Below, piece by piece: positions 1 to 47,251 of a stretch of 47,251 bases of DNA. Location of the stretch: IMG/VR virus record IMGVR_UViG_3300044616_001206, positions 1-47,251 of that record. One strand, 5' to 3'. The position numbers and the translations under genes are program-made. The notes beneath the pieces are model-generated. The model saw only the letters and a program-made list of their open reading frames with translations. It searched no databases and had not been told where the DNA came from. Numbering within the stretch: position 1 is the first letter of the stretch; every line of letters begins with the position of its first letter. The DNA comes from a virus.

Positions 1-2925
1 AAGTAATAAATTTCTGTTATTATATTTTATTTTACTACAATCCCCAACTTCTGTTTTTGCATTTTCACCGTAATTGTTTGTTTTGAAAATTAAAATACCT
101 TTCAACTCTTCATATCCCAATTCTTTAAATGAATATTCTACATTTATTTTATTAATTGTATTTTCTTGTAATTGGTCAAATTTCCATTTATCTTTAGCAA
201 TCCCGTTAGTCTTTTCTATTTTTTCTAAAATATACTTAATTACTGAATGTGTTCTTCTTAATGATAATTTATAATTATATTTCTCATCTGACGGACTTGA
301 AGCTGAAGAATCAATATTGATTATAATATCATCTTTCACTGAATTATTTTCAAGATTATTTTTTAATTCTTCTAATGTAGTTGCAAGTACCAATCTGTCA
401 CTATCTAATTTTGTAATTATTTCATCCGTTTTATCTGTAATATTAGGTATGGCGTCTAAAGTAACAGTATCTTTATTGAATATTGTTATTCTATCTTGTT
501 TATCTTTTTTCGTAGTTCCGTTAATAATATCTGTTAACCCTTGTGTTAAAAGATTTATTGCACTTGTTTTTTCATTTACAATATTATCGGCAATATTATT
601 ATATGAATTAGCTGACGTATAATCAGTTTGTCCTTGACCTAATTGTGATGAAGGTATATTATTTGGGTAAAATAATTTAACTTCATAATTAACCGATTCT
701 GAATTTGATTTTTCTGTTGTAGTTCCCTCTGGATTCTTAAGAACTTCGGTTGTAACAGTTTTTCTTTGTTTTTTAATTTGTTCAGAATCAACACCAGAGT
801 TTAAATATGATTGTATTAATTTAACATCATCAGGTTCTAAAGTTGTATATGTTCTTATTAAACTATAAAAGTCAATATCTTTAGCTCCAGCAAAAAATGC
901 ATTGATATAATCATCAACTTGTTCTTCATTCATTAATTTAAAATGTTCACGAACAAGTAAATTTAAAACACTTGGATGGTCAACGACAATCTTAAATGAT
1001 AATTGACCAGTTCTTTCTGTATTTTGATATGTATAAATTGGTTCGGGTCTTCCTAAGAATGAATTCTTATCCCAATTCGCACTACTTTGTTCTGATACTT
1101 TTAAATCATATGGTGGGAACCACATAACACGACCACCATTATTTCCTCTTTCACAATATGGTAAATCTGAAACTGTAAAACCAGATAATGTTGATGTCTT
1201 CCATGCTAAATTTTCTAAAGATAACATATATTTTTTAGCATAAAACCCTTCCCCTCCGTATGGGTCTTTACCTTGTTCACTTCTAAAAATATTACTTGAA
1301 CCAACAAAACTTTTGTTTCCGTTGGACATAGGTGCAATATTCAAGTTCCATGTGTTTGATAATACACTACCGTCAAATTTTCTAATATTCGTTCTTCTAT
1401 ATGGCTTTTCTGTTTTTTTATAATATGGGGTGTCTATAGTTTCTTTATAATATGGTGCAGTGTCTCTTAATGTTAAGTATGGTCTATCTTTAGTCCAAAC
1501 TCTTGCGTATTCAATGCCAATATCTCTACCCGAATTATCCATATATTTTACTGCAGAACCTCTTGATATTAACGTATCACCATCTTTAAAGTATTTTGAT
1601 GTTTGATTTAAAATGTGTCCGATATGTGATAAAGCCTCTCCACCATTATTTGGTTTTGAGTTTAACATATCTTGTGTTAAAAAAAGAATTGAGTCCTCTC
1701 TAAAATCATAACTTGTTGATAAAGTTCCTGCAATTCTTGTCTCATCTAAGTTTCCCGTTTTTCTATTGGAACTAATCCATGTTAAATTTCCACTTGTTTT
1801 TCCTTGATTATTATATGACCTATCTGTATGAAATAATTGTGTTGCAATTGGGTCAAATAATAATGATAAATAATAACTACTTCTAACCTTTCTACCACTA
1901 AATAAATCTGATGTTGTTAATTTAACATCATTAGATCTGTCATCTCCGATATATGCTGTAGAATCAGGTGCTTCAACACCTAATAAGTTTTTAATTCCCT
2001 GAGCAATCTGGTTTGGAAAGTTAAATAATCTTGATGATTGTTGTGACCTTGCAGTCGTGGTGTAATTCGGTGCATATTTTGAGTAGGATAATAAATCAAA
2101 GAGTCTATTCTTTGAAGAATCTCCCATATATTGAATTAATAAATCCGATGGTTTTGCCGTTGGTAAAGGTCTTCTTCTAATTCCAACAATACTTCCTAAC
2201 GTACCTGTTAGGTCCTGCCATATTCTTGTACCTTCATTAACGTTTGTAGGTCTTGTATTAACAGGATTTCTTGGATTGGTAAGATAGTCACCAGGTATCT
2301 CAGACCACGGGAATTGGGTTCCTGCAACCGTTTGTAAGAAATCTATTCCCTTACCTAAAAGAGAATTAGCCACAGTGATTTTATTGTTACCCTCAACTAA
2401 AGGTTCTTTACCTCTTAATATATTAGTAAGTGTTGTTGTATTACCACCTAAAGCGTCAAATATTCTACCTTTGGCTGTGGTGGCGGTAAATAAATTTTGT
2501 TGTATTCTTGCTAAAACAGGACCTTGACTATTTGTTCTAATATGATTAGCTGCAAATTTGAATAGTTCAGATTCACCATCATAATTATTGGTCGCCATTA
2601 TACCAATTAAATTATCGTTTGTTTTTGTAAAATAAGGGTATAATGTTAGATTTGCTCTTCTTGGTAAATCAATTAAAGATTCTTTTATAAAATATTCGTT
2701 TGGTTTGAATATATTAACTCTTTGTATGTTTTCTAAGTCAGTTTTTCTATTTGCATCAACATCAGGTTGATTAATATTAGAGGAATCGTTTAAATTTTGA
2801 ATACTATACTGATCACTGGTGAAAGTTTTGGGAGATGGACTACTACCATAAACAGGGTCCAACGTTCTCTTCAACACTTCATCCCTTAACCTTTTTGTTG
2901 AATCAAAATTTAAATAACTTGGCAT
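1..2925 (-). CDS. Large virion (tail/baseplate) protein, 3' end cut by window edge
   Basis: An open frame starts with ATG at 2925 (MPSYLNFDSTKRLRDEVL) and stays open for 975 codons to the left edge, so the C-terminus is missing. I checked that distant segments share one frame. The middle (about residues 590-650) contains PEPIYTYQNTERTGQLSF followed by a V-DHPSVLN segment, a pattern I associate with tube-initiator/LysM-type baseplate proteins of contractile tails. Near residues 868-905 there is IDSSASSPSDEKYNYKLSL, then RR-HSV, which resembles the OmpA/MotB peptidoglycan-binding signature (YNxxLSxxRAxxV). It is last in the minus-strand tail operon, after the tape-measure candidate, which fits a baseplate or tail role. 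The exact function is not recognised; a virion role is inferred from position and length. Confidence 0.75.
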   Translation of the reverse strand, partial: MPSYLNFDSTKRLRDEVLKRTLDPVYGSSPSPKTFTSDQYSIQNLNDSSNINQPDVDANRKTDLENIQRVNIFKPNEYFIKESLIDLPRRANLTLYPYFTKTNDNLIGIMATNNYDGESELFKFAANHIRTNSQGPVLARIQQNLFTATTAKGRIFDALGGNTTTLTNILRGKEPLVEGNNKITVANSLLGKGIDFLQTVAGTQFPWSEIPGDYLTNPRNPVNTRPTNVNEGTRIWQDLTGTLGSIVGIRRRPLPTAKPSDLLIQYMGDSSKNRLFDLLSYSKYAPNYTTTARSQQSSRLFNFPNQIAQGIKNLLGVEAPDSTAYIGDDRSNDVKLTTSDLFSGRKVRSSYYLSLLFDPIATQLFHTDRSYNNQGKTSGNLTWISSNRKTGNLDETRIAGTLSTSYDFREDSILFLTQDMLNSKPNNGGEALSHIGHILNQTSKYFKDGDTLISRGSAVKYMDNSGRDIGIEYARVWTKDRPYLTLRDTAPYYKETIDTPYYKKTEKPYRRTNIRKFDGSVLSNTWNLNIAPMSNGNKSFVGSSNIFRSEQGKDPYGGEGFYAKKYMLSLENLAWKTSTLSGFTVSDLPYCERGNNGGRVMWFPPYDLKVSEQSSANWDKNSFLGRPEPIYTYQNTERTGQLSFKIVVDHPSVLNLLVREHFKLMNEEQVDDYINAFFAGAKDIDFYSLIRTYTTLEPDDVKLIQSYLNSGVDSEQIKKQRKTVTTEVLKNPEGTTTEKSNSESVNYEVKLFYPNNIPSSQLGQGQTDYTSANSYNNIADNIVNEKTSAINLLTQGLTDIINGTTKKDKQDRITIFNKDTVTLDAIPNITDKTDEIITKLDSDRLVLATTLEELKNNLENNSVKDDIIINIDSSASSPSDEKYNYKLSLRRTHSVIKYILEKIEKTNGIAKDKWKFDQLQENTINKINVEYSFKELGYEELKGILIFKTNNYGENAKTEVGDCSKIKYNNRNLLL

Positions 2926-2938
2926 TATATTCTTTTAT

Positions 2939-2946
2939 TATAAATA
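2939..2946 (-). promoter_or_regulatory. Candidate late promoter octamer TATTTATA
   Basis: On the minus strand this reads TATTTATA, 13 nt before the ATG at 2925. It is one of about twenty copies of the same motif ahead of structural genes in this window. Confidence 0.55.
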
Positions 2947-2970
2947 GGGTATTAATGAAAAATTGGAGAG

Positions 2971-4842
2971 TTACGCCATTGTTGATAAGTAGTCATTTTT
3001 GTTAGGTATAAAAATACCTCTGTAATTACCTGAATTTCTTATAATTTCTCTAGCCAAAGAGTCTCCATTTGTGTCGGCCTTAATTGTAATTTCGTTAATT
3101 ACTTTATTAATTGTTGGGGAGGTTGTTTGAGTACTTGGTTTGTTAGTTTCAATCTTTTTAAGTTGTTCTTGTAAAGACACCTTTTGTTTTTCAAATTCCT
3201 CTTTAAATCCAGACATTCCACCGATAGAAAATGATTCTTGTAATTTACCTCTTACACCTTCGGTTAATTGATTTATTTGTTCTCTATCTAAATTTTTAGT
3301 TTTACTAGTCTCTTTAATGAAATTATATAGTTCCTTAGTTTCTCTATCTAAATTAAAATTTTCAGCCTCCTTAGCACCAGCAGCAGTAATCTCTCTTAAT
3401 TGACCTTTAGCCCATCGTTGTAATAATAAATTAATATTTTTAATTTCGGTGAATTGGTCTTTAGCAATATCCGCTGGTGACATCTCTTCAAAAGCCTTTT
3501 TATTGGCCTTTAACACATCAATTTGTGATTTACTTAAATCTGACAACGCAACTTGTGATTGTCCTTGGAATTCTTGTTGTAAAGTTTTTGGTATTTCAAT
3601 AACCATTTTACCTCCATCCATTTTGGATAGATTAGTTATAAACTCTCTATCTTCTTTCTTTAAATCAAACGATTTACTCGCCAAATCTGCGCCAGCCGAA
3701 ATTCTTTCTTGAGCAGCGATTGCCCCTCTTGCGAATTCTTTATAATCAATACCTAATTGAGCAGCCATTTCACGAGCTCTTCTTAAATTAACACCCACTA
3801 ATTCAAATCTACCTTGTTCTGAATTATATGTTGCTAAACTACTTGCAGCACCAATTAATGCGTCTTGTAATCCTTCCACATTATTCGTCGCCATATACAT
3901 CAACTTAAGTGGGTCATTAAAATCACCAATTGCACCACCCAATACTTGTAAGTTTGCCGTTAAATCAATTGCACCTTCAGGACTCATAACTTTTTCTGCA
4001 ATCTTATACACTTGGTCCATGTTCATTCTAAATTCCTGAGCCTTTCTTGACATTTCAGCTAAACCTTGAATACCTTTTGAAAAACCATATTCATTTAATT
4101 TTTCTATATTATTTCTAATGTCGGTTACGGTAGTTTTAGCACGTAAACCTAATTCTAATGAACCCTTACCGGCTTTATCTATTGAGTCCATAGCACTTCT
4201 TGCACCTAAACCTACCCTCTCAAATTCATTAAATAAGGTACCCATTTCTTCTAAACTACCAACAAATGCACGTGCGGTTGAATAAGACCTTTCTATTGTT
4301 TCTTGTGATATGAGGTTAAATCTACCAGACCCCTCCATCATATTATTCACAAGTCCTGTAATATTCTCAATACCATATCCAAACTCAATAGCTGCGGGAT
4401 ATGCATCTAAAATTTCATTTCTTAAACCTTTTGATAATTCACCGGCGATTCCAATTTTTTCATTGATGTCGGTTCTTAACTGTGATTCAATTGCAATTTG
4501 TTCTACAATATCTCCACCAATTTCTTTTAATAATTGGATAGGTGAAAAACTTTTCAAAGCATTCACATATGGTTTTGGGTCAATTAATTCCCCAACATTA
4601 ACTTCACTAATTTTTGATTGACTTTGTAATGCACCTAAAACATCCACACTATTATTAAAATCTCTTGGTGTTTTTGGTGTTGTTGTTTGACTTGGTTTAT
4701 TATTAGCTGAAGAAAAGGCCTTGGTACCATTAATTACATCATCTTCTGATAAATCACTAACTTTAACGCCTCTTTCCTTAGCAACTTGTTTCCAAAATTC
4801 ATTTACGTTATTACTATATTTTTTTGCTAATCTTTCAAACAT
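2971..4842 (-). CDS. Probable tail tape-measure protein (623 aa)
   Basis: This 623-residue, helix-rich protein has no signal peptide. It lies directly downstream of the gp26-like gene and the small gp51-like ORF, where contractile phages usually place the tape measure. The length is close to T4 gp29 (590 aa). The central part (residues about 120-420) is predicted alpha-helical and rich in Ala, Gly, Glu and Lys, with segments such as GLQDALIGAASSLATY and GVNLRRAREMAAQLGI. The N-terminus is charged and followed by a Ser/Thr/Pro/Asn-rich linker (residues 45-65). If it is the tape measure it sets tail length and lies in the tube lumen before ejection. Family assignment rests on position, length and composition rather than a diagnostic motif. 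The start codon is ATG, with the late-promoter octamer only 3 nt upstream. Confidence 0.6.
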   Translation of the reverse strand: MFERLAKKYSNNVNEFWKQVAKERGVKVSDLSEDDVINGTKAFSSANNKPSQTTTPKTPRDFNNSVDVLGALQSQSKISEVNVGELIDPKPYVNALKSFSPIQLLKEIGGDIVEQIAIESQLRTDINEKIGIAGELSKGLRNEILDAYPAAIEFGYGIENITGLVNNMMEGSGRFNLISQETIERSYSTARAFVGSLEEMGTLFNEFERVGLGARSAMDSIDKAGKGSLELGLRAKTTVTDIRNNIEKLNEYGFSKGIQGLAEMSRKAQEFRMNMDQVYKIAEKVMSPEGAIDLTANLQVLGGAIGDFNDPLKLMYMATNNVEGLQDALIGAASSLATYNSEQGRFELVGVNLRRAREMAAQLGIDYKEFARGAIAAQERISAGADLASKSFDLKKEDREFITNLSKMDGGKMVIEIPKTLQQEFQGQSQVALSDLSKSQIDVLKANKKAFEEMSPADIAKDQFTEIKNINLLLQRWAKGQLREITAAGAKEAENFNLDRETKELYNFIKETSKTKNLDREQINQLTEGVRGKLQESFSIGGMSGFKEEFEKQKVSLQEQLKKIETNKPSTQTTSPTINKVINEITIKADTNGDSLAREIIRNSGNYRGIFIPNKNDYLSTMA

Positions 4843-4845
4843 TCT

Positions 4846-4853
4846 TATAAATA
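4846..4853 (-). promoter_or_regulatory. Candidate late promoter octamer TATTTATA
   Basis: Minus-strand TATTTATA ending 3 nt before the ATG at 4842 of the tape-measure candidate. This is too close to leave a normal ribosome-binding leader. Confidence 0.55.
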
Positions 4854-4859
4854 TCCATC

Positions 4860-4964
4860 CTAACCTTTTTCTAACTCAATTAGATAGTTAATGAAGTATC
4901 TTCTTTCAAAGATTGGCATTTTTAATAAATCACCATATGAGAATCCTTTTTTAATAAGATACAT
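4860..4964 (-). CDS. Small gp51-like / tail-assembly chaperone ORF, possibly expressed by +1 frameshift
   Basis: This small frame overlaps nothing else and fills the gap between the gp26-like gene and the tape measure. From the ATG at 4964 it encodes 34 residues (MYLIKKGFSYGDLLKMPIFE, then a basic-aromatic RRYF run, ending LIELEKG). The frame stays open upstream into the end of the gp26-like gene (KKTQYEEF precedes the Met). The pattern of a short hydrophobic helix, a DLxxMPxxERR motif and an aromatic end is what I recall for the short second proteins that follow the LPSKG-type baseplate protein in T4-like phages (T4 gp51) and for tail-assembly chaperones. It lies +1 relative to the upstream gene, whose stop TAA is embedded in ATATAAAAAAAC. 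It may start at its own ATG (a GAGGAG lies only 3 nt away) or be made by frameshifting. Confidence 0.5.
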   Translation of the reverse strand: MYLIKKGFSYGDLLKMPIFERRYFINYLIELEKG

Positions 4965-4986
4965 GAACTCCTCATACTGAGTTTTT

Positions 4987-5736
4987 TTATATTCCGTAGA
5001 AAGGACGAAAAAACTCAACCCCGAACCCAATATTTACTTGGATCTCATCTCCTGATGGGGTAGTTACTGTTTGGGTTAAATCTAACCCTGGTTTATTATC
5101 TTTTACAAATTTTCTAAAATCTTGGGAATCTTTAATTGGCATTTTTTCAATGAAATTTCTAATTTGCATCGGGTCTTTATTACCATTAATTGAACGAATC
5201 ATAAATTCAAGTTGTTTCGTCATAATAGGCGCAACACCTACTCCGTTCCAACTCTCTCTAATTTTTTCAATTTCTTCTTCTTGTTTTTTTGTTAAAAACT
5301 TAAATGTTACCGTATGATTACTTTTTTCTAAATGATATGAATATTCACCATTTTCATTTTCTGATAACATAAAATCCTTAATTTTTAAGGTTGATAAATC
5401 AATTGAAAATGTAAATTCTTTATCTGTTTTTGGGTCAGTTGTGGACATATTATAATCCGAACCAAATGCGGTGTTTCTTAAAAATATTAAAATTGCTTGT
5501 TTATCTTCTTCAACTATATCTTCAACAGATAAATCTTTATCTAATATTTTTCTTTTTAATAATTCAGTAACAACTGAGTTTGTTGAATTTAAATTAGGCG
5601 ACGCTAAAATGTTCTCATCTGAAGCGGTTAGATATGCCACTTTTAATGATTTTTTCTTGTTTTCATAATGAATACCTCTACTAGGTAATTCTATTACATC
5701 ATACGCTATTGTTGGGTCTATTCTATTTTCTTCCAT
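4987..5736 (-). CDS. gp26-like T4-type baseplate protein (PF12322-like)
   Basis: The protein is 249 residues from the ATG at 5736; a TTG three codons upstream is a less likely start. The N-terminal part has ELPSRGIHY, then LKVAYLTASDENILASPNL and LLKRKI. This is the LPSKGxxY ... hxhxhLTAxEExxLxNPxL ... LL arrangement of the T4 gp26-type baseplate family. These proteins take part in baseplate hub assembly in the cytoplasm. The next gene in the minus direction is the tiny gp51-like ORF in another frame, then the tape measure, the usual order for this module. No late-promoter octamer precedes it. A hairpin terminator lies between it and the upstream tube gene, so it may depend on read-through or an unrecognised promoter. 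Confidence 0.72.
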   Translation of the reverse strand: MEENRIDPTIAYDVIELPSRGIHYENKKKSLKVAYLTASDENILASPNLNSTNSVVTELLKRKILDKDLSVEDIVEEDKQAILIFLRNTAFGSDYNMSTTDPKTDKEFTFSIDLSTLKIKDFMLSENENGEYSYHLEKSNHTVTFKFLTKKQEEEIEKIRESWNGVGVAPIMTKQLEFMIRSINGNKDPMQIRNFIEKMPIKDSQDFRKFVKDNKPGLDLTQTVTTPSGDEIQVNIGFGVEFFRPFYGI

Positions 5737-5787
5737 AATATTCAATTTAATTAATAACTAGTAGAAAGTAAAGTTTTACAAAACAAA

Positions 5788-5816
5788 AAACCGATAATCT
5801 TTTGAACTATCGGTTT
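5788..5816 (-). terminator. Rho-independent terminator after tail tube gene
   Basis: A perfect 9-bp inverted repeat, AAACCGATA (5788-5796) and TATCGGTTT (5808-5816), encloses an 11-nt loop. On the minus strand it is followed by TTTGTTTTGT, a U-rich tract. It lies 22 nt past the tube stop codon, and would isolate the tube gene from the gp26-like gene. Confidence 0.75.
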
Positions 5817-5838
5817 AATATATGAAAAAAATATAATA

Positions 5839-6327
5839 TTAGTAAATCAAGATACATCTATCCATTCTCAATGAACAAGCAATATTTGCCAAATCATCTC
5901 TTGAATAATCCAATTCACCAAAGTTTAAATCTGTTAAGAAACAACCTTCTAATAACCATTTCTCAACAACAACTCCTGTTGGGTCTAACATCTCCAAATC
6001 AATGTCTTTTTTATAACCGGCAGCGTATCCCATACGACCTGTTACTGATTCAGCATGTAAACGGAACCATTCCATTAAAGCTTGAGAAGCTGAAGGACCG
6101 ATTGGGTCTCTAAAGTTTACCTTCATCTCATTCCATTCAAATCTACCTGCAACATATGTTGAAGTATTCAAAAAAGGAATTGCTACTGAGTTAATTTTAG
6201 CACTAGGTCTTTGAGAAGATGTTACATACCATTCGTTAATACCCAAAGTAGATGGGAATCTTACGATAAATCGGTTGACTCTTTTTGGTTCATATGGAGT
6301 CGGCATTTTCATTAATAAATCGGCCAT
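5839..6327 (-). CDS. 19: Tail tube protein, T4 gp19-like
   Basis: This 162-residue protein matches T4 gp19 (163 aa) in length. It has the expected tube-protein features: an N-terminal MPTPYEPKRVNRFIVRFPS, a central NEMKVNFRDPIGPSASQALM segment and a WLLEGCFLTDLNFGELDYS segment near the C-terminus. The central WNEMKVNFRDP and the C-terminal hxGxFhxxhxFGxhDY pattern are characteristic of the gp19 tube family, which polymerises into the inner tube of contractile tails. It follows the sheath gene in the same direction but is separated from it by a strong terminator and a 300-nt intergenic region with its own candidate late promoters, so it is probably transcribed on its own at high level. The ATG at 6327 is the only sensible start. 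Confidence 0.88.
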   Translation of the reverse strand: MADLLMKMPTPYEPKRVNRFIVRFPSTLGINEWYVTSSQRPSAKINSVAIPFLNTSTYVAGRFEWNEMKVNFRDPIGPSASQALMEWFRLHAESVTGRMGYAAGYKKDIDLEMLDPTGVVVEKWLLEGCFLTDLNFGELDYSRDDLANIACSLRMDRCILIY

Positions 6328-6365
6328 GTTGTATTTGTTAAGTTTTTAAGTTATTTTTACTTTCT

Positions 6366-6373
6366 TATAAATA
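6366..6373 (-). promoter_or_regulatory. Candidate late promoter octamer TATTTATA (tube gene, proximal)
   Basis: Minus-strand TATTTATA ending 38 nt before the tube ATG. The sheath gene has its octamer at exactly the same 38-nt distance. Confidence 0.6.
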
Positions 6374-6501
6374 TATCCAAAAGGAAAATAATTTTTTTAT
6401 GGATTAATTATATAGAAAGCTTGATTTTGTCAATTATTTTTCGTAGTTTTTTACAGGCTCCAGTATTCTAGTACCAGTTTAAATACTTCTTTATTAACTA
6501 T

Positions 6502-6509
6502 TATAAATA
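6502..6509 (-). promoter_or_regulatory. Second candidate late promoter octamer upstream of tube gene
   Basis: Minus-strand TATTTATA about 175 nt before the tube ATG, inside the palindrome-rich intergenic region. It overlaps the palindrome ATACTAGTAT. It may be a second start site for the abundant tube protein. Confidence 0.4.
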
Positions 6510-6516
6510 CTAGTAT
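6507..6516. repeat. 10-nt palindrome ATACTAGTAT
   Basis: Perfect palindrome overlapping the distal octamer in the sheath-tube intergenic region. Possible operator, no direct evidence. Confidence 0.4.
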
Positions 6517-6523
6517 ATCTAGT

Positions 6524-6537
6524 TCCAGTATACTGGA
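6524..6537. repeat. 14-nt palindrome TCCAGTATACTGGA
   Basis: Perfect 14-nt palindrome. Half of it (CCAGTAT) recurs near 6460, which suggests repeated binding of one dimeric factor. Confidence 0.5.
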
Positions 6538-6569
6538 TAATGTATAATTTAATATATTTTATACAGTGT

Positions 6570-6579
6570 TCCACGTGGA
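6570..6579. repeat. 10-nt palindrome TCCACGTGGA
   Basis: Perfect GC-richer palindrome standing out in an AT-rich region, just downstream (minus strand) of the sheath terminator. Confidence 0.4.
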
Positions 6580-6587
6580 GCATTAAA

Positions 6588-6611
6588 AAAGGGAGTCTCA
6601 CGACCCCCTTT
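6588..6611 (-). terminator. Strong rho-independent terminator after sheath gene
   Basis: On the minus strand AAAGGGGGTC, loop GTGA (a GNRA tetraloop), GACTCCCTTT form a 10-bp stem with one G-U pair. TTTTTTAATG follows. It begins 23 nt past the sheath stop codon and is the strongest hairpin terminator I see in the window. Confidence 0.88.
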
Positions 6612-6634
6612 CTATTTTTATATCTCCTTTTATA

Positions 6635-9541
6635 TTAGATATTTTCAAATGATGCTCCTGTTGGAGTAATAATGAATTCTAAATCAATAAATTCAAGAGA
6701 ACGAGTTGGTTTGATATAAATCTTACCTCTCAATGTGTTAGCATCAATATCTTCTGGATCATTTGATACTGTTACACGGAACTCATATAAACCTCTTTCT
6801 TTCTTGATATTTTCCAAAATTGGGTTAACCAATCTTAAGAATTCGTTTCTTACCTGTTCGTCATTTTGTTCAAATAACAATCTTACAGAAACTGCAGAAA
6901 TTAACTTTCTTGCTCTTAATAACAATCTTCTTACGTTGATTCTATCTAAAGCAGATTCTCTAACTTGTAACGTTTTGTTACCCCAAATGATTGTACCTGT
7001 ATCAGAGAATGTTGCAATTGGGTTAATTCTGTTCTTATATAATTCATCTCTTTCATCTAAAGTTAATTTTTTAGACGCTTTGATTGCGTTTACTAAACCT
7101 CTTGAGAAACCCGCAACTGCGAACCAAGGGAAAGAAACGTTGTCAGTTAATGCAATGTTCTTTAATACTTCACCTGTTGGTGGAATATAAAGTTGAGTTG
7201 CATTATCTGTGTCTCTTACTTGAATCCAAGGCCAATATGTTGCCGAGTAGTTAGAATCAATAGATGCGTCATCTAAGATACCTATTACTTGGTCAGCGGC
7301 AGTTGTACCTGTGATATTTGGTGAATTCATGATATACAACGAATCTGCTCTATCATTTTCAACCATATCAATTGCTTGAGTAGTTAATGAAGAATGATCT
7401 TGGAAGTTAATACCTGGTGTTGCAAACACGTTAATATCAATAGCTTCAGGATTTGCAAATGTTTCAATACCTTGTAAATAAGAATAGTAATCTGAATTAC
7501 CTAAGTCGTCATTAAAGACACCTCCATTAACTTCTTTACCACTTGTGTATGTACTTTTACCATAAATGTATCCATCACCATTTGTTCTTGTTTGTCTGTA
7601 AATATCCCAACCATCACGACCACCAAAAACCATAAATGTAAATTTACGATAATTGATTGATGTTAGTTTATTATCAACCCCAGATTGACCTTCCAAATCG
7701 TATGGTGTTGTCATAAACATTTTTTCTGTTGGAGTTGCACCTGATATATTAGATGCATTTAGTGATAAGTGGAAACCATATGTTTCATCAACTCCACCTG
7801 TACCTTTATATTTCAATAAGTCTCTATCAAATCCAACTTGTGAAGATACACCTAACATTACTTTTCTAACCTTATCTCCAGATTCTACTACTTCTGTACC
7901 GTCTGCTGCGTATTTTACAATATCACCAGCGTCGTGGTATTGTGTTTTATACATAATACCTCCGTATGTTGTACCTGTTAATGAACTAATTCTATTACAA
8001 GCAAAACCTTTAAAACCAGCGGGAAATGCATCAACAGGGTGATTTTCCACCATTGACAACATGATATATTTTGAACGTAATTCATATTCACCATCTGAAG
8101 TACCTACTTTTCTTGCGATGTAACCAGGTAAATCAGGATTCATTGAACATCTTGAGAACTTTTCAAGTACGATTTGATTATCGTCAGAATCGTTAAAATC
8201 ACGTACTAATAAGTCAAATTCCGCAGTATCTAAATTAATATTTTGAACTGTAATTTTAACTTGGAAGTTAGCTGATTCACCATCAGAAATTGTAATAACT
8301 TGGAATAAATCAGATACATTACCTCCACGATATTCCGAAACGACCATTGGAGAAATTGTTGTATCCCATTGACCTAAGAAATTATCACCTTCGGTTGTTG
8401 TAACAAAATCCATAGATAAACCTCTAACTACTCCACTTTCAAATGAAGATTTTAATAAATTTGAATATATTTCGTGTACATATAATGGAAAATCTGAATA
8501 ATTCTTATCAAATACATCAGTTCCAAATACTTTAGAAATATATTTTGTTGAACTTTGGTCAAATGTACATGTAAATGAAGTTCCACCTGTCACGGTTAAA
8601 CCAGTAACATTGATTAAAAACTCACCTAATGGATTAACTCCCATATCATCAACATCTTGACTAATTTCAATTTGTGTGTTACCTGTAACTTCTAATGTTA
8701 ATGTTTGACCAACATAACGACCTCTTGATCTTAATGCAGCGACAACAACACCATGTTGTTCGTAGTTATGTTCAGCATCATATTCAAATCTTGTTACATC
8801 CCATTTGGCGTTTGAACCATCAAATTCAAAAACATATGAATAAACCGCATCAACGGTAGTTTCATCACCTGGTGTTGACAAATGATAACAAGAGTTATAC
8901 CACTCTTTACCGTTAGGATTATTTGAATTAAACTTACCAGTTAATGGAGAAACTAATTCATCACCACTTGGTTCTACTTCACCTTCAGGAAGTTGTCCAA
9001 TAACGAACCACTCATTATCGTGAGTTGCACCAGTAGTGTATCCACTAAACTTAGAAACTAAATAATCTGTGATTGATGTACCCTCTACAGAAGTTATACC
9101 TGATAAATGACTATATAATGCTGTTATATCATCAATACCTCCGGCAGTTAAAGTAACGCCAGTATAATCACTTGTAGTTTGGAATTCTTGTAAAATTACA
9201 CCTCCGATAGTTTTAATACCGAAAGTTTTGTTTGGTTTATATCCTGTCAATCCCAATACTCTTGTTACGAATAATTGGTTAGACTCTTGTAAATAAGACT
9301 TTGCAACGTAAGGTAATTCATACTTTGGGTTACCGTCACCGAATTTCATTGGTGAAGTTGGTCCGAAATATGTCTTAAACTCATCAAAATTACCTACTAA
9401 AATTGGTTCAAAAGCTGGACCTTTTAAAGTCTCACCTACTAAACCTAATGTGGTAACCCCAACGCTTTGTGCAACGAATGTTAAATCCTTCTCTGATGTA
9501 TAGACACCTGGAGAAACGAATACTCTGTTTGAATTTGCCAT
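6635..9541 (-). CDS. 18: Contractile tail sheath protein, T4 gp18-like
   Basis: The protein is 968 residues, longer than T4 gp18 (659 aa). The N-terminus SNRVFVSPGVYTSEKDLTF is the typical sheath opening (SPGVYxxExD). GVTTLGLVGETLKGPAFEP with its GP-hhxP ending follows. The C-terminal 140 residues carry the conserved sheath domain: RINPIATFSDTGTIIWGNKT, then an RRLLLRARKLI helix, FEQNDEQVRNEFLRLVNP and FRVTVSNDPEDIDANTLRGK. The extra length lies in the middle (about residues 120-520), probably surface-exposed insertion domains. The protein forms the contractile outer tube. It is flanked by a late-promoter octamer 38 nt upstream and a strong terminator downstream, consistent with high-level late expression as a single-gene unit. 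Confidence 0.93.
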   Translation of the reverse strand: MANSNRVFVSPGVYTSEKDLTFVAQSVGVTTLGLVGETLKGPAFEPILVGNFDEFKTYFGPTSPMKFGDGNPKYELPYVAKSYLQESNQLFVTRVLGLTGYKPNKTFGIKTIGGVILQEFQTTSDYTGVTLTAGGIDDITALYSHLSGITSVEGTSITDYLVSKFSGYTTGATHDNEWFVIGQLPEGEVEPSGDELVSPLTGKFNSNNPNGKEWYNSCYHLSTPGDETTVDAVYSYVFEFDGSNAKWDVTRFEYDAEHNYEQHGVVVAALRSRGRYVGQTLTLEVTGNTQIEISQDVDDMGVNPLGEFLINVTGLTVTGGTSFTCTFDQSSTKYISKVFGTDVFDKNYSDFPLYVHEIYSNLLKSSFESGVVRGLSMDFVTTTEGDNFLGQWDTTISPMVVSEYRGGNVSDLFQVITISDGESANFQVKITVQNINLDTAEFDLLVRDFNDSDDNQIVLEKFSRCSMNPDLPGYIARKVGTSDGEYELRSKYIMLSMVENHPVDAFPAGFKGFACNRISSLTGTTYGGIMYKTQYHDAGDIVKYAADGTEVVESGDKVRKVMLGVSSQVGFDRDLLKYKGTGGVDETYGFHLSLNASNISGATPTEKMFMTTPYDLEGQSGVDNKLTSINYRKFTFMVFGGRDGWDIYRQTRTNGDGYIYGKSTYTSGKEVNGGVFNDDLGNSDYYSYLQGIETFANPEAIDINVFATPGINFQDHSSLTTQAIDMVENDRADSLYIMNSPNITGTTAADQVIGILDDASIDSNYSATYWPWIQVRDTDNATQLYIPPTGEVLKNIALTDNVSFPWFAVAGFSRGLVNAIKASKKLTLDERDELYKNRINPIATFSDTGTIIWGNKTLQVRESALDRINVRRLLLRARKLISAVSVRLLFEQNDEQVRNEFLRLVNPILENIKKERGLYEFRVTVSNDPEDIDANTLRGKIYIKPTRSLEFIDLEFIITPTGASFENI

Positions 9542-9579
9542 CGATTAATGTTTGGTTAATATTTTTTTATTACTTATCT

Positions 9580-9587
9580 TATAAATA
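9580..9587 (-). promoter_or_regulatory. Candidate late promoter octamer TATTTATA (sheath)
   Basis: Minus-strand TATTTATA ending 38 nt before the sheath ATG, the same distance as in front of the tube gene. Confidence 0.6.
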
Positions 9588-9623
9588 TCTTTGTTTTTAG
9601 TAAAGATTTCCGTATTTTTCTTA

Positions 9624-9645
9624 AAAAGATAGTTATTTATCTTTT
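9624..9645. promoter_or_regulatory. Inverted repeat, possible operator of the small RHH gene
   Basis: AAAAGATA (9624-9631) and TATCTTTT (9638-9645) form a perfect 8-bp inverted repeat with a 6-nt spacer. It spans a TATTTATC octamer and lies 12 nt before the start of the small ribbon-helix-helix-like gene. Autoregulation is an inference. Confidence 0.4.
9634..9641 (+). promoter_or_regulatory. Candidate late promoter octamer TATTTATC
   Basis: Plus-strand variant TATTTATC ending 16 nt before the ATG at 9658, and inside the inverted repeat 9624-9645. Confidence 0.4.
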
Positions 9646-9657
9646 ATTATCTTTATC

Positions 9658-9813
9658 ATGGAAAACAAACAAAAAAACGTTAAGATAGGTGAAAAACACC
9701 ACGAAATGCTAAAATCATATTGTGATAAGAATGGTTTAAAAATCTATAAAGTTTTAGAAAAACACATTGAAGATTTATGTAAACCAAAAAAGAAAGATAT
9801 ATATGGTGAATAA
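9658..9813 (+). CDS. Small ribbon-helix-helix-like protein (51 aa)
   Basis: A 51-codon plus-strand frame fills the gap between two minus-strand genes. It begins MENKQKNVKIGEKHHEMLKS, followed by YCDKNGLKIYKVLEKHIEDL and a basic tail. The pattern of a short strand (NVKI), helix (EKHHEMLKSYCDKNG) and second helix (KIYKVLEKHIEDL) is that of Arc/MetJ-type ribbon-helix-helix DNA-binding proteins. It ends 1 nt before the convergent gp15-like gene, so there is no wasted sequence, which supports a real gene. It lies back to back with the sheath promoter, and an inverted repeat precedes it, so it could be a local repressor. The fold is inferred from sequence pattern only. Confidence 0.6.
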   Translation: MENKQKNVKIGEKHHEMLKSYCDKNGLKIYKVLEKHIEDLCKPKKKDIYGE

Positions 9814-9814
9814 A

Positions 9815-11092
9815 TTAGTGTAAGTATGTCACATTAATAACTGAACCGACGGATGGTAAACCCAATAACCTAATCTGTTTTGTGTTTTGAATAATGAAAT
9901 TATCATTTTCATCTTGGACTAATCCATTAATATCTAAACTTACAAAACTATCAATGTCATAGTTTAAATTAACGAATTCGGTTGACTGTGGGTTTATAGT
10001 AAAAGATTCCTCAGTCAGATAAACAACCTTACCATAATTGTTTAGGAATGTAGTAACGTTGTCAACTCTACTGTCTTTTTTACCTCTATAATATTGAATT
10101 GTAATAACATCTCCTTGTTCAGGTGCACCCAAAGTTGTAATTCTTGATGTTCCCGATATGTGTAAATAATTTAAATCACGAATTAAAAGTTCACCATTAA
10201 GATATACATTAAACAATTTTGTTATAGGTTCCCCAACACCAAAAACGGTTTGAGTACCGTCGGCGATTATTGTTACTAATGTAAGGTCAATATTTGATGT
10301 GACTATTTTTTTAGTTACGGGTTTATTAGTTATAAATTCACTAACTAAAAAGGCTCTACTAATTGCTGGAGTAACTTCAAATTCTTCATCGTCAATTAAC
10401 AATCCTAACATTGTAAATTTATAGGTTTGTAAATAAAATCTACGTCCATCCAATGTTTCCATTGGTGTATTGTCTTCAATACCATCTAAAATGATTGGTA
10501 TGTAATGTCCTTTAACTGATGTATATGATTGTCTAGATGAAAACTTTTGTAATACGATTTTATTAAACTTATTAAGTTCTCTTAACTTGTTACAAACAAA
10601 AACAATTTCATATGACATATCAATTGCCACAGGTTGAGGCATTTTGTATATGTCCGCACCCATTTGGTTTCCGTCCCACGTTGGTACGGTTGCATAATGA
10701 AAAGTTTGTCTATCGGGAATTGTTCTTTGTGTTGACGGATTCGTACCAGGTTGAACTTCGGGTTTTCTTATAATTGCAATAAATGGTAGTTTCATATTAC
10801 CATCATCATCCGAAAAATCCCAATTATTTGAAAACTCAGCCCATCTTTGGATTGTTAAAATTTTAGGGATTACAGGTATTTGGTTACCGTCACTGACAAT
10901 CTTAAAAGTTTTTTTTGCATAGTCTAACATACCTGCGTCTAAGTCTTCATGTAAAACTGAATCAGGTAAAAAACTATCTGACTTAGTAATTTTATCTAAT
11001 AATTCTTGTCTTCTATTGATGACATTGTCACCTCTTTCGGTTTCTTTGTTTCCGTAGACCTCAATGTCAGTTTTTCTTTTAGGTATTCCCAT
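9815..11092 (-). CDS. 15: gp15-like tail terminator / sheath stabilisation protein
   Basis: The protein is 425 residues from the ATG at 11092. A GTG at 11131 would give 13 more residues but overlaps the upstream gene. Residues about 150-260 contain MPQPVAIDMSYEIVFVC, then a helix, then HYIPIILDGIEDN, RRFYLQTYKFTMLGLLID. This parallels T4 gp15 (SPIKMIYELSIF ... DIPIVLMSAAIDE ... IEWSLTFEVNGWMYPP). gp15 caps the tail and joins it to the neck. The remaining C-terminal half (270-425) is beta-rich and absent from T4 gp15. It includes two copies of a segment with VYLNGELL/LDINGLVQ followed by GDVITIQYY/GSVINVTYL. An adhesion or bridging role for that extension is possible. The gene directly follows the gp14 candidate (stop and start 1 nt apart) and precedes the sheath, matching T4 order. 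Confidence 0.62.
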   Translation of the reverse strand: MGIPKRKTDIEVYGNKETERGDNVINRRQELLDKITKSDSFLPDSVLHEDLDAGMLDYAKKTFKIVSDGNQIPVIPKILTIQRWAEFSNNWDFSDDDGNMKLPFIAIIRKPEVQPGTNPSTQRTIPDRQTFHYATVPTWDGNQMGADIYKMPQPVAIDMSYEIVFVCNKLRELNKFNKIVLQKFSSRQSYTSVKGHYIPIILDGIEDNTPMETLDGRRFYLQTYKFTMLGLLIDDEEFEVTPAISRAFLVSEFITNKPVTKKIVTSNIDLTLVTIIADGTQTVFGVGEPITKLFNVYLNGELLIRDLNYLHISGTSRITTLGAPEQGDVITIQYYRGKKDSRVDNVTTFLNNYGKVVYLTEESFTINPQSTEFVNLNYDIDSFVSLDINGLVQDENDNFIIQNTKQIRLLGLPSVGSVINVTYLH

Positions 11093-11093
11093 A

Positions 11094-11606
11094 TTATATT
11101 CCTCTAAATTCACCCTCTTGAACAGGTGCACAAATTATTGTTCTATAGTGTGGTTTAAAACCAAACATTTTATGTTTATTATCTGAAGTTACCTTACCGT
11201 CGTTTGTGACATTATAATATCTAACTTTATCTTCAGAATCTTGGTAACCTATATAATCACCATATTTTATATCTATTTTTAATTCTTCTAAATGTGTTAT
11301 ATAAACAGATATCATTAAATTACCTGGTTCGTTATACCTTAATAAACCCGACTTATACGATGAATTTTTAGGTTCATCTATTTTAACCAATCCATTGAAC
11401 TCAATTGGAGGATAGTACTTAATTTCCCCATTACCCGCCTCCGCATAAACAGAATCGGTATCACTCTTACTTCTATCAACACGATATAAGACTAATTTCA
11501 TATTCAAATCCCCGTGTAAATACTCCTGACCCATTTGAATATTGATATCAAAATCGTCTTGTGAGAAGAATTTACTTAATCTGGTGATAGGTAATTTGTT
11601 ATTCAT
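11094..11606 (-). CDS. Candidate neck protein (gp14 position), 170 aa
   Basis: A 170-residue protein beginning MNNKLPITRLSKFFSQDDFD. No clear family motif is visible. It is mixed alpha/beta with YGDYIGYQDSEDKVRYYNVT and, near the end, MFGFKPHYRTIICAPVQE. Evidence for a neck role is mainly positional: it is translationally coupled to the gp15-like gene (stop TAA, one base, ATG), and in T4 gene 14 precedes 15. The GDYIGYxDxExKxxYYxV segment could match the GDLIYFP...FEI segment of gp14, but this is weak. It is shorter than T4 gp14 (256 aa). Start ATG at 11606, with the late octamer 5 nt upstream. Confidence 0.45.
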   Translation of the reverse strand: MNNKLPITRLSKFFSQDDFDINIQMGQEYLHGDLNMKLVLYRVDRSKSDTDSVYAEAGNGEIKYYPPIEFNGLVKIDEPKNSSYKSGLLRYNEPGNLMISVYITHLEELKIDIKYGDYIGYQDSEDKVRYYNVTNDGKVTSDNKHKMFGFKPHYRTIICAPVQEGEFRGI

Positions 11607-11611
11607 ATCCT

Positions 11612-11619
11612 TATAAATA
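11612..11619 (-). promoter_or_regulatory. Candidate late promoter octamer TATTTATA
   Basis: Minus-strand TATTTATA ending 5 nt before the ATG at 11606. It heads the gp14 candidate/gp15-like operon. Confidence 0.55.
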
Positions 11620-11641
11620 GTTTAATCTTACAATCTATTTA

Positions 11642-11652
11642 GTTATATTATA
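11642..11652 (+). promoter_or_regulatory. Shared AT-rich element GTTATATTATA, candidate non-late promoter
   Basis: The same 11-mer occurs 10 nt before the helicase ATG here and 20 nt before the glycosyltransferase ATG at 33843. Both genes lack the TATTTATA octamer, so this may mark an earlier transcription class. Confidence 0.3.
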
Positions 11653-11662
11653 TATATTGTGT

Positions 11663-13414
11663 ATGGAAAATAAAATACCCGAAATTGAGGCTAGAGAAAT
11701 ATTATTAAACTACGAAGGTTCCAATAATCAGTTTCTTGATTGGAAGAGAAAATTTACCGAAGTTAAAAACTTTAAATTGACTCGTCCCCAATCTGAACAC
11801 GTTATGAAATATAAAGATGTTGTTCCTAAGGTTGCAAGAAAATATATTAATATTGTATCTACGTTTGCTGAAAAGATTATGGAGGAGAGATTTCTTCCTA
11901 AACCACCTGAAAGTATTTGGTGTGAAAAATTATTATGTGATTCAGATAAAGCATTCCATATATGGGGTAAAGTTTTAGATAGTGACCAATTGAGTGCAAT
12001 GTGGTTACCTAAAGCCGCAATTGTTCAAGAAGAAAAGAAATTAAATCGTGTTATTGATTATAGTCCATATGATGTTAGACCACCAATGGAACATCAAAAA
12101 GTTGCTATTGAGAAATTATTAGCTAACGATAAGTTTATATTGGCTGATGATATGGGTTTAGGTAAAACAACCTCCGCAGTAATCGGTGCAATAGAGAGTG
12201 GAGCTAAGAAAGTTTTAATTGTATGTCCAGCGTCACTTAAAATCAACTGGCAAAGAGAAATTTCAAATTACTCAGATAGACGTGTGTTAATAGTTGAAGG
12301 TCGTAAATGGGGTTCTACGTTTGATTTCTATATTATCAATTATGATATCATTAAAAATTATCATACAACAGATAAGAGTGAAGATAGTGATGATTATAAA
12401 TTATTAGTTAATGAAGGATTTGATTTAGCAATTGTGGATGAAGCACATTACGTTTCAAATACTACCGCAAACAGAACTCGTTTATTAAATGACGTATTAG
12501 AAAAAATTCCTAAAGTTTGGTTATTAACTGGAACACCAATGACATCAAGACCAATCAACTATTTTAATTTATTAAAAATTGTTGATTCACCTTTAACATT
12601 GAATTGGCAATCATATGTTCGTAGATACTGTAAAGGATATCAATTCACGGTAGGTAATAGAAAAGTATGGAATACAAGTGGTGCAAGTAATTTAGATGAA
12701 CTTCGTGAAAGAACTAAATCATATGTTCTTCGTAGAATGAAAACCGATATTCTTGATTTACCTGAAAAAATTGTAACACCTGTGTTTGTTGAATTGACAA
12801 GTAAGATGTACGATGAAGAGTTGGAAGAATTTACACGTATAAGTAACGATAAGAAAAATGATGAGACGATTAGTGTTACATTAAATCGTTTAATGAAAAT
12901 TAGACAACTTATATCTTACGAAAAAATTCCATACACTTGTGAATTAATAGATAAATGTTTGGAACAAGGAAAGAAAGTTATTGTATTAACAAACTTTACT
13001 ATGACACTTGATATGTTACATGACAAATATAAAAAGAATTCTGTAACACTTGATGGTCGTATGAATAAAGATAAACGACAAGAAAATGTTGATAGGTTTC
13101 AAACGGACGATAAGATAAAAGTTTTTATTGGTAACATTAAAGCTGCGGGTGTTGGTATTACATTAACCGCAGCAGAAGTTGTTATTATGAATGACTTATC
13201 ATTTGTACCTGCAGACCATTCACAAGGTGAAGATAGAGCTTATCGTTACGGACAAAAGAATAGTGTTTTAGTTTATTATCCTGTATTTGAAAATACAATT
13301 GAAAAGGTAATCTACAATATATTACAAAAGAAAAAGAATGTAATTGACCAAGTGATGGGTGACGGAGAATACTCCGAATCGTTCAGTAAAGACCTACTTA
13401 AAAGTCTCCTTTAA
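11663..13414 (+). CDS. SNF2-family (SMARCAL1/UvsW-like) DNA helicase/translocase
   Basis: 583 residues from the ATG at 11663 (an upstream TTG would add two). Superfamily 2 motifs are all visible: motif I ADDMGLGKTT at about 161-170, Ia VCPASLKINWQ, motif II DEAH at about 259-262, motif III LTGTPMTSRP at about 288-297, then in the second RecA domain VLTNFTMTLD, VFIGNIKAAGVGITLTAA (motif V) and QGEDRAYRYGQKNSV (motif VI). The DEAH box and RAYRxGQ motif VI point to the SNF2/SMARCAL1 group. Such enzymes anneal or remodel forked DNA; in T4 the analogous job (recombination, fork regression) is done by UvsW. It has no late octamer and stands in opposite orientation to the neck operon. Its last 21 nt overlap the convergent gene. 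Confidence 0.88.
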   Translation: MENKIPEIEAREILLNYEGSNNQFLDWKRKFTEVKNFKLTRPQSEHVMKYKDVVPKVARKYINIVSTFAEKIMEERFLPKPPESIWCEKLLCDSDKAFHIWGKVLDSDQLSAMWLPKAAIVQEEKKLNRVIDYSPYDVRPPMEHQKVAIEKLLANDKFILADDMGLGKTTSAVIGAIESGAKKVLIVCPASLKINWQREISNYSDRRVLIVEGRKWGSTFDFYIINYDIIKNYHTTDKSEDSDDYKLLVNEGFDLAIVDEAHYVSNTTANRTRLLNDVLEKIPKVWLLTGTPMTSRPINYFNLLKIVDSPLTLNWQSYVRRYCKGYQFTVGNRKVWNTSGASNLDELRERTKSYVLRRMKTDILDLPEKIVTPVFVELTSKMYDEELEEFTRISNDKKNDETISVTLNRLMKIRQLISYEKIPYTCELIDKCLEQGKKVIVLTNFTMTLDMLHDKYKKNSVTLDGRMNKDKRQENVDRFQTDDKIKVFIGNIKAAGVGITLTAAEVVIMNDLSFVPADHSQGEDRAYRYGQKNSVLVYYPVFENTIEKVIYNILQKKKNVIDQVMGDGEYSESFSKDLLKSLL

Positions 13415-14446
13415 TTCTTTTAATTTATCAATTATTAATTGCTCTAATTGACTATCTTTAAAATCGGCAATTTTAATGTTAATCATTTTTTCTGGTTGAG
13501 AGTGAATTATTATTTCATTTATAGAACCAGGTAAATGTTCAATTTCAATTAATATTTTATTTTGAAAACAATATTTTGCTATTTCATTTAGTTTTTCTGC
13601 AACCATAATTGATTCTTTGATTATTATTGGATGTGTTATTTCTTTTTTAAACAATATATTATAACCAACTCTACTAATATATGGTTTTAAATTTTCAAAT
13701 AATATTATTTCAGTTTGATTATCATTTATATCTACATAACACCAATAATGTACACCGGCTTTTAAATCATTAGCAGCACCCTTTATTAAATAACCGTTTT
13801 CTGATTTATCAATTACTTTACCACCTTTAACTTGAATTTTGATTATTTCTTTTCTTTTATAAATGTCTTTTGTTACTGCAGTCAACATTACATCAATACC
13901 AATAAAATCATTTGGGTCACCTCTTTCTAATGCAAAATCCATATGAGTTATTTTGTAATCACTAAATAACTTTTTTATTTTATACATTAAAGCGATAATA
14001 GTTAATTGACCTTTTGTCCAAGATTCATTACATCTAAACCAAAAATGATAAAAATATTTCGTATCAATATTAGTTGTAAAATATAACTCAAAATTTTGTT
14101 CAACAAATTTAAAAAGAATATTCAAATTATCTTCCCATTTTTCCTTATTGTTAAAATCCAATTCAATACCTGTTGAATCATAAAAAAGGTAATAGAAATC
14201 ATGAAAACAATATGGATGTGTATTTGGAGTATTTCTCCAACACCAAGAAATAGGAGTGTTTCCATCATATTCAACAATTCCATAATTTCCGTTTTTGTAC
14301 CAAAATCCCCAAATCCCTAATTCTATACCCTTTTTTTTAAAAACATAATTACATTTTGTTTTATATAATTTTTTAAAGTCTCCACTTAATAAACCTTTAA
14401 AATAATCATATTCATATTTTCTGATATGTGAGGTTAGTATATCCAT
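13394..14446 (-). CDS. Putative PD-(D/E)XK-fold nuclease-like protein (350 aa)
   Basis: I do not recognise the full protein. Residues 176-209 hold GDPNDFIGIDVML and, after about 15 residues, IIKIQVKGG. This spacing (D185, then Q205-V-K207 at the end of a strand) is that of the PD-(D/E)XK nuclease core, with Gln in place of the usual Glu. The N-terminal half (1-130) is rich in Trp, Tyr and Phe and has no known motif. The C-terminal part (250-350) is mixed alpha/beta. The Gln variant occurs in some families; whether this one is active is unknown. It is convergent with the helicase and divergent from the gp13-like gene, and its base composition looks more AT-rich than its neighbours, consistent with a recently inserted gene. 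Start ATG at 14446. Confidence 0.45.
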   Translation of the reverse strand: MDILTSHIRKYEYDYFKGLLSGDFKKLYKTKCNYVFKKKGIELGIWGFWYKNGNYGIVEYDGNTPISWCWRNTPNTHPYCFHDFYYLFYDSTGIELDFNNKEKWEDNLNILFKFVEQNFELYFTTNIDTKYFYHFWFRCNESWTKGQLTIIALMYKIKKLFSDYKITHMDFALERGDPNDFIGIDVMLTAVTKDIYKRKEIIKIQVKGGKVIDKSENGYLIKGAANDLKAGVHYWCYVDINDNQTEIILFENLKPYISRVGYNILFKKEITHPIIIKESIMVAEKLNEIAKYCFQNKILIEIEHLPGSINEIIIHSQPEKMINIKIADFKDSQLEQLIIDKLKELKETFK

Positions 14447-14461
14447 AACACAAATATATGA

Positions 14462-14469
14462 TATTTATA
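14462..14469 (+). promoter_or_regulatory. Candidate late promoter octamer TATTTATA
   Basis: Plus-strand TATTTATA ending 15 nt before the ATG at 14485 of the gp13-like gene. The octamer falls between an upstream in-frame ATG (14458) and the chosen start, which argues for the downstream start. Confidence 0.55.
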
Positions 14470-14484
14470 GTAATATACCAAATT

Positions 14485-15606
14485 ATGGCTCAAATTATAA
14501 CACAAGAACAAAAAGATAAATTATATACACAGGTATTTCACCTATTAGGTATGCCTGTCCGTGGAATTGAACTTACAGAGGAACAGATGGATACCTTTAT
14601 GGAACTTTCACTCTCTGAATATGAACAATATGTAAGTGATTGGTTAATTGAATCACAATGGTCCGCTTTGGCCGGTTTAGACGTAGATACACAATCTTTA
14701 ACAAGAGCGTTTACTACGAGAAGTTTAGATTATGAAACTCAATACACTTACTCATATTCAAAGATTGTAGGTTTACAGGCGAATGGTCCTTGGGAAATGA
14801 AAAAGGATTTTATAACGATTGTAAAAGGTCAACAAACATATGAAGTTCCTGCTGGTCGTGAAATTAATGAACTTTTATGGTTTACACGTGCAGAATTAAC
14901 CGATTCTATTATTGACCCGTTCTTAGGTGGATTTGGTGGATTAGGTGGTGTTGGATTTGGTGGTATTGGTGGATTTGCTCAAATGGGTAATGCGGGTTCT
15001 TATTTTATGATGCCGGCATATGATTTGTTAGCGAGAATGCAAGATAGAAGTTTAAAGAATAGACTTATTGGTGGTGAATTAACATACAGAATTACCGCAG
15101 GTCCTGAAGGTAAAAAATTGGTTCATTTATATAATGTACCAGGTGGTAAGTTTGACTTCGCAAACGTTGCTTCTAATAATTTCAAAGTTTGGTATTGGTA
15201 TTATGATGTTAATGATGGTGATAGAGATGATTGTTTAGCTAAAAATAAAGATATTATTAAGTTACCTTCGGATGTTGAAATGGAAGATATGACATGGGAA
15301 TCTTTAAATAAACCAGCTCAAAACTGGGTTAGAAAGTATTTGATTGCATACTCTAAAGAAGGTTTAGCAAGAATATGGGGTAAATTCTCAGGAGATTTAC
15401 AAGTTCCAGATAGTGCAGTTAAATTAGATTACTCAACATTACTAACTGAAGCTAAAGATGAAAAGATGAAATTAGTGGAAGAATTAATGCAAAGATTAGA
15501 AAGACTCCGCCCCGACAAACTTCTTGAAAGAAAAGCCGGCGAAGCGGAGAATCTAAATAAGGCACTTAAGTTTAGAGCAATGCCATCACCATTTAATGTA
15601 ATCTAA
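14485..15606 (+). CDS. 13: Neck protein, T4 gp13-like
   Basis: 373 residues from the ATG at 14485 (MAQIITQEQKDKL). The N-terminus LLGMPVRGIELTEEQMDTFM with LSEYEQY aligns well with T4 gp13 ([20 protein letters not shown] ... LELYGEY). The C-terminal region WVRKYLIAYSKEGLARIWGK, then LLTEAKDEKMKLVEEL, parallels gp13 WVKDYATALAKELNGQI ... LIEEARLEKEALREEL. The middle has a glycine-rich loop (GGFGGLGGVGFGGIGGF at about 155-171), as T4 gp13 has a Gly-rich stretch at the same place. gp13 forms the neck that closes the filled head and receives the tail. Length exceeds T4 gp13 (309 aa). It lies on the opposite strand from the gp14 candidate and gp15-like genes. The stop overlaps the polymerase stop by 4 nt. 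Confidence 0.82.
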   Translation: MAQIITQEQKDKLYTQVFHLLGMPVRGIELTEEQMDTFMELSLSEYEQYVSDWLIESQWSALAGLDVDTQSLTRAFTTRSLDYETQYTYSYSKIVGLQANGPWEMKKDFITIVKGQQTYEVPAGREINELLWFTRAELTDSIIDPFLGGFGGLGGVGFGGIGGFAQMGNAGSYFMMPAYDLLARMQDRSLKNRLIGGELTYRITAGPEGKKLVHLYNVPGGKFDFANVASNNFKVWYWYYDVNDGDRDDCLAKNKDIIKLPSDVEMEDMTWESLNKPAQNWVRKYLIAYSKEGLARIWGKFSGDLQVPDSAVKLDYSTLLTEAKDEKMKLVEELMQRLERLRPDKLLERKAGEAENLNKALKFRAMPSPFNVI

Positions 15607-18500
15607 CTTTCAATTACATGAAAGGCATAATCGTGACCATTGGTTTCAATTATCTCTTCTTCATTTGACTTAGTACTTTCAGCCTGAAGTGTAACCACTT
15701 TTCTATTATGTTCCACCCAATATTGGTCAGCAAGTTCTAAACTATTTTCTACATACATAAAATAAGGGTCTCTTTGTACTCTATTCCAAAAGATTACTTC
15801 ACTATCAGATAGTGTCATAACTTCATCTAATTTATCTTGACCTTCTTCTTTTAATGGAAACCCATTAACAAGATCACATTGAGACTTAGTAAAGTATTGT
15901 CTGTCTTTTGGGTCTTCAATTAATATATCTTCTCTAATTGCCGGATTGAAAACAACTAATAAAGGTTCAACACGTTTGTTGAAATTATTTAAATAACGAG
16001 GAACATTATAATCACCTTTTAAATCAGGATTGTTTTGTATTTCTTTCTCATCAATCATGTAACAGTTCACCTCAATAAAATCATTTGGCATTGGATAACC
16101 ATTCTTTGCAGTAAATTCTTCTTGTTGTTTCTTTGTTGGTTTTGTAATCTTTTGTACATCACCTGATGATTTTTTAGAACCATTATTAACATAATAAATT
16201 GTATCACCTAAACCCGCAGGATAATCACTATTCATAATTAATTCCATATGTGCTTGACGAGACATTAATGAACCAGCTTTAGTAGTTTTAGTAACATACT
16301 TTTTATATTCATTAACACTTTGTTTAACACGTGCTTTATTTGCTATCTTTGATAATGGAATTTCTTTTTCATAAATCTTTGTTACATAATCGTAATATAA
16401 TTCTACGAAAGAATGTCCATCACCATTTAACAAATACTTTAATCCTTCATCCAAGAACTCAACAATATATGTTTGTAATTTTTTAGATTTAATTGTATTA
16501 CCTGTTAGTTTAATTTTCTCTTTTCCTTTCTTCATCATTTTAATAATGTAGTTCTTACGAGAAACATTAATACAAGCCGGTGCAACATAGTCAATATCTA
16601 AACCCATTTCACCTCTCATGAATATATCATTGAACTCCGCAGTATGTGCTTCAATACCTACATATTCTTTTCCTTCTGTAACTAATTCATTTAATCCTTT
16701 ACCAACATATATTGCATCCTTTGCACTATCGGGTGTTTCAAAGTTCACACCATCTGTATCCATTACTAGAGGTTTATAACCCTTCTTCATATAGAACATA
16801 ATCATCATACGTAAACACTGACGACCAATACAAGTAATGGTTTCACCTGAATTCATTTCACCCCAAGGGAATACGTGTGGTGCGGATAAACTACCGAAAT
16901 ATGCGTTGATAAAAATCTTAATTGGTAATTGTTTACGATCATATACCTCAGACATAACAGGATCACTATTCTTTAATTCACCCGCTAAGTTTTTATATTT
17001 AATACGAATGTTTCTGAAATATTTTAACATTGATTTTTGAACTCCCATAACATCACAATCAGGAAACACATCATATACTAATTGAATTGATGGATAGAGT
17101 GATGAGTAGTCAAACTTAACAATGTTCTTTGCGTATCCCACATTTAATAAACGAGATAATCCACCTGTGAAAGCACGTTTCTCATCTTTTGCTGGTATTG
17201 CCAAGTTGTGTTCGTATGACCACGCTAACATGATAATTTTCCACAGTGTTGCAGTTCCCATAGTTGCAATTCTTTCATACGTGGTAGGAACCAATTTAGA
17301 AAGTAAGAACGTTGATTGAGAGAAACTATCATCTACAACCATAGTTTCATACAAGTCATCATCAAGATATTGTTCCACAATTTTTCTTCCTGTCCATATT
17401 TCAAACTTACCTGGATATTTTTGTGTTAAATTTTCTGTACCAGGTTCTCCAATTTGTTTGTATCCACCTGTCTTTGGATTTACATAATAACTTTCGTTAT
17501 CAAGATATATTTTGGAAATCTTTGAACCATCTACGTATACACGATTAGGTTTTTCTTTCTCCAAATATGTTGTAATATATTTCAATCCCCAACTTTTAAT
17601 TTCACTATTAATTGCCTGAGCACGTCTTACAGAATGGGCAATATCAATAATATTGAAACCCCATATAACGTGTTGTTTATATGGTTCAATTTCATTTGCA
17701 AGTTTTAACATTCCTTCTTTCTCTTTCATTCCTTGCGTTGTGAATATTTGTGTTAAACCATCAACATCAACACCAAGAATTTCTGCACGTTTTAATATAA
17801 ACGGCCAGTCAAAGAACGCTGAGTTATAACCTGCAACAATGGTTGGTTTTAAATCTTTAATGTATTTGAAAAATCTTTCTATACATTTCTTCTCACCGTC
17901 TTCACCAAATGCTGCTATTGTTTCATTCATACCACGGTTGTCCTTAACTCCAATTAATATAATGACACAAGTCTCAGGATCAAGACCTGTGGTTTCAATA
18001 TCAAATACAAATCTATTAACTCCACCGTAATCATCAATACCCTTAAACAATCTTTTTTTCTTCTGTATAAGATATTGTTCTACAGGGTTTAAGATAGTAA
18101 ACAAATGTCTACACTTTTCATCCCATGGATTTAATCCACCCATCCTAAAGAACGATACCAAATCCGTATAAGATTTAATACTTCTAACAATATGAGTCAT
18201 ACCATTTTCTAAACGTTCGTTGCCGTGAGTATCCAACTTTTCAATTAGGATACCAAATTCACCCATACGTTTTTTCTGCATTGCCTTTGAATCTCCATAG
18301 AAATTCATACCTGTCAAATCACCTACCCATAAGAACGGTGTAAATGTATCAGGTTTAACGATTTTCCCTTGTTCAGGATCTTGAATAATTTTGTAGATTG
18401 TATTTGTGGGATAGTCGTATTCAACTCCGACGATATACATTTCATCGTCGCCACCATTGAGGAAGCCTTCAATAACTTCCTGAGAGATAACCTCTTTCAT
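15603..18500 (-). CDS. 43: Family B DNA polymerase, T4 gp43-like
   Basis: 965 residues. The 3'-5' exonuclease domain shows Exo I DIETTGLD (D167, E169), Exo II GYNSAFFDWP (about 224-233) and a likely Exo III in EQYLDDDLYE (378-382). Polymerase motif A is FDYSSLYPSI (D464), motif B KIFINAYFGSLSAP (K528, G536), and motif C VMDTDGVNFE (D581, D583), where Gly replaces the usual Ser of DTDS. It replicates the phage genome. T4 gp43 is 898 aa; the extra length is mainly C-terminal. It lies at the downstream end of the minus-strand fibre cluster, unusual for an early gene. A small hairpin precedes the start, reminiscent of the gp43 translational operator of T4. Convergent 4-nt overlap with gp13-like gene. 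Confidence 0.93.
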   Translation of the reverse strand: MKEVISQEVIEGFLNGGDDEMYIVGVEYDYPTNTIYKIIQDPEQGKIVKPDTFTPFLWVGDLTGMNFYGDSKAMQKKRMGEFGILIEKLDTHGNERLENGMTHIVRSIKSYTDLVSFFRMGGLNPWDEKCRHLFTILNPVEQYLIQKKKRLFKGIDDYGGVNRFVFDIETTGLDPETCVIILIGVKDNRGMNETIAAFGEDGEKKCIERFFKYIKDLKPTIVAGYNSAFFDWPFILKRAEILGVDVDGLTQIFTTQGMKEKEGMLKLANEIEPYKQHVIWGFNIIDIAHSVRRAQAINSEIKSWGLKYITTYLEKEKPNRVYVDGSKISKIYLDNESYYVNPKTGGYKQIGEPGTENLTQKYPGKFEIWTGRKIVEQYLDDDLYETMVVDDSFSQSTFLLSKLVPTTYERIATMGTATLWKIIMLAWSYEHNLAIPAKDEKRAFTGGLSRLLNVGYAKNIVKFDYSSLYPSIQLVYDVFPDCDVMGVQKSMLKYFRNIRIKYKNLAGELKNSDPVMSEVYDRKQLPIKIFINAYFGSLSAPHVFPWGEMNSGETITCIGRQCLRMMIMFYMKKGYKPLVMDTDGVNFETPDSAKDAIYVGKGLNELVTEGKEYVGIEAHTAEFNDIFMRGEMGLDIDYVAPACINVSRKNYIIKMMKKGKEKIKLTGNTIKSKKLQTYIVEFLDEGLKYLLNGDGHSFVELYYDYVTKIYEKEIPLSKIANKARVKQSVNEYKKYVTKTTKAGSLMSRQAHMELIMNSDYPAGLGDTIYYVNNGSKKSSGDVQKITKPTKKQQEEFTAKNGYPMPNDFIEVNCYMIDEKEIQNNPDLKGDYNVPRYLNNFNKRVEPLLVVFNPAIREDILIEDPKDRQYFTKSQCDLVNGFPLKEEGQDKLDEVMTLSDSEVIFWNRVQRDPYFMYVENSLELADQYWVEHNRKVVTLQAESTKSNEEEIIETNGHDYAFHVIES

Positions 18501-18531
18501 GTTTTATATTTTTTTAATGTGACGTATTAGC

Positions 18532-18547
18532 TTGTGGAAAACCACAG
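18532..18547 (-). promoter_or_regulatory. Small hairpin in polymerase leader, possible translational operator
   Basis: On the minus strand TGTGG-TTTT-CCACA, 5 bp plus a closing G-U, about 32 nt before the polymerase ATG. It has no U-tract, so it is a poor terminator. T4 gp43 represses its own mRNA through a leader hairpin; whether this one does is unknown. Confidence 0.25.
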
Positions 18548-18564
18548 TTTGCCTTGTTTACATT

Positions 18565-18572
18565 AATAAATA
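18565..18572 (-). promoter_or_regulatory. Octamer variant TATTTATT upstream of polymerase
   Basis: Minus-strand TATTTATT 64 nt before the polymerase ATG, a weaker and more distant match than those ahead of structural genes. Confidence 0.25.
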
Positions 18573-18590
18573 TAATTAAAAAAAGTGGTA

Positions 18591-18959
18591 TTAAATAATA
18601 TTGATGAATAATTTTTCTCTAATCGGTAAAATCAATTTAGTGGTATTGTTACCATTACCATCATTAAATTGAACCGTGACTTTACCTTCAAACTTACCAA
18701 TTTCGGAAGTTTGTTCTTCGGTGAATCTATATGTAATATAATATTCGTCGTTAATATTGTTAAACTTTTTTGTTCTGTTTGTTAAATTACATGTGGCATC
18801 TAAAATGTATGGGGTACCTGACACAACATCAACCATTTCAAATGTAATTTCTGCATTTTCAAGCATTTGATTGAATGATGACTTATCGTTTTTACCGTCG
18901 TCAATCATTCTCATCTTTAAAATTGGGTCAGATGCACCTTGTCTTATAAAAAATTCCAT
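18591..18959 (-). CDS. Small structural protein, BppU N-terminal-like (122 aa)
   Basis: A 122-residue beta-rich protein: MEFFIRQGASDPILKMRMID, EITFEMVDV, YYITYRFTEEQTSEIGKFEG and ILPIREKLFINII. The layout (a RQG/GDT opening, one polar strand pair describing FxMxD, a G-x-F-x-G-x-V strand and a final LPI strand) resembles the N-terminal domain of phage baseplate upper proteins (BppU/DUF2479-type). These link fibres to the baseplate. It is downstream of four fibre genes and starts with ATG 4 nt after a late octamer. The similarity is by pattern only. Confidence 0.45.
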   Translation of the reverse strand: MEFFIRQGASDPILKMRMIDDGKNDKSSFNQMLENAEITFEMVDVVSGTPYILDATCNLTNRTKKFNNINDEYYITYRFTEEQTSEIGKFEGKVTVQFNDGNGNNTTKLILPIREKLFINII

Positions 18960-18963
18960 ATGT

Positions 18964-18971
18964 TATAAATA
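18964..18971 (-). promoter_or_regulatory. Candidate late promoter octamer TATTTATA
   Basis: Minus-strand TATTTATA ending 4 nt before the ATG at 18959. Confidence 0.55.
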
Positions 18972-19003
18972 TATTCTCGTTCCGATTGTTGTTTATTTTT
19001 GTT

Positions 19004-19648
19004 TTAATTGGTAGTTTCCATTGTTTTCTGAAAATATCGTTCAATTCTTTTACTTAATCGGACTCTTACGTCGGTTGTGGTTCTACCCACCACATCGTAT
19101 GGTAATATAAAACCAAAACTTAAAAATATTCTTCTTGATTTGAATTCGTTCGTCCAATGTTTGTATAATGATGCCTCAAATCCGTATAAATCACCTTCAT
19201 TTATTTTTATAACATCTTTATCTAAAAACAATTCGTAATCCTCTGATAAAACACTAATATTACATTTATAATTAACATGTCCTTCAACTGCCGCGTCATA
19301 GTGAGGATTTATCTTTCCACCACTATTCATATCTACCGCTTGTAAGAAGATATGGTTTTTAGGAAATTCAAATTCTTCCGCAATTCTATCAATAATGGTA
19401 TCAATCAAATCAGGTAGTTTATCTTTTGAAACATCTGATACCGCTTGGAACTTTGTAATATAATTTGTAAAAGGTGTATTCGAAATATCAAACATATAAG
19501 TTTTACCTTTTAGTTCTTTTGATAATTCCGAAAGATGATGATTAGCACCATTACCGCTATGGTCAATTGAGTCTATCCAATTTATTATTTGTTTGGACTC
19601 GGATGGTGTAATAAATCCCCTTTTAATTTTATAATTATTATTTTCCAA
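19004..19648 (-). CDS. 2-oxoglutarate/Fe(II)-dependent dioxygenase
   Basis: 214 residues, starting with TTG at 19648, which overlaps the end of the upstream gene by 11 nt; no ATG is available before the core. The double-stranded beta-helix core has the iron triad H116-Y-D118 (in INPHYDAAVEGH), distal H164 (LYKHWTNEF) and the 2-oxoglutarate-binding Arg (R172 or R173 in SRRIFLSFGF). The family hydroxylates protein side chains, nucleobases or small molecules. It sits inside the fibre gene cluster, downstream of genes for Pro-Thr-rich and collagen-like fibres, so a virion protein is a plausible substrate. DNA base or lysine modification cannot be excluded. Substrate is unknown. Confidence 0.8.
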   Translation of the reverse strand: MENNNYKIKRGFITPSESKQIINWIDSIDHSGNGANHHLSELSKELKGKTYMFDISNTPFTNYITKFQAVSDVSKDKLPDLIDTIIDRIAEEFEFPKNHIFLQAVDMNSGGKINPHYDAAVEGHVNYKCNISVLSEDYELFLDKDVIKINEGDLYGFEASLYKHWTNEFKSRRIFLSFGFILPYDVVGRTTTDVRVRLSKRIERYFQKTMETTN

Positions 19649-19886
19649 TTTTTTTCAAATTATGTTTTGCTAAAAACTCTTTGGGGTTCATCGCCTCTAT
19701 TATAGTTAATTCAGCAGAATCCATCATCTGTTTAGCCTTTTCTTCCGTAACCGCCATTACACACAATTTGTGAGTTGAAGGTAATTCTCCGGTTGGTGAT
19801 AAATCTATTTTTAAGATATTATCATCTTTCATTTTTTCTCTTGCTTGCTGAACTTTTGATTCTTCGCACAATATACATATTCTCAT
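19638..19886 (-). CDS. Small conserved-looking hypothetical protein (82 aa)
   Basis: 82 residues, MRICILCEESKVQQAREKMK to KHNLKKIGK. Mixed alpha/beta with an N-terminal strand and two Cys (Cys4, Cys7) in CILC. The layout (strand-helix-strand-helix) could be a ferredoxin-like fold. It overlaps the start of the dioxygenase gene by 11 nt and the two are probably translated together. Function unknown. Confidence 0.65.
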   Translation of the reverse strand: MRICILCEESKVQQAREKMKDDNILKIDLSPTGELPSTHKLCVMAVTEEKAKQMMDSAELTIIEAMNPKEFLAKHNLKKIGK

Positions 19887-19901
19887 ATTTCTTTTGTTTT
19901 A

Positions 19902-22172
19902 TTAATCTATAGGTGCAATGATTGTCGACTCTATATACCATTGACCATAATTATCTAACGCAGTTAATATAGGTGTTCCATCAAACCTTCTTTGAATAGT
20001 TTTGTTATAATATTCATAAACCATTGGGGTTGCACCAATCGTATCTACCGTCAAAACTAAATCACTCGTTCCACCAAATGAACCAGAAGCTATTGTTATT
20101 GTATCACCAGTTAGGTATAGTTTTCCAATGGTTGAAGCTTCAACATTACTAACAAGAGTTGACGCAACAGTGATTGTAAATACTGAATTTACTCCTGCCC
20201 CTGATGATGTTCCAGTTACACCTGTATAAACTCCATCGGTTCCGGTAGTTGATGGGTATGAAAAATTTTCGGGGTTTCCTAAATATGTGGTAAAATCTAT
20301 TCCATTTAGAGGAGTTTCTATTCTATTAAATTGAAAAGAGTTACCTACTGTATTGTTTTCAAACTCATCCCCAATATTATTATTATAAAAATATTCTCCA
20401 ATTGTATTGTTATTAAAATAGTTTCCAATTACATTACCTCTACTATTGCTTCCACCAAATCCAAAACCTTCACCGATGTTGTTACTATAAAAACTATTTC
20501 CAATTTGATTATATCTAAAATCATCTGTTATTCCGTTATCATAAAAATTATTTAATATAAAATTATTTTGAAAATATAATCCTATATCATTTGAATAAAA
20601 GTCGTTTCCAATGTTATTTTTTAAAAAATAATTTTCAATCTCATTTCCCCCAAAATTGTTCCCAATTTTATTATCATCAAACTGACCCACTATTAAATTC
20701 GCCTTAAATCCATTACCAATATGATTGTCCTCAAAAGTTGATTGATTGTTAATTGATCCTAATGTATTATTGTGAAAATCAAACCCAATTGTATTATTAT
20801 CAAAAGAGTGATAAATGATGTTTGTATAGAAACTATTTCCCACCGTGTTATTATCAAAACTATTTTTAATTACATTATTAGTAAAATTACCAACTACGTT
20901 ATCATTAAAACTATTTTGTATAATATTATTACTAAAAGAGGATTTAAATGTGTTATCAGAGAAATCATCATCACCAGTGTAAAAATTACCATAGAATGAT
21001 CCCATTATTAAATTTTTTTCAAAATCGTACGAGTCATTATCACCTAAATTGTTGTTATAAAAATCATTTTGAATAATATTATTTAGAAAATCACATATAA
21101 TTATGTTATTGTAAAAATCTGAAGATATTGTATTGTTATCAAAATCATTATCAATTACATTACCATAGAAATTACCACTAATTGTATTATTTGTACAATC
21201 ATCATTAAAGGTATTGTTTCTAAAATTACTTCCGAATGAATTGTCTCTATGTGGACTATCTCTAAAAACATTGTTTGAAAGCAAGAAAGTATCTCCATTA
21301 TCTATAGTGTTTGCAACTCTATTACCACAAGTATTGTTAAAACATCCATTATAACTTGTAAATGTTTTGTATTCTGTAAATCCTGTGTTAGAAATAATAT
21401 TGCTTTGTTTGTAAGACATTCCATTATCGGTTATACTGTCTGTATAGAAAGTGTCATTGACATTATAAATTGTGCGTCCCGTAACAGTCATACTCGTTTC
21501 TGTATCAATAGAAACAATTTCATAAAAATCTACATTATATGCGTTTGAACTAACAATACCTATAACTTCTCCGGTAGTTCTATTTGTAAAATTTGTTCCT
21601 ACACCCGTTACAACACCAACACTATTAATACTTACTTTTCCGACATAAATTTCCTCAGCACTATATGTATTATATCTCTTAAATAAAACTTCTCTAAAGT
21701 CATAATCAAAAGCATTTCCTTTATCGTCAATTCTATATGTTATTCTACCAAACGCGGCACCCGCAGTAACTTCGGTAGATGTAAAATATGGATCATATTG
21801 TATTGTATCACCAGAATATTCTGGTTGATATGCGTGTTCTGAAATTTTATCAACATCAGTTGCCAACACAAGTATAGGTGCAACATTACCTTGTTTGTAA
21901 TTACCAGTTTCAATTGTACTACCAGTGTGGTCATAATCAGGTTGGTCGTAACAAGTTTTGAAATCTGTGATTAAATAATGTTTACCTGGTGTTAATGTTG
22001 CACCTGTTAAAAGAGAATATAACTCACTATGTGTTACTTCCTCATATATTGAGACACTTAGTAAATTACTTACGCTTACTTTTTTAGTTTCTCCGTTGTT
22101 AACTATTGGTAACATATCTCCCGATAAAGGTTCGGTAAGTTCATTTAATTGTGAAATTTTTTGATCTGCCAT
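19902..22172 (-). CDS. Tail fibre protein with nonapeptide beta-solenoid
   Basis: 756 residues. The N-terminus MADQKISQLNELTEPLSGDM, then LPIVNNGETKKVSVSNLL, is a short attachment module also seen in the fibre encoded at 28021-30474 (KKVNELPLFTGDTTGAYFIM ... TTYKVTRETIL). Residues 63-80 hold GKHYLITDFKTCYDQPDYD. Residues about 300-635 are about thirty tandem copies of a 9-residue unit with consensus N-N-x-(I/V)-G-x-x-F-(Y/D/x). Regular Ile and Phe positions should stack into a beta-solenoid shaft. The last 115 residues are Gly/Thr/Ser-rich and end in GQWYIESTII. It is probably a receptor-binding or shaft fibre. Late octamer 21 nt upstream. Confidence 0.75.
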   Translation of the reverse strand: MADQKISQLNELTEPLSGDMLPIVNNGETKKVSVSNLLSVSIYEEVTHSELYSLLTGATLTPGKHYLITDFKTCYDQPDYDHTGSTIETGNYKQGNVAPILVLATDVDKISEHAYQPEYSGDTIQYDPYFTSTEVTAGAAFGRITYRIDDKGNAFDYDFREVLFKRYNTYSAEEIYVGKVSINSVGVVTGVGTNFTNRTTGEVIGIVSSNAYNVDFYEIVSIDTETSMTVTGRTIYNVNDTFYTDSITDNGMSYKQSNIISNTGFTEYKTFTSYNGCFNNTCGNRVANTIDNGDTFLLSNNVFRDSPHRDNSFGSNFRNNTFNDDCTNNTISGNFYGNVIDNDFDNNTISSDFYNNIIICDFLNNIIQNDFYNNNLGDNDSYDFEKNLIMGSFYGNFYTGDDDFSDNTFKSSFSNNIIQNSFNDNVVGNFTNNVIKNSFDNNTVGNSFYTNIIYHSFDNNTIGFDFHNNTLGSINNQSTFEDNHIGNGFKANLIVGQFDDNKIGNNFGGNEIENYFLKNNIGNDFYSNDIGLYFQNNFILNNFYDNGITDDFRYNQIGNSFYSNNIGEGFGFGGSNSRGNVIGNYFNNNTIGEYFYNNNIGDEFENNTVGNSFQFNRIETPLNGIDFTTYLGNPENFSYPSTTGTDGVYTGVTGTSSGAGVNSVFTITVASTLVSNVEASTIGKLYLTGDTITIASGSFGGTSDLVLTVDTIGATPMVYEYYNKTIQRRFDGTPILTALDNYGQWYIESTIIAPID
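20268..21275 (-). repeat. Coding tandem repeats for NNxIGxxFx nonapeptides
   Basis: About thirty degenerate 27-nt units inside the fibre gene. The nucleotide copies have diverged more than the amino acid pattern, which suggests an old repeat kept by structure. Confidence 0.7.
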
Positions 22173-22193
22173 TTTGTGTTTGTTTTTCTTTTA

Positions 22194-22201
22194 TATAAAT
22201 A
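22194..22201 (-). promoter_or_regulatory. Candidate late promoter octamer TATTTATA
   Basis: Minus-strand TATTTATA ending 21 nt before the ATG at 22172. Confidence 0.5.
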
Positions 22202-22222
22202 GTTTTATTTTTTGTCTATTAC

Positions 22223-25200
22223 TTAGTATTTTGCAGCTAATGCTAGAACTCTATTGTTCATTACAGTATTACCATTCGTTGTAACTGACCAAGTATCACC
22301 ATCAGTTGATGTTGCCAATTGATTTGTTCCGATACCACCAGCAACCCATTTAGTACCTGTCCACGTTACACAATATGATTGTAATGAGAATATTGTATTA
22401 CTATTTGTCGCACCTGACCATGTTATACCATCAGATGAATATGCTAATGCATTTGTTCCTTGACCTGCAGCAACCCATTGTGAACCATTATAAGCTATAC
22501 CATAACCAGTACCTGTGATTCTACTATTTCCACTTGTTGAACCTGACCATGTTATACCATCTGATGAATATGCAATTCTATTTGCACCTGTACCAACTGC
22601 AACCCATTTATCTTCACCCCAAGCGACATTCCAACATGTACCTGTGAATATTGTACCACTATTTGCAGATGCCGTCCAAGATATACCATCATCCGAATAT
22701 GCTATTGTAGTTCTATTTCCAGTGCCACCTGCAGGTGATGAACCTACGGCAACCCATCTACTTCCATTATATGCCACAGTATTTGGTACACTACCAATCA
22801 CATTTGAATTTGATGCCGCTGTCCAAGTTATACCATCTGTTGAATATGCAAATTTGGCAGCACCCGACGAAATACCAACCGCAACCCATTTATCACCTCC
22901 ATATGCAACACCTCTAACATTTGTTGTAAACATGGATGAACCATTTGTTGATCCCGACCATGTATTTCCATCAGAAGACCAAAGTAAAGCGTTTGAATTA
23001 CCTCCACCTGCAGTTCCTCCTGCGACAAATATATTTCCATCAGTTGCAACAGCAAGTGCTGGTTGAGTTATAAATGTGGCACCATTAGATGAATTTGTCC
23101 AATTATCACCACCATCATATGAATAACCTAATACGTTTACTCCACCCGCAGCAACAATAATGTTTGAAGGTATTGGTGTTGCAGTTGGTGTTGGTGTTAC
23201 CGTTGGTGTTGGTGTTGGTGTATCCGTAGGTGCTGGTGTATTTGTAGGTTCAGGTGTTGGTGTTACCGTTGGTGTTACCGTTGGTGTAGCCGTTGGTACT
23301 GGTGTACTAGTTGGGTTAGGTGTTGGTGTAGGTGTTGCTGTTGGTCCACCTGGTGTTGGTGTTGGAGTAGGTGTTCCACTACCAAATGTTATTGATATTG
23401 TACTACCACTTACGAATGATGCGTTTGATGTTTTTGTTTGTGTACAAGATTCGGTATTAATTACAAAGAAACTATTTCCGCCACCAACATTTTGAATTCC
23501 AAACGAACCTGGCGTTGTACTTGTATATGTTGCGGTATCACCATTTTGTGATATTGTAATTGTTCCTGTTCCACCTGTGTATCCACTAAATTGTGATGTA
23601 TAATCGGTACCTACACTATCTTTTACACTAAAATGAAGCATTAAACCACTAACTTTATTAGGATTATACGTTTCTATGCTACTTCCTGTGACAATCATAA
23701 ATAATGCGTTTCCATTTCCTGATGGTGCTCCTGCATTCATAACACCTTCATCACTATAGAAAAACCAAGATCCCGCTCCTGCTTCACTTGTTGGTGTTGG
23801 AGTTGGTGTACTTGTTAATGTCGGAGTGGGGGTTGGTGTATCGGTAGGTGGTACCTCCGTAGCTGTTGGTGTAGGGGTAGGTGTACTTGTTAATGTAGGT
23901 GTAGGAGTAGGTGTACTTGTTAATGTAGGTGTTGGAGTAGGTGTTACTAATGAAGCTTCACAATCATCACAATTCAAATGAAAAGTAAGTGGTGAGCCTG
24001 TATCTGTTGGGGTAGCAACAATCTTATTGACAATTCTGTAACATCCACTTGGAGTTGCTCCTGTAAATGTTATGTTGTTTATGTCGCCAGCAGCGAATGC
24101 TCCTGGTCCTAAATCAGCAACTAATACGTTCAAATTAGTACATCCTGAAATTGTATAAGTTGTTGTTGTCCCATCAATACAATCCGAACAATTAGAATAA
24201 GATGATGATATTGGGTTACTACCATCTGTAGGTGCTGTATCAATTTTATTAACAATGGTATAACACTCACTTGCAGTTGAACCTGTAAAATCTAAATAGA
24301 ATGTATCACCAGGGAAAAATGCTCCTGGTCCTAAATCAGCGACAATAACATTTGAACTACTACATCCCGAAATTGTATAAGTTGTTACTCCACTTAAATC
24401 AATTGTAGGTGTAGGTGTACTTGTTGCTGTCGGAGTTGGTGTTGGTGTCATTTCAGGGAACACAGCTTTTAATGTTGCCGTATCACCAGTGATAGTTACA
24501 ATGGTGTTAGATGAATTAGGTACAGGTAAATTAACATTAGTACCCTCCCAATTTTGAAATAACCCACTACCACTAAACGCGATAATAGAATATTGTTGGT
24601 TTTTAATAACACTGATTGTTGTATCTGATGTATATGTGACTCCACCGAATGAAATGCCATCATAACCCATAACTATATCAATATCTAACGACGCCATTTC
24701 TGGTGTTGGTGTTGGTGTAGATGTCGGACCCGGCGTTGGTGTAACTGTTGGTGTTGATGTTGGTGTTGCGGTTGGTGCAACACAAGTTAATAATGCCACA
24801 ACTTGATTCGATACAAATTCAAATATAAAAGGTGCATTAAATTCACCATCGGAAAGAATGTAATAACCATCTGTTATGGATGCTAAAACATTTGAATTTG
24901 CACCAAGGTAAGCATAATCACCAACACTTACATCTGGATTATCAAAATAAACATCAAAAGAACCACTTATAGTGCAAGTTTCTTCATTTAAACAAGCAAT
25001 ACCGTCACAAGCTAATTCCAAATCAGTCCCAAATGGACCTGTAGTATTAGTTCTATCAATTAATGTATATTGGAATCCGTGATTAATTGGTGTAGGAGTT
25101 GGTGTTGGTGTCGGTGTATCTGTAGGTGCCGGTGTTGGTGTAGGTGTTGGGGTATCTGTCGGTACCGGTGTATCTGTTGGTGTCGGTGTATCTGTAGGTG

Positions 25201-25876
25201 CCGGTGTTGGTGTAGGAGTTGGGGTTGTTGATGTAGATTCTAATAAAATATTATCTCCATTTTCTTGTAATAAACTATCACCATTCTCTTGTAATAAACT
25301 ATCACCTAAATTATCAGTTGGTGTCGGTGTTGGTGTTGCAGTTGGTGTTGGTGTATCAGTTGGTAACGGAGTTGGTGTATCAGTTGGTAACGGAGTTGGT
25401 GTATCAGTTGGTAACGGAGTTGGTGTATTAGTTGGTATTGGAGTTGATGTAGGTGTTGGTGTACTAGTAGGTGCTGGCGTTAATGTTGGAGTTGATGTTG
25501 GTGAAGGTGTTGTACCCATACCGAAGTTTGTCCAATACCCATTACTGTTCAACCAAATCTTAGCATCATTACCTGAAGCAAAAGTTTCATTAAATTGAAA
25601 ATTACATAAATTAATAAATGAATTTTCGGTTAAACCTCCTGAACCCCAAAATCCAATATTACATGGAATAAAAGAAATTGGGTTTGGGTGTGTCCCACTT
25701 AAATCAGCATATCCTATGACATATTGTAAATCTAAATCTGGAGATGCCCACCATTTAACTCCACCTATATTGGATGAATAATCTTGTGCTGTTGTACCTA
25801 TAGCTAAATCACCTATTTGTTCTGTACCGTCTATCAAACTACCGGTATTGTATGCAATTGGAAGTATTGTTGCCAT
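22223..25876 (-). CDS. Multidomain fibre/adhesin: Pro-Thr linkers and seven-repeat beta-propeller
   Basis: 1217 residues. A 118-residue N-terminal domain ends NGYWTNF. After that, globular beta domains are strung together by at least six Pro-Thr-Ser linkers of the type [12 protein letters not shown]. One pair of adjacent domains is duplicated (both with TTYTISGC, then VADLGPGAF and a CYxIVNKI segment). Another carries the FxxWxGxN ... [11 protein letters not shown] ending typical of InlB-B/Listeria-Bacteroides repeats. Residues about 905-1217 contain seven Asp-box-like repeats (e.g. [16 protein letters not shown], each followed by a KWVAVG strand), consistent with a seven-bladed beta-propeller. 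Likely a host-surface adhesin. Start ATG with an octamer variant 18 nt upstream. Confidence 0.78.
23165..23370 (-). repeat. Tandem Pro-Thr-coding repeats (linker before propeller)
   Basis: GGTGTT/GGTGTA-rich low-complexity tract on the plus strand, coding for a PTxTPTPT linker on the minus strand. Similar DNA recurs at 23785-23945, 25085-25235, 25315-25510 and in the next gene. Confidence 0.75.
23785..23945 (-). repeat. Tandem Pro-Thr-coding repeats (second linker)
   Basis: Several near-identical 30-nt units (for example around 23875-23905 and 23905-23935), coding for [12 protein letters not shown]. Confidence 0.75.
25085..25510 (-). repeat. Tandem Pro-Thr-coding repeats with triple 24-nt perfect unit and NGDSLLQE repeat
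   Basis: Two Pro-Thr tracts surround a short triple repeat coding for QENGDSLL (about 25250-25312). At 25353-25376, 25377-25400 and 25401-25424 there are three identical 24-nt units (coding for PLPTDTPT in rotation). The perfect identity implies recent expansion. Confidence 0.8.
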
Positions 25877-25894
25877 TAAATTTTTTGTTACTAC

Positions 25895-25902
25895 AATAAA
25901 TA
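25895..25902 (-). promoter_or_regulatory. Octamer variant TATTTATT
   Basis: Minus-strand TATTTATT ending 18 nt before the ATG at 25876. Confidence 0.4.
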
Positions 25903-25921
25903 GTTAATATTATGTAAAATA

Positions 25922-27973
25922 TTAAATAAAATTACCGTTGTAATTAGATAAATTGTATTGTAAGGTCGCAACATGTTGTTGATCTTCGCCATTTTGTGAT
26001 ACTAAAGTAACAATAGTACCTGTTGAAGCAACTCCATAAAGTCCAGTATATGTGTTATTAACAAACAAATATGCATCCTCATCTAAAGACATACTACCTC
26101 CTTTATACATCATTACATCCATCACAACTGGATTAGAACCTAAACTACCATACCACATAGCATTCATGTCTATTGTAATTGTTGAACCACTAAATTGTGG
26201 AAATTGTGATTTAAATTGTATTAAATCTATAAGGACAGATTCAAAACCTGTTCCTGTATTATCACCCGCCCATTTTAAAATTGGTGTTTCACTATCAACA
26301 GGAAATTCATTAGACCTGTTCCATCCAATATATGTTGATAAATCATTTTGTCCAATATCAGGGTTACTAATTCTTGTTCTAGTATCTAAGTCAGCACCAT
26401 CCGTGAACGCATATGTTACAACTATATAGTCGGCATTAAATGTAAATCCACTAGGTGGTGGTGTTGTAAACGGATATGGTGTTGGGGTAGGAGTTGGTGT
26501 TGCCGTTGGTGCAGGTGTCGGGGTTGGCGTGTGTAATGCGTAAATCGGTATTATTTCCGCAGTATTTCCTGTAACGGTTATAGTTGTAGGATTTGACGTT
26601 GAATTACTAATTGTCATTCCACTATAATCCCATCTAACAAAACTTTGACCATTTTGTGTTGTACCTGTAACACCATAACTAACGTTTCTTGTTACACCTG
26701 TAAAAATATCTGTAAATCTCTGTATGTCATCAAATTTAATAAATTGTCCTTCACCTAACCTAACCATTAATTGAACAATGTCAGGTGTAGGTGTCGGTGT
26801 GAGTGTTGGTGTACTGGTAGGTGTAGGAGTTACGGTAGGTGTTGATGTTGGAGTACTAGTTGGTAATGGTGTGGGTGTTGGTGTTGGTGTTCTAGTAGGT
26901 GTACTTGTAGGTGTTGGTGTTGGGGTATTAGTAGGTGTAGGGGTTGGTGTAAATAAATTATTATATAAGTTATCCTCACAATCATCTCCACATTCTGTAA
27001 TACTAAAATTAGGTTTTATATTTGTATTATAATTGTCTTTTATCTGTAAATGTGTGAAAGGATATTCGTAATAATTGTATTGTAATAAATCAAATTCTGT
27101 CTCACCTTCATGTATTTCTCCAGATTCAATTGTACCTCCACCAAATACTTGTACCAACGGATTTAAATCTGTTTTAAAATAAATAATTGTAATTGTACTT
27201 CCACTAACTGGTATTATAGATTCAATAAACTCAATTGATGATGTATTTTCATCGTGTGTAAATTCAACATCTTGTTTTTTTACTCTATCGTCAACTAATA
27301 CACTAACCAAAGTACCAATATCTTGACCAACATCAAAAATTGATTGAGAACCATCAGCATTAAAACTAACTGTTTCAATCTGTCTAGTTGTTGGTATTAC
27401 TTCTTCAAAGTTTTCTAATGTATAAACTTTTTGTCCGTTCAAATAAATTTTTAAAACTCCTAATCTTGCACTTCTGTTTTCATACCATTTTTGATTTAAA
27501 CTCTCAACAACGGTATAAAATTCTGTTGCACCCGTTAACCAATCCAATTGGTCTATTGTTGTTATCTTATCGGTAATTAAATCATTTATACCTCCATAAT
27601 TTGGTAAGTCACAACCATCCAATTCTCTGTATCTTTCAAATACTATTGAAAGATTAAAATCATTTGACGTTCCACCAGAACACAAAACAGATGTTTGTCC
27701 GGTTGCGGTATAATAAATTGGTGTATCGTTGTTATCTAATTTATAATGAATTGCCTCCCACAACACTCTTCCATCATCAGTAAAAGAAAATGACAAATTA
27801 TTATCAGCATAATTTTCTTGTTCTGTTTCACCACTTATACCCCAATAGTAAAAAGTTGTTCCACCAGACCAATCAATTCCGTCTCTATTAAAAACAAAAT
27901 CTAATGTCCAACCTTTTTCGGTTCTTTTTCTTATGTAAGGGTCTCCTGATTCTAAAATATATGTTGTTGCCAT
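25922..27973 (-). CDS. Fibre/baseplate-attached structural protein with Pro-Thr linkers
   Basis: 683 residues. The N-terminal half (1-340) is beta-rich and starts [20 protein letters not shown]. It includes [19 protein letters not shown], followed by a hydroxyl-rich strand with [14 protein letters not shown]. That segment resembles the duplicated C-terminal segment of the gp15-like protein (DGTQTVFGVGEPI ... GDVITIQYYRG). A Pro-Thr linker (about 342-398), a domain ending [14 protein letters not shown] (related to one in the neighbouring 1217-residue protein), a second linker and a C-terminal domain of about 170 residues follow. It is probably a fibre or a connector to which fibres bind. Octamer 4 nt before the ATG. 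Confidence 0.68.
26780..26952 (-). repeat. Tandem Pro-Thr-coding repeats
   Basis: Low-complexity GGTGTA/GGTGTT tract, the same type as in the neighbouring 1217-residue fibre gene. A shorter copy lies at about 26470-26530. Confidence 0.75.
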
Positions 27974-27977
27974 TCTT

Positions 27978-27985
27978 TATAAATA
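27978..27985 (-). promoter_or_regulatory. Candidate late promoter octamer TATTTATA
   Basis: Minus-strand TATTTATA ending 4 nt before the ATG at 27973. Confidence 0.55.
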
Positions 27986-28020
27986 TTAGTATAATCTTTC
28001 TATTGAAATTATATTATTGT

Positions 28021-30474
28021 TTATTCACCTACCCATCTTGCCTGAAACCAAGACCTTCCTTCGTATTGCGATCTTGAATTAGATGCCCCACCAACATTTA
28101 CAATGTTTATGAAATCAGTTGAACCATTTAGATACACAATTTTTGTTACCTGTTGAGCCACTGCACCAAAAGCACCAGTAGTAACAACAATTCCATTATT
28201 TTTTTTAATTGCCATAGACGCTTCACTATTTCTATATACATCATAGGTTGCAGTAATTTCCCAATAACCAGCCTTCTGCGGAGTAAATGTATAAGTTGAA
28301 GTATTAAACCAACTACTTGATACATTAACCGTATTATTCACAACACTATATCTACAAGGGTCTTCAGTAAATGAACCTGGTAAGGTATAAGTAACATCTG
28401 CGTATGCTTCAAGTAAATAAAGAGTTGGTGCAAGATTTGTTGATACACCATTTCCTAAAGTAGTCAAATCAAAATATCCACCTCTAGCGTTACCACCTTG
28501 TTCAAAAATTCTTAATCTATTTTGATAAGAATCAATTGTAATTCCACTACCTGTAAGTGAGTTGTTTGTTTGTGATTTTGCTAATAAAATTTCTCCACCT
28601 TCATCACCACTTCCAGTTCCAACTTGTAATTTAGTTGTTATTATGTTCATTGAACCACTTATTATTACTGAACCTGTAATATTTTGAGTTGTTGAAATTG
28701 AACCTGTTGTTAGAACATTACCACCTGTACCTGTAACATTTAAGTTTCCGCCAACATTCACATCACTTGTTGTGGTTAAACCACTAATTGCGGTTAGTGC
28801 AAATGTTGGGTTGATTTGAATATAGTTTGCTACTGCTGTACCATCACTTCCGGCTGAAACGGTTCCTCCACCCCAAGCATTGATGGTATAAACTGTTGGT
28901 GTAGTTACTGTTAATACCCAAGTTCCTTGAAGTCCATTATTTACTGTACCGCTGGCTTGATACCAATTAAAAACACTGGTGTTTGCAACCTGTGAACCAC
29001 CTGTAAATATACCCATTGCACTATAACCGCCATTAACTTTTGCCTGAGCAGTAATCAAGTAAGTACCTGGTTGTAGAGTTGGCAGGGTAAAGACGGTAGT
29101 TCCTGGACTTGAGGCTCCAACCACTTGATTATAACTGTTTGACAAAGTCACTTTACCAACTGTTGCATTCATCGTTCCCGTTGCGGTTGATTGAATTGCA
29201 ACCACACCTGTTGTGAGATTTGCCACACCATAAGTTGTTGGTTGTCCGTTTACAATTACATTATCAAATGAACCTGTTGGAGCCGTTAAAGTTGTTCCAC
29301 TATATGTTAAACCTGATTGAACGGTTGCGTTTGTTCCTGAACCATTATATGTTATTAAACCACCGGCTGTTGAACCTGTAAGTGTTACTAAACCTGATGT
29401 TCCGCTAGTACCACTTGTTCCCGCCGTTCCTGATGAACCTGATGTTCCTGAAGAACCTGAAGAACCTGAAGAACCACTAGAACCTGAAGTTCCTGAAGAA
29501 CCATCTGATCCTGATGAACCTGAAGTACCAGCAGTTCCTGAAGTACCTGCAGTTCCTGAAGAACCACTAGAACCTGATGAACCATCTGAACCTGAAGAAC
29601 CTGAAGTTCCTGATGTACCAGCAGTTCCTGAAGAACCACTAGAACCTGACGAACCTGATGTTCCCGAAGAACCGTTAGAACCTGACGTTCCACTTGTTCC
29701 TGAGGAACCATTAGAACCACTCGTTCCTGATGAACCTGATGAACCTGATGAACCTGAACTACCATTAGAACCGGATGTTCCACTAGTCCCGGCAGTACCT
29801 GAAGAACCTATACCAGATGTACCACTAGTACCTGATGTTCCATTTATACCGCTGGTTCCAGATGTACCGTTAATACCGCTAGTACCTGAAGTACCATCAC
29901 TACCACTTGAACCATTAGAACCCGATGTTCCACTACTACCATTAGAACCTGATGTTCCTGAACTACCGTCACTTCCACTAGTACCTGAAGAACCGTTAGA
30001 ACCTGATGTTCCATCCACACCACTAGTTCCTGAACTACCACTAGTTCCTGACGTTCCGTCTATACCATTTGATCCTGATGAACCATTAATACCTGAAGTA
30101 CCACTCGTTCCATCAATACCAGATGAACCACTTGTCCCATTAATACCCGATGAACCAGATGTGCCACTACTTCCATTTGAACCTGATAATCCACTTGTTC
30201 CTGAGGAACCATCACTTCCTGATGTACCAGAACTTCCGTTAGAACCCGAAGAACCAGAACTACCATTAGAACCTGATGTTCCACTACTTCCGTTTGACCC
30301 TGAAGTACCTGACGTTCCAGATGAACCGGCAGTACCTGAAGTTTGTGAATTTCCCAATATGGTTTCACGAGTTACTTTATAAGTGGTTGTTTCACCACTA
30401 TTATTCATAATAAAATATGCTCCTGTTGTGTCCCCAGTGAATAATGGTAATTCGTTTACTTTTTTATTGTTCAT
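28021..30474 (-). CDS. Collagen-like tail fibre with C1q-like C-terminal domain
   Basis: 817 residues. The first 42 form the attachment module KKVNELPLFTGDTTGAYFIM. Residues about 46-368 are an uninterrupted run of roughly 107 Gly-X-Y triplets (GTS, GSS, GSN, GTA, GID), with no Pro. A Gly/Thr-rich middle region with TGSISTTQNITGSVIISGS follows. The last 130 residues (YTFTPQKAGYWEITATYDVY, MAIKKNNG, VYLNGSTDFINI, WFQARWVGE) match the C1q/TNF jelly-roll pattern, which trimerises collagen-like stalks. It is probably a trimeric receptor-binding fibre. Octamer variant 4 nt upstream of the ATG. Confidence 0.82.
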   Translation of the reverse strand: MNNKKVNELPLFTGDTTGAYFIMNNSGETTTYKVTRETILGNSQTSGTAGSSGTSGTSGSNGSSGTSGSNGSSGSSGSNGSSGTSGSDGSSGTSGLSGSNGSSGTSGSSGINGTSGSSGIDGTSGTSGINGSSGSNGIDGTSGTSGSSGTSGVDGTSGSNGSSGTSGSDGSSGTSGSNGSSGTSGSNGSSGSDGTSGTSGINGTSGTSGINGTSGTSGTSGIGSSGTAGTSGTSGSNGSSGSSGSSGSSGTSGSNGSSGTSGTSGSNGSSGTSGSSGSSGSSGTAGTSGTSGSSGSDGSSGSSGSSGTAGTSGTAGTSGSSGSDGSSGTSGSSGSSGSSGSSGTSGSSGTAGTSGTSGTSGLVTLTGSTAGGLITYNGSGTNATVQSGLTYSGTTLTAPTGSFDNVIVNGQPTTYGVANLTTGVVAIQSTATGTMNATVGKVTLSNSYNQVVGASSPGTTVFTLPTLQPGTYLITAQAKVNGGYSAMGIFTGGSQVANTSVFNWYQASGTVNNGLQGTWVLTVTTPTVYTINAWGGGTVSAGSDGTAVANYIQINPTFALTAISGLTTTSDVNVGGNLNVTGTGGNVLTTGSISTTQNITGSVIISGSMNIITTKLQVGTGSGDEGGEILLAKSQTNNSLTGSGITIDSYQNRLRIFEQGGNARGGYFDLTTLGNGVSTNLAPTLYLLEAYADVTYTLPGSFTEDPCRYSVVNNTVNVSSSWFNTSTYTFTPQKAGYWEITATYDVYRNSEASMAIKKNNGIVVTTGAFGAVAQQVTKIVYLNGSTDFINIVNVGGASNSRSQYEGRSWFQARWVGE
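29385..30340 (-). repeat. Collagen-like GXY-coding repeats
   Basis: About 950 nt of 9-nt and 18-nt near-repeats (plus strand pattern such as CCTGATGTTCC and GAAGAACC) coding for Gly-Thr/Ser-Ser triplets. Confidence 0.85.
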
Positions 30475-30478
30475 TTAA

Positions 30479-30486
30479 GATAAATA
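30479..30486 (-). promoter_or_regulatory. Octamer variant TATTTATC
   Basis: Minus-strand TATTTATC ending 4 nt before the ATG at 30474. Confidence 0.5.
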
Positions 30487-30491
30487 TTTTT

Positions 30492-30782
30492 TTAATGTTG
30501 ATATTGTATGCACTCTTCGTTTTGTGTTAGTATTGAAAATTCGTCTTGTGTTAAAATGGTATAATCACACCCATACTCAACACTTGAACCTACAGTGCTT
30601 TCATATATAATTGGTAATGATGGTTCACGACTATTATCCAGTTGAAAGTCATACTCTTCAGAAAAATCTAAAACTATGTCTATCCACCCAGTTTTATCTA
30701 ATGTGAAATCATATGTTTCTGAATTATCAATCTTCAAATCCAATTTTGAACCATAATATTTCAAAATATTCTGTCTAGTCAT
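30492..30782 (-). CDS. Small hypothetical structural protein (96 aa)
   Basis: 96 acidic, beta-rich residues. There is an internal near-repeat: KIDNSETYDFTLD, then VLDFSEEYDFQLD, and DYTILTQDEFSILTQNEE at the end. It is the first gene of the minus-strand fibre series and has its own late octamer. Function not recognised; a small baseplate or fibre accessory protein is a reasonable guess. Confidence 0.6.
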   Translation of the reverse strand: MTRQNILKYYGSKLDLKIDNSETYDFTLDKTGWIDIVLDFSEEYDFQLDNSREPSLPIIYESTVGSSVEYGCDYTILTQDEFSILTQNEECIQYQH

Positions 30783-30786
30783 ATTT

Positions 30787-30794
30787 TATAAATA
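30787..30794 (-). promoter_or_regulatory. Candidate late promoter octamer TATTTATA
   Basis: Minus-strand TATTTATA ending 4 nt before the ATG at 30782. With 30812-30819 it forms a divergent pair in a 52-nt region. Confidence 0.6.
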
Positions 30795-30811
30795 TCTTTC
30801 ATACTATTTGA

Positions 30812-30819
30812 TATTTATA
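30812..30819 (+). promoter_or_regulatory. Candidate late promoter octamer TATTTATA
   Basis: Plus-strand TATTTATA ending 15 nt before the ATG at 30835, the first gene of the plus-strand cluster. Confidence 0.55.
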
Positions 30820-30834
30820 TAAAAGTCTATTTGA

Positions 30835-31578
30835 ATGAATAATTTTATAAAACAGGTAATTGAGGAGACGTTTTCGTCAAAAGCACAACAAAGATTCTTT
30901 TATGCTCAGGCAGGAAAGGGTGGAAAAAAGGGTAAAAAATGGTCTAAGTGGGCAAAAGAATACTCAGATAAGACGGATTTTAAAAAAATACCTGAGAAAG
31001 TAGAGAACGAAGAAGAGGTTGATGAAATTGTGGATAAACAAGGTAATATTTCTCGTGGTAAAAAACCATCAAACATTAATACCAAAGGTGTAACTTCTAA
31101 TACCACAACAGACGAGGTGGTTAAAACAGGTAGAGGTGCTATGGGTTCTTACGGAACAACGGGTGTTCAGAATTATAGAAGATATTGGGGTGAATCAGAT
31201 ATGTCAAAAGCATTAGGTGCGGAAGATACCATAATGAAAGATGCTGATTATGATGAAGCTAAAAAACATTTTGAAAAAAAATTAGGATTAGACGAACCGG
31301 AAACAGAAGAAAGATTGGCTCAAATGGGATATGACAAAAAATTACCAGATGATAAAGTTAGATTAGTTGAGAATCCTAAAAAGTTTATGGAGGAATATAT
31401 TGAAAGTATAATGAAGAAAAAAACTGAAGATTCCGATTTGGTAAAAAAAGAAGAAGAGATTGAAGAAGTAGAGTTAAACCCAATTATTAAGAGACAACTT
31501 AAGTCACTTAAAAATAGTATGAAAACTTATGGTTTAAAACCCGACCATATTATGAAAGGATTAAAAGACGATGAATAA
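30835..31578 (+). CDS. Probable virion-internal protein, KAQQRFF (DUF3008-like) N-terminus
   Basis: 247 highly charged residues. The N-terminus MNNFIKQVIEETFSSKAQQR combines a short amphipathic segment ending in VIEE with SSKAQQRFFYAQAGK. This resembles the SxAQQ... phage motif of small DUF3008-type proteins (SKAQQ ... A ... KG). The rest is Lys/Glu-rich and probably helical, with a possible coiled coil near the C-terminus (KTEDSDLVKKEEEIEEVELN). It is the first of five tightly spaced genes (overlaps of 8 and 1 nt). A head-core, scaffold-associated or internal head role is inferred from the tag and context; no catalytic motif is visible. Confidence 0.6.
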   Translation: MNNFIKQVIEETFSSKAQQRFFYAQAGKGGKKGKKWSKWAKEYSDKTDFKKIPEKVENEEEVDEIVDKQGNISRGKKPSNINTKGVTSNTTTDEVVKTGRGAMGSYGTTGVQNYRRYWGESDMSKALGAEDTIMKDADYDEAKKHFEKKLGLDEPETEERLAQMGYDKKLPDDKVRLVENPKKFMEEYIESIMKKKTEDSDLVKKEEEIEEVELNPIIKRQLKSLKNSMKTYGLKPDHIMKGLKDDE

Positions 31579-32065
31579 AGAGTTAAAAAGTAGAATATTT
31601 GATATACCTCAAAATATATTAGATAAGATTAACCATACCGTGGTTGGTCTTAATGGAGAACATGTGAACGGTATTCAAAGAGCTAAGAAACTTTTAACTG
31701 ATAAAAAAGTAAAATACGGACAACTTAAAAGAATTATTCATGATTTACAAAACATGGATAAAATTAATAATAAAGTTAAGTATGATTTAGCGGGTGGTGA
31801 TTTGATGGAAAAATGGGCGAAACAATTTTTACAAGGTGAAAGAGATTTAATTAGTAATAGAAAAGATGGTAGAAAACAAGCCGACGAAATTAGCGGTTTA
31901 ACAGGAGAAAGAAAAAATAGTCATTTGAAAAAACACACTAAAAGATTTGGTTTTAAAATACCTGTCAATTTAGTTAAGAGTAATTCAGATTTAAATTCAA
32001 TCTCATCAATAAAATTAACTGGTTTATTTGAACAAGTTGAAAGAATAAAAAAATTAATGTTATAA
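31571..32065 (+). CDS. Hypothetical protein with C-terminal RIKKLM tag (164 aa)
   Basis: 164 residues, basic and helical, starting MNKELKSRIFDIPQNILDKI. The ATG overlaps the previous gene by 8 nt. It contains GLNGEHVNGIQRAKKLLTDK, then YGQLKRIIHDLQNMD, and ends LTGLFEQVERIKKLML. This C-terminal peptide matches, by pattern, the ends or starts of other proteins in the cluster. I do not recognise the family. Probable virion-associated protein by context. Confidence 0.6.
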   Translation: MNKELKSRIFDIPQNILDKINHTVVGLNGEHVNGIQRAKKLLTDKKVKYGQLKRIIHDLQNMDKINNKVKYDLAGGDLMEKWAKQFLQGERDLISNRKDGRKQADEISGLTGERKNSHLKKHTKRFGFKIPVNLVKSNSDLNSISSIKLTGLFEQVERIKKLML

Positions 32066-32066
32066 T

Positions 32067-32444
32067 ATGGCAACTCAATTAGAACAACTATCTGAAAGAT
32101 TTAGAACAGAACATTTAACACGTAATTCATATAATGGTAATAACTTATATGATTCAAACAATAAAAATGCAATGTCAGATGGTGACGACAAAGGTAAAGG
32201 TGAAAATTCAGGTCAAGTAGGTTCATTAACGGACATACATTCAAGAACTGAATTATTAGCGAGAAATAGATTCAATTCAGATTCTACCTATAACTCAAGT
32301 TCACCTGATGCAATGTCAGATGGTGATGAGAGAGGAAAGGGTGAAAATAATGGACAAGTTGGTTCATTAACAGATATTAATAAAAGAAATGACTTAGTTG
32401 CTTCAAACAAATACGGAGAGAAAAAAAGATACCCAGATTTTTAA
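32067..32444 (+). CDS. Hypothetical protein with internal duplication (125 aa)
   Basis: 125 residues with two copies of a unit of about 50 residues. Copy one runs RNSYNGNNLYDSNN ... AMSDGDDKGKGENSGQVGSL, and copy two RNRFNSDSTYNSSS ... AMSDGDERGKGENNGQVGSL. A third partial copy of the start (SNKYGEKKRYPDF) ends the protein. It is hydrophilic, Asn/Gly/Ser-rich, probably extended. It starts 1 nt after the preceding stop and overlaps the next gene by one base (TAATG). Function unknown. Confidence 0.6.
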   Translation: MATQLEQLSERFRTEHLTRNSYNGNNLYDSNNKNAMSDGDDKGKGENSGQVGSLTDIHSRTELLARNRFNSDSTYNSSSPDAMSDGDERGKGENNGQVGSLTDINKRNDLVASNKYGEKKRYPDF

Positions 32445-33184
32445 TGAGTTTAAATAAAACAATATTAACTGTTCTTGAGGAACAAAACGTACTGAAAACG
32501 ACAAAAACAAAACCTATTGTTGATGCTATCAAAAATAGGAAGAAAGTTTCGTTTTATTATTCAGGACCAAGAAAACCAAAAAAGGATAGTGTAAAACCAG
32601 GTAAAAGAGTTGATGCGGAAGCGGTTGCTTTAGGGTTAAGTAAAAAGGGTAACCTTATTATGCGAGCATATATTCAACCGCCATCAGTATCTAAAAAAGG
32701 ATTTGGTAAAACAGGTTGGAGGACTTTTATGTTGAGTAGAATGAATGATGTTCAAATCAGTGATGAAACTTTTGATTCTAAAAGACCTCAATATAAGGAA
32801 GGTGATGATAATTCAATGTCAGTAACTTATGTTACATCTGATTGGACAAAACAACCTAAGGTTAAAAAAGAGAAAAAACCAACTGAACCAACACCACAAC
32901 CTTCAGAACCTGTTACAACACCTGAAAAACCAACAGCACCAACAACTACGGTTACCAAACCTGAAGTTAAACCTGAGAAATTACCTCAACCAAAACCACA
33001 AGAAGTTCCTGCCGCACCACAACAAGAACCACAATCAGTTGAACCTCAGACAACTGAACCAGAAAAAGAAGAGTTACCTCAACCAAAACCAGAGGAAAAA
33101 CCTTCTAAAACACCTGAGGAAAATGAAGAAGATAAAAATCTTCAAGAATCAGTAAATAAAATTAAGCGTTTAATGTTTTTTTAA
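32444..33184 (+). CDS. WYL-like domain protein with Pro-rich linker and terminal tags
   Basis: 246 residues. The N-terminal peptide MSLNKTILTVLEEQNVLKTT is followed (residues about 24-110) by PIVDAIKNRKKVSFYYSGP, AVALGLSKKGNLIMRAYIQP and GWRTFMLSRMNDVQISDETF. That matches the WYL domain outline (AIxxxxxhxFxYxG ... P-x-h ... Gx-hhhxAY ... WRxFxLSRI). A Pro/Glu/Lys-rich linker (135-230) leads to the C-terminal tag NLQESVNKIKRLMFF. There is no helix-turn-helix, although WYL proteins of bacteria usually have one and act as nucleic-acid or ligand-sensing regulators. The setting in a structural cluster suggests a virion-carried protein. WYL assignment is by eye. Confidence 0.55.
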   Translation: MSLNKTILTVLEEQNVLKTTKTKPIVDAIKNRKKVSFYYSGPRKPKKDSVKPGKRVDAEAVALGLSKKGNLIMRAYIQPPSVSKKGFGKTGWRTFMLSRMNDVQISDETFDSKRPQYKEGDDNSMSVTYVTSDWTKQPKVKKEKKPTEPTPQPSEPVTTPEKPTAPTTTVTKPEVKPEKLPQPKPQEVPAAPQQEPQSVEPQTTEPEKEELPQPKPEEKPSKTPEENEEDKNLQESVNKIKRLMFF

Positions 33185-33205
33185 AATACATTATATTATA
33201 AAAAA

Positions 33206-33213
33206 TATTTATC
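33206..33213 (+). promoter_or_regulatory. Octamer variant TATTTATC
   Basis: Plus-strand TATTTATC ending 3 nt before the ATG at 33217. Confidence 0.5.
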
Positions 33214-33216
33214 AAT

Positions 33217-33789
33217 ATGTCACAAGGACCAATATCAGAAAATGATTTAATGCGTAAATTAGTTAACGCTAAAAAGATTATGAATAAAGTTGATGACGGA
33301 AACTTTGAAAGAGGTCACGTTAACGAATCTATGTTATTATCTGACCCTTCTGAATTAATGGAATCACAAATACCACAACAAACAAGTAAAAGGTCTGTTG
33401 GTACTGTAAATGTTGATAAAATACAAAATTCAAAACTACCCGATTCAATAAAACGAGCAATGATTGAACATCCAATTGAACAAATGCCGTCAATATCATT
33501 AAGTGAAACTTTAGATATGGATTTTGTTAAAGGTGCAAAACGTTTAATGGAACAAGAAGGTGTATCATCAAAAAAATCACAACCACAACAAAGACAATCA
33601 GTTAGTTCAAATATTGATATGAACTCAATTGCAATTCTAATTGAAAATGCGGTTCGTAAAGTTATGGATGAAAAATTGAATCAAATTCTAACCGCTCAAA
33701 CAACATCTACTATTAATGAAAATTTAGTATTAAAGGTTGGAGATTCAATATTCAAAGGAAAAATTACAGGAGTAAATAAAGCAAAGTAA
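33217..33789 (+). CDS. Hypothetical, probable head/virion protein (190 aa)
   Basis: 190 residues. The N-terminus MSQGPISENDLMRKLVNAKK is an amphipathic helix; a similar one occurs at about residues 95-115 (MDFVKGAKRLMEQEG). The middle is Gln/Ser-rich and probably disordered. The C-terminal 60 residues (SIAILIENAVRKVMDEKLNQ, then LVLKVGDSIFKGKITGVNKA) look like a small folded domain that I recall as common in phage hypotheticals of this type. The gene is the last of the first plus-strand block and has its own late octamer. A head core or scaffold role is possible but not shown. Confidence 0.55.
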   Translation: MSQGPISENDLMRKLVNAKKIMNKVDDGNFERGHVNESMLLSDPSELMESQIPQQTSKRSVGTVNVDKIQNSKLPDSIKRAMIEHPIEQMPSISLSETLDMDFVKGAKRLMEQEGVSSKKSQPQQRQSVSSNIDMNSIAILIENAVRKVMDEKLNQILTAQTTSTINENLVLKVGDSIFKGKITGVNKAK

Positions 33790-33811
33790 TTTTGTTTTAT
33801 CATTTTTATTT

Positions 33812-33822
33812 GTTATATTATA
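33812..33822 (+). promoter_or_regulatory. Shared AT-rich element GTTATATTATA, candidate non-late promoter
   Basis: Identical to the 11-mer at 11642-11652. It lies 20 nt before the glycosyltransferase ATG at 33843 and is preceded by TTT. Confidence 0.3.
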
Positions 33823-33842
33823 GAATATAATAGTAATGAATA

Positions 33843-35069
33843 ATGTCAAAAATTAGAATTTTAGCAATCCCTTCGGATAAACATGGTGTGGGTAAGTTCA
33901 GAATGATGGACCCATATAAATTTATTGGTGAGAACCACTCTGGTGATGTTCACGTTGATATAACCTTTAACGCTGAAAATAACGATGAATACTTTTTAAA
34001 TTATGATATTGTTGTTTTTCATACATTCATACATCAATTAAATCACGATACAAATGTTGAAAGAGTTAAGTGGTTAAAATCAAAAGGAATTAAGGTTGTA
34101 ATGGATATTGATGATATGTGGGCCGTAGATCAAAGACACCCCATGTATCATCAAATTAAGAACTCTAAGATAGGTGAGATGAAAGTAGAGTTATTAAAGT
34201 TAGTAGATTATATTTCAACAACTACCCCAATATTTGCCGACACACTTAAGAAAAGATTGGGTGTAAATAATGTTATCGTTTTTCCAAATGCAGTAAACGA
34301 CGAAGAACCTCAATTCAAGTCAACTCCAATCAAATCAGATAAAATAAGATTCGGTTGGTTAGGTGGTTCATCTCATTTGTATGATTTAGAATTAATGCAA
34401 AATGGAATTTCATCAACACACAATTCATTCAAAGATAAAGTACAGTTTGTTTTATGTGGTTTTGATTTAAGAGGTAGCGTTACTGAGATAGATAGTAATA
34501 CAAAACAACAAAGACAAAGACCAATACAACCAATGGAAACTGTTTGGTATAAGTACGAAAAATTCTTTACTGACGATTATAAAGCGTTAAGTTCAGAATA
34601 TAAAGAATACTTACATTCGTTTACGGAATCACCATCATTTGAAGATGGTAACGAACCTTACAGAAGACGATGGACACGTGATGTAAACACATATGCAAGT
34701 AATTACAATTATTTTGATGTGTCATTAGCACCATTAGTTGAATCTGTATTTAATGCGAACAAATCACAATTAAAAGTTATTGAAGCAGGTTTTCATAAAA
34801 AGGCAATCATTGCAAGTGATACCGACCCATTCACTTTAGATTTAATTTCAGCAGTTGACGAAGGTAAATTTAACAATAAGGGAAATGCCTTATTAGTTGG
34901 TACAAAAAAGAATCATAAAGATTGGGCAAAACATATGAAACGTTTAGTTGAAAATCCTAATATGGTTGAAGACTTAGGTAATCGTTTATATGAAACAGTT
35001 AAAGACAAATATTCATTACGAAAAGTTTGTCAAGATAGAGTAGAATTTTTTAAATCAATAATAAAATAA
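33843..35069 (+). CDS. Glycosyltransferase, GT-B fold (GT4-like)
   Basis: 408 residues, MSKIRILAIPSDKHGVGKFR. The N-terminal Rossmann domain has GVGKFRMMDP and VVMDIDDMWAVDQRHP. After FGWLGGSSHLYDLELM (the start of the second domain) comes LAPLVESVFNANKSQLKVIE, AGFHKKAIIASDTDPF, the E-x7-E-like sugar-nucleotide-binding region of GT-B enzymes. It would transfer a sugar from a nucleotide donor to an unknown acceptor (DNA base, virion protein or host glycan). It starts with ATG at 33843; a competing ATG 7 nt upstream is out of frame. The late octamer is absent. Confidence 0.72.
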   Translation: MSKIRILAIPSDKHGVGKFRMMDPYKFIGENHSGDVHVDITFNAENNDEYFLNYDIVVFHTFIHQLNHDTNVERVKWLKSKGIKVVMDIDDMWAVDQRHPMYHQIKNSKIGEMKVELLKLVDYISTTTPIFADTLKKRLGVNNVIVFPNAVNDEEPQFKSTPIKSDKIRFGWLGGSSHLYDLELMQNGISSTHNSFKDKVQFVLCGFDLRGSVTEIDSNTKQQRQRPIQPMETVWYKYEKFFTDDYKALSSEYKEYLHSFTESPSFEDGNEPYRRRWTRDVNTYASNYNYFDVSLAPLVESVFNANKSQLKVIEAGFHKKAIIASDTDPFTLDLISAVDEGKFNNKGNALLVGTKKNHKDWAKHMKRLVENPNMVEDLGNRLYETVKDKYSLRKVCQDRVEFFKSIIK

Positions 35070-35075
35070 AACAAC

Positions 35076-35312
35076 ATGCATTATTTAGTTACAATCGGTT
35101 ATGAGACCGAACAAATGGACAGAGAAGGTAATCCTCGTACAAAAAAGTATAAATACATTATTGAAGCGGAGTCTGTTGAAGAAGCGACGATTGTTGCATC
35201 AAAATACAGAGCAGGAGATACACGTTCAAGTGAAAGTATTTCGGTGGCAAAAATGGCCATTGAATGTATCATTGATAGTAAAAATACTCCTGAGTATTAC
35301 AAATCAAAATAA
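35076..35312 (+). CDS. DUF4494-like small protein
   Basis: 78 residues, MHYLVTIGYETEQMDREGNP, then KYKYIIEAESVEEATIVASK and a second half with SISVAKMAIECIID. The layout of strand, KxYLVEAxSxxEA helix and a strand with a basic-hydrophobic alternation resembles DUF4494, a family common in Bacteroidota and their phages. It starts 6 nt after the glycosyltransferase stop codon. Function unknown. Confidence 0.6.
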   Translation: MHYLVTIGYETEQMDREGNPRTKKYKYIIEAESVEEATIVASKYRAGDTRSSESISVAKMAIECIIDSKNTPEYYKSK

Positions 35313-35318
35313 CAATTT

Positions 35319-35417
35319 AAACACCAACTGATATGGAATTTTATAGTCGTGAGATACAAATCATGCGTCAATCACAAAGTAAAATGGCATTGGAATATGT
35401 AACATCAGTTGGTGTTT
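35319..35417 (+). repeat. 14-nt inverted repeat bracketing a start codon
   Basis: AAACACCAACTGAT (35319-35332) and ATCAGTTGGTGTTT (35404-35417) are perfectly complementary. The left arm ends one base before the ATG of the next gene, so mRNA pairing could hide its translation start. Confidence 0.5.
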
Positions 35418-35554
35418 CTGTTACACTTGAAGAGTTAGTTAGAATTACGGATTTATTCGTGGAAATATGTTTAAGACCCCAAGACGATGACTTAAAAAAA
35501 AGAATTAAGGCATTAGATAAATGGTTAGAAGAAAAAAAGAAATTAAATGGATAA
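35333..35554 (+). CDS. Small hypothetical protein (73 aa)
   Basis: 73 residues, helical: MEFYSREIQIMRQSQSKMAL, then VTLEELVRITDLFVEICLRP, ending LDKWLEEKKKLNG. It overlaps the dUTPase start by 8 nt. The helical layout is typical of small phage accessory proteins. An inverted repeat brackets its start region. Function not recognised. Confidence 0.6.
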   Translation: MEFYSREIQIMRQSQSKMALEYVTSVGVSVTLEELVRITDLFVEICLRPQDDDLKKRIKALDKWLEEKKKLNG

Positions 35555-36164
35555 GAAAGAAGCAGAAGAATATTTGAAAAAATTAGAAGAGTTTGAAAAA
35601 ACAATTAACTCTGAAGATGATGAAGAAAATTTTGACCTTAACTTTATTGAGGAAATTAATACTTTATTATCTAAATTGGAAGGTGAGATTAATAAAAATG
35701 AAAATATTAAAACTGAAAGTATTATAAACAATTTTACTTTAGATATAAAAGTTAAAAAATTACATCCAAATGCCGTGATACCTTCGTATTCAAAAGTTGG
35801 TGATGCTGGTATGGATTTAACAATAACGAGTGAAATAGAAAATACAACATTTAGTGTATCATATGGTTTTGGTATTGCAATGGAAATTCCCAAAAATTAC
35901 CTTGGGTTAGTTTTCCCTCGTTCATCGGTTAGAAATCAAGAATTAGTCTTGTCCAATTGTGTTGGTGTAATTGATAGTGGGTATAGAGGTGAATTACAGG
36001 CCACATTTAAGAAAACTAATGGTTTAGACTCATTAAAATATAAGATAGGTGAAAGAGGTGCTCAGATTATCATATTACCTTACCCACAAGTAAAAATGGT
36101 TGAATCCGAAGAACTATCAAACACTGAAAGAGGTGATGGTGGTTTTGGATCTACCGGTGTTTGA
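35547..36164 (+). CDS. dut: dUTPase with N-terminal extension
   Basis: 205 residues. All five trimeric dUTPase motifs are visible: 1 VGDAGMDLT (84-92), 2 PRSSV (124-128), 3 VGVIDSGYRGELQ (139-151, catalytic Asp143), 4 GERGAQIIILP (168-178), 5 RGDGGFGSTG (195-204). It hydrolyses dUTP to dUMP, keeping uracil out of DNA and feeding dTTP synthesis. Residues 1-60 are an acidic, helical extension (KKEAEEYLKKLEEFEKTI) not needed for catalysis; its role is unknown, possibly oligomer contact. The start overlaps the preceding gene by 8 nt. Confidence 0.93.
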   Translation: MDKKEAEEYLKKLEEFEKTINSEDDEENFDLNFIEEINTLLSKLEGEINKNENIKTESIINNFTLDIKVKKLHPNAVIPSYSKVGDAGMDLTITSEIENTTFSVSYGFGIAMEIPKNYLGLVFPRSSVRNQELVLSNCVGVIDSGYRGELQATFKKTNGLDSLKYKIGERGAQIIILPYPQVKMVESEELSNTERGDGGFGSTGV

Positions 36165-36167
36165 TGA

Positions 36168-36175
36168 TATTTATT
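36168..36175 (+). promoter_or_regulatory. Octamer variant TATTTATT
   Basis: Plus-strand TATTTATT in the 42-nt gap between dut and the PhoH-like gene, 31 nt before the TTG start. Confidence 0.3.
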
Positions 36176-36206
36176 ACTAATAAACGAACATTTAAAACGT
36201 TAAATT

Positions 36207-36935
36207 TTGGCTTTAAAACAAAAGACGAGAAAAGACCAACCACCCGTATTAGTAGAAGAGAAGAAAATATCACATAAAGATAGGATTAGACAAATTATCA
36301 AACGTCCTAAAGAAAAGTTCTTAACCAAAAACCAAGAAACCTATTGGAATATTCTTGGTGAAAATCAAATAACGTTATGTTTCGGTCCTGCGGGTGTAGG
36401 TAAGTCGTACATCGCTATGAAACGAGCTATAGACCTATTATATGACGATTCTAACAAGTATGAGAAGATTATCATAGTTAGACCGGCAGTTGAGGCTGAG
36501 GAAAAATTAGGATCACTACCAGGTGGTTTAGAAGAGAAATTAGACCCGTACATTTATCCATCATATTATCTTTTAAATAAGATAATTGGTAAAGAATCAA
36601 GAGAAGAATTAAAAGATCAAGGTTATATTGAAGTTGCCGCACTTGCTTACATGAGAGGTTGGAATGTAGATAATACTATCCTTGTTTTTGAAGAAGCTCA
36701 AAACGCGACTCCATCACAAATCAAATTATTACTAACTCGTATTGGATTTAATTCTAAATTCTTTATTTCAGGAGATCTTGAACAATCAGATAAATTCAGA
36801 GATAAAACAAAATCTGGTTTATATGATGCAAAGAAAAGATTACAAGATGTCAAAGGAATCGGAATCTTTGAATTTGGTATGGAAGATATTGTAAGAAATC
36901 CAATTATCGGAGAAATATTAAATAGATACGAATAG
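36207..36935 (+). CDS. phoH: PhoH-like P-loop ATPase
   Basis: 242 residues. Walker A is FGPAGVGKSYIA (59-70), Walker B ILVFEEAQNATPSQ (158-171), followed by LLLTRIGFNSKFFISGDLEQ, the sensor-like SGDxxQ of PhoH. The region EEKLGSLPGGLEEKLDPYIY, then PS, is diagnostic of the PhoH family. The biochemical role of phage PhoH is unsettled (ATPase/RNA-helicase-like). The only usable start is TTG at 36207. It lies in the nucleotide-metabolism part of the plus-strand cluster. Confidence 0.88.
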   Translation: MALKQKTRKDQPPVLVEEKKISHKDRIRQIIKRPKEKFLTKNQETYWNILGENQITLCFGPAGVGKSYIAMKRAIDLLYDDSNKYEKIIIVRPAVEAEEKLGSLPGGLEEKLDPYIYPSYYLLNKIIGKESREELKDQGYIEVAALAYMRGWNVDNTILVFEEAQNATPSQIKLLLTRIGFNSKFFISGDLEQSDKFRDKTKSGLYDAKKRLQDVKGIGIFEFGMEDIVRNPIIGEILNRYE

Positions 36936-36972
36936 GGTTTACAAATGGTCCTAATCATATTATATTTCCTTT

Positions 36973-37647
36973 ATGGAAATATTCATTAGTATAGATGGGG
37001 TTGTAAGAAATACAATTCAAAAATTTGACTATCATTATAACGACGCATATCTAAGTTCGGAGTTTGAAAATCCCGATAACTTTCAATACGGTGTTACCGA
37101 ACCAATTCAAAATAATAATCTTTTAGATTCTTATAGTTTTCAATCTAAAGAAGAGTTTGAATACTTTTTATTTATTGAATATCCAATTGAGATTTTTGGA
37201 CATGCAGGTTTAAGTTATTCTACTACATTTACGGATTTAAATAAATTAATTTATGAAAATCCAGAACACAATTTTACACTTATCGGTTGTGATGAATTAG
37301 GTAAAGCAAAACCAGCATCACTTTTCTTTTTATCTAAAAATGGATTTTTAGGTAATAGTATTAAATTTATTAAAAGTGACGATATTCAATCTACATGGAA
37401 CATGTGTGATGTCTGGATTACTGACAATGAAATGATATTAAATTCTTGTCCTGAAAATAAAAGTGCCATTAAATTCAAAACGACTTATAATCAATACTTT
37501 ACTTATAAAAAAGAAATAACTAAATTTACTGAAATACAAGAACCATGGTTGAAATCTTTGGAAAATCCTACTACATTGACCTTGACGGAATCACAGAAAA
37601 ATGTAGAACAGGAGGAACAATACCAGACGAAGACGGAGGAGAAGTAA
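36973..37647 (+). CDS. Putative HAD-like protein (224 aa)
   Basis: 224 residues, starting MEIFISIDGVVRNTIQKFDY. The opening resembles HAD motif I (hhhDhDGVhxNT), but the first Asp is replaced by Ser, so catalysis is doubtful. Later FTLIGCDELGKAKPASLFFL, a Thr/Ser-x-x-Lys-like region, and MCDVWITDNEMIL (a possible acidic motif with hydrophobic strand before it) fit a HAD-like Rossmann fold. It may be a degenerate phosphatase or nucleotidase, or a fold relative with another role. The last 103 nt overlap the next gene in another frame. Confidence 0.45.
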   Translation: MEIFISIDGVVRNTIQKFDYHYNDAYLSSEFENPDNFQYGVTEPIQNNNLLDSYSFQSKEEFEYFLFIEYPIEIFGHAGLSYSTTFTDLNKLIYENPEHNFTLIGCDELGKAKPASLFFLSKNGFLGNSIKFIKSDDIQSTWNMCDVWITDNEMILNSCPENKSAIKFKTTYNQYFTYKKEITKFTEIQEPWLKSLENPTTLTLTESQKNVEQEEQYQTKTEEK

Positions 37648-37829
37648 CCGAGGTAAACATATTCAAATACGAAGTAATAAAAATGTGTTTGGAAAGAGTT
37701 TTAGGTGAAATAGACGAAGTTGACGAAGGGTTAGGAAAATTTGCACAAGAAGGAACAACAATATCTTTCAAAATTGCATTTAATACATTAATAAAAAATC
37801 AAATTTTAATAGAAGACGAAGATGAGTAA
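37545..37829 (+). CDS. Small conserved-type hypothetical protein (94 aa)
   Basis: 94 acidic residues: MVEIFGKSYYIDLDGITEKC, then EVNIFKYEVIKMCLERVLGE and ISFKIAFNTLIKNQILIEDE. The KYYxIDLDxIxE start, FKYExIKMCxERVL helix and FxIAFNTLIxxxILxED ending are a pattern I recall from phage hypotheticals. The first 103 nt lie inside the preceding gene in another frame. The end overlaps the next gene by 8 nt. Function unknown. Confidence 0.6.
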   Translation: MVEIFGKSYYIDLDGITEKCRTGGTIPDEDGGEVTEVNIFKYEVIKMCLERVLGEIDEVDEGLGKFAQEGTTISFKIAFNTLIKNQILIEDEDE

Positions 37830-38880
37830 AGAAAACATAGAAAAACTTGAATCGGCCTTAGGTAGGTTAGAGACAAAAGAAAATAACATTTATTTTTTAG
37901 CGTATGACACTAAGAATAATGCAAGGGCATCCATAAAACATATCTACGATATGGCATTAACCTTAAAACAAAATGGATATAATTCTAAAATTTTAGTTGA
38001 AGACTCAACCTATACGGGTATTGAGTGGTTAGGTGATGAATATAGTGTATTACCTGTCGTAACAATTAAAGAAGACAAAATTGAAATTAAAATTGAAGAT
38101 GTAATCGTTGTTCCTGAATACTATTCAAATGTTTTACAACAATTATCAAGTGTAAGATGTATGAAAGTAATGTTAGTACAACAAAAAGAATACATATTTG
38201 AAACATTACCTATTGGTAGTCGTTGGAGCGATTATGGTTTTGATAGAGTTATTACTACAACTGAAGAGGCTAAAAAATATATTACGGATATTTTTCCAGA
38301 GGCTTTAGTTCACGTTATTCCTCCAATAATTGGTGACCACTTCAAACAAACTGAAGGAATTGTAAAACCATATATTGCTATTAGTTGTAGAGATAGGTCA
38401 TTACATAGAAAGTTCATTTCTGAATTTTATTTAAAATATCCTCACTTACGTTGGATTACATTTAGAGATATGGTTCAAATGAGTTACCAAGATTTTGCCG
38501 AATCTTTAAAAGAATGTTTAGTATCGGTGTGGGTTGACGACGAAAGTACATTTGGTACATATCCTTTGGAATCAATGAAATGTGGAGTACCTGTAGTTGG
38601 TAAAATTCCTAAAACTGAACCAGATTGGTTAAGTGAAAATGGTATGTGGACTTATGACGAGAATAAGTTAACCGATATTTTAGGAACATATGTTTTAGCA
38701 TGGTTAGAAGGTGTTGAATTAACTGAAGAAGTTAAACAAAAAATGAAAGAAACCTTATTACCTTACGATTCAGAAATAACAAAAAACAATATTATATCTG
38801 TTTTTAATTCTTTCAACAATAGAAGAAATGAAACAATAAAAACGGCGTTAGATAAATTAAAACAAGAAGAAACAAAATAG
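37822..38880 (+). CDS. Glycosyltransferase, GT-B fold
   Basis: 352 residues. After a short helix, NNIYFLAYDTKNNARASIKH and IYDMALTLKQNGYNSKILVE form the N-terminal Rossmann half. IVVPEYYSNVL, VIPPIIGDHFKQTEGIVKPY and YIAISCRDRSLHRKFISEFY bridge to the second half, where SVWVDDESTFGTYPLESMKC and GVPVVGKIPKTEPDWL give the E-containing donor-binding segment (TYPLESMKCGVPVV) typical of GT-B enzymes. It immediately precedes a GT-A-type gene, one base apart, so the two probably act on the same target. Acceptor unknown. Confidence 0.72.
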   Translation: MSKENIEKLESALGRLETKENNIYFLAYDTKNNARASIKHIYDMALTLKQNGYNSKILVEDSTYTGIEWLGDEYSVLPVVTIKEDKIEIKIEDVIVVPEYYSNVLQQLSSVRCMKVMLVQQKEYIFETLPIGSRWSDYGFDRVITTTEEAKKYITDIFPEALVHVIPPIIGDHFKQTEGIVKPYIAISCRDRSLHRKFISEFYLKYPHLRWITFRDMVQMSYQDFAESLKECLVSVWVDDESTFGTYPLESMKCGVPVVGKIPKTEPDWLSENGMWTYDENKLTDILGTYVLAWLEGVELTEEVKQKMKETLLPYDSEITKNNIISVFNSFNNRRNETIKTALDKLKQEETK

Positions 38881-38881
38881 T

Positions 38882-39664
38882 ATGAAAAATATAACAGTAA
38901 TATTACCTTTACATTCAGTAGAGGGTGATTATAAAGAAATGTTAAAAAATGCAATTACATCAGTTGGAGATTTTCATAACGATGTTATTGTTTCAATAGT
39001 TTGTCCAAAATCAGTTGGAGACCAACTTAATTTTCCGATTACAGATAAGGTTGAAATTAAAATTATTACAAATGAAGGACAAACAGATTTTTGTTCCCAA
39101 GTAAATTTGGGTATTGAAAAATGTGAAACTGAGTGGTTTTCAATTTTAGAAGTTGATGACGAATTTAAACCTATTTGGTTAAAATCAGTAAATGAATATG
39201 TGAAAACATATACTGATGTTGATGTGTTTTTACCAATCGTAAGAGATATTAATGTTGAAGGTAAGTTTATAAGTTTTACAAACGAATCAGTTTGGGCATA
39301 TGGGTTTACTGAGAAACAAGGATATTTGGATAATGAAGTTTTATTAGATTTCCAAAATTACCAAATCAGTGGTGGTTTATATAGAACACAAGTTGTAAAA
39401 GATAATGGTTCATTTAAAGAGAATATCAAATTAACATTTGGATATGAATTCTTTTTAAGATTAACACATAATGGTGTTAAAATTATGTCTGTTCCTAAAA
39501 TTGGATATCAACATTTGAATTTTAGAGAAGAGTCTTTGTTTTGGGAATATAAAAATAATGAAGAAACAAAGTTGAAAGAAGATGAAGTTAAATTTTGGTT
39601 AGAAACAGCTAAAAAAGAATTTTTCTTTAAAAATAAACGAGATGTTAATTATGAAGTAATTTAA
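38882..39664 (+). CDS. Glycosyltransferase, GT-A fold (GT2-like)
   Basis: 260 residues, MKNITVILPLHSVEGDYKEM. The start (ITVILPLHSV), GQTDFCSQVNLGIEKCETEW and FSILEVDDEFKPIWLKSV (the DxD-like metal site at D92-D93) are those of GT2 enzymes. ISGGLYRTQVVKDNGSFKEN with FGYEFFLRLTHNG fits the C-terminal acceptor side. It starts one base after the GT-B gene stop codon. Its stop overlaps the gp55-like start codon (TTAATG). Sugar and acceptor unknown. Confidence 0.75.
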   Translation: MKNITVILPLHSVEGDYKEMLKNAITSVGDFHNDVIVSIVCPKSVGDQLNFPITDKVEIKIITNEGQTDFCSQVNLGIEKCETEWFSILEVDDEFKPIWLKSVNEYVKTYTDVDVFLPIVRDINVEGKFISFTNESVWAYGFTEKQGYLDNEVLLDFQNYQISGGLYRTQVVKDNGSFKENIKLTFGYEFFLRLTHNGVKIMSVPKIGYQHLNFREESLFWEYKNNEETKLKEDEVKFWLETAKKEFFFKNKRDVNYEVI

Positions 39665-40365
39665 TGCCAAGACCAAGAACCCAAAAAATATACTTTGGTG
39701 AAGATCAGGAAAAAGCCGTTGTAAAATATCTAGAAAGTACTGACGAACTTGAGAGAAATAAAATATTCAATGAATTTTTACGAGAGCCATTGATTATTAT
39801 GGTTGAAAGTATTATAAGAAGATATAAGTTATATAGAAAAGATATGGAGTTTGAGGAAATCCATACAGATACCATGTCTTTCTTAATAACAAAAATTAGT
39901 AAATTTGACCATACAAAAAATACTAAAGCCTATTCATATTTTGGTACAATCTGTAAAAACTACCTTATGGGTGCAATACAGAAAGACACCAAAGAACAAA
40001 ATAGACAAGTATCGTATGATGACATTTCATCTGATATTGAAGAAGGTAGACCTGATTTAACATATGTTATTGATGAACATATAATTGACTATCAAGCGGT
40101 AATAATTAAACTAACTTCAGATTTGGAGAATTTTGTGGAAACTCAAAATTTAAATGAAAATGAAAGAAAGTTAGGTTATGCGTTATTAGAAATATTTGGA
40201 AACTTTGATAAAATTTTCCAAGTTGGTGATGGTAATAAATTCAACAAAAACCTTATCCTACTCTCGTTACGAGAAATGACCTCTTTATCTACAAAGGAAA
40301 TTAGAATCTCTCTTAAAAGGTTTAAAAAGCTTTATGACGGGATTTTAGGTGGGTTTTTAGAATAA
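39664..40365 (+). CDS. 55: Late-transcription sigma factor, T4 gp55-like
   Basis: 233 residues. Residues 40-110 match sigma-70 region 2: REPLIIMVESIIRRYKLYRK, then FEEIHTDTMSFLITKISKFD, KNTKAYSYFGTICKNYLMGA and IQKDTKEQNRQVSYDDI. There is no region 4, as in T4 gp55 (185 aa). Such factors direct host RNA polymerase to late promoters that have only a -10 element, together with the sliding clamp. The C-terminus (LYDGILGGFLE) is short, hydrophobic and acidic, similar in kind to the clamp-binding tail of gp55. The partner gp33 and the clamp gp45 were not found here. The gene is overlapped at its start by the GT2-like gene. Confidence 0.85.
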   Translation: MPRPRTQKIYFGEDQEKAVVKYLESTDELERNKIFNEFLREPLIIMVESIIRRYKLYRKDMEFEEIHTDTMSFLITKISKFDHTKNTKAYSYFGTICKNYLMGAIQKDTKEQNRQVSYDDISSDIEEGRPDLTYVIDEHIIDYQAVIIKLTSDLENFVETQNLNENERKLGYALLEIFGNFDKIFQVGDGNKFNKNLILLSLREMTSLSTKEIRISLKRFKKLYDGILGGFLE

Positions 40366-40368
40366 ACC

Positions 40369-40376
40369 TATTTATA
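40369..40376 (+). promoter_or_regulatory. Candidate late promoter octamer TATTTATA
   Basis: Plus-strand TATTTATA ending 3 nt before the ATG at 40380, immediately downstream of the gp55-like gene. Confidence 0.55.
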
Positions 40377-40379
40377 GAT

Positions 40380-40760
40380 ATGAGAGAGAGAAAAAACAAT
40401 ATTACATTAGACGTTGACTCTGCCCTCGCATTAATGCAGGAAATTTACAATGATGTGGTGGAAAATAGAAACACCGCCAATCAAATCATGCGTAAAATGA
40501 TGTCCTTTATGAAGGATGCTGAGGATATGAGTACTATTGGTCCAGTTATAAAAGAACAACAGAAAATATTAAATGACTGTACTGAAAAGAAAATTTCACT
40601 AGTTAAACTCCAAGGTGTCTTACTTAAACAAACTACTGGTGGAAGTGGTGGAAAAGGTGGACCTATGGGTAAACTTGAATTATCGGATGAGGATAGAGAA
40701 TTGTTAGATAAGATGATTAATAACGGACCTGAAATGAAAAACGATAATTATTCATTATAA
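40380..40760 (+). CDS. Small helical hypothetical protein (126 aa)
   Basis: 126 residues. Helical N-terminal two thirds (SALALMQEIYNDVVENRNTA, then KEQQKILNDCTEKKISLVKL), then a Gly-rich hinge (TTGGSGGKGGPMGK) and a short acidic helix (LSDEDRELLDKMINN). Its stop overlaps the next start (TAATG). It lies next to the gp55-like gene and could be a small terminase-like or gp33-like factor, but no diagnostic motif is present, so it stays unassigned. Confidence 0.6.
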   Translation: MRERKNNITLDVDSALALMQEIYNDVVENRNTANQIMRKMMSFMKDAEDMSTIGPVIKEQQKILNDCTEKKISLVKLQGVLLKQTTGGSGGKGGPMGKLELSDEDRELLDKMINNGPEMKNDNYSL

Positions 40761-42742
40761 TGAGTTTAAAAGATACCATAGAGAGACTTAAATCTAAAAT
40801 TGATATTATCCATCAATCTATAGACAGTGATATTTTACAAAGAAAAATAGAACTTACTCCTGAAGATTTAAAATTACCGGAATTTGATACGTCAAAAATT
40901 GCAAACAAGTTAGAACAGTTTCGTGATACTCTTAGAAAAAGGAGATTAAGGAAACAAAATAAAGATAATATATTTTCACAGTTAATTGAGATTTTTGATA
41001 AAGTATTATCAGCTGGAAGAAGTGCTGCTGAATCTGAAAGATTTGTTGGAAATCAAAGGTTACGTCAACACGTTATTGACTCCGCAGAAATTACCGCAAA
41101 TTCCGCTAAAACAATTGTAATGGATTGTGTAAAATCTGCATTATTTGCTGGCGACGGTATTTGTGGAGGTAATAGTTTATTTTTTGGTATTGATTTTGAT
41201 AAAGTTAATATTAAACCAAAAGAAATTGACTTTTTAAATATGTTACGTGTTGATCCCGAGAGTGACTACGGTAAATTAATGTATGAAAAAGAAAATGTTG
41301 TAAATAACAAAGAAAAAATTAATAGAAATCTTTATGATGAGTTTGTAAATAAAACTGGATATACCTATACAACACCATCAAATAAAGATTTATTTACTGC
41401 AACTTGGAATTCTACAGGTCAAACATTTACTATATCGGGTTTAACTCAATCAACAGGAATTACAGTAAATCAATTTCTTGATGATTATTATAGTAATATG
41501 GAATGGCCAGATATTAATCATATCTTAAGAAACGTCATGTTATTAACAATTAAAGCCGCTAACGTTAGTGCTAATAAAAAAGGTGTTTCCATAGGAACAT
41601 CTTTGAGCGGTATGGAAGACTCATTAAGTTGGTCACCTGAACTTGATGATGCGATAAATTATTTAGAACGAATGTTAAATAAATTATTTGCATTTTGTAA
41701 TAATAGAGGTAGAATGTTAAGTGGACAAACAGCCACGGAATTATTAAATGAAAATGAAGAAGATGATGAATTTTATTTTGATTTTGATGATGTTGAAGGT
41801 ATTGATTTAGAGGAAGAAGATGCGAGGAAAAGAAAAGTTTTAAAATTTAAAGATTGTAATAATTTTGAAGTTCCATATAATGCAACCATTATGGAGGACT
41901 TTATTTATTTAGAAGATAAATTAAATAGAAACGATTGGGTTAGAAAGACTTTAGATAAATCTGCCATGGACGCATATGAACAATCAGATTTTAGTATAGA
42001 ATTACCTGATTATCAACTATCAATAAACTTAGGATTTATTCTTAACATTCCTAAGGCAATTGTAATGTCTATCATATCACCTAAAATGTTTTTACCAATA
42101 GTTACAATTTACAAATTATTTACGCCGAACATTACTATAGATACGAATATTACTGCGGCAGAAATAATGAAGAGATTAAAGAAATTATTTAAATGTGTAA
42201 TTACTGAGTTGTTTTGGAAATTCTTAAGAGAATTATGGAAAAAACTTAAAGCAGATTTAAAGAATTTCCTACAAAGAATTATTAGAAGAATTTTGAGAGA
42301 AAAATTAAAAAGATATTATATTGTAGTGATGGCACTTATTTCATTATTAAAGAAAATAATTGAAAATGGTTTAGATAATTGTGCTGATTTATTTGCGGCA
42401 ATAGGAGCCGCAATTGATGGTGCATTAGATTCATCAGGTGTTGGAAGTCTTCCAAACGCGTTATTATTAATGGCAGATAAATTACCTGGATTTAGTGCTA
42501 TTAAGACACATATGGAGTCTGTTGAGAAAATGAAAGCGTCAGGTGTATTTACTGGAGACGTCAACGGAGAACCGAATTATCTAATGGCGGCATTTTTGGC
42601 TAACACAACATCTATGGCGGATAACATTGCTAAAACACCGTTTATATCAACTAATAAAGGAATGGTGGGTTCTTCAGCTTTAGGTCCGGTATATATACCA
42701 CCAGGTCAGACCCAACAAGCAGCATTAATGAAAACAAAATAA
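40760..42742 (+). CDS. Large virion protein with hydrophobic helical region (660 aa)
   Basis: 660 residues, family not recognised. Residues 1-130 are helical and basic. Residues 200-245 look like a short beta-rich insertion (TATWNSTGQTFTISGLTQST). An acidic stretch lies at 330-356 (NENEEDDEFYFDFDDVEGID). Then come two hydrophobic segments (about 424-455, LGFILNIPKAIVMSIISPKM, and 518-532) either side of a strongly basic amphipathic helix (471-518), and an Ala/Gly-rich segment (541-560). The C-terminus is GPVYIPPGQTQQAALMKTK. The layout recalls a membrane-active or head/baseplate-associated protein, such as one ejected on infection. It sits between late-type genes and precedes the spike protein. 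Confidence 0.6.
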   Translation: MSLKDTIERLKSKIDIIHQSIDSDILQRKIELTPEDLKLPEFDTSKIANKLEQFRDTLRKRRLRKQNKDNIFSQLIEIFDKVLSAGRSAAESERFVGNQRLRQHVIDSAEITANSAKTIVMDCVKSALFAGDGICGGNSLFFGIDFDKVNIKPKEIDFLNMLRVDPESDYGKLMYEKENVVNNKEKINRNLYDEFVNKTGYTYTTPSNKDLFTATWNSTGQTFTISGLTQSTGITVNQFLDDYYSNMEWPDINHILRNVMLLTIKAANVSANKKGVSIGTSLSGMEDSLSWSPELDDAINYLERMLNKLFAFCNNRGRMLSGQTATELLNENEEDDEFYFDFDDVEGIDLEEEDARKRKVLKFKDCNNFEVPYNATIMEDFIYLEDKLNRNDWVRKTLDKSAMDAYEQSDFSIELPDYQLSINLGFILNIPKAIVMSIISPKMFLPIVTIYKLFTPNITIDTNITAAEIMKRLKKLFKCVITELFWKFLRELWKKLKADLKNFLQRIIRRILREKLKRYYIVVMALISLLKKIIENGLDNCADLFAAIGAAIDGALDSSGVGSLPNALLLMADKLPGFSAIKTHMESVEKMKASGVFTGDVNGEPNYLMAAFLANTTSMADNIAKTPFISTNKGMVGSSALGPVYIPPGQTQQAALMKTK

Positions 42743-42743
42743 G

Positions 42744-42944
42744 ATGGATAGTAACAAATTATTAGAAATTGCAAATGACGTTGAAAACAAATCAAATAAT
42801 GATTTGTTAAATGTTGCCGCACAACTATATGAAGAATTTGAAATGACTAAAGATTTAATTATAAATTTAACCAAACATTTAGATGGTGTTGAATCTTTAT
42901 ATAATAAAGTTAATAAAGAAATTGAAAAAAGAACCAAATTATAA
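42744..42944 (+). CDS. Small coiled-coil protein (66 aa)
   Basis: 66 residues, almost wholly helical (MDSNKLLEIANDVENKSNND, then LLNVAAQLYEEFEMTKDLII), acidic to neutral. One base separates it from the upstream stop, and its TAATG stop/start overlaps the spike gene. It may chaperone or trimerise a neighbour. Function unknown. Confidence 0.6.
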   Translation: MDSNKLLEIANDVENKSNNDLLNVAAQLYEEFEMTKDLIINLTKHLDGVESLYNKVNKEIEKRTKL

Positions 42945-44509
42945 TGAAAATAATAGATATTGGTATATGTGTTGATAATGTTGACCCATTAGGTATAGGT
43001 AGAATTAGATGTTCTAGATATAATGACATTACCGCTCAAAAGGAAAGGGCATTAGAATATGATGCGTGGGATGATAATGATTTATTCACGGCTAATCCTT
43101 TTTTACCATTAAACATTAACTTCGTACCAGAAATAGGTCAATCGGTTAAAATTATTTCATACGATCCGAGAAAAGAAAACGTAAACGTTGAATATGTTGC
43201 GGGTCCATTTACCAGTATGTACGATTTTAACGGACAAACATATTCACAACAAATTGCTCATACATCATATGGTGTAAACGTTGAAAAGAAACCACCGCTA
43301 AAAGATAAAAGTGGTAAGTTTTTATTTAAGGATAGTGAAAACGTATTTGCAAATAATAAAGATTTTGCAATTTATGGAAAAAGTGGTTCCGATATATTAT
43401 TTACCGAAGGTGGTTTACAATTAAGAGGGGGAAAACTTCTTTCAAAAGAAACTGGAAATAATAAAAAAAGAGAAAAAATGATTGATTATCCAATTATGGC
43501 GAATAAATCATCAAAACTTTATTTAAAGAAATTTCCTAAAAAAATGTCATTGGAAAATGAACCAATTGAACAAACTATTTTTAATGATAAAGATTTAAAT
43601 TATCTTATTGAATATACAATTAGTGGAAATACTACATCAGGTTCAAATAATTTAACAGGTTTAAATCCCTCAACAACATATCCAACTACAATATCTTTAT
43701 ACGTTTATAAAATAATTAACCCGTTAGGTGATACATTTAAAACTAATTTTTTCAACGAACACAGTGAATCTCCGTTTGCCAATTTAAAATTGATAAATCT
43801 TAACGGTGGTGCAAATGAAGCAACGTACAGTACAAATATTACAAATGTTAATAACATTTATATTGATATTAGAAACAAATTATTTGAAATAGACGATTTA
43901 GGTTTAGTTGAATTAGATGACAATTATAATAGTGACGATTTACATCCCTATTATTTTAGACCAAGTAAAAATTTTAGAAATTTAGTTCCTTCTACGGGTG
44001 CAACGCAAACAATTGAGGCTGAAAATAAAGATATTATTTTAAGAAATGTTAACGTAAGAAGGGTAGGACCAACAAGTGGTTTAGTTTATTCCACGACATC
44101 GTCTAGAGTTACTTCTGAACAAATTAAATCAAGTGTAGATAAGATTAAAATTATTGATAATTCTCCTGAACAAACATTTGGTGCGGTTGTCTCCGATAAA
44201 ATATACTTTTTATCAACAGATTTAGGAACAAACGAATCTCCAATACCCGTTCCATTTAATAACTTAGATAAATATGAATTTACCCAAGAGGACTATATTA
44301 AACGTATTGACCCATATACCTATTCAACAGTGAGAGGGGAGAATTTGTTGGAAGTATTAAGAAAAATAATTGACGTGATGTTAACTCATAGACATAACCC
44401 ATTGATGCCAATTGTTAACCAATTTGATTATCAAGATGGTAATGAACTTAAGGAGTTGTATAAGACCTTAGAGAACGATATTTTAAATAAGTCAATTAGA
44501 ATCAACTAA
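42944..44509 (+). CDS. Baseplate hub/spike protein with gp5-like N-terminal OB domain
   Basis: 521 residues. The N-terminal OB-fold region reads MKIIDIGICVDNVDPLGIGR, then IRCSRYND, FLPLNINFVPEIGQSVKIIS, a layout I associate with the gp5/VgrG OB domain (GxVxxxxDPxxxGRVRVR ... P-P-xxGxxV). No lysozyme domain, as in T4 gp5, is visible. A central beta-rich region (160-370) and a C-terminal helix (NLLEVLRKIIDVMLTHRHNP) follow. It probably forms part of the central hub that punctures the outer membrane. The ATG overlaps the previous stop. Confidence 0.6.
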   Translation: MKIIDIGICVDNVDPLGIGRIRCSRYNDITAQKERALEYDAWDDNDLFTANPFLPLNINFVPEIGQSVKIISYDPRKENVNVEYVAGPFTSMYDFNGQTYSQQIAHTSYGVNVEKKPPLKDKSGKFLFKDSENVFANNKDFAIYGKSGSDILFTEGGLQLRGGKLLSKETGNNKKREKMIDYPIMANKSSKLYLKKFPKKMSLENEPIEQTIFNDKDLNYLIEYTISGNTTSGSNNLTGLNPSTTYPTTISLYVYKIINPLGDTFKTNFFNEHSESPFANLKLINLNGGANEATYSTNITNVNNIYIDIRNKLFEIDDLGLVELDDNYNSDDLHPYYFRPSKNFRNLVPSTGATQTIEAENKDIILRNVNVRRVGPTSGLVYSTTSSRVTSEQIKSSVDKIKIIDNSPEQTFGAVVSDKIYFLSTDLGTNESPIPVPFNNLDKYEFTQEDYIKRIDPYTYSTVRGENLLEVLRKIIDVMLTHRHNPLMPIVNQFDYQDGNELKELYKTLENDILNKSIRIN

Positions 44510-44514
44510 TATGA

Positions 44515-44522
44515 TATTTATA
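44515..44522 (+). promoter_or_regulatory. Candidate late promoter octamer TATTTATA
   Basis: Plus-strand TATTTATA ending 10 nt before the ATG at 44533. Confidence 0.55.
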
Positions 44523-44532
44523 AAGAAAAAAG

Positions 44533-45906
44533 ATGTCATATTTCCGTTCATATTTTGAGAAAAATAACACGATTTTAAAGGATTTACACGTAAACACGTC
44601 AAAAAACCCGACCACCGAAATTTTTTATGGTTCGGGGTTTTCCAAATTTATATTTAAAATAGATTTAACCGACTTACAAAATAAAGTAGATAATGGAGAT
44701 TTAATACTATCTGAAGGAACAACACATACACTTCATTTGACTAATTGTATATTTGGAAATGAAACTTTTAAAGGAGCAAACAGAGGTACAGGTAGAGAAA
44801 GAGCAACATCTTTTGATTTAATATTATTTGAAATTGAAGAATCTTGGGATGAGGGTATTGGATTTGATTATTCCGATAATGACAACGAAATGTCAACTGG
44901 TAACAAATCTTTCGTTCAAAGACCTTCAAACTGGTTTTATAAAACAACAACAGATGAGTGGGAGACACCAGGTATTTACACAACTGGAGTTACAATTTTA
45001 GATACAATTCATTTTGATAATGGAAATGAAAATATAAATGTAGATATCACAAGTTACATAAATGATGTACTACAAGGTGAGGTAACCAATAATGGATTAG
45101 GATTGGCGTTCTCAATACCATATGAAACATTATCAACCGATATTGATAAGTCAGTTTCATTTTTTACAAAATACACACAAACATTTTTTGAACCATATGT
45201 TGAAAGTTTTTTCAACGATAGAATATTAGATAATAGATATAGTTTTGTAGAAAAAACAAATCAAAATCTTTACCTATATGTATCAAAAGACGGTAATTAT
45301 CATAATTTAGATGAGTTACCATTGGTTGATATTTTGGATAGTTCTAATAACCCAATAAACGGTCTTACAGGTTTAACATCTGAACTAGTTCGTAAGGGTG
45401 TTTATAAAGTAACATTCGGAATTGGTGGAACATTATGTGACGGAAGAAGATTTTTCTATGATAATTGGACAAATTTGATTATTGATGGAGCGTCTATTGA
45501 GGATACAAAACAAAAGTTTATTCCTAAAAAACTAACATCATCAATCACATTAGGTGAGAACAATACAAGTTTTGAGAGATTTAAAGTTCAATATTATGGA
45601 ATACAACAAAATGAAAAGATTATTAGAGGAGATATAAGAAAGATTGTAACTAATTTCCGTTCAATTGAAAACCCATTAAACACGGTTATAAATGAATCAT
45701 ATTATAGAGTTTTTATCAAAGAAGGTAATACTAATGTAATTGTACATGATTGGACATTAATGGATGTGGCAAATGAAAATTTCTTTATGTTAGATACAAT
45801 AAACTACATCCCAAGAGAATACTTTATTGAAATTAAGGGGAAATATAACAATGAAGAAATCCATTATAACGAATATATCAAATTTGAGATTTTATCCGAA
45901 AAATAA
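44533..45906 (+). CDS. Probable baseplate/virion structural protein (457 aa)
   Basis: 457 residues, largely beta, no signal peptide. MSYFRSYFEKNNTILKDLHV starts it. An INVDITSYINDVLQGEVTNN segment with GLGLAFSI follows, then FFTKYTQTFFEPYVESFFND and NRYSFVEKTNQNLYLYV, a pattern I recall from T4-like phage structural hypotheticals. The DxTxYIN...GxIxNNGLGLAF part resembles carbohydrate-binding or DNRLRE-type modules. The C-terminus is made of Ig-like strands (GDIRKIVTNFRSIEN ... YIKFEILSEK). It follows the spike protein and has its own late octamer, which favours a baseplate or wedge role. Confidence 0.6.
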   Translation: MSYFRSYFEKNNTILKDLHVNTSKNPTTEIFYGSGFSKFIFKIDLTDLQNKVDNGDLILSEGTTHTLHLTNCIFGNETFKGANRGTGRERATSFDLILFEIEESWDEGIGFDYSDNDNEMSTGNKSFVQRPSNWFYKTTTDEWETPGIYTTGVTILDTIHFDNGNENINVDITSYINDVLQGEVTNNGLGLAFSIPYETLSTDIDKSVSFFTKYTQTFFEPYVESFFNDRILDNRYSFVEKTNQNLYLYVSKDGNYHNLDELPLVDILDSSNNPINGLTGLTSELVRKGVYKVTFGIGGTLCDGRRFFYDNWTNLIIDGASIEDTKQKFIPKKLTSSITLGENNTSFERFKVQYYGIQQNEKIIRGDIRKIVTNFRSIENPLNTVINESYYRVFIKEGNTNVIVHDWTLMDVANENFFMLDTINYIPREYFIEIKGKYNNEEIHYNEYIKFEILSEK

Positions 45907-45909
45907 AAA

Positions 45910-45917
45910 TATTTATA
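45910..45917 (+). promoter_or_regulatory. Candidate late promoter octamer TATTTATA
   Basis: Plus-strand TATTTATA ending 4 nt before the ATG at 45922. Confidence 0.55.
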
Positions 45918-45921
45918 AAAT

Positions 45922-46578
45922 ATGAAAATAGTAAAATTAACCGAATCTCAACTTAAGAAAGTCGTTTCAAATGTCATCAAAGAAAATGAGATGACTGAAA
46001 ATTATATGTTTTTTGGTAACTTACAACAAATACACAGACAATGTGAAATGTTGTTAAAGATGAACCCGAAAGAATTGGATAACATTATTAAAAATGGTCA
46101 CGATTGGGCGGATGATCACGTATCTGAAGCTAAGAATAATATGGACCAAGTTTTTGACTTCTTTATGAATGAAACTAAACGTAAAGATAAAGAAGATGTA
46201 ACTGCCGATATGAATAGTTTTAGTATGAACGAAGAAGGACAACTTAACGAAAAATGTTGGGATGGGTACAAACAAGTTGGTTCTAAGATGAAGAACGGTA
46301 AAAAAGTTCCGAACTGTGTACCGGTAAGTGAAGCGAGTAGTCCTGCACAACAGGCGGCAATAGCAATCAATATGAAGAAAAAAGGTGTTGAACCTAAAAA
46401 CGAATCTACTGAAGAAGAAATTGACGAGAGTAAGAACTGTCCAACAGACCCTGCGAAGTGGGCAGCATCTAAGGCTAAAGCTAAAGCTAAATATGACGTA
46501 TATCCTTCCGCCTATTCAAATGGCTTCGCGGCAAAAGATTATAAAGCGAAAGGTGGTGGATGGAAAAAATGTAAATAG
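45922..46578 (+). CDS. Probable virion-internal protein with N-terminal tag and two small Cys motifs
   Basis: 218 residues in four parts. The N-terminus MKIVKLTESQLKKVVSNVIK ends in KENE, an amphipathic tag. A helical region (30-90) follows. Then KCWDGYKQVGSKMKNGKKVP, NCVP is a short Cys-x-G-Y-K-x-x-G motif. The C-terminus NCPTDPAKWAASKAKAKAKY, DVYPSAYSNGFAAKDYKAKG, GGWKKC has the KYDVYPSAYANxxAxKxYKxxGGGW pattern that I recall from a DUF5872-like family in phages and algal viruses. Both motifs recur in unrelated phage proteins. It may be a DNA-associated head protein, given the many lysines. Function unknown. Confidence 0.6.
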   Translation: MKIVKLTESQLKKVVSNVIKENEMTENYMFFGNLQQIHRQCEMLLKMNPKELDNIIKNGHDWADDHVSEAKNNMDQVFDFFMNETKRKDKEDVTADMNSFSMNEEGQLNEKCWDGYKQVGSKMKNGKKVPNCVPVSEASSPAQQAAIAINMKKKGVEPKNESTEEEIDESKNCPTDPAKWAASKAKAKAKYDVYPSAYSNGFAAKDYKAKGGGWKKCK

Positions 46579-47251
46579 ATGAACTTACAAGAGAATATAC
46601 AAAGAATTAGACAAATGATGATTTCTGAGGAGATGGTACAATCTGATGCTTGGAAATCTATAAAGAAAACATTGGACGTTCTTAAAAAGAAGAAAAAAGT
46701 TTTATTATTAAGTTGTTCTAATAGACATAATTGGGACAAAAATGATATTGATATACCAAAATCTAAAATGATTGCGATGTATCTTAAGGATGAATTGGGT
46801 GATAAATCAACATTGATAGACGTTTCAGAATTAAACATAGTTCCTTGTGAGGGTAACGTATCAAGAAAAGACGGTAATAGTTGTGGTTTATTAAAATCAA
46901 AACTTAAGGATAAAGATAAAAATCCAACCGGTCACCATAGATGTTGGGCCAGTGTTAACAACCCTAAAGATGAACTTTGGAAAATAAGTAAAGAACTATT
47001 TGAATCAGATGCTGTGGTATTTCTAAGTTCCGTTAGATGGGGACAAACAAATATGTTTTATCAAAATCTAATCGAACGTCTAACTTGGATAGAAAATAGA
47101 CACACAGCGTTAGGTGAATCTAATTTAGTTAAAGATATTGAAACTGGTTTTATATGTACGGGTCAAAATTTTAACGGTGTAAATGTTAATGATTTACAAA
47201 AGAAAGTTCATGAATTTTATGGCTTCAAAACAAATGATGATTTATATTGGA
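46579..47251 (+). CDS. NAD(P)H-dependent FMN reductase / flavodoxin-fold protein, 3' end cut
   Basis: The frame starts ATG directly after the preceding stop codon and stays open for 224 codons to the right edge. The first 20 residues are MNLQENIQRIRQMMISEEMV, a peptide matching the tags of neighbouring proteins. The flavodoxin-like core follows: KKVLLLSCSNRHN (first strand and phosphate loop), SKMIAMYLKDEL, LIDVSELNIVPCEGNVS (a Cys at the usual place), then ELFESDAVVFLSSVRWGQTN and FYQNLIERLTWIENRH, as in the flavodoxin_2/FMN_red families. It would reduce quinones, flavin or disulfide-linked targets using NAD(P)H. The C-terminus is outside the window. Confidence 0.7.
   Translation, partial: MNLQENIQRIRQMMISEEMVQSDAWKSIKKTLDVLKKKKKVLLLSCSNRHNWDKNDIDIPKSKMIAMYLKDELGDKSTLIDVSELNIVPCEGNVSRKDGNSCGLLKSKLKDKDKNPTGHHRCWASVNNPKDELWKISKELFESDAVVFLSSVRWGQTNMFYQNLIERLTWIENRHTALGESNLVKDIETGFICTGQNFNGVNVNDLQKKVHEFYGFKTNDDLYW

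Follow-up and report, generated by a model that had tools for sequence, protein, structure and literature searches.

Based on comparisons of protein termini within and between related phage genomes, we propose that the short N-terminal peptides shared by many unrelated proteins of this phage group are likely cleavable capsid-targeting tags of the T4 type, carried by 19-47 proteins per genome. At the sequence level, the sharing of the tags, their conserved motif, the match of this motif to the capsid maturation site, the exchange of tags at its Glu, late-type promoter motifs and the presence of a protease are shown; docking, cleavage, packaging and injection are inferred from sequence alone. 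The window, i.e. the whole stretch of DNA analysed, corresponds to an entire IMG/VR record (47,251 bases) and represents a fragment of a phage genome. A first-pass annotation had claimed that unrelated proteins share terminal peptides there, and had proposed that these sort proteins into the head as in T4, being cut after Glu and carried by an enzyme among other cargo. The former claim holds and extends far beyond the window; the latter is supported by sequence evidence, with packaging and cleavage unshown.

All six peptides listed in that annotation were found in the window at the termini it had given (Table 1), and the start of the 46579 protein reads MNLQENIQRIRQMMISEE. The single 'second class' ending in Glu that had been proposed is, in contrast, corrected to several types: its member at 45922 belongs to class 2 (RLTESDLxRIVKRVIxE), that at 30835 resembles the short class-5 type (LIKKILKEE), and the start of the 32444 protein is conserved in a form of its own among orthologs. 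Orthologs of the 30835 protein have other N-termini. Tail genes for sheath, tube and baseplate hub are present in the window, along with a gp55-like sigma factor assigned by inspection (39664-40365); a gp21-type protease had no match anywhere in the 47,251 bases. For a 660-residue protein of the window, the sole IMG/VR relative is a near-identical contig. Two minus-strand regions (28021-30474 and 22223-25876) encode long GSSGTSG collagen-like repeats and TPTPTP-rich proteins, which are probably fibre-like. Residues 105-138 and 164-215 of the 45922-46578 protein form two small modules, GYKQVG...KVPNCVP and KWAASKAKAKAKYDVYPSAYSNG...GGGW, which recur on other phage proteins, many of them from cyanophage.

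Table 1. Tag types of the phage group, and tags, tagged proteins and promoter motifs located in the window.
Feature	Position	Strand	Remark
Class 1, MNLQENIxRIKxMMG(V/L)IxE			Variant MNLQESIRRILREE
Class 2, MKKIIRLTESDLxRIVKRVIxE			Large relative MKIIITESQYxxLLxE
Class 3, MKNLFxLTEEEKNRILNLHExATKxxYLxEQ
Class 4, MxxxLxEExxxMKYLFGYxRGVVISEQ
Class 5, MKxLIRKILREE
Class-1 tag MNLQENIQRIRQMM-ISEE on flavodoxin-like reductase	46579..46632	+	Then I-S-E
Tagged NAD(P)H/FMN reductase-like protein	46579..47250	+	Truncated by window end; 253 aa when complete, in L049
Class-2 tag MKIVKLTESQLKKVVSNVIKE, ends I-K-E	45922..45984	+	Start of 45922 protein
Tagged conserved protein, YMFFSNLQQM family	45922..46578	+	Most orthologs close to major capsid gene
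Short N-terminal tag MNNFIKQVIEE, ends I-E-E	30835..30867	+	Start of 30835 protein
N-terminal tag MSLNKTILTVLEE	32444..32482	+	Orthologs begin MKLYNTFKSLI-x-E
C-terminal class-1-like peptide NLQESVNKIKRLM	33137..33175	+	Residues 232-244 of 246 in 32444-33184; preceded by Pro/Glu/Lys-rich linker
C-terminal peptide GLFEQVERIKKLM	32021..32059	+	Residues 151-163 of 164 in 31571-32065
TATTTAT, putative late promoter element before 45922	45910..45916	+	46579 directly downstream, same strand
TATTTAT, putative late promoter element before 30835	30812..30818	+
TATTTAT before 33217	33206..33212	+	33217 is a conserved gene of the same cluster
TATTTAT(A)	9587, 6373, 4853	-
TATTTAT(A)	30812, 33206, 44515, 45910	+

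In an unbiased test, N-terminal 35-residue segments were compared within each genome, with homologous pairs removed. The 2,814 open reading frames used came from the window, eight large related records and immuto, a cultured Flavobacterium phage. At a score of at least 50, 846 non-homologous within-genome pairs involving 353 proteins were obtained, compared with 3 pairs (6 proteins) for shuffled N-termini and 15 pairs (18 proteins) for internal segments. Some of these are accounted for by signal peptides, low-complexity frames or tail-fibre starts; many others fall into a few tag types, of which at least five exist. A strict three-class profile detected 245 N-terminal tags and none in shuffled N-termini, corresponding to 19-47 tagged proteins per large relative, and profile matches concentrate in the first 14 residues (393, against 14 past residue 45). 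Some tagged families are paralogous within one genome. The mean column identity of 124 tagged representatives is only 4%, yet they have M...L.E.....I........E in common.

The pattern search at protein termini that the first-pass annotation had suggested as a check was run on the relatives and on IMG/VR, and places the tags mostly at the N-terminus. Using a degenerate DNA pattern for NLQEN[IV]xRIxxMM against IMG/VR contigs, the class-1 start MNLQENIxRIKxMM was recovered in at least 119 stretches. Most of 162 class-1 instances start at residue 2, just after the ATG, and they sit on many differing bodies, often on several adjacent genes. The class-1 and class-2 patterns were both absent from 84,980 bacterial and archaeal genomes; tblastn of two short tags against cultured phages gave no match either, peptides of that length being uninformative. 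The 642-kb megaphage relative of 45922 (L444, LR756502) lacks the tags of these phages. Many of its proteins begin like MKYLKRFNEE, MKKFNEFNRVNE or NIKSFDSFNE, and these starts ending in F-N-E may represent an equivalent tag.

The tag types end in [I/L/V]-x-Glu, the cleavage motif of T4 gp21, which cuts after L/I-x-E (PMC9026906). The agreement is weaker for the MKIIITESQ type, some tags of which have no clear second [ILV]xE. In a held-out class-2 sample, collected with a search pattern that ended before the Glu, each of the 90 unrelated body clusters has [ILV]-x-E; x is variable (2.4 bits), and conservation drops to background within a few residues after the Glu. For class 1, a Glu is located at +3 or +4 in 88%, and for class 3, [ILVMF]xE[QNS] occurs within 20 residues in 15 of 17 clusters as against 1 of 17 in the next 20. 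T4 gp23 is cut at Glu65. This column is invariant in an alignment of gp23 from T4, three relatives and immuto (LTE, INE, LNE or VSE), the relatives reading L-I-N-E-A or L-L-N-E-S. With the Glu65 column shared and the tags ending in [ILV]-x-E, the tags thus end like the capsid maturation site of the same phages.

Homologous bodies bear different tags, joined at the Glu. One body family is found with three tags, MKKIIRLTESDLTRIVNRVINE-NQEEVDRILDK, MNLHENINRIKEMMGIISE-NDELTNRILDK and MKIIVTENQVNRLFINE-NEELLNKILDK, the Glu residues of which align, and further swaps on homologous bodies involve class 1 and class 5, class 2 and class 3, and MKIVITESK and the class-1 variant. Orthologs of the 45922 protein near the capsid gene carry class-2 (G001, G004, G013) or class-5-like tags (G003, G009); reductase orthologs keep the class-1 tag, one with a GVITE insertion. 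Only individual pairs are cited here. A body cluster of 239 members was dropped as evidence, since single linkage had joined it artificially through small domains in common; regex matching had also misassigned some of the class labels in it (protein 102905 of G001 is class 2, not class 5). At the DNA level, the class-1 tags of 37 bodies show unusually little synonymous variation (Ile ATA 37/37, genome 33%; Asn AAC 33/37, genome 26%; Leu CTA 23/37, genome 7%), making a recent spread as DNA probable. In class-2 tags, synonymous sites vary and the amino acids are kept.

Co-occurrence with a prohead protease gene had been put forward as a further check. Of 14 large records with tags, 11 encode both a gp23-type capsid protein and a gp21-type (S77) protease; the remaining three have neither and are possibly fragments. 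No relative with a gp23-type capsid gene lacks the gp21-type protease. The large records were chosen by their class-1 tag, so this co-occurrence is biased and represents consistency rather than proof. Many head proteins, among them capsid, portal and protease, do not carry these particular tags. In immuto, a 73-residue protein between portal and protease and a 75-residue protein after the protease share their starts with genes elsewhere in the genome; the former takes the place where T4 has gp67 and gp68. In four relatives (G001, G003, G004, G011) a small basic frame of 62-67 residues lies on the opposite strand between portal and protease. By appearance it might be ribosomal protein bS21, its family membership being inferred. 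In the 269-kb record G002, the gp23-type capsid gene and the S77 protease each occur twice (31-35 kb and 233-238 kb; L135, L132, L146, L129), either through an assembly that merged two phages or through a genuine duplication. Tagged genes form long clusters with mixed tag types, e.g. at 223-262 kb in G003. In G006 (133.8-140 kb; L203:13772-20000), about 40 tiny frames in a row start with MKTKxxLGKSV and contain SVxxSVxxSV repeats.

Within 60 nt upstream, TATTTAT is present for 57/101 structural, 86/219 tagged, 5/79 DNA-metabolism and 239/1048 other long genes (tagged against DNA-metabolism genes, p=5e-9; tagged against other, p=1e-6), and the Bacteroidota-type TAnnTTTG is rare before tagged genes (7/219, against 104/1048). 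The T4 late promoter TATAAATA was also considered and is not enriched upstream of tagged genes, the enriched motif being TATTTAT(A). This is likely the late promoter element of the phage group, as judged from sequence alone without expression data. Before tagged genes it is often just 10-14 nt from the start codon, and nearly leaderless late messages would therefore result. In the window, TATTTAT precedes the genes at 30835, 33217, 44533 and 45922.

Cargo domains were assigned to the 124 tagged representatives with Pfam and PHROGs. Those directed at the cell wall comprise peptidoglycan-binding, lysozyme, transglycosylase, D,D-peptidase, Tae4 and L,D-transpeptidase domains; others include ADP-ribosyltransferases, a sigma-70 factor, AAA domains and a GDSL lipase, in addition to the reductase of the window. 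This range fits delivery at entry, and it cannot be excluded that the endolysins and the sigma factor act in the producing cell, too. For the reductase at full length, the structure model (mean pLDDT 65) predicts a low-confidence helix at residues 3-16 followed by a folded domain, placing the tag outside the fold. The model resembles FMN and quinone reductases with modest scores, and a sequence search of solved structures with the reductase gave no match.

The first-pass annotation had also claimed that C-terminal copies share the class-1 pattern, which holds well for the end of the 32444 protein and only weakly for that of the 31571 protein. The former scores 28.1 against the class-1 profile, compared with 18.1 for the best of 6,375 shuffles, and is missing from orthologs; the latter, at 18.1, is not above the best shuffle, and most of its orthologs have a related terminus resembling TENLKRINELIKKII. 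Two comparable termini are found in G011 and G006, on proteins with peptidase-like starts, a function assigned by inspection only. General C-terminal similarity was not retained as evidence, as its enrichment derives largely from low-complexity tandem frames of G006 and from paralogs, and few matches were kept. No cleavage site follows the C-terminal peptides, and by eye no consistent gp21 motif precedes them. These versions are fewer and weaker than the N-terminal ones and a role as sorting tags is not shown; conceivably, they bind the same partner uncut. We note that the last 16 residues of the immuto scaffold (L248:25626-26867), VSEQVSRWQKLAGII, resemble the cargo tag SEQFRRMQKLAGIIT of that phage and are the best match to it in the genome beyond the two tagged proteins. 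Scaffolds of the large relatives end in NLIES...LRMKDLM, which is loosely class-1-like. The immuto case, a single one, suggests what the tag may imitate. A bolder, merely possible reading is that the tag types form a sorting code, with a separate docking place in the head for every type and with some types mimicking the scaffold tail; if true, cargo would be loaded by mimicry of a scaffold docking peptide, at either terminus.

In the proposed mechanism, tagged proteins would be made together with the head proteins late in infection, and the amphipathic tag helix would dock them into the prohead core or shell. A gp21-type (S77) protease would then cut at the end of the terminal [I/L/V]-x-E, behind its Glu, and release the mature body inside the head, with delivery to the next host along with the DNA as a possibility. 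Several tag types coexist and are interchangeable on one body, and the phage could therefore recruit new cargo by gaining a tag. No virion proteomics was found for any of these tagged phages.

Alternatively, the tags may be docking helices for another late structure, such as the tail, baseplate, scaffold surface, host membrane or lysis complex, with the Glu as a binding residue that remains uncut. Cleavage data are absent, the C-terminal versions hint at binding without cutting, and much of the cargo consists of cell-wall hydrolases, which are also found in tails and lysis. However, the conserved feature is exactly [ILV]-x-E with x free, as at the capsid maturation site, and both conservation and exchange have their boundary there, rendering this explanation unlikely. 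Less likely still is that the shared 5' sequence is a recombination cassette aiding gene shuffling, whose peptide has no sorting function. The unusual synonymous uniformity of class-1 tag DNA speaks for it, but the class-2 tags vary at synonymous sites while preserving their amino acids, and dissimilar tags with a common amphipathic helix and [ILV]-x-E replace each other on one body.

That the peptides are ordinary fold parts of proteins related by common whole-protein ancestry, which the first-pass annotation had named as refuting its proposal, was tested and found unsupported, and is all but excluded. The paralogy of some tagged families is in its favour. Homologous pairs were, however, removed from the N-terminal comparison, and the common pattern persists among the 124 representatives with their low mean identity. 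The tags occur on many unrelated bodies and are exchanged between homologous ones, and the reductase model sets the tag apart as a helix of low confidence ahead of the flavodoxin-like domain; peptides forming part of larger conserved folds are therefore not what is observed.

Among known systems, capsid targeting in T4 is the closest, where the targeting sequences of the internal proteins IPI-IPIII and the propeptides of Alt are gp21 substrates (PMC9026906, PMC3012670). Both systems place a short N-terminal peptide ending in L/I-x-E on unrelated proteins, with the same protease and capsid families in the genome and an ADP-ribosyltransferase among the cargo, as with Alt, which also has a C-terminal propeptide. 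In contrast to T4, the present phages have at least five tag types per group where T4 has one, 19-47 tagged proteins per genome (strict profile) where T4 has a few, much wider cargo, tags swapped on homologous bodies, their own tag sequences and probably Bacteroidota hosts. The internal-protein loci of T-even phages encode diverse injected proteins with a common signal sequence, Ip1-3 of T4 blocking type IV restriction enzymes (PMC12373910). Variable small genes are likewise recognised by a common N-terminal signal here, in longer clusters with mixed tag types. Many head proteins cut after Glu and a large internal cargo are also known from the phiKZ-like giants SPN3US and 201phi2-1 (PMC9026906, PMC5694885), which, unlike the present phages, for which cutting is inferred, belong to a different group with a diverged protease. 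The place and strand of the S21-like frame in several relatives are those described for the bS21-encoding Bacteroidetes phages, and N-terminal tags are not reported in the relevant sections of that work (PMC9723584). No description of the tag system was found in the literature searched, subscription journals being outside its coverage.

In conclusion, the tag system is likely a T4-like capsid-targeting system, greatly expanded and diversified, with packaging, cleavage and injection as its predictions. If so, dozens of unannotated genes per large aquatic phage would become predicted head cargo by a tag search alone, and many of these would probably be effectors of the first minute, directed at host defence, cell wall or transcription. 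The system would also supply several new peptides as candidates for bringing proteins into phage heads, and would reveal a route of cargo recruitment, in which a tag is added and the cut site is kept.
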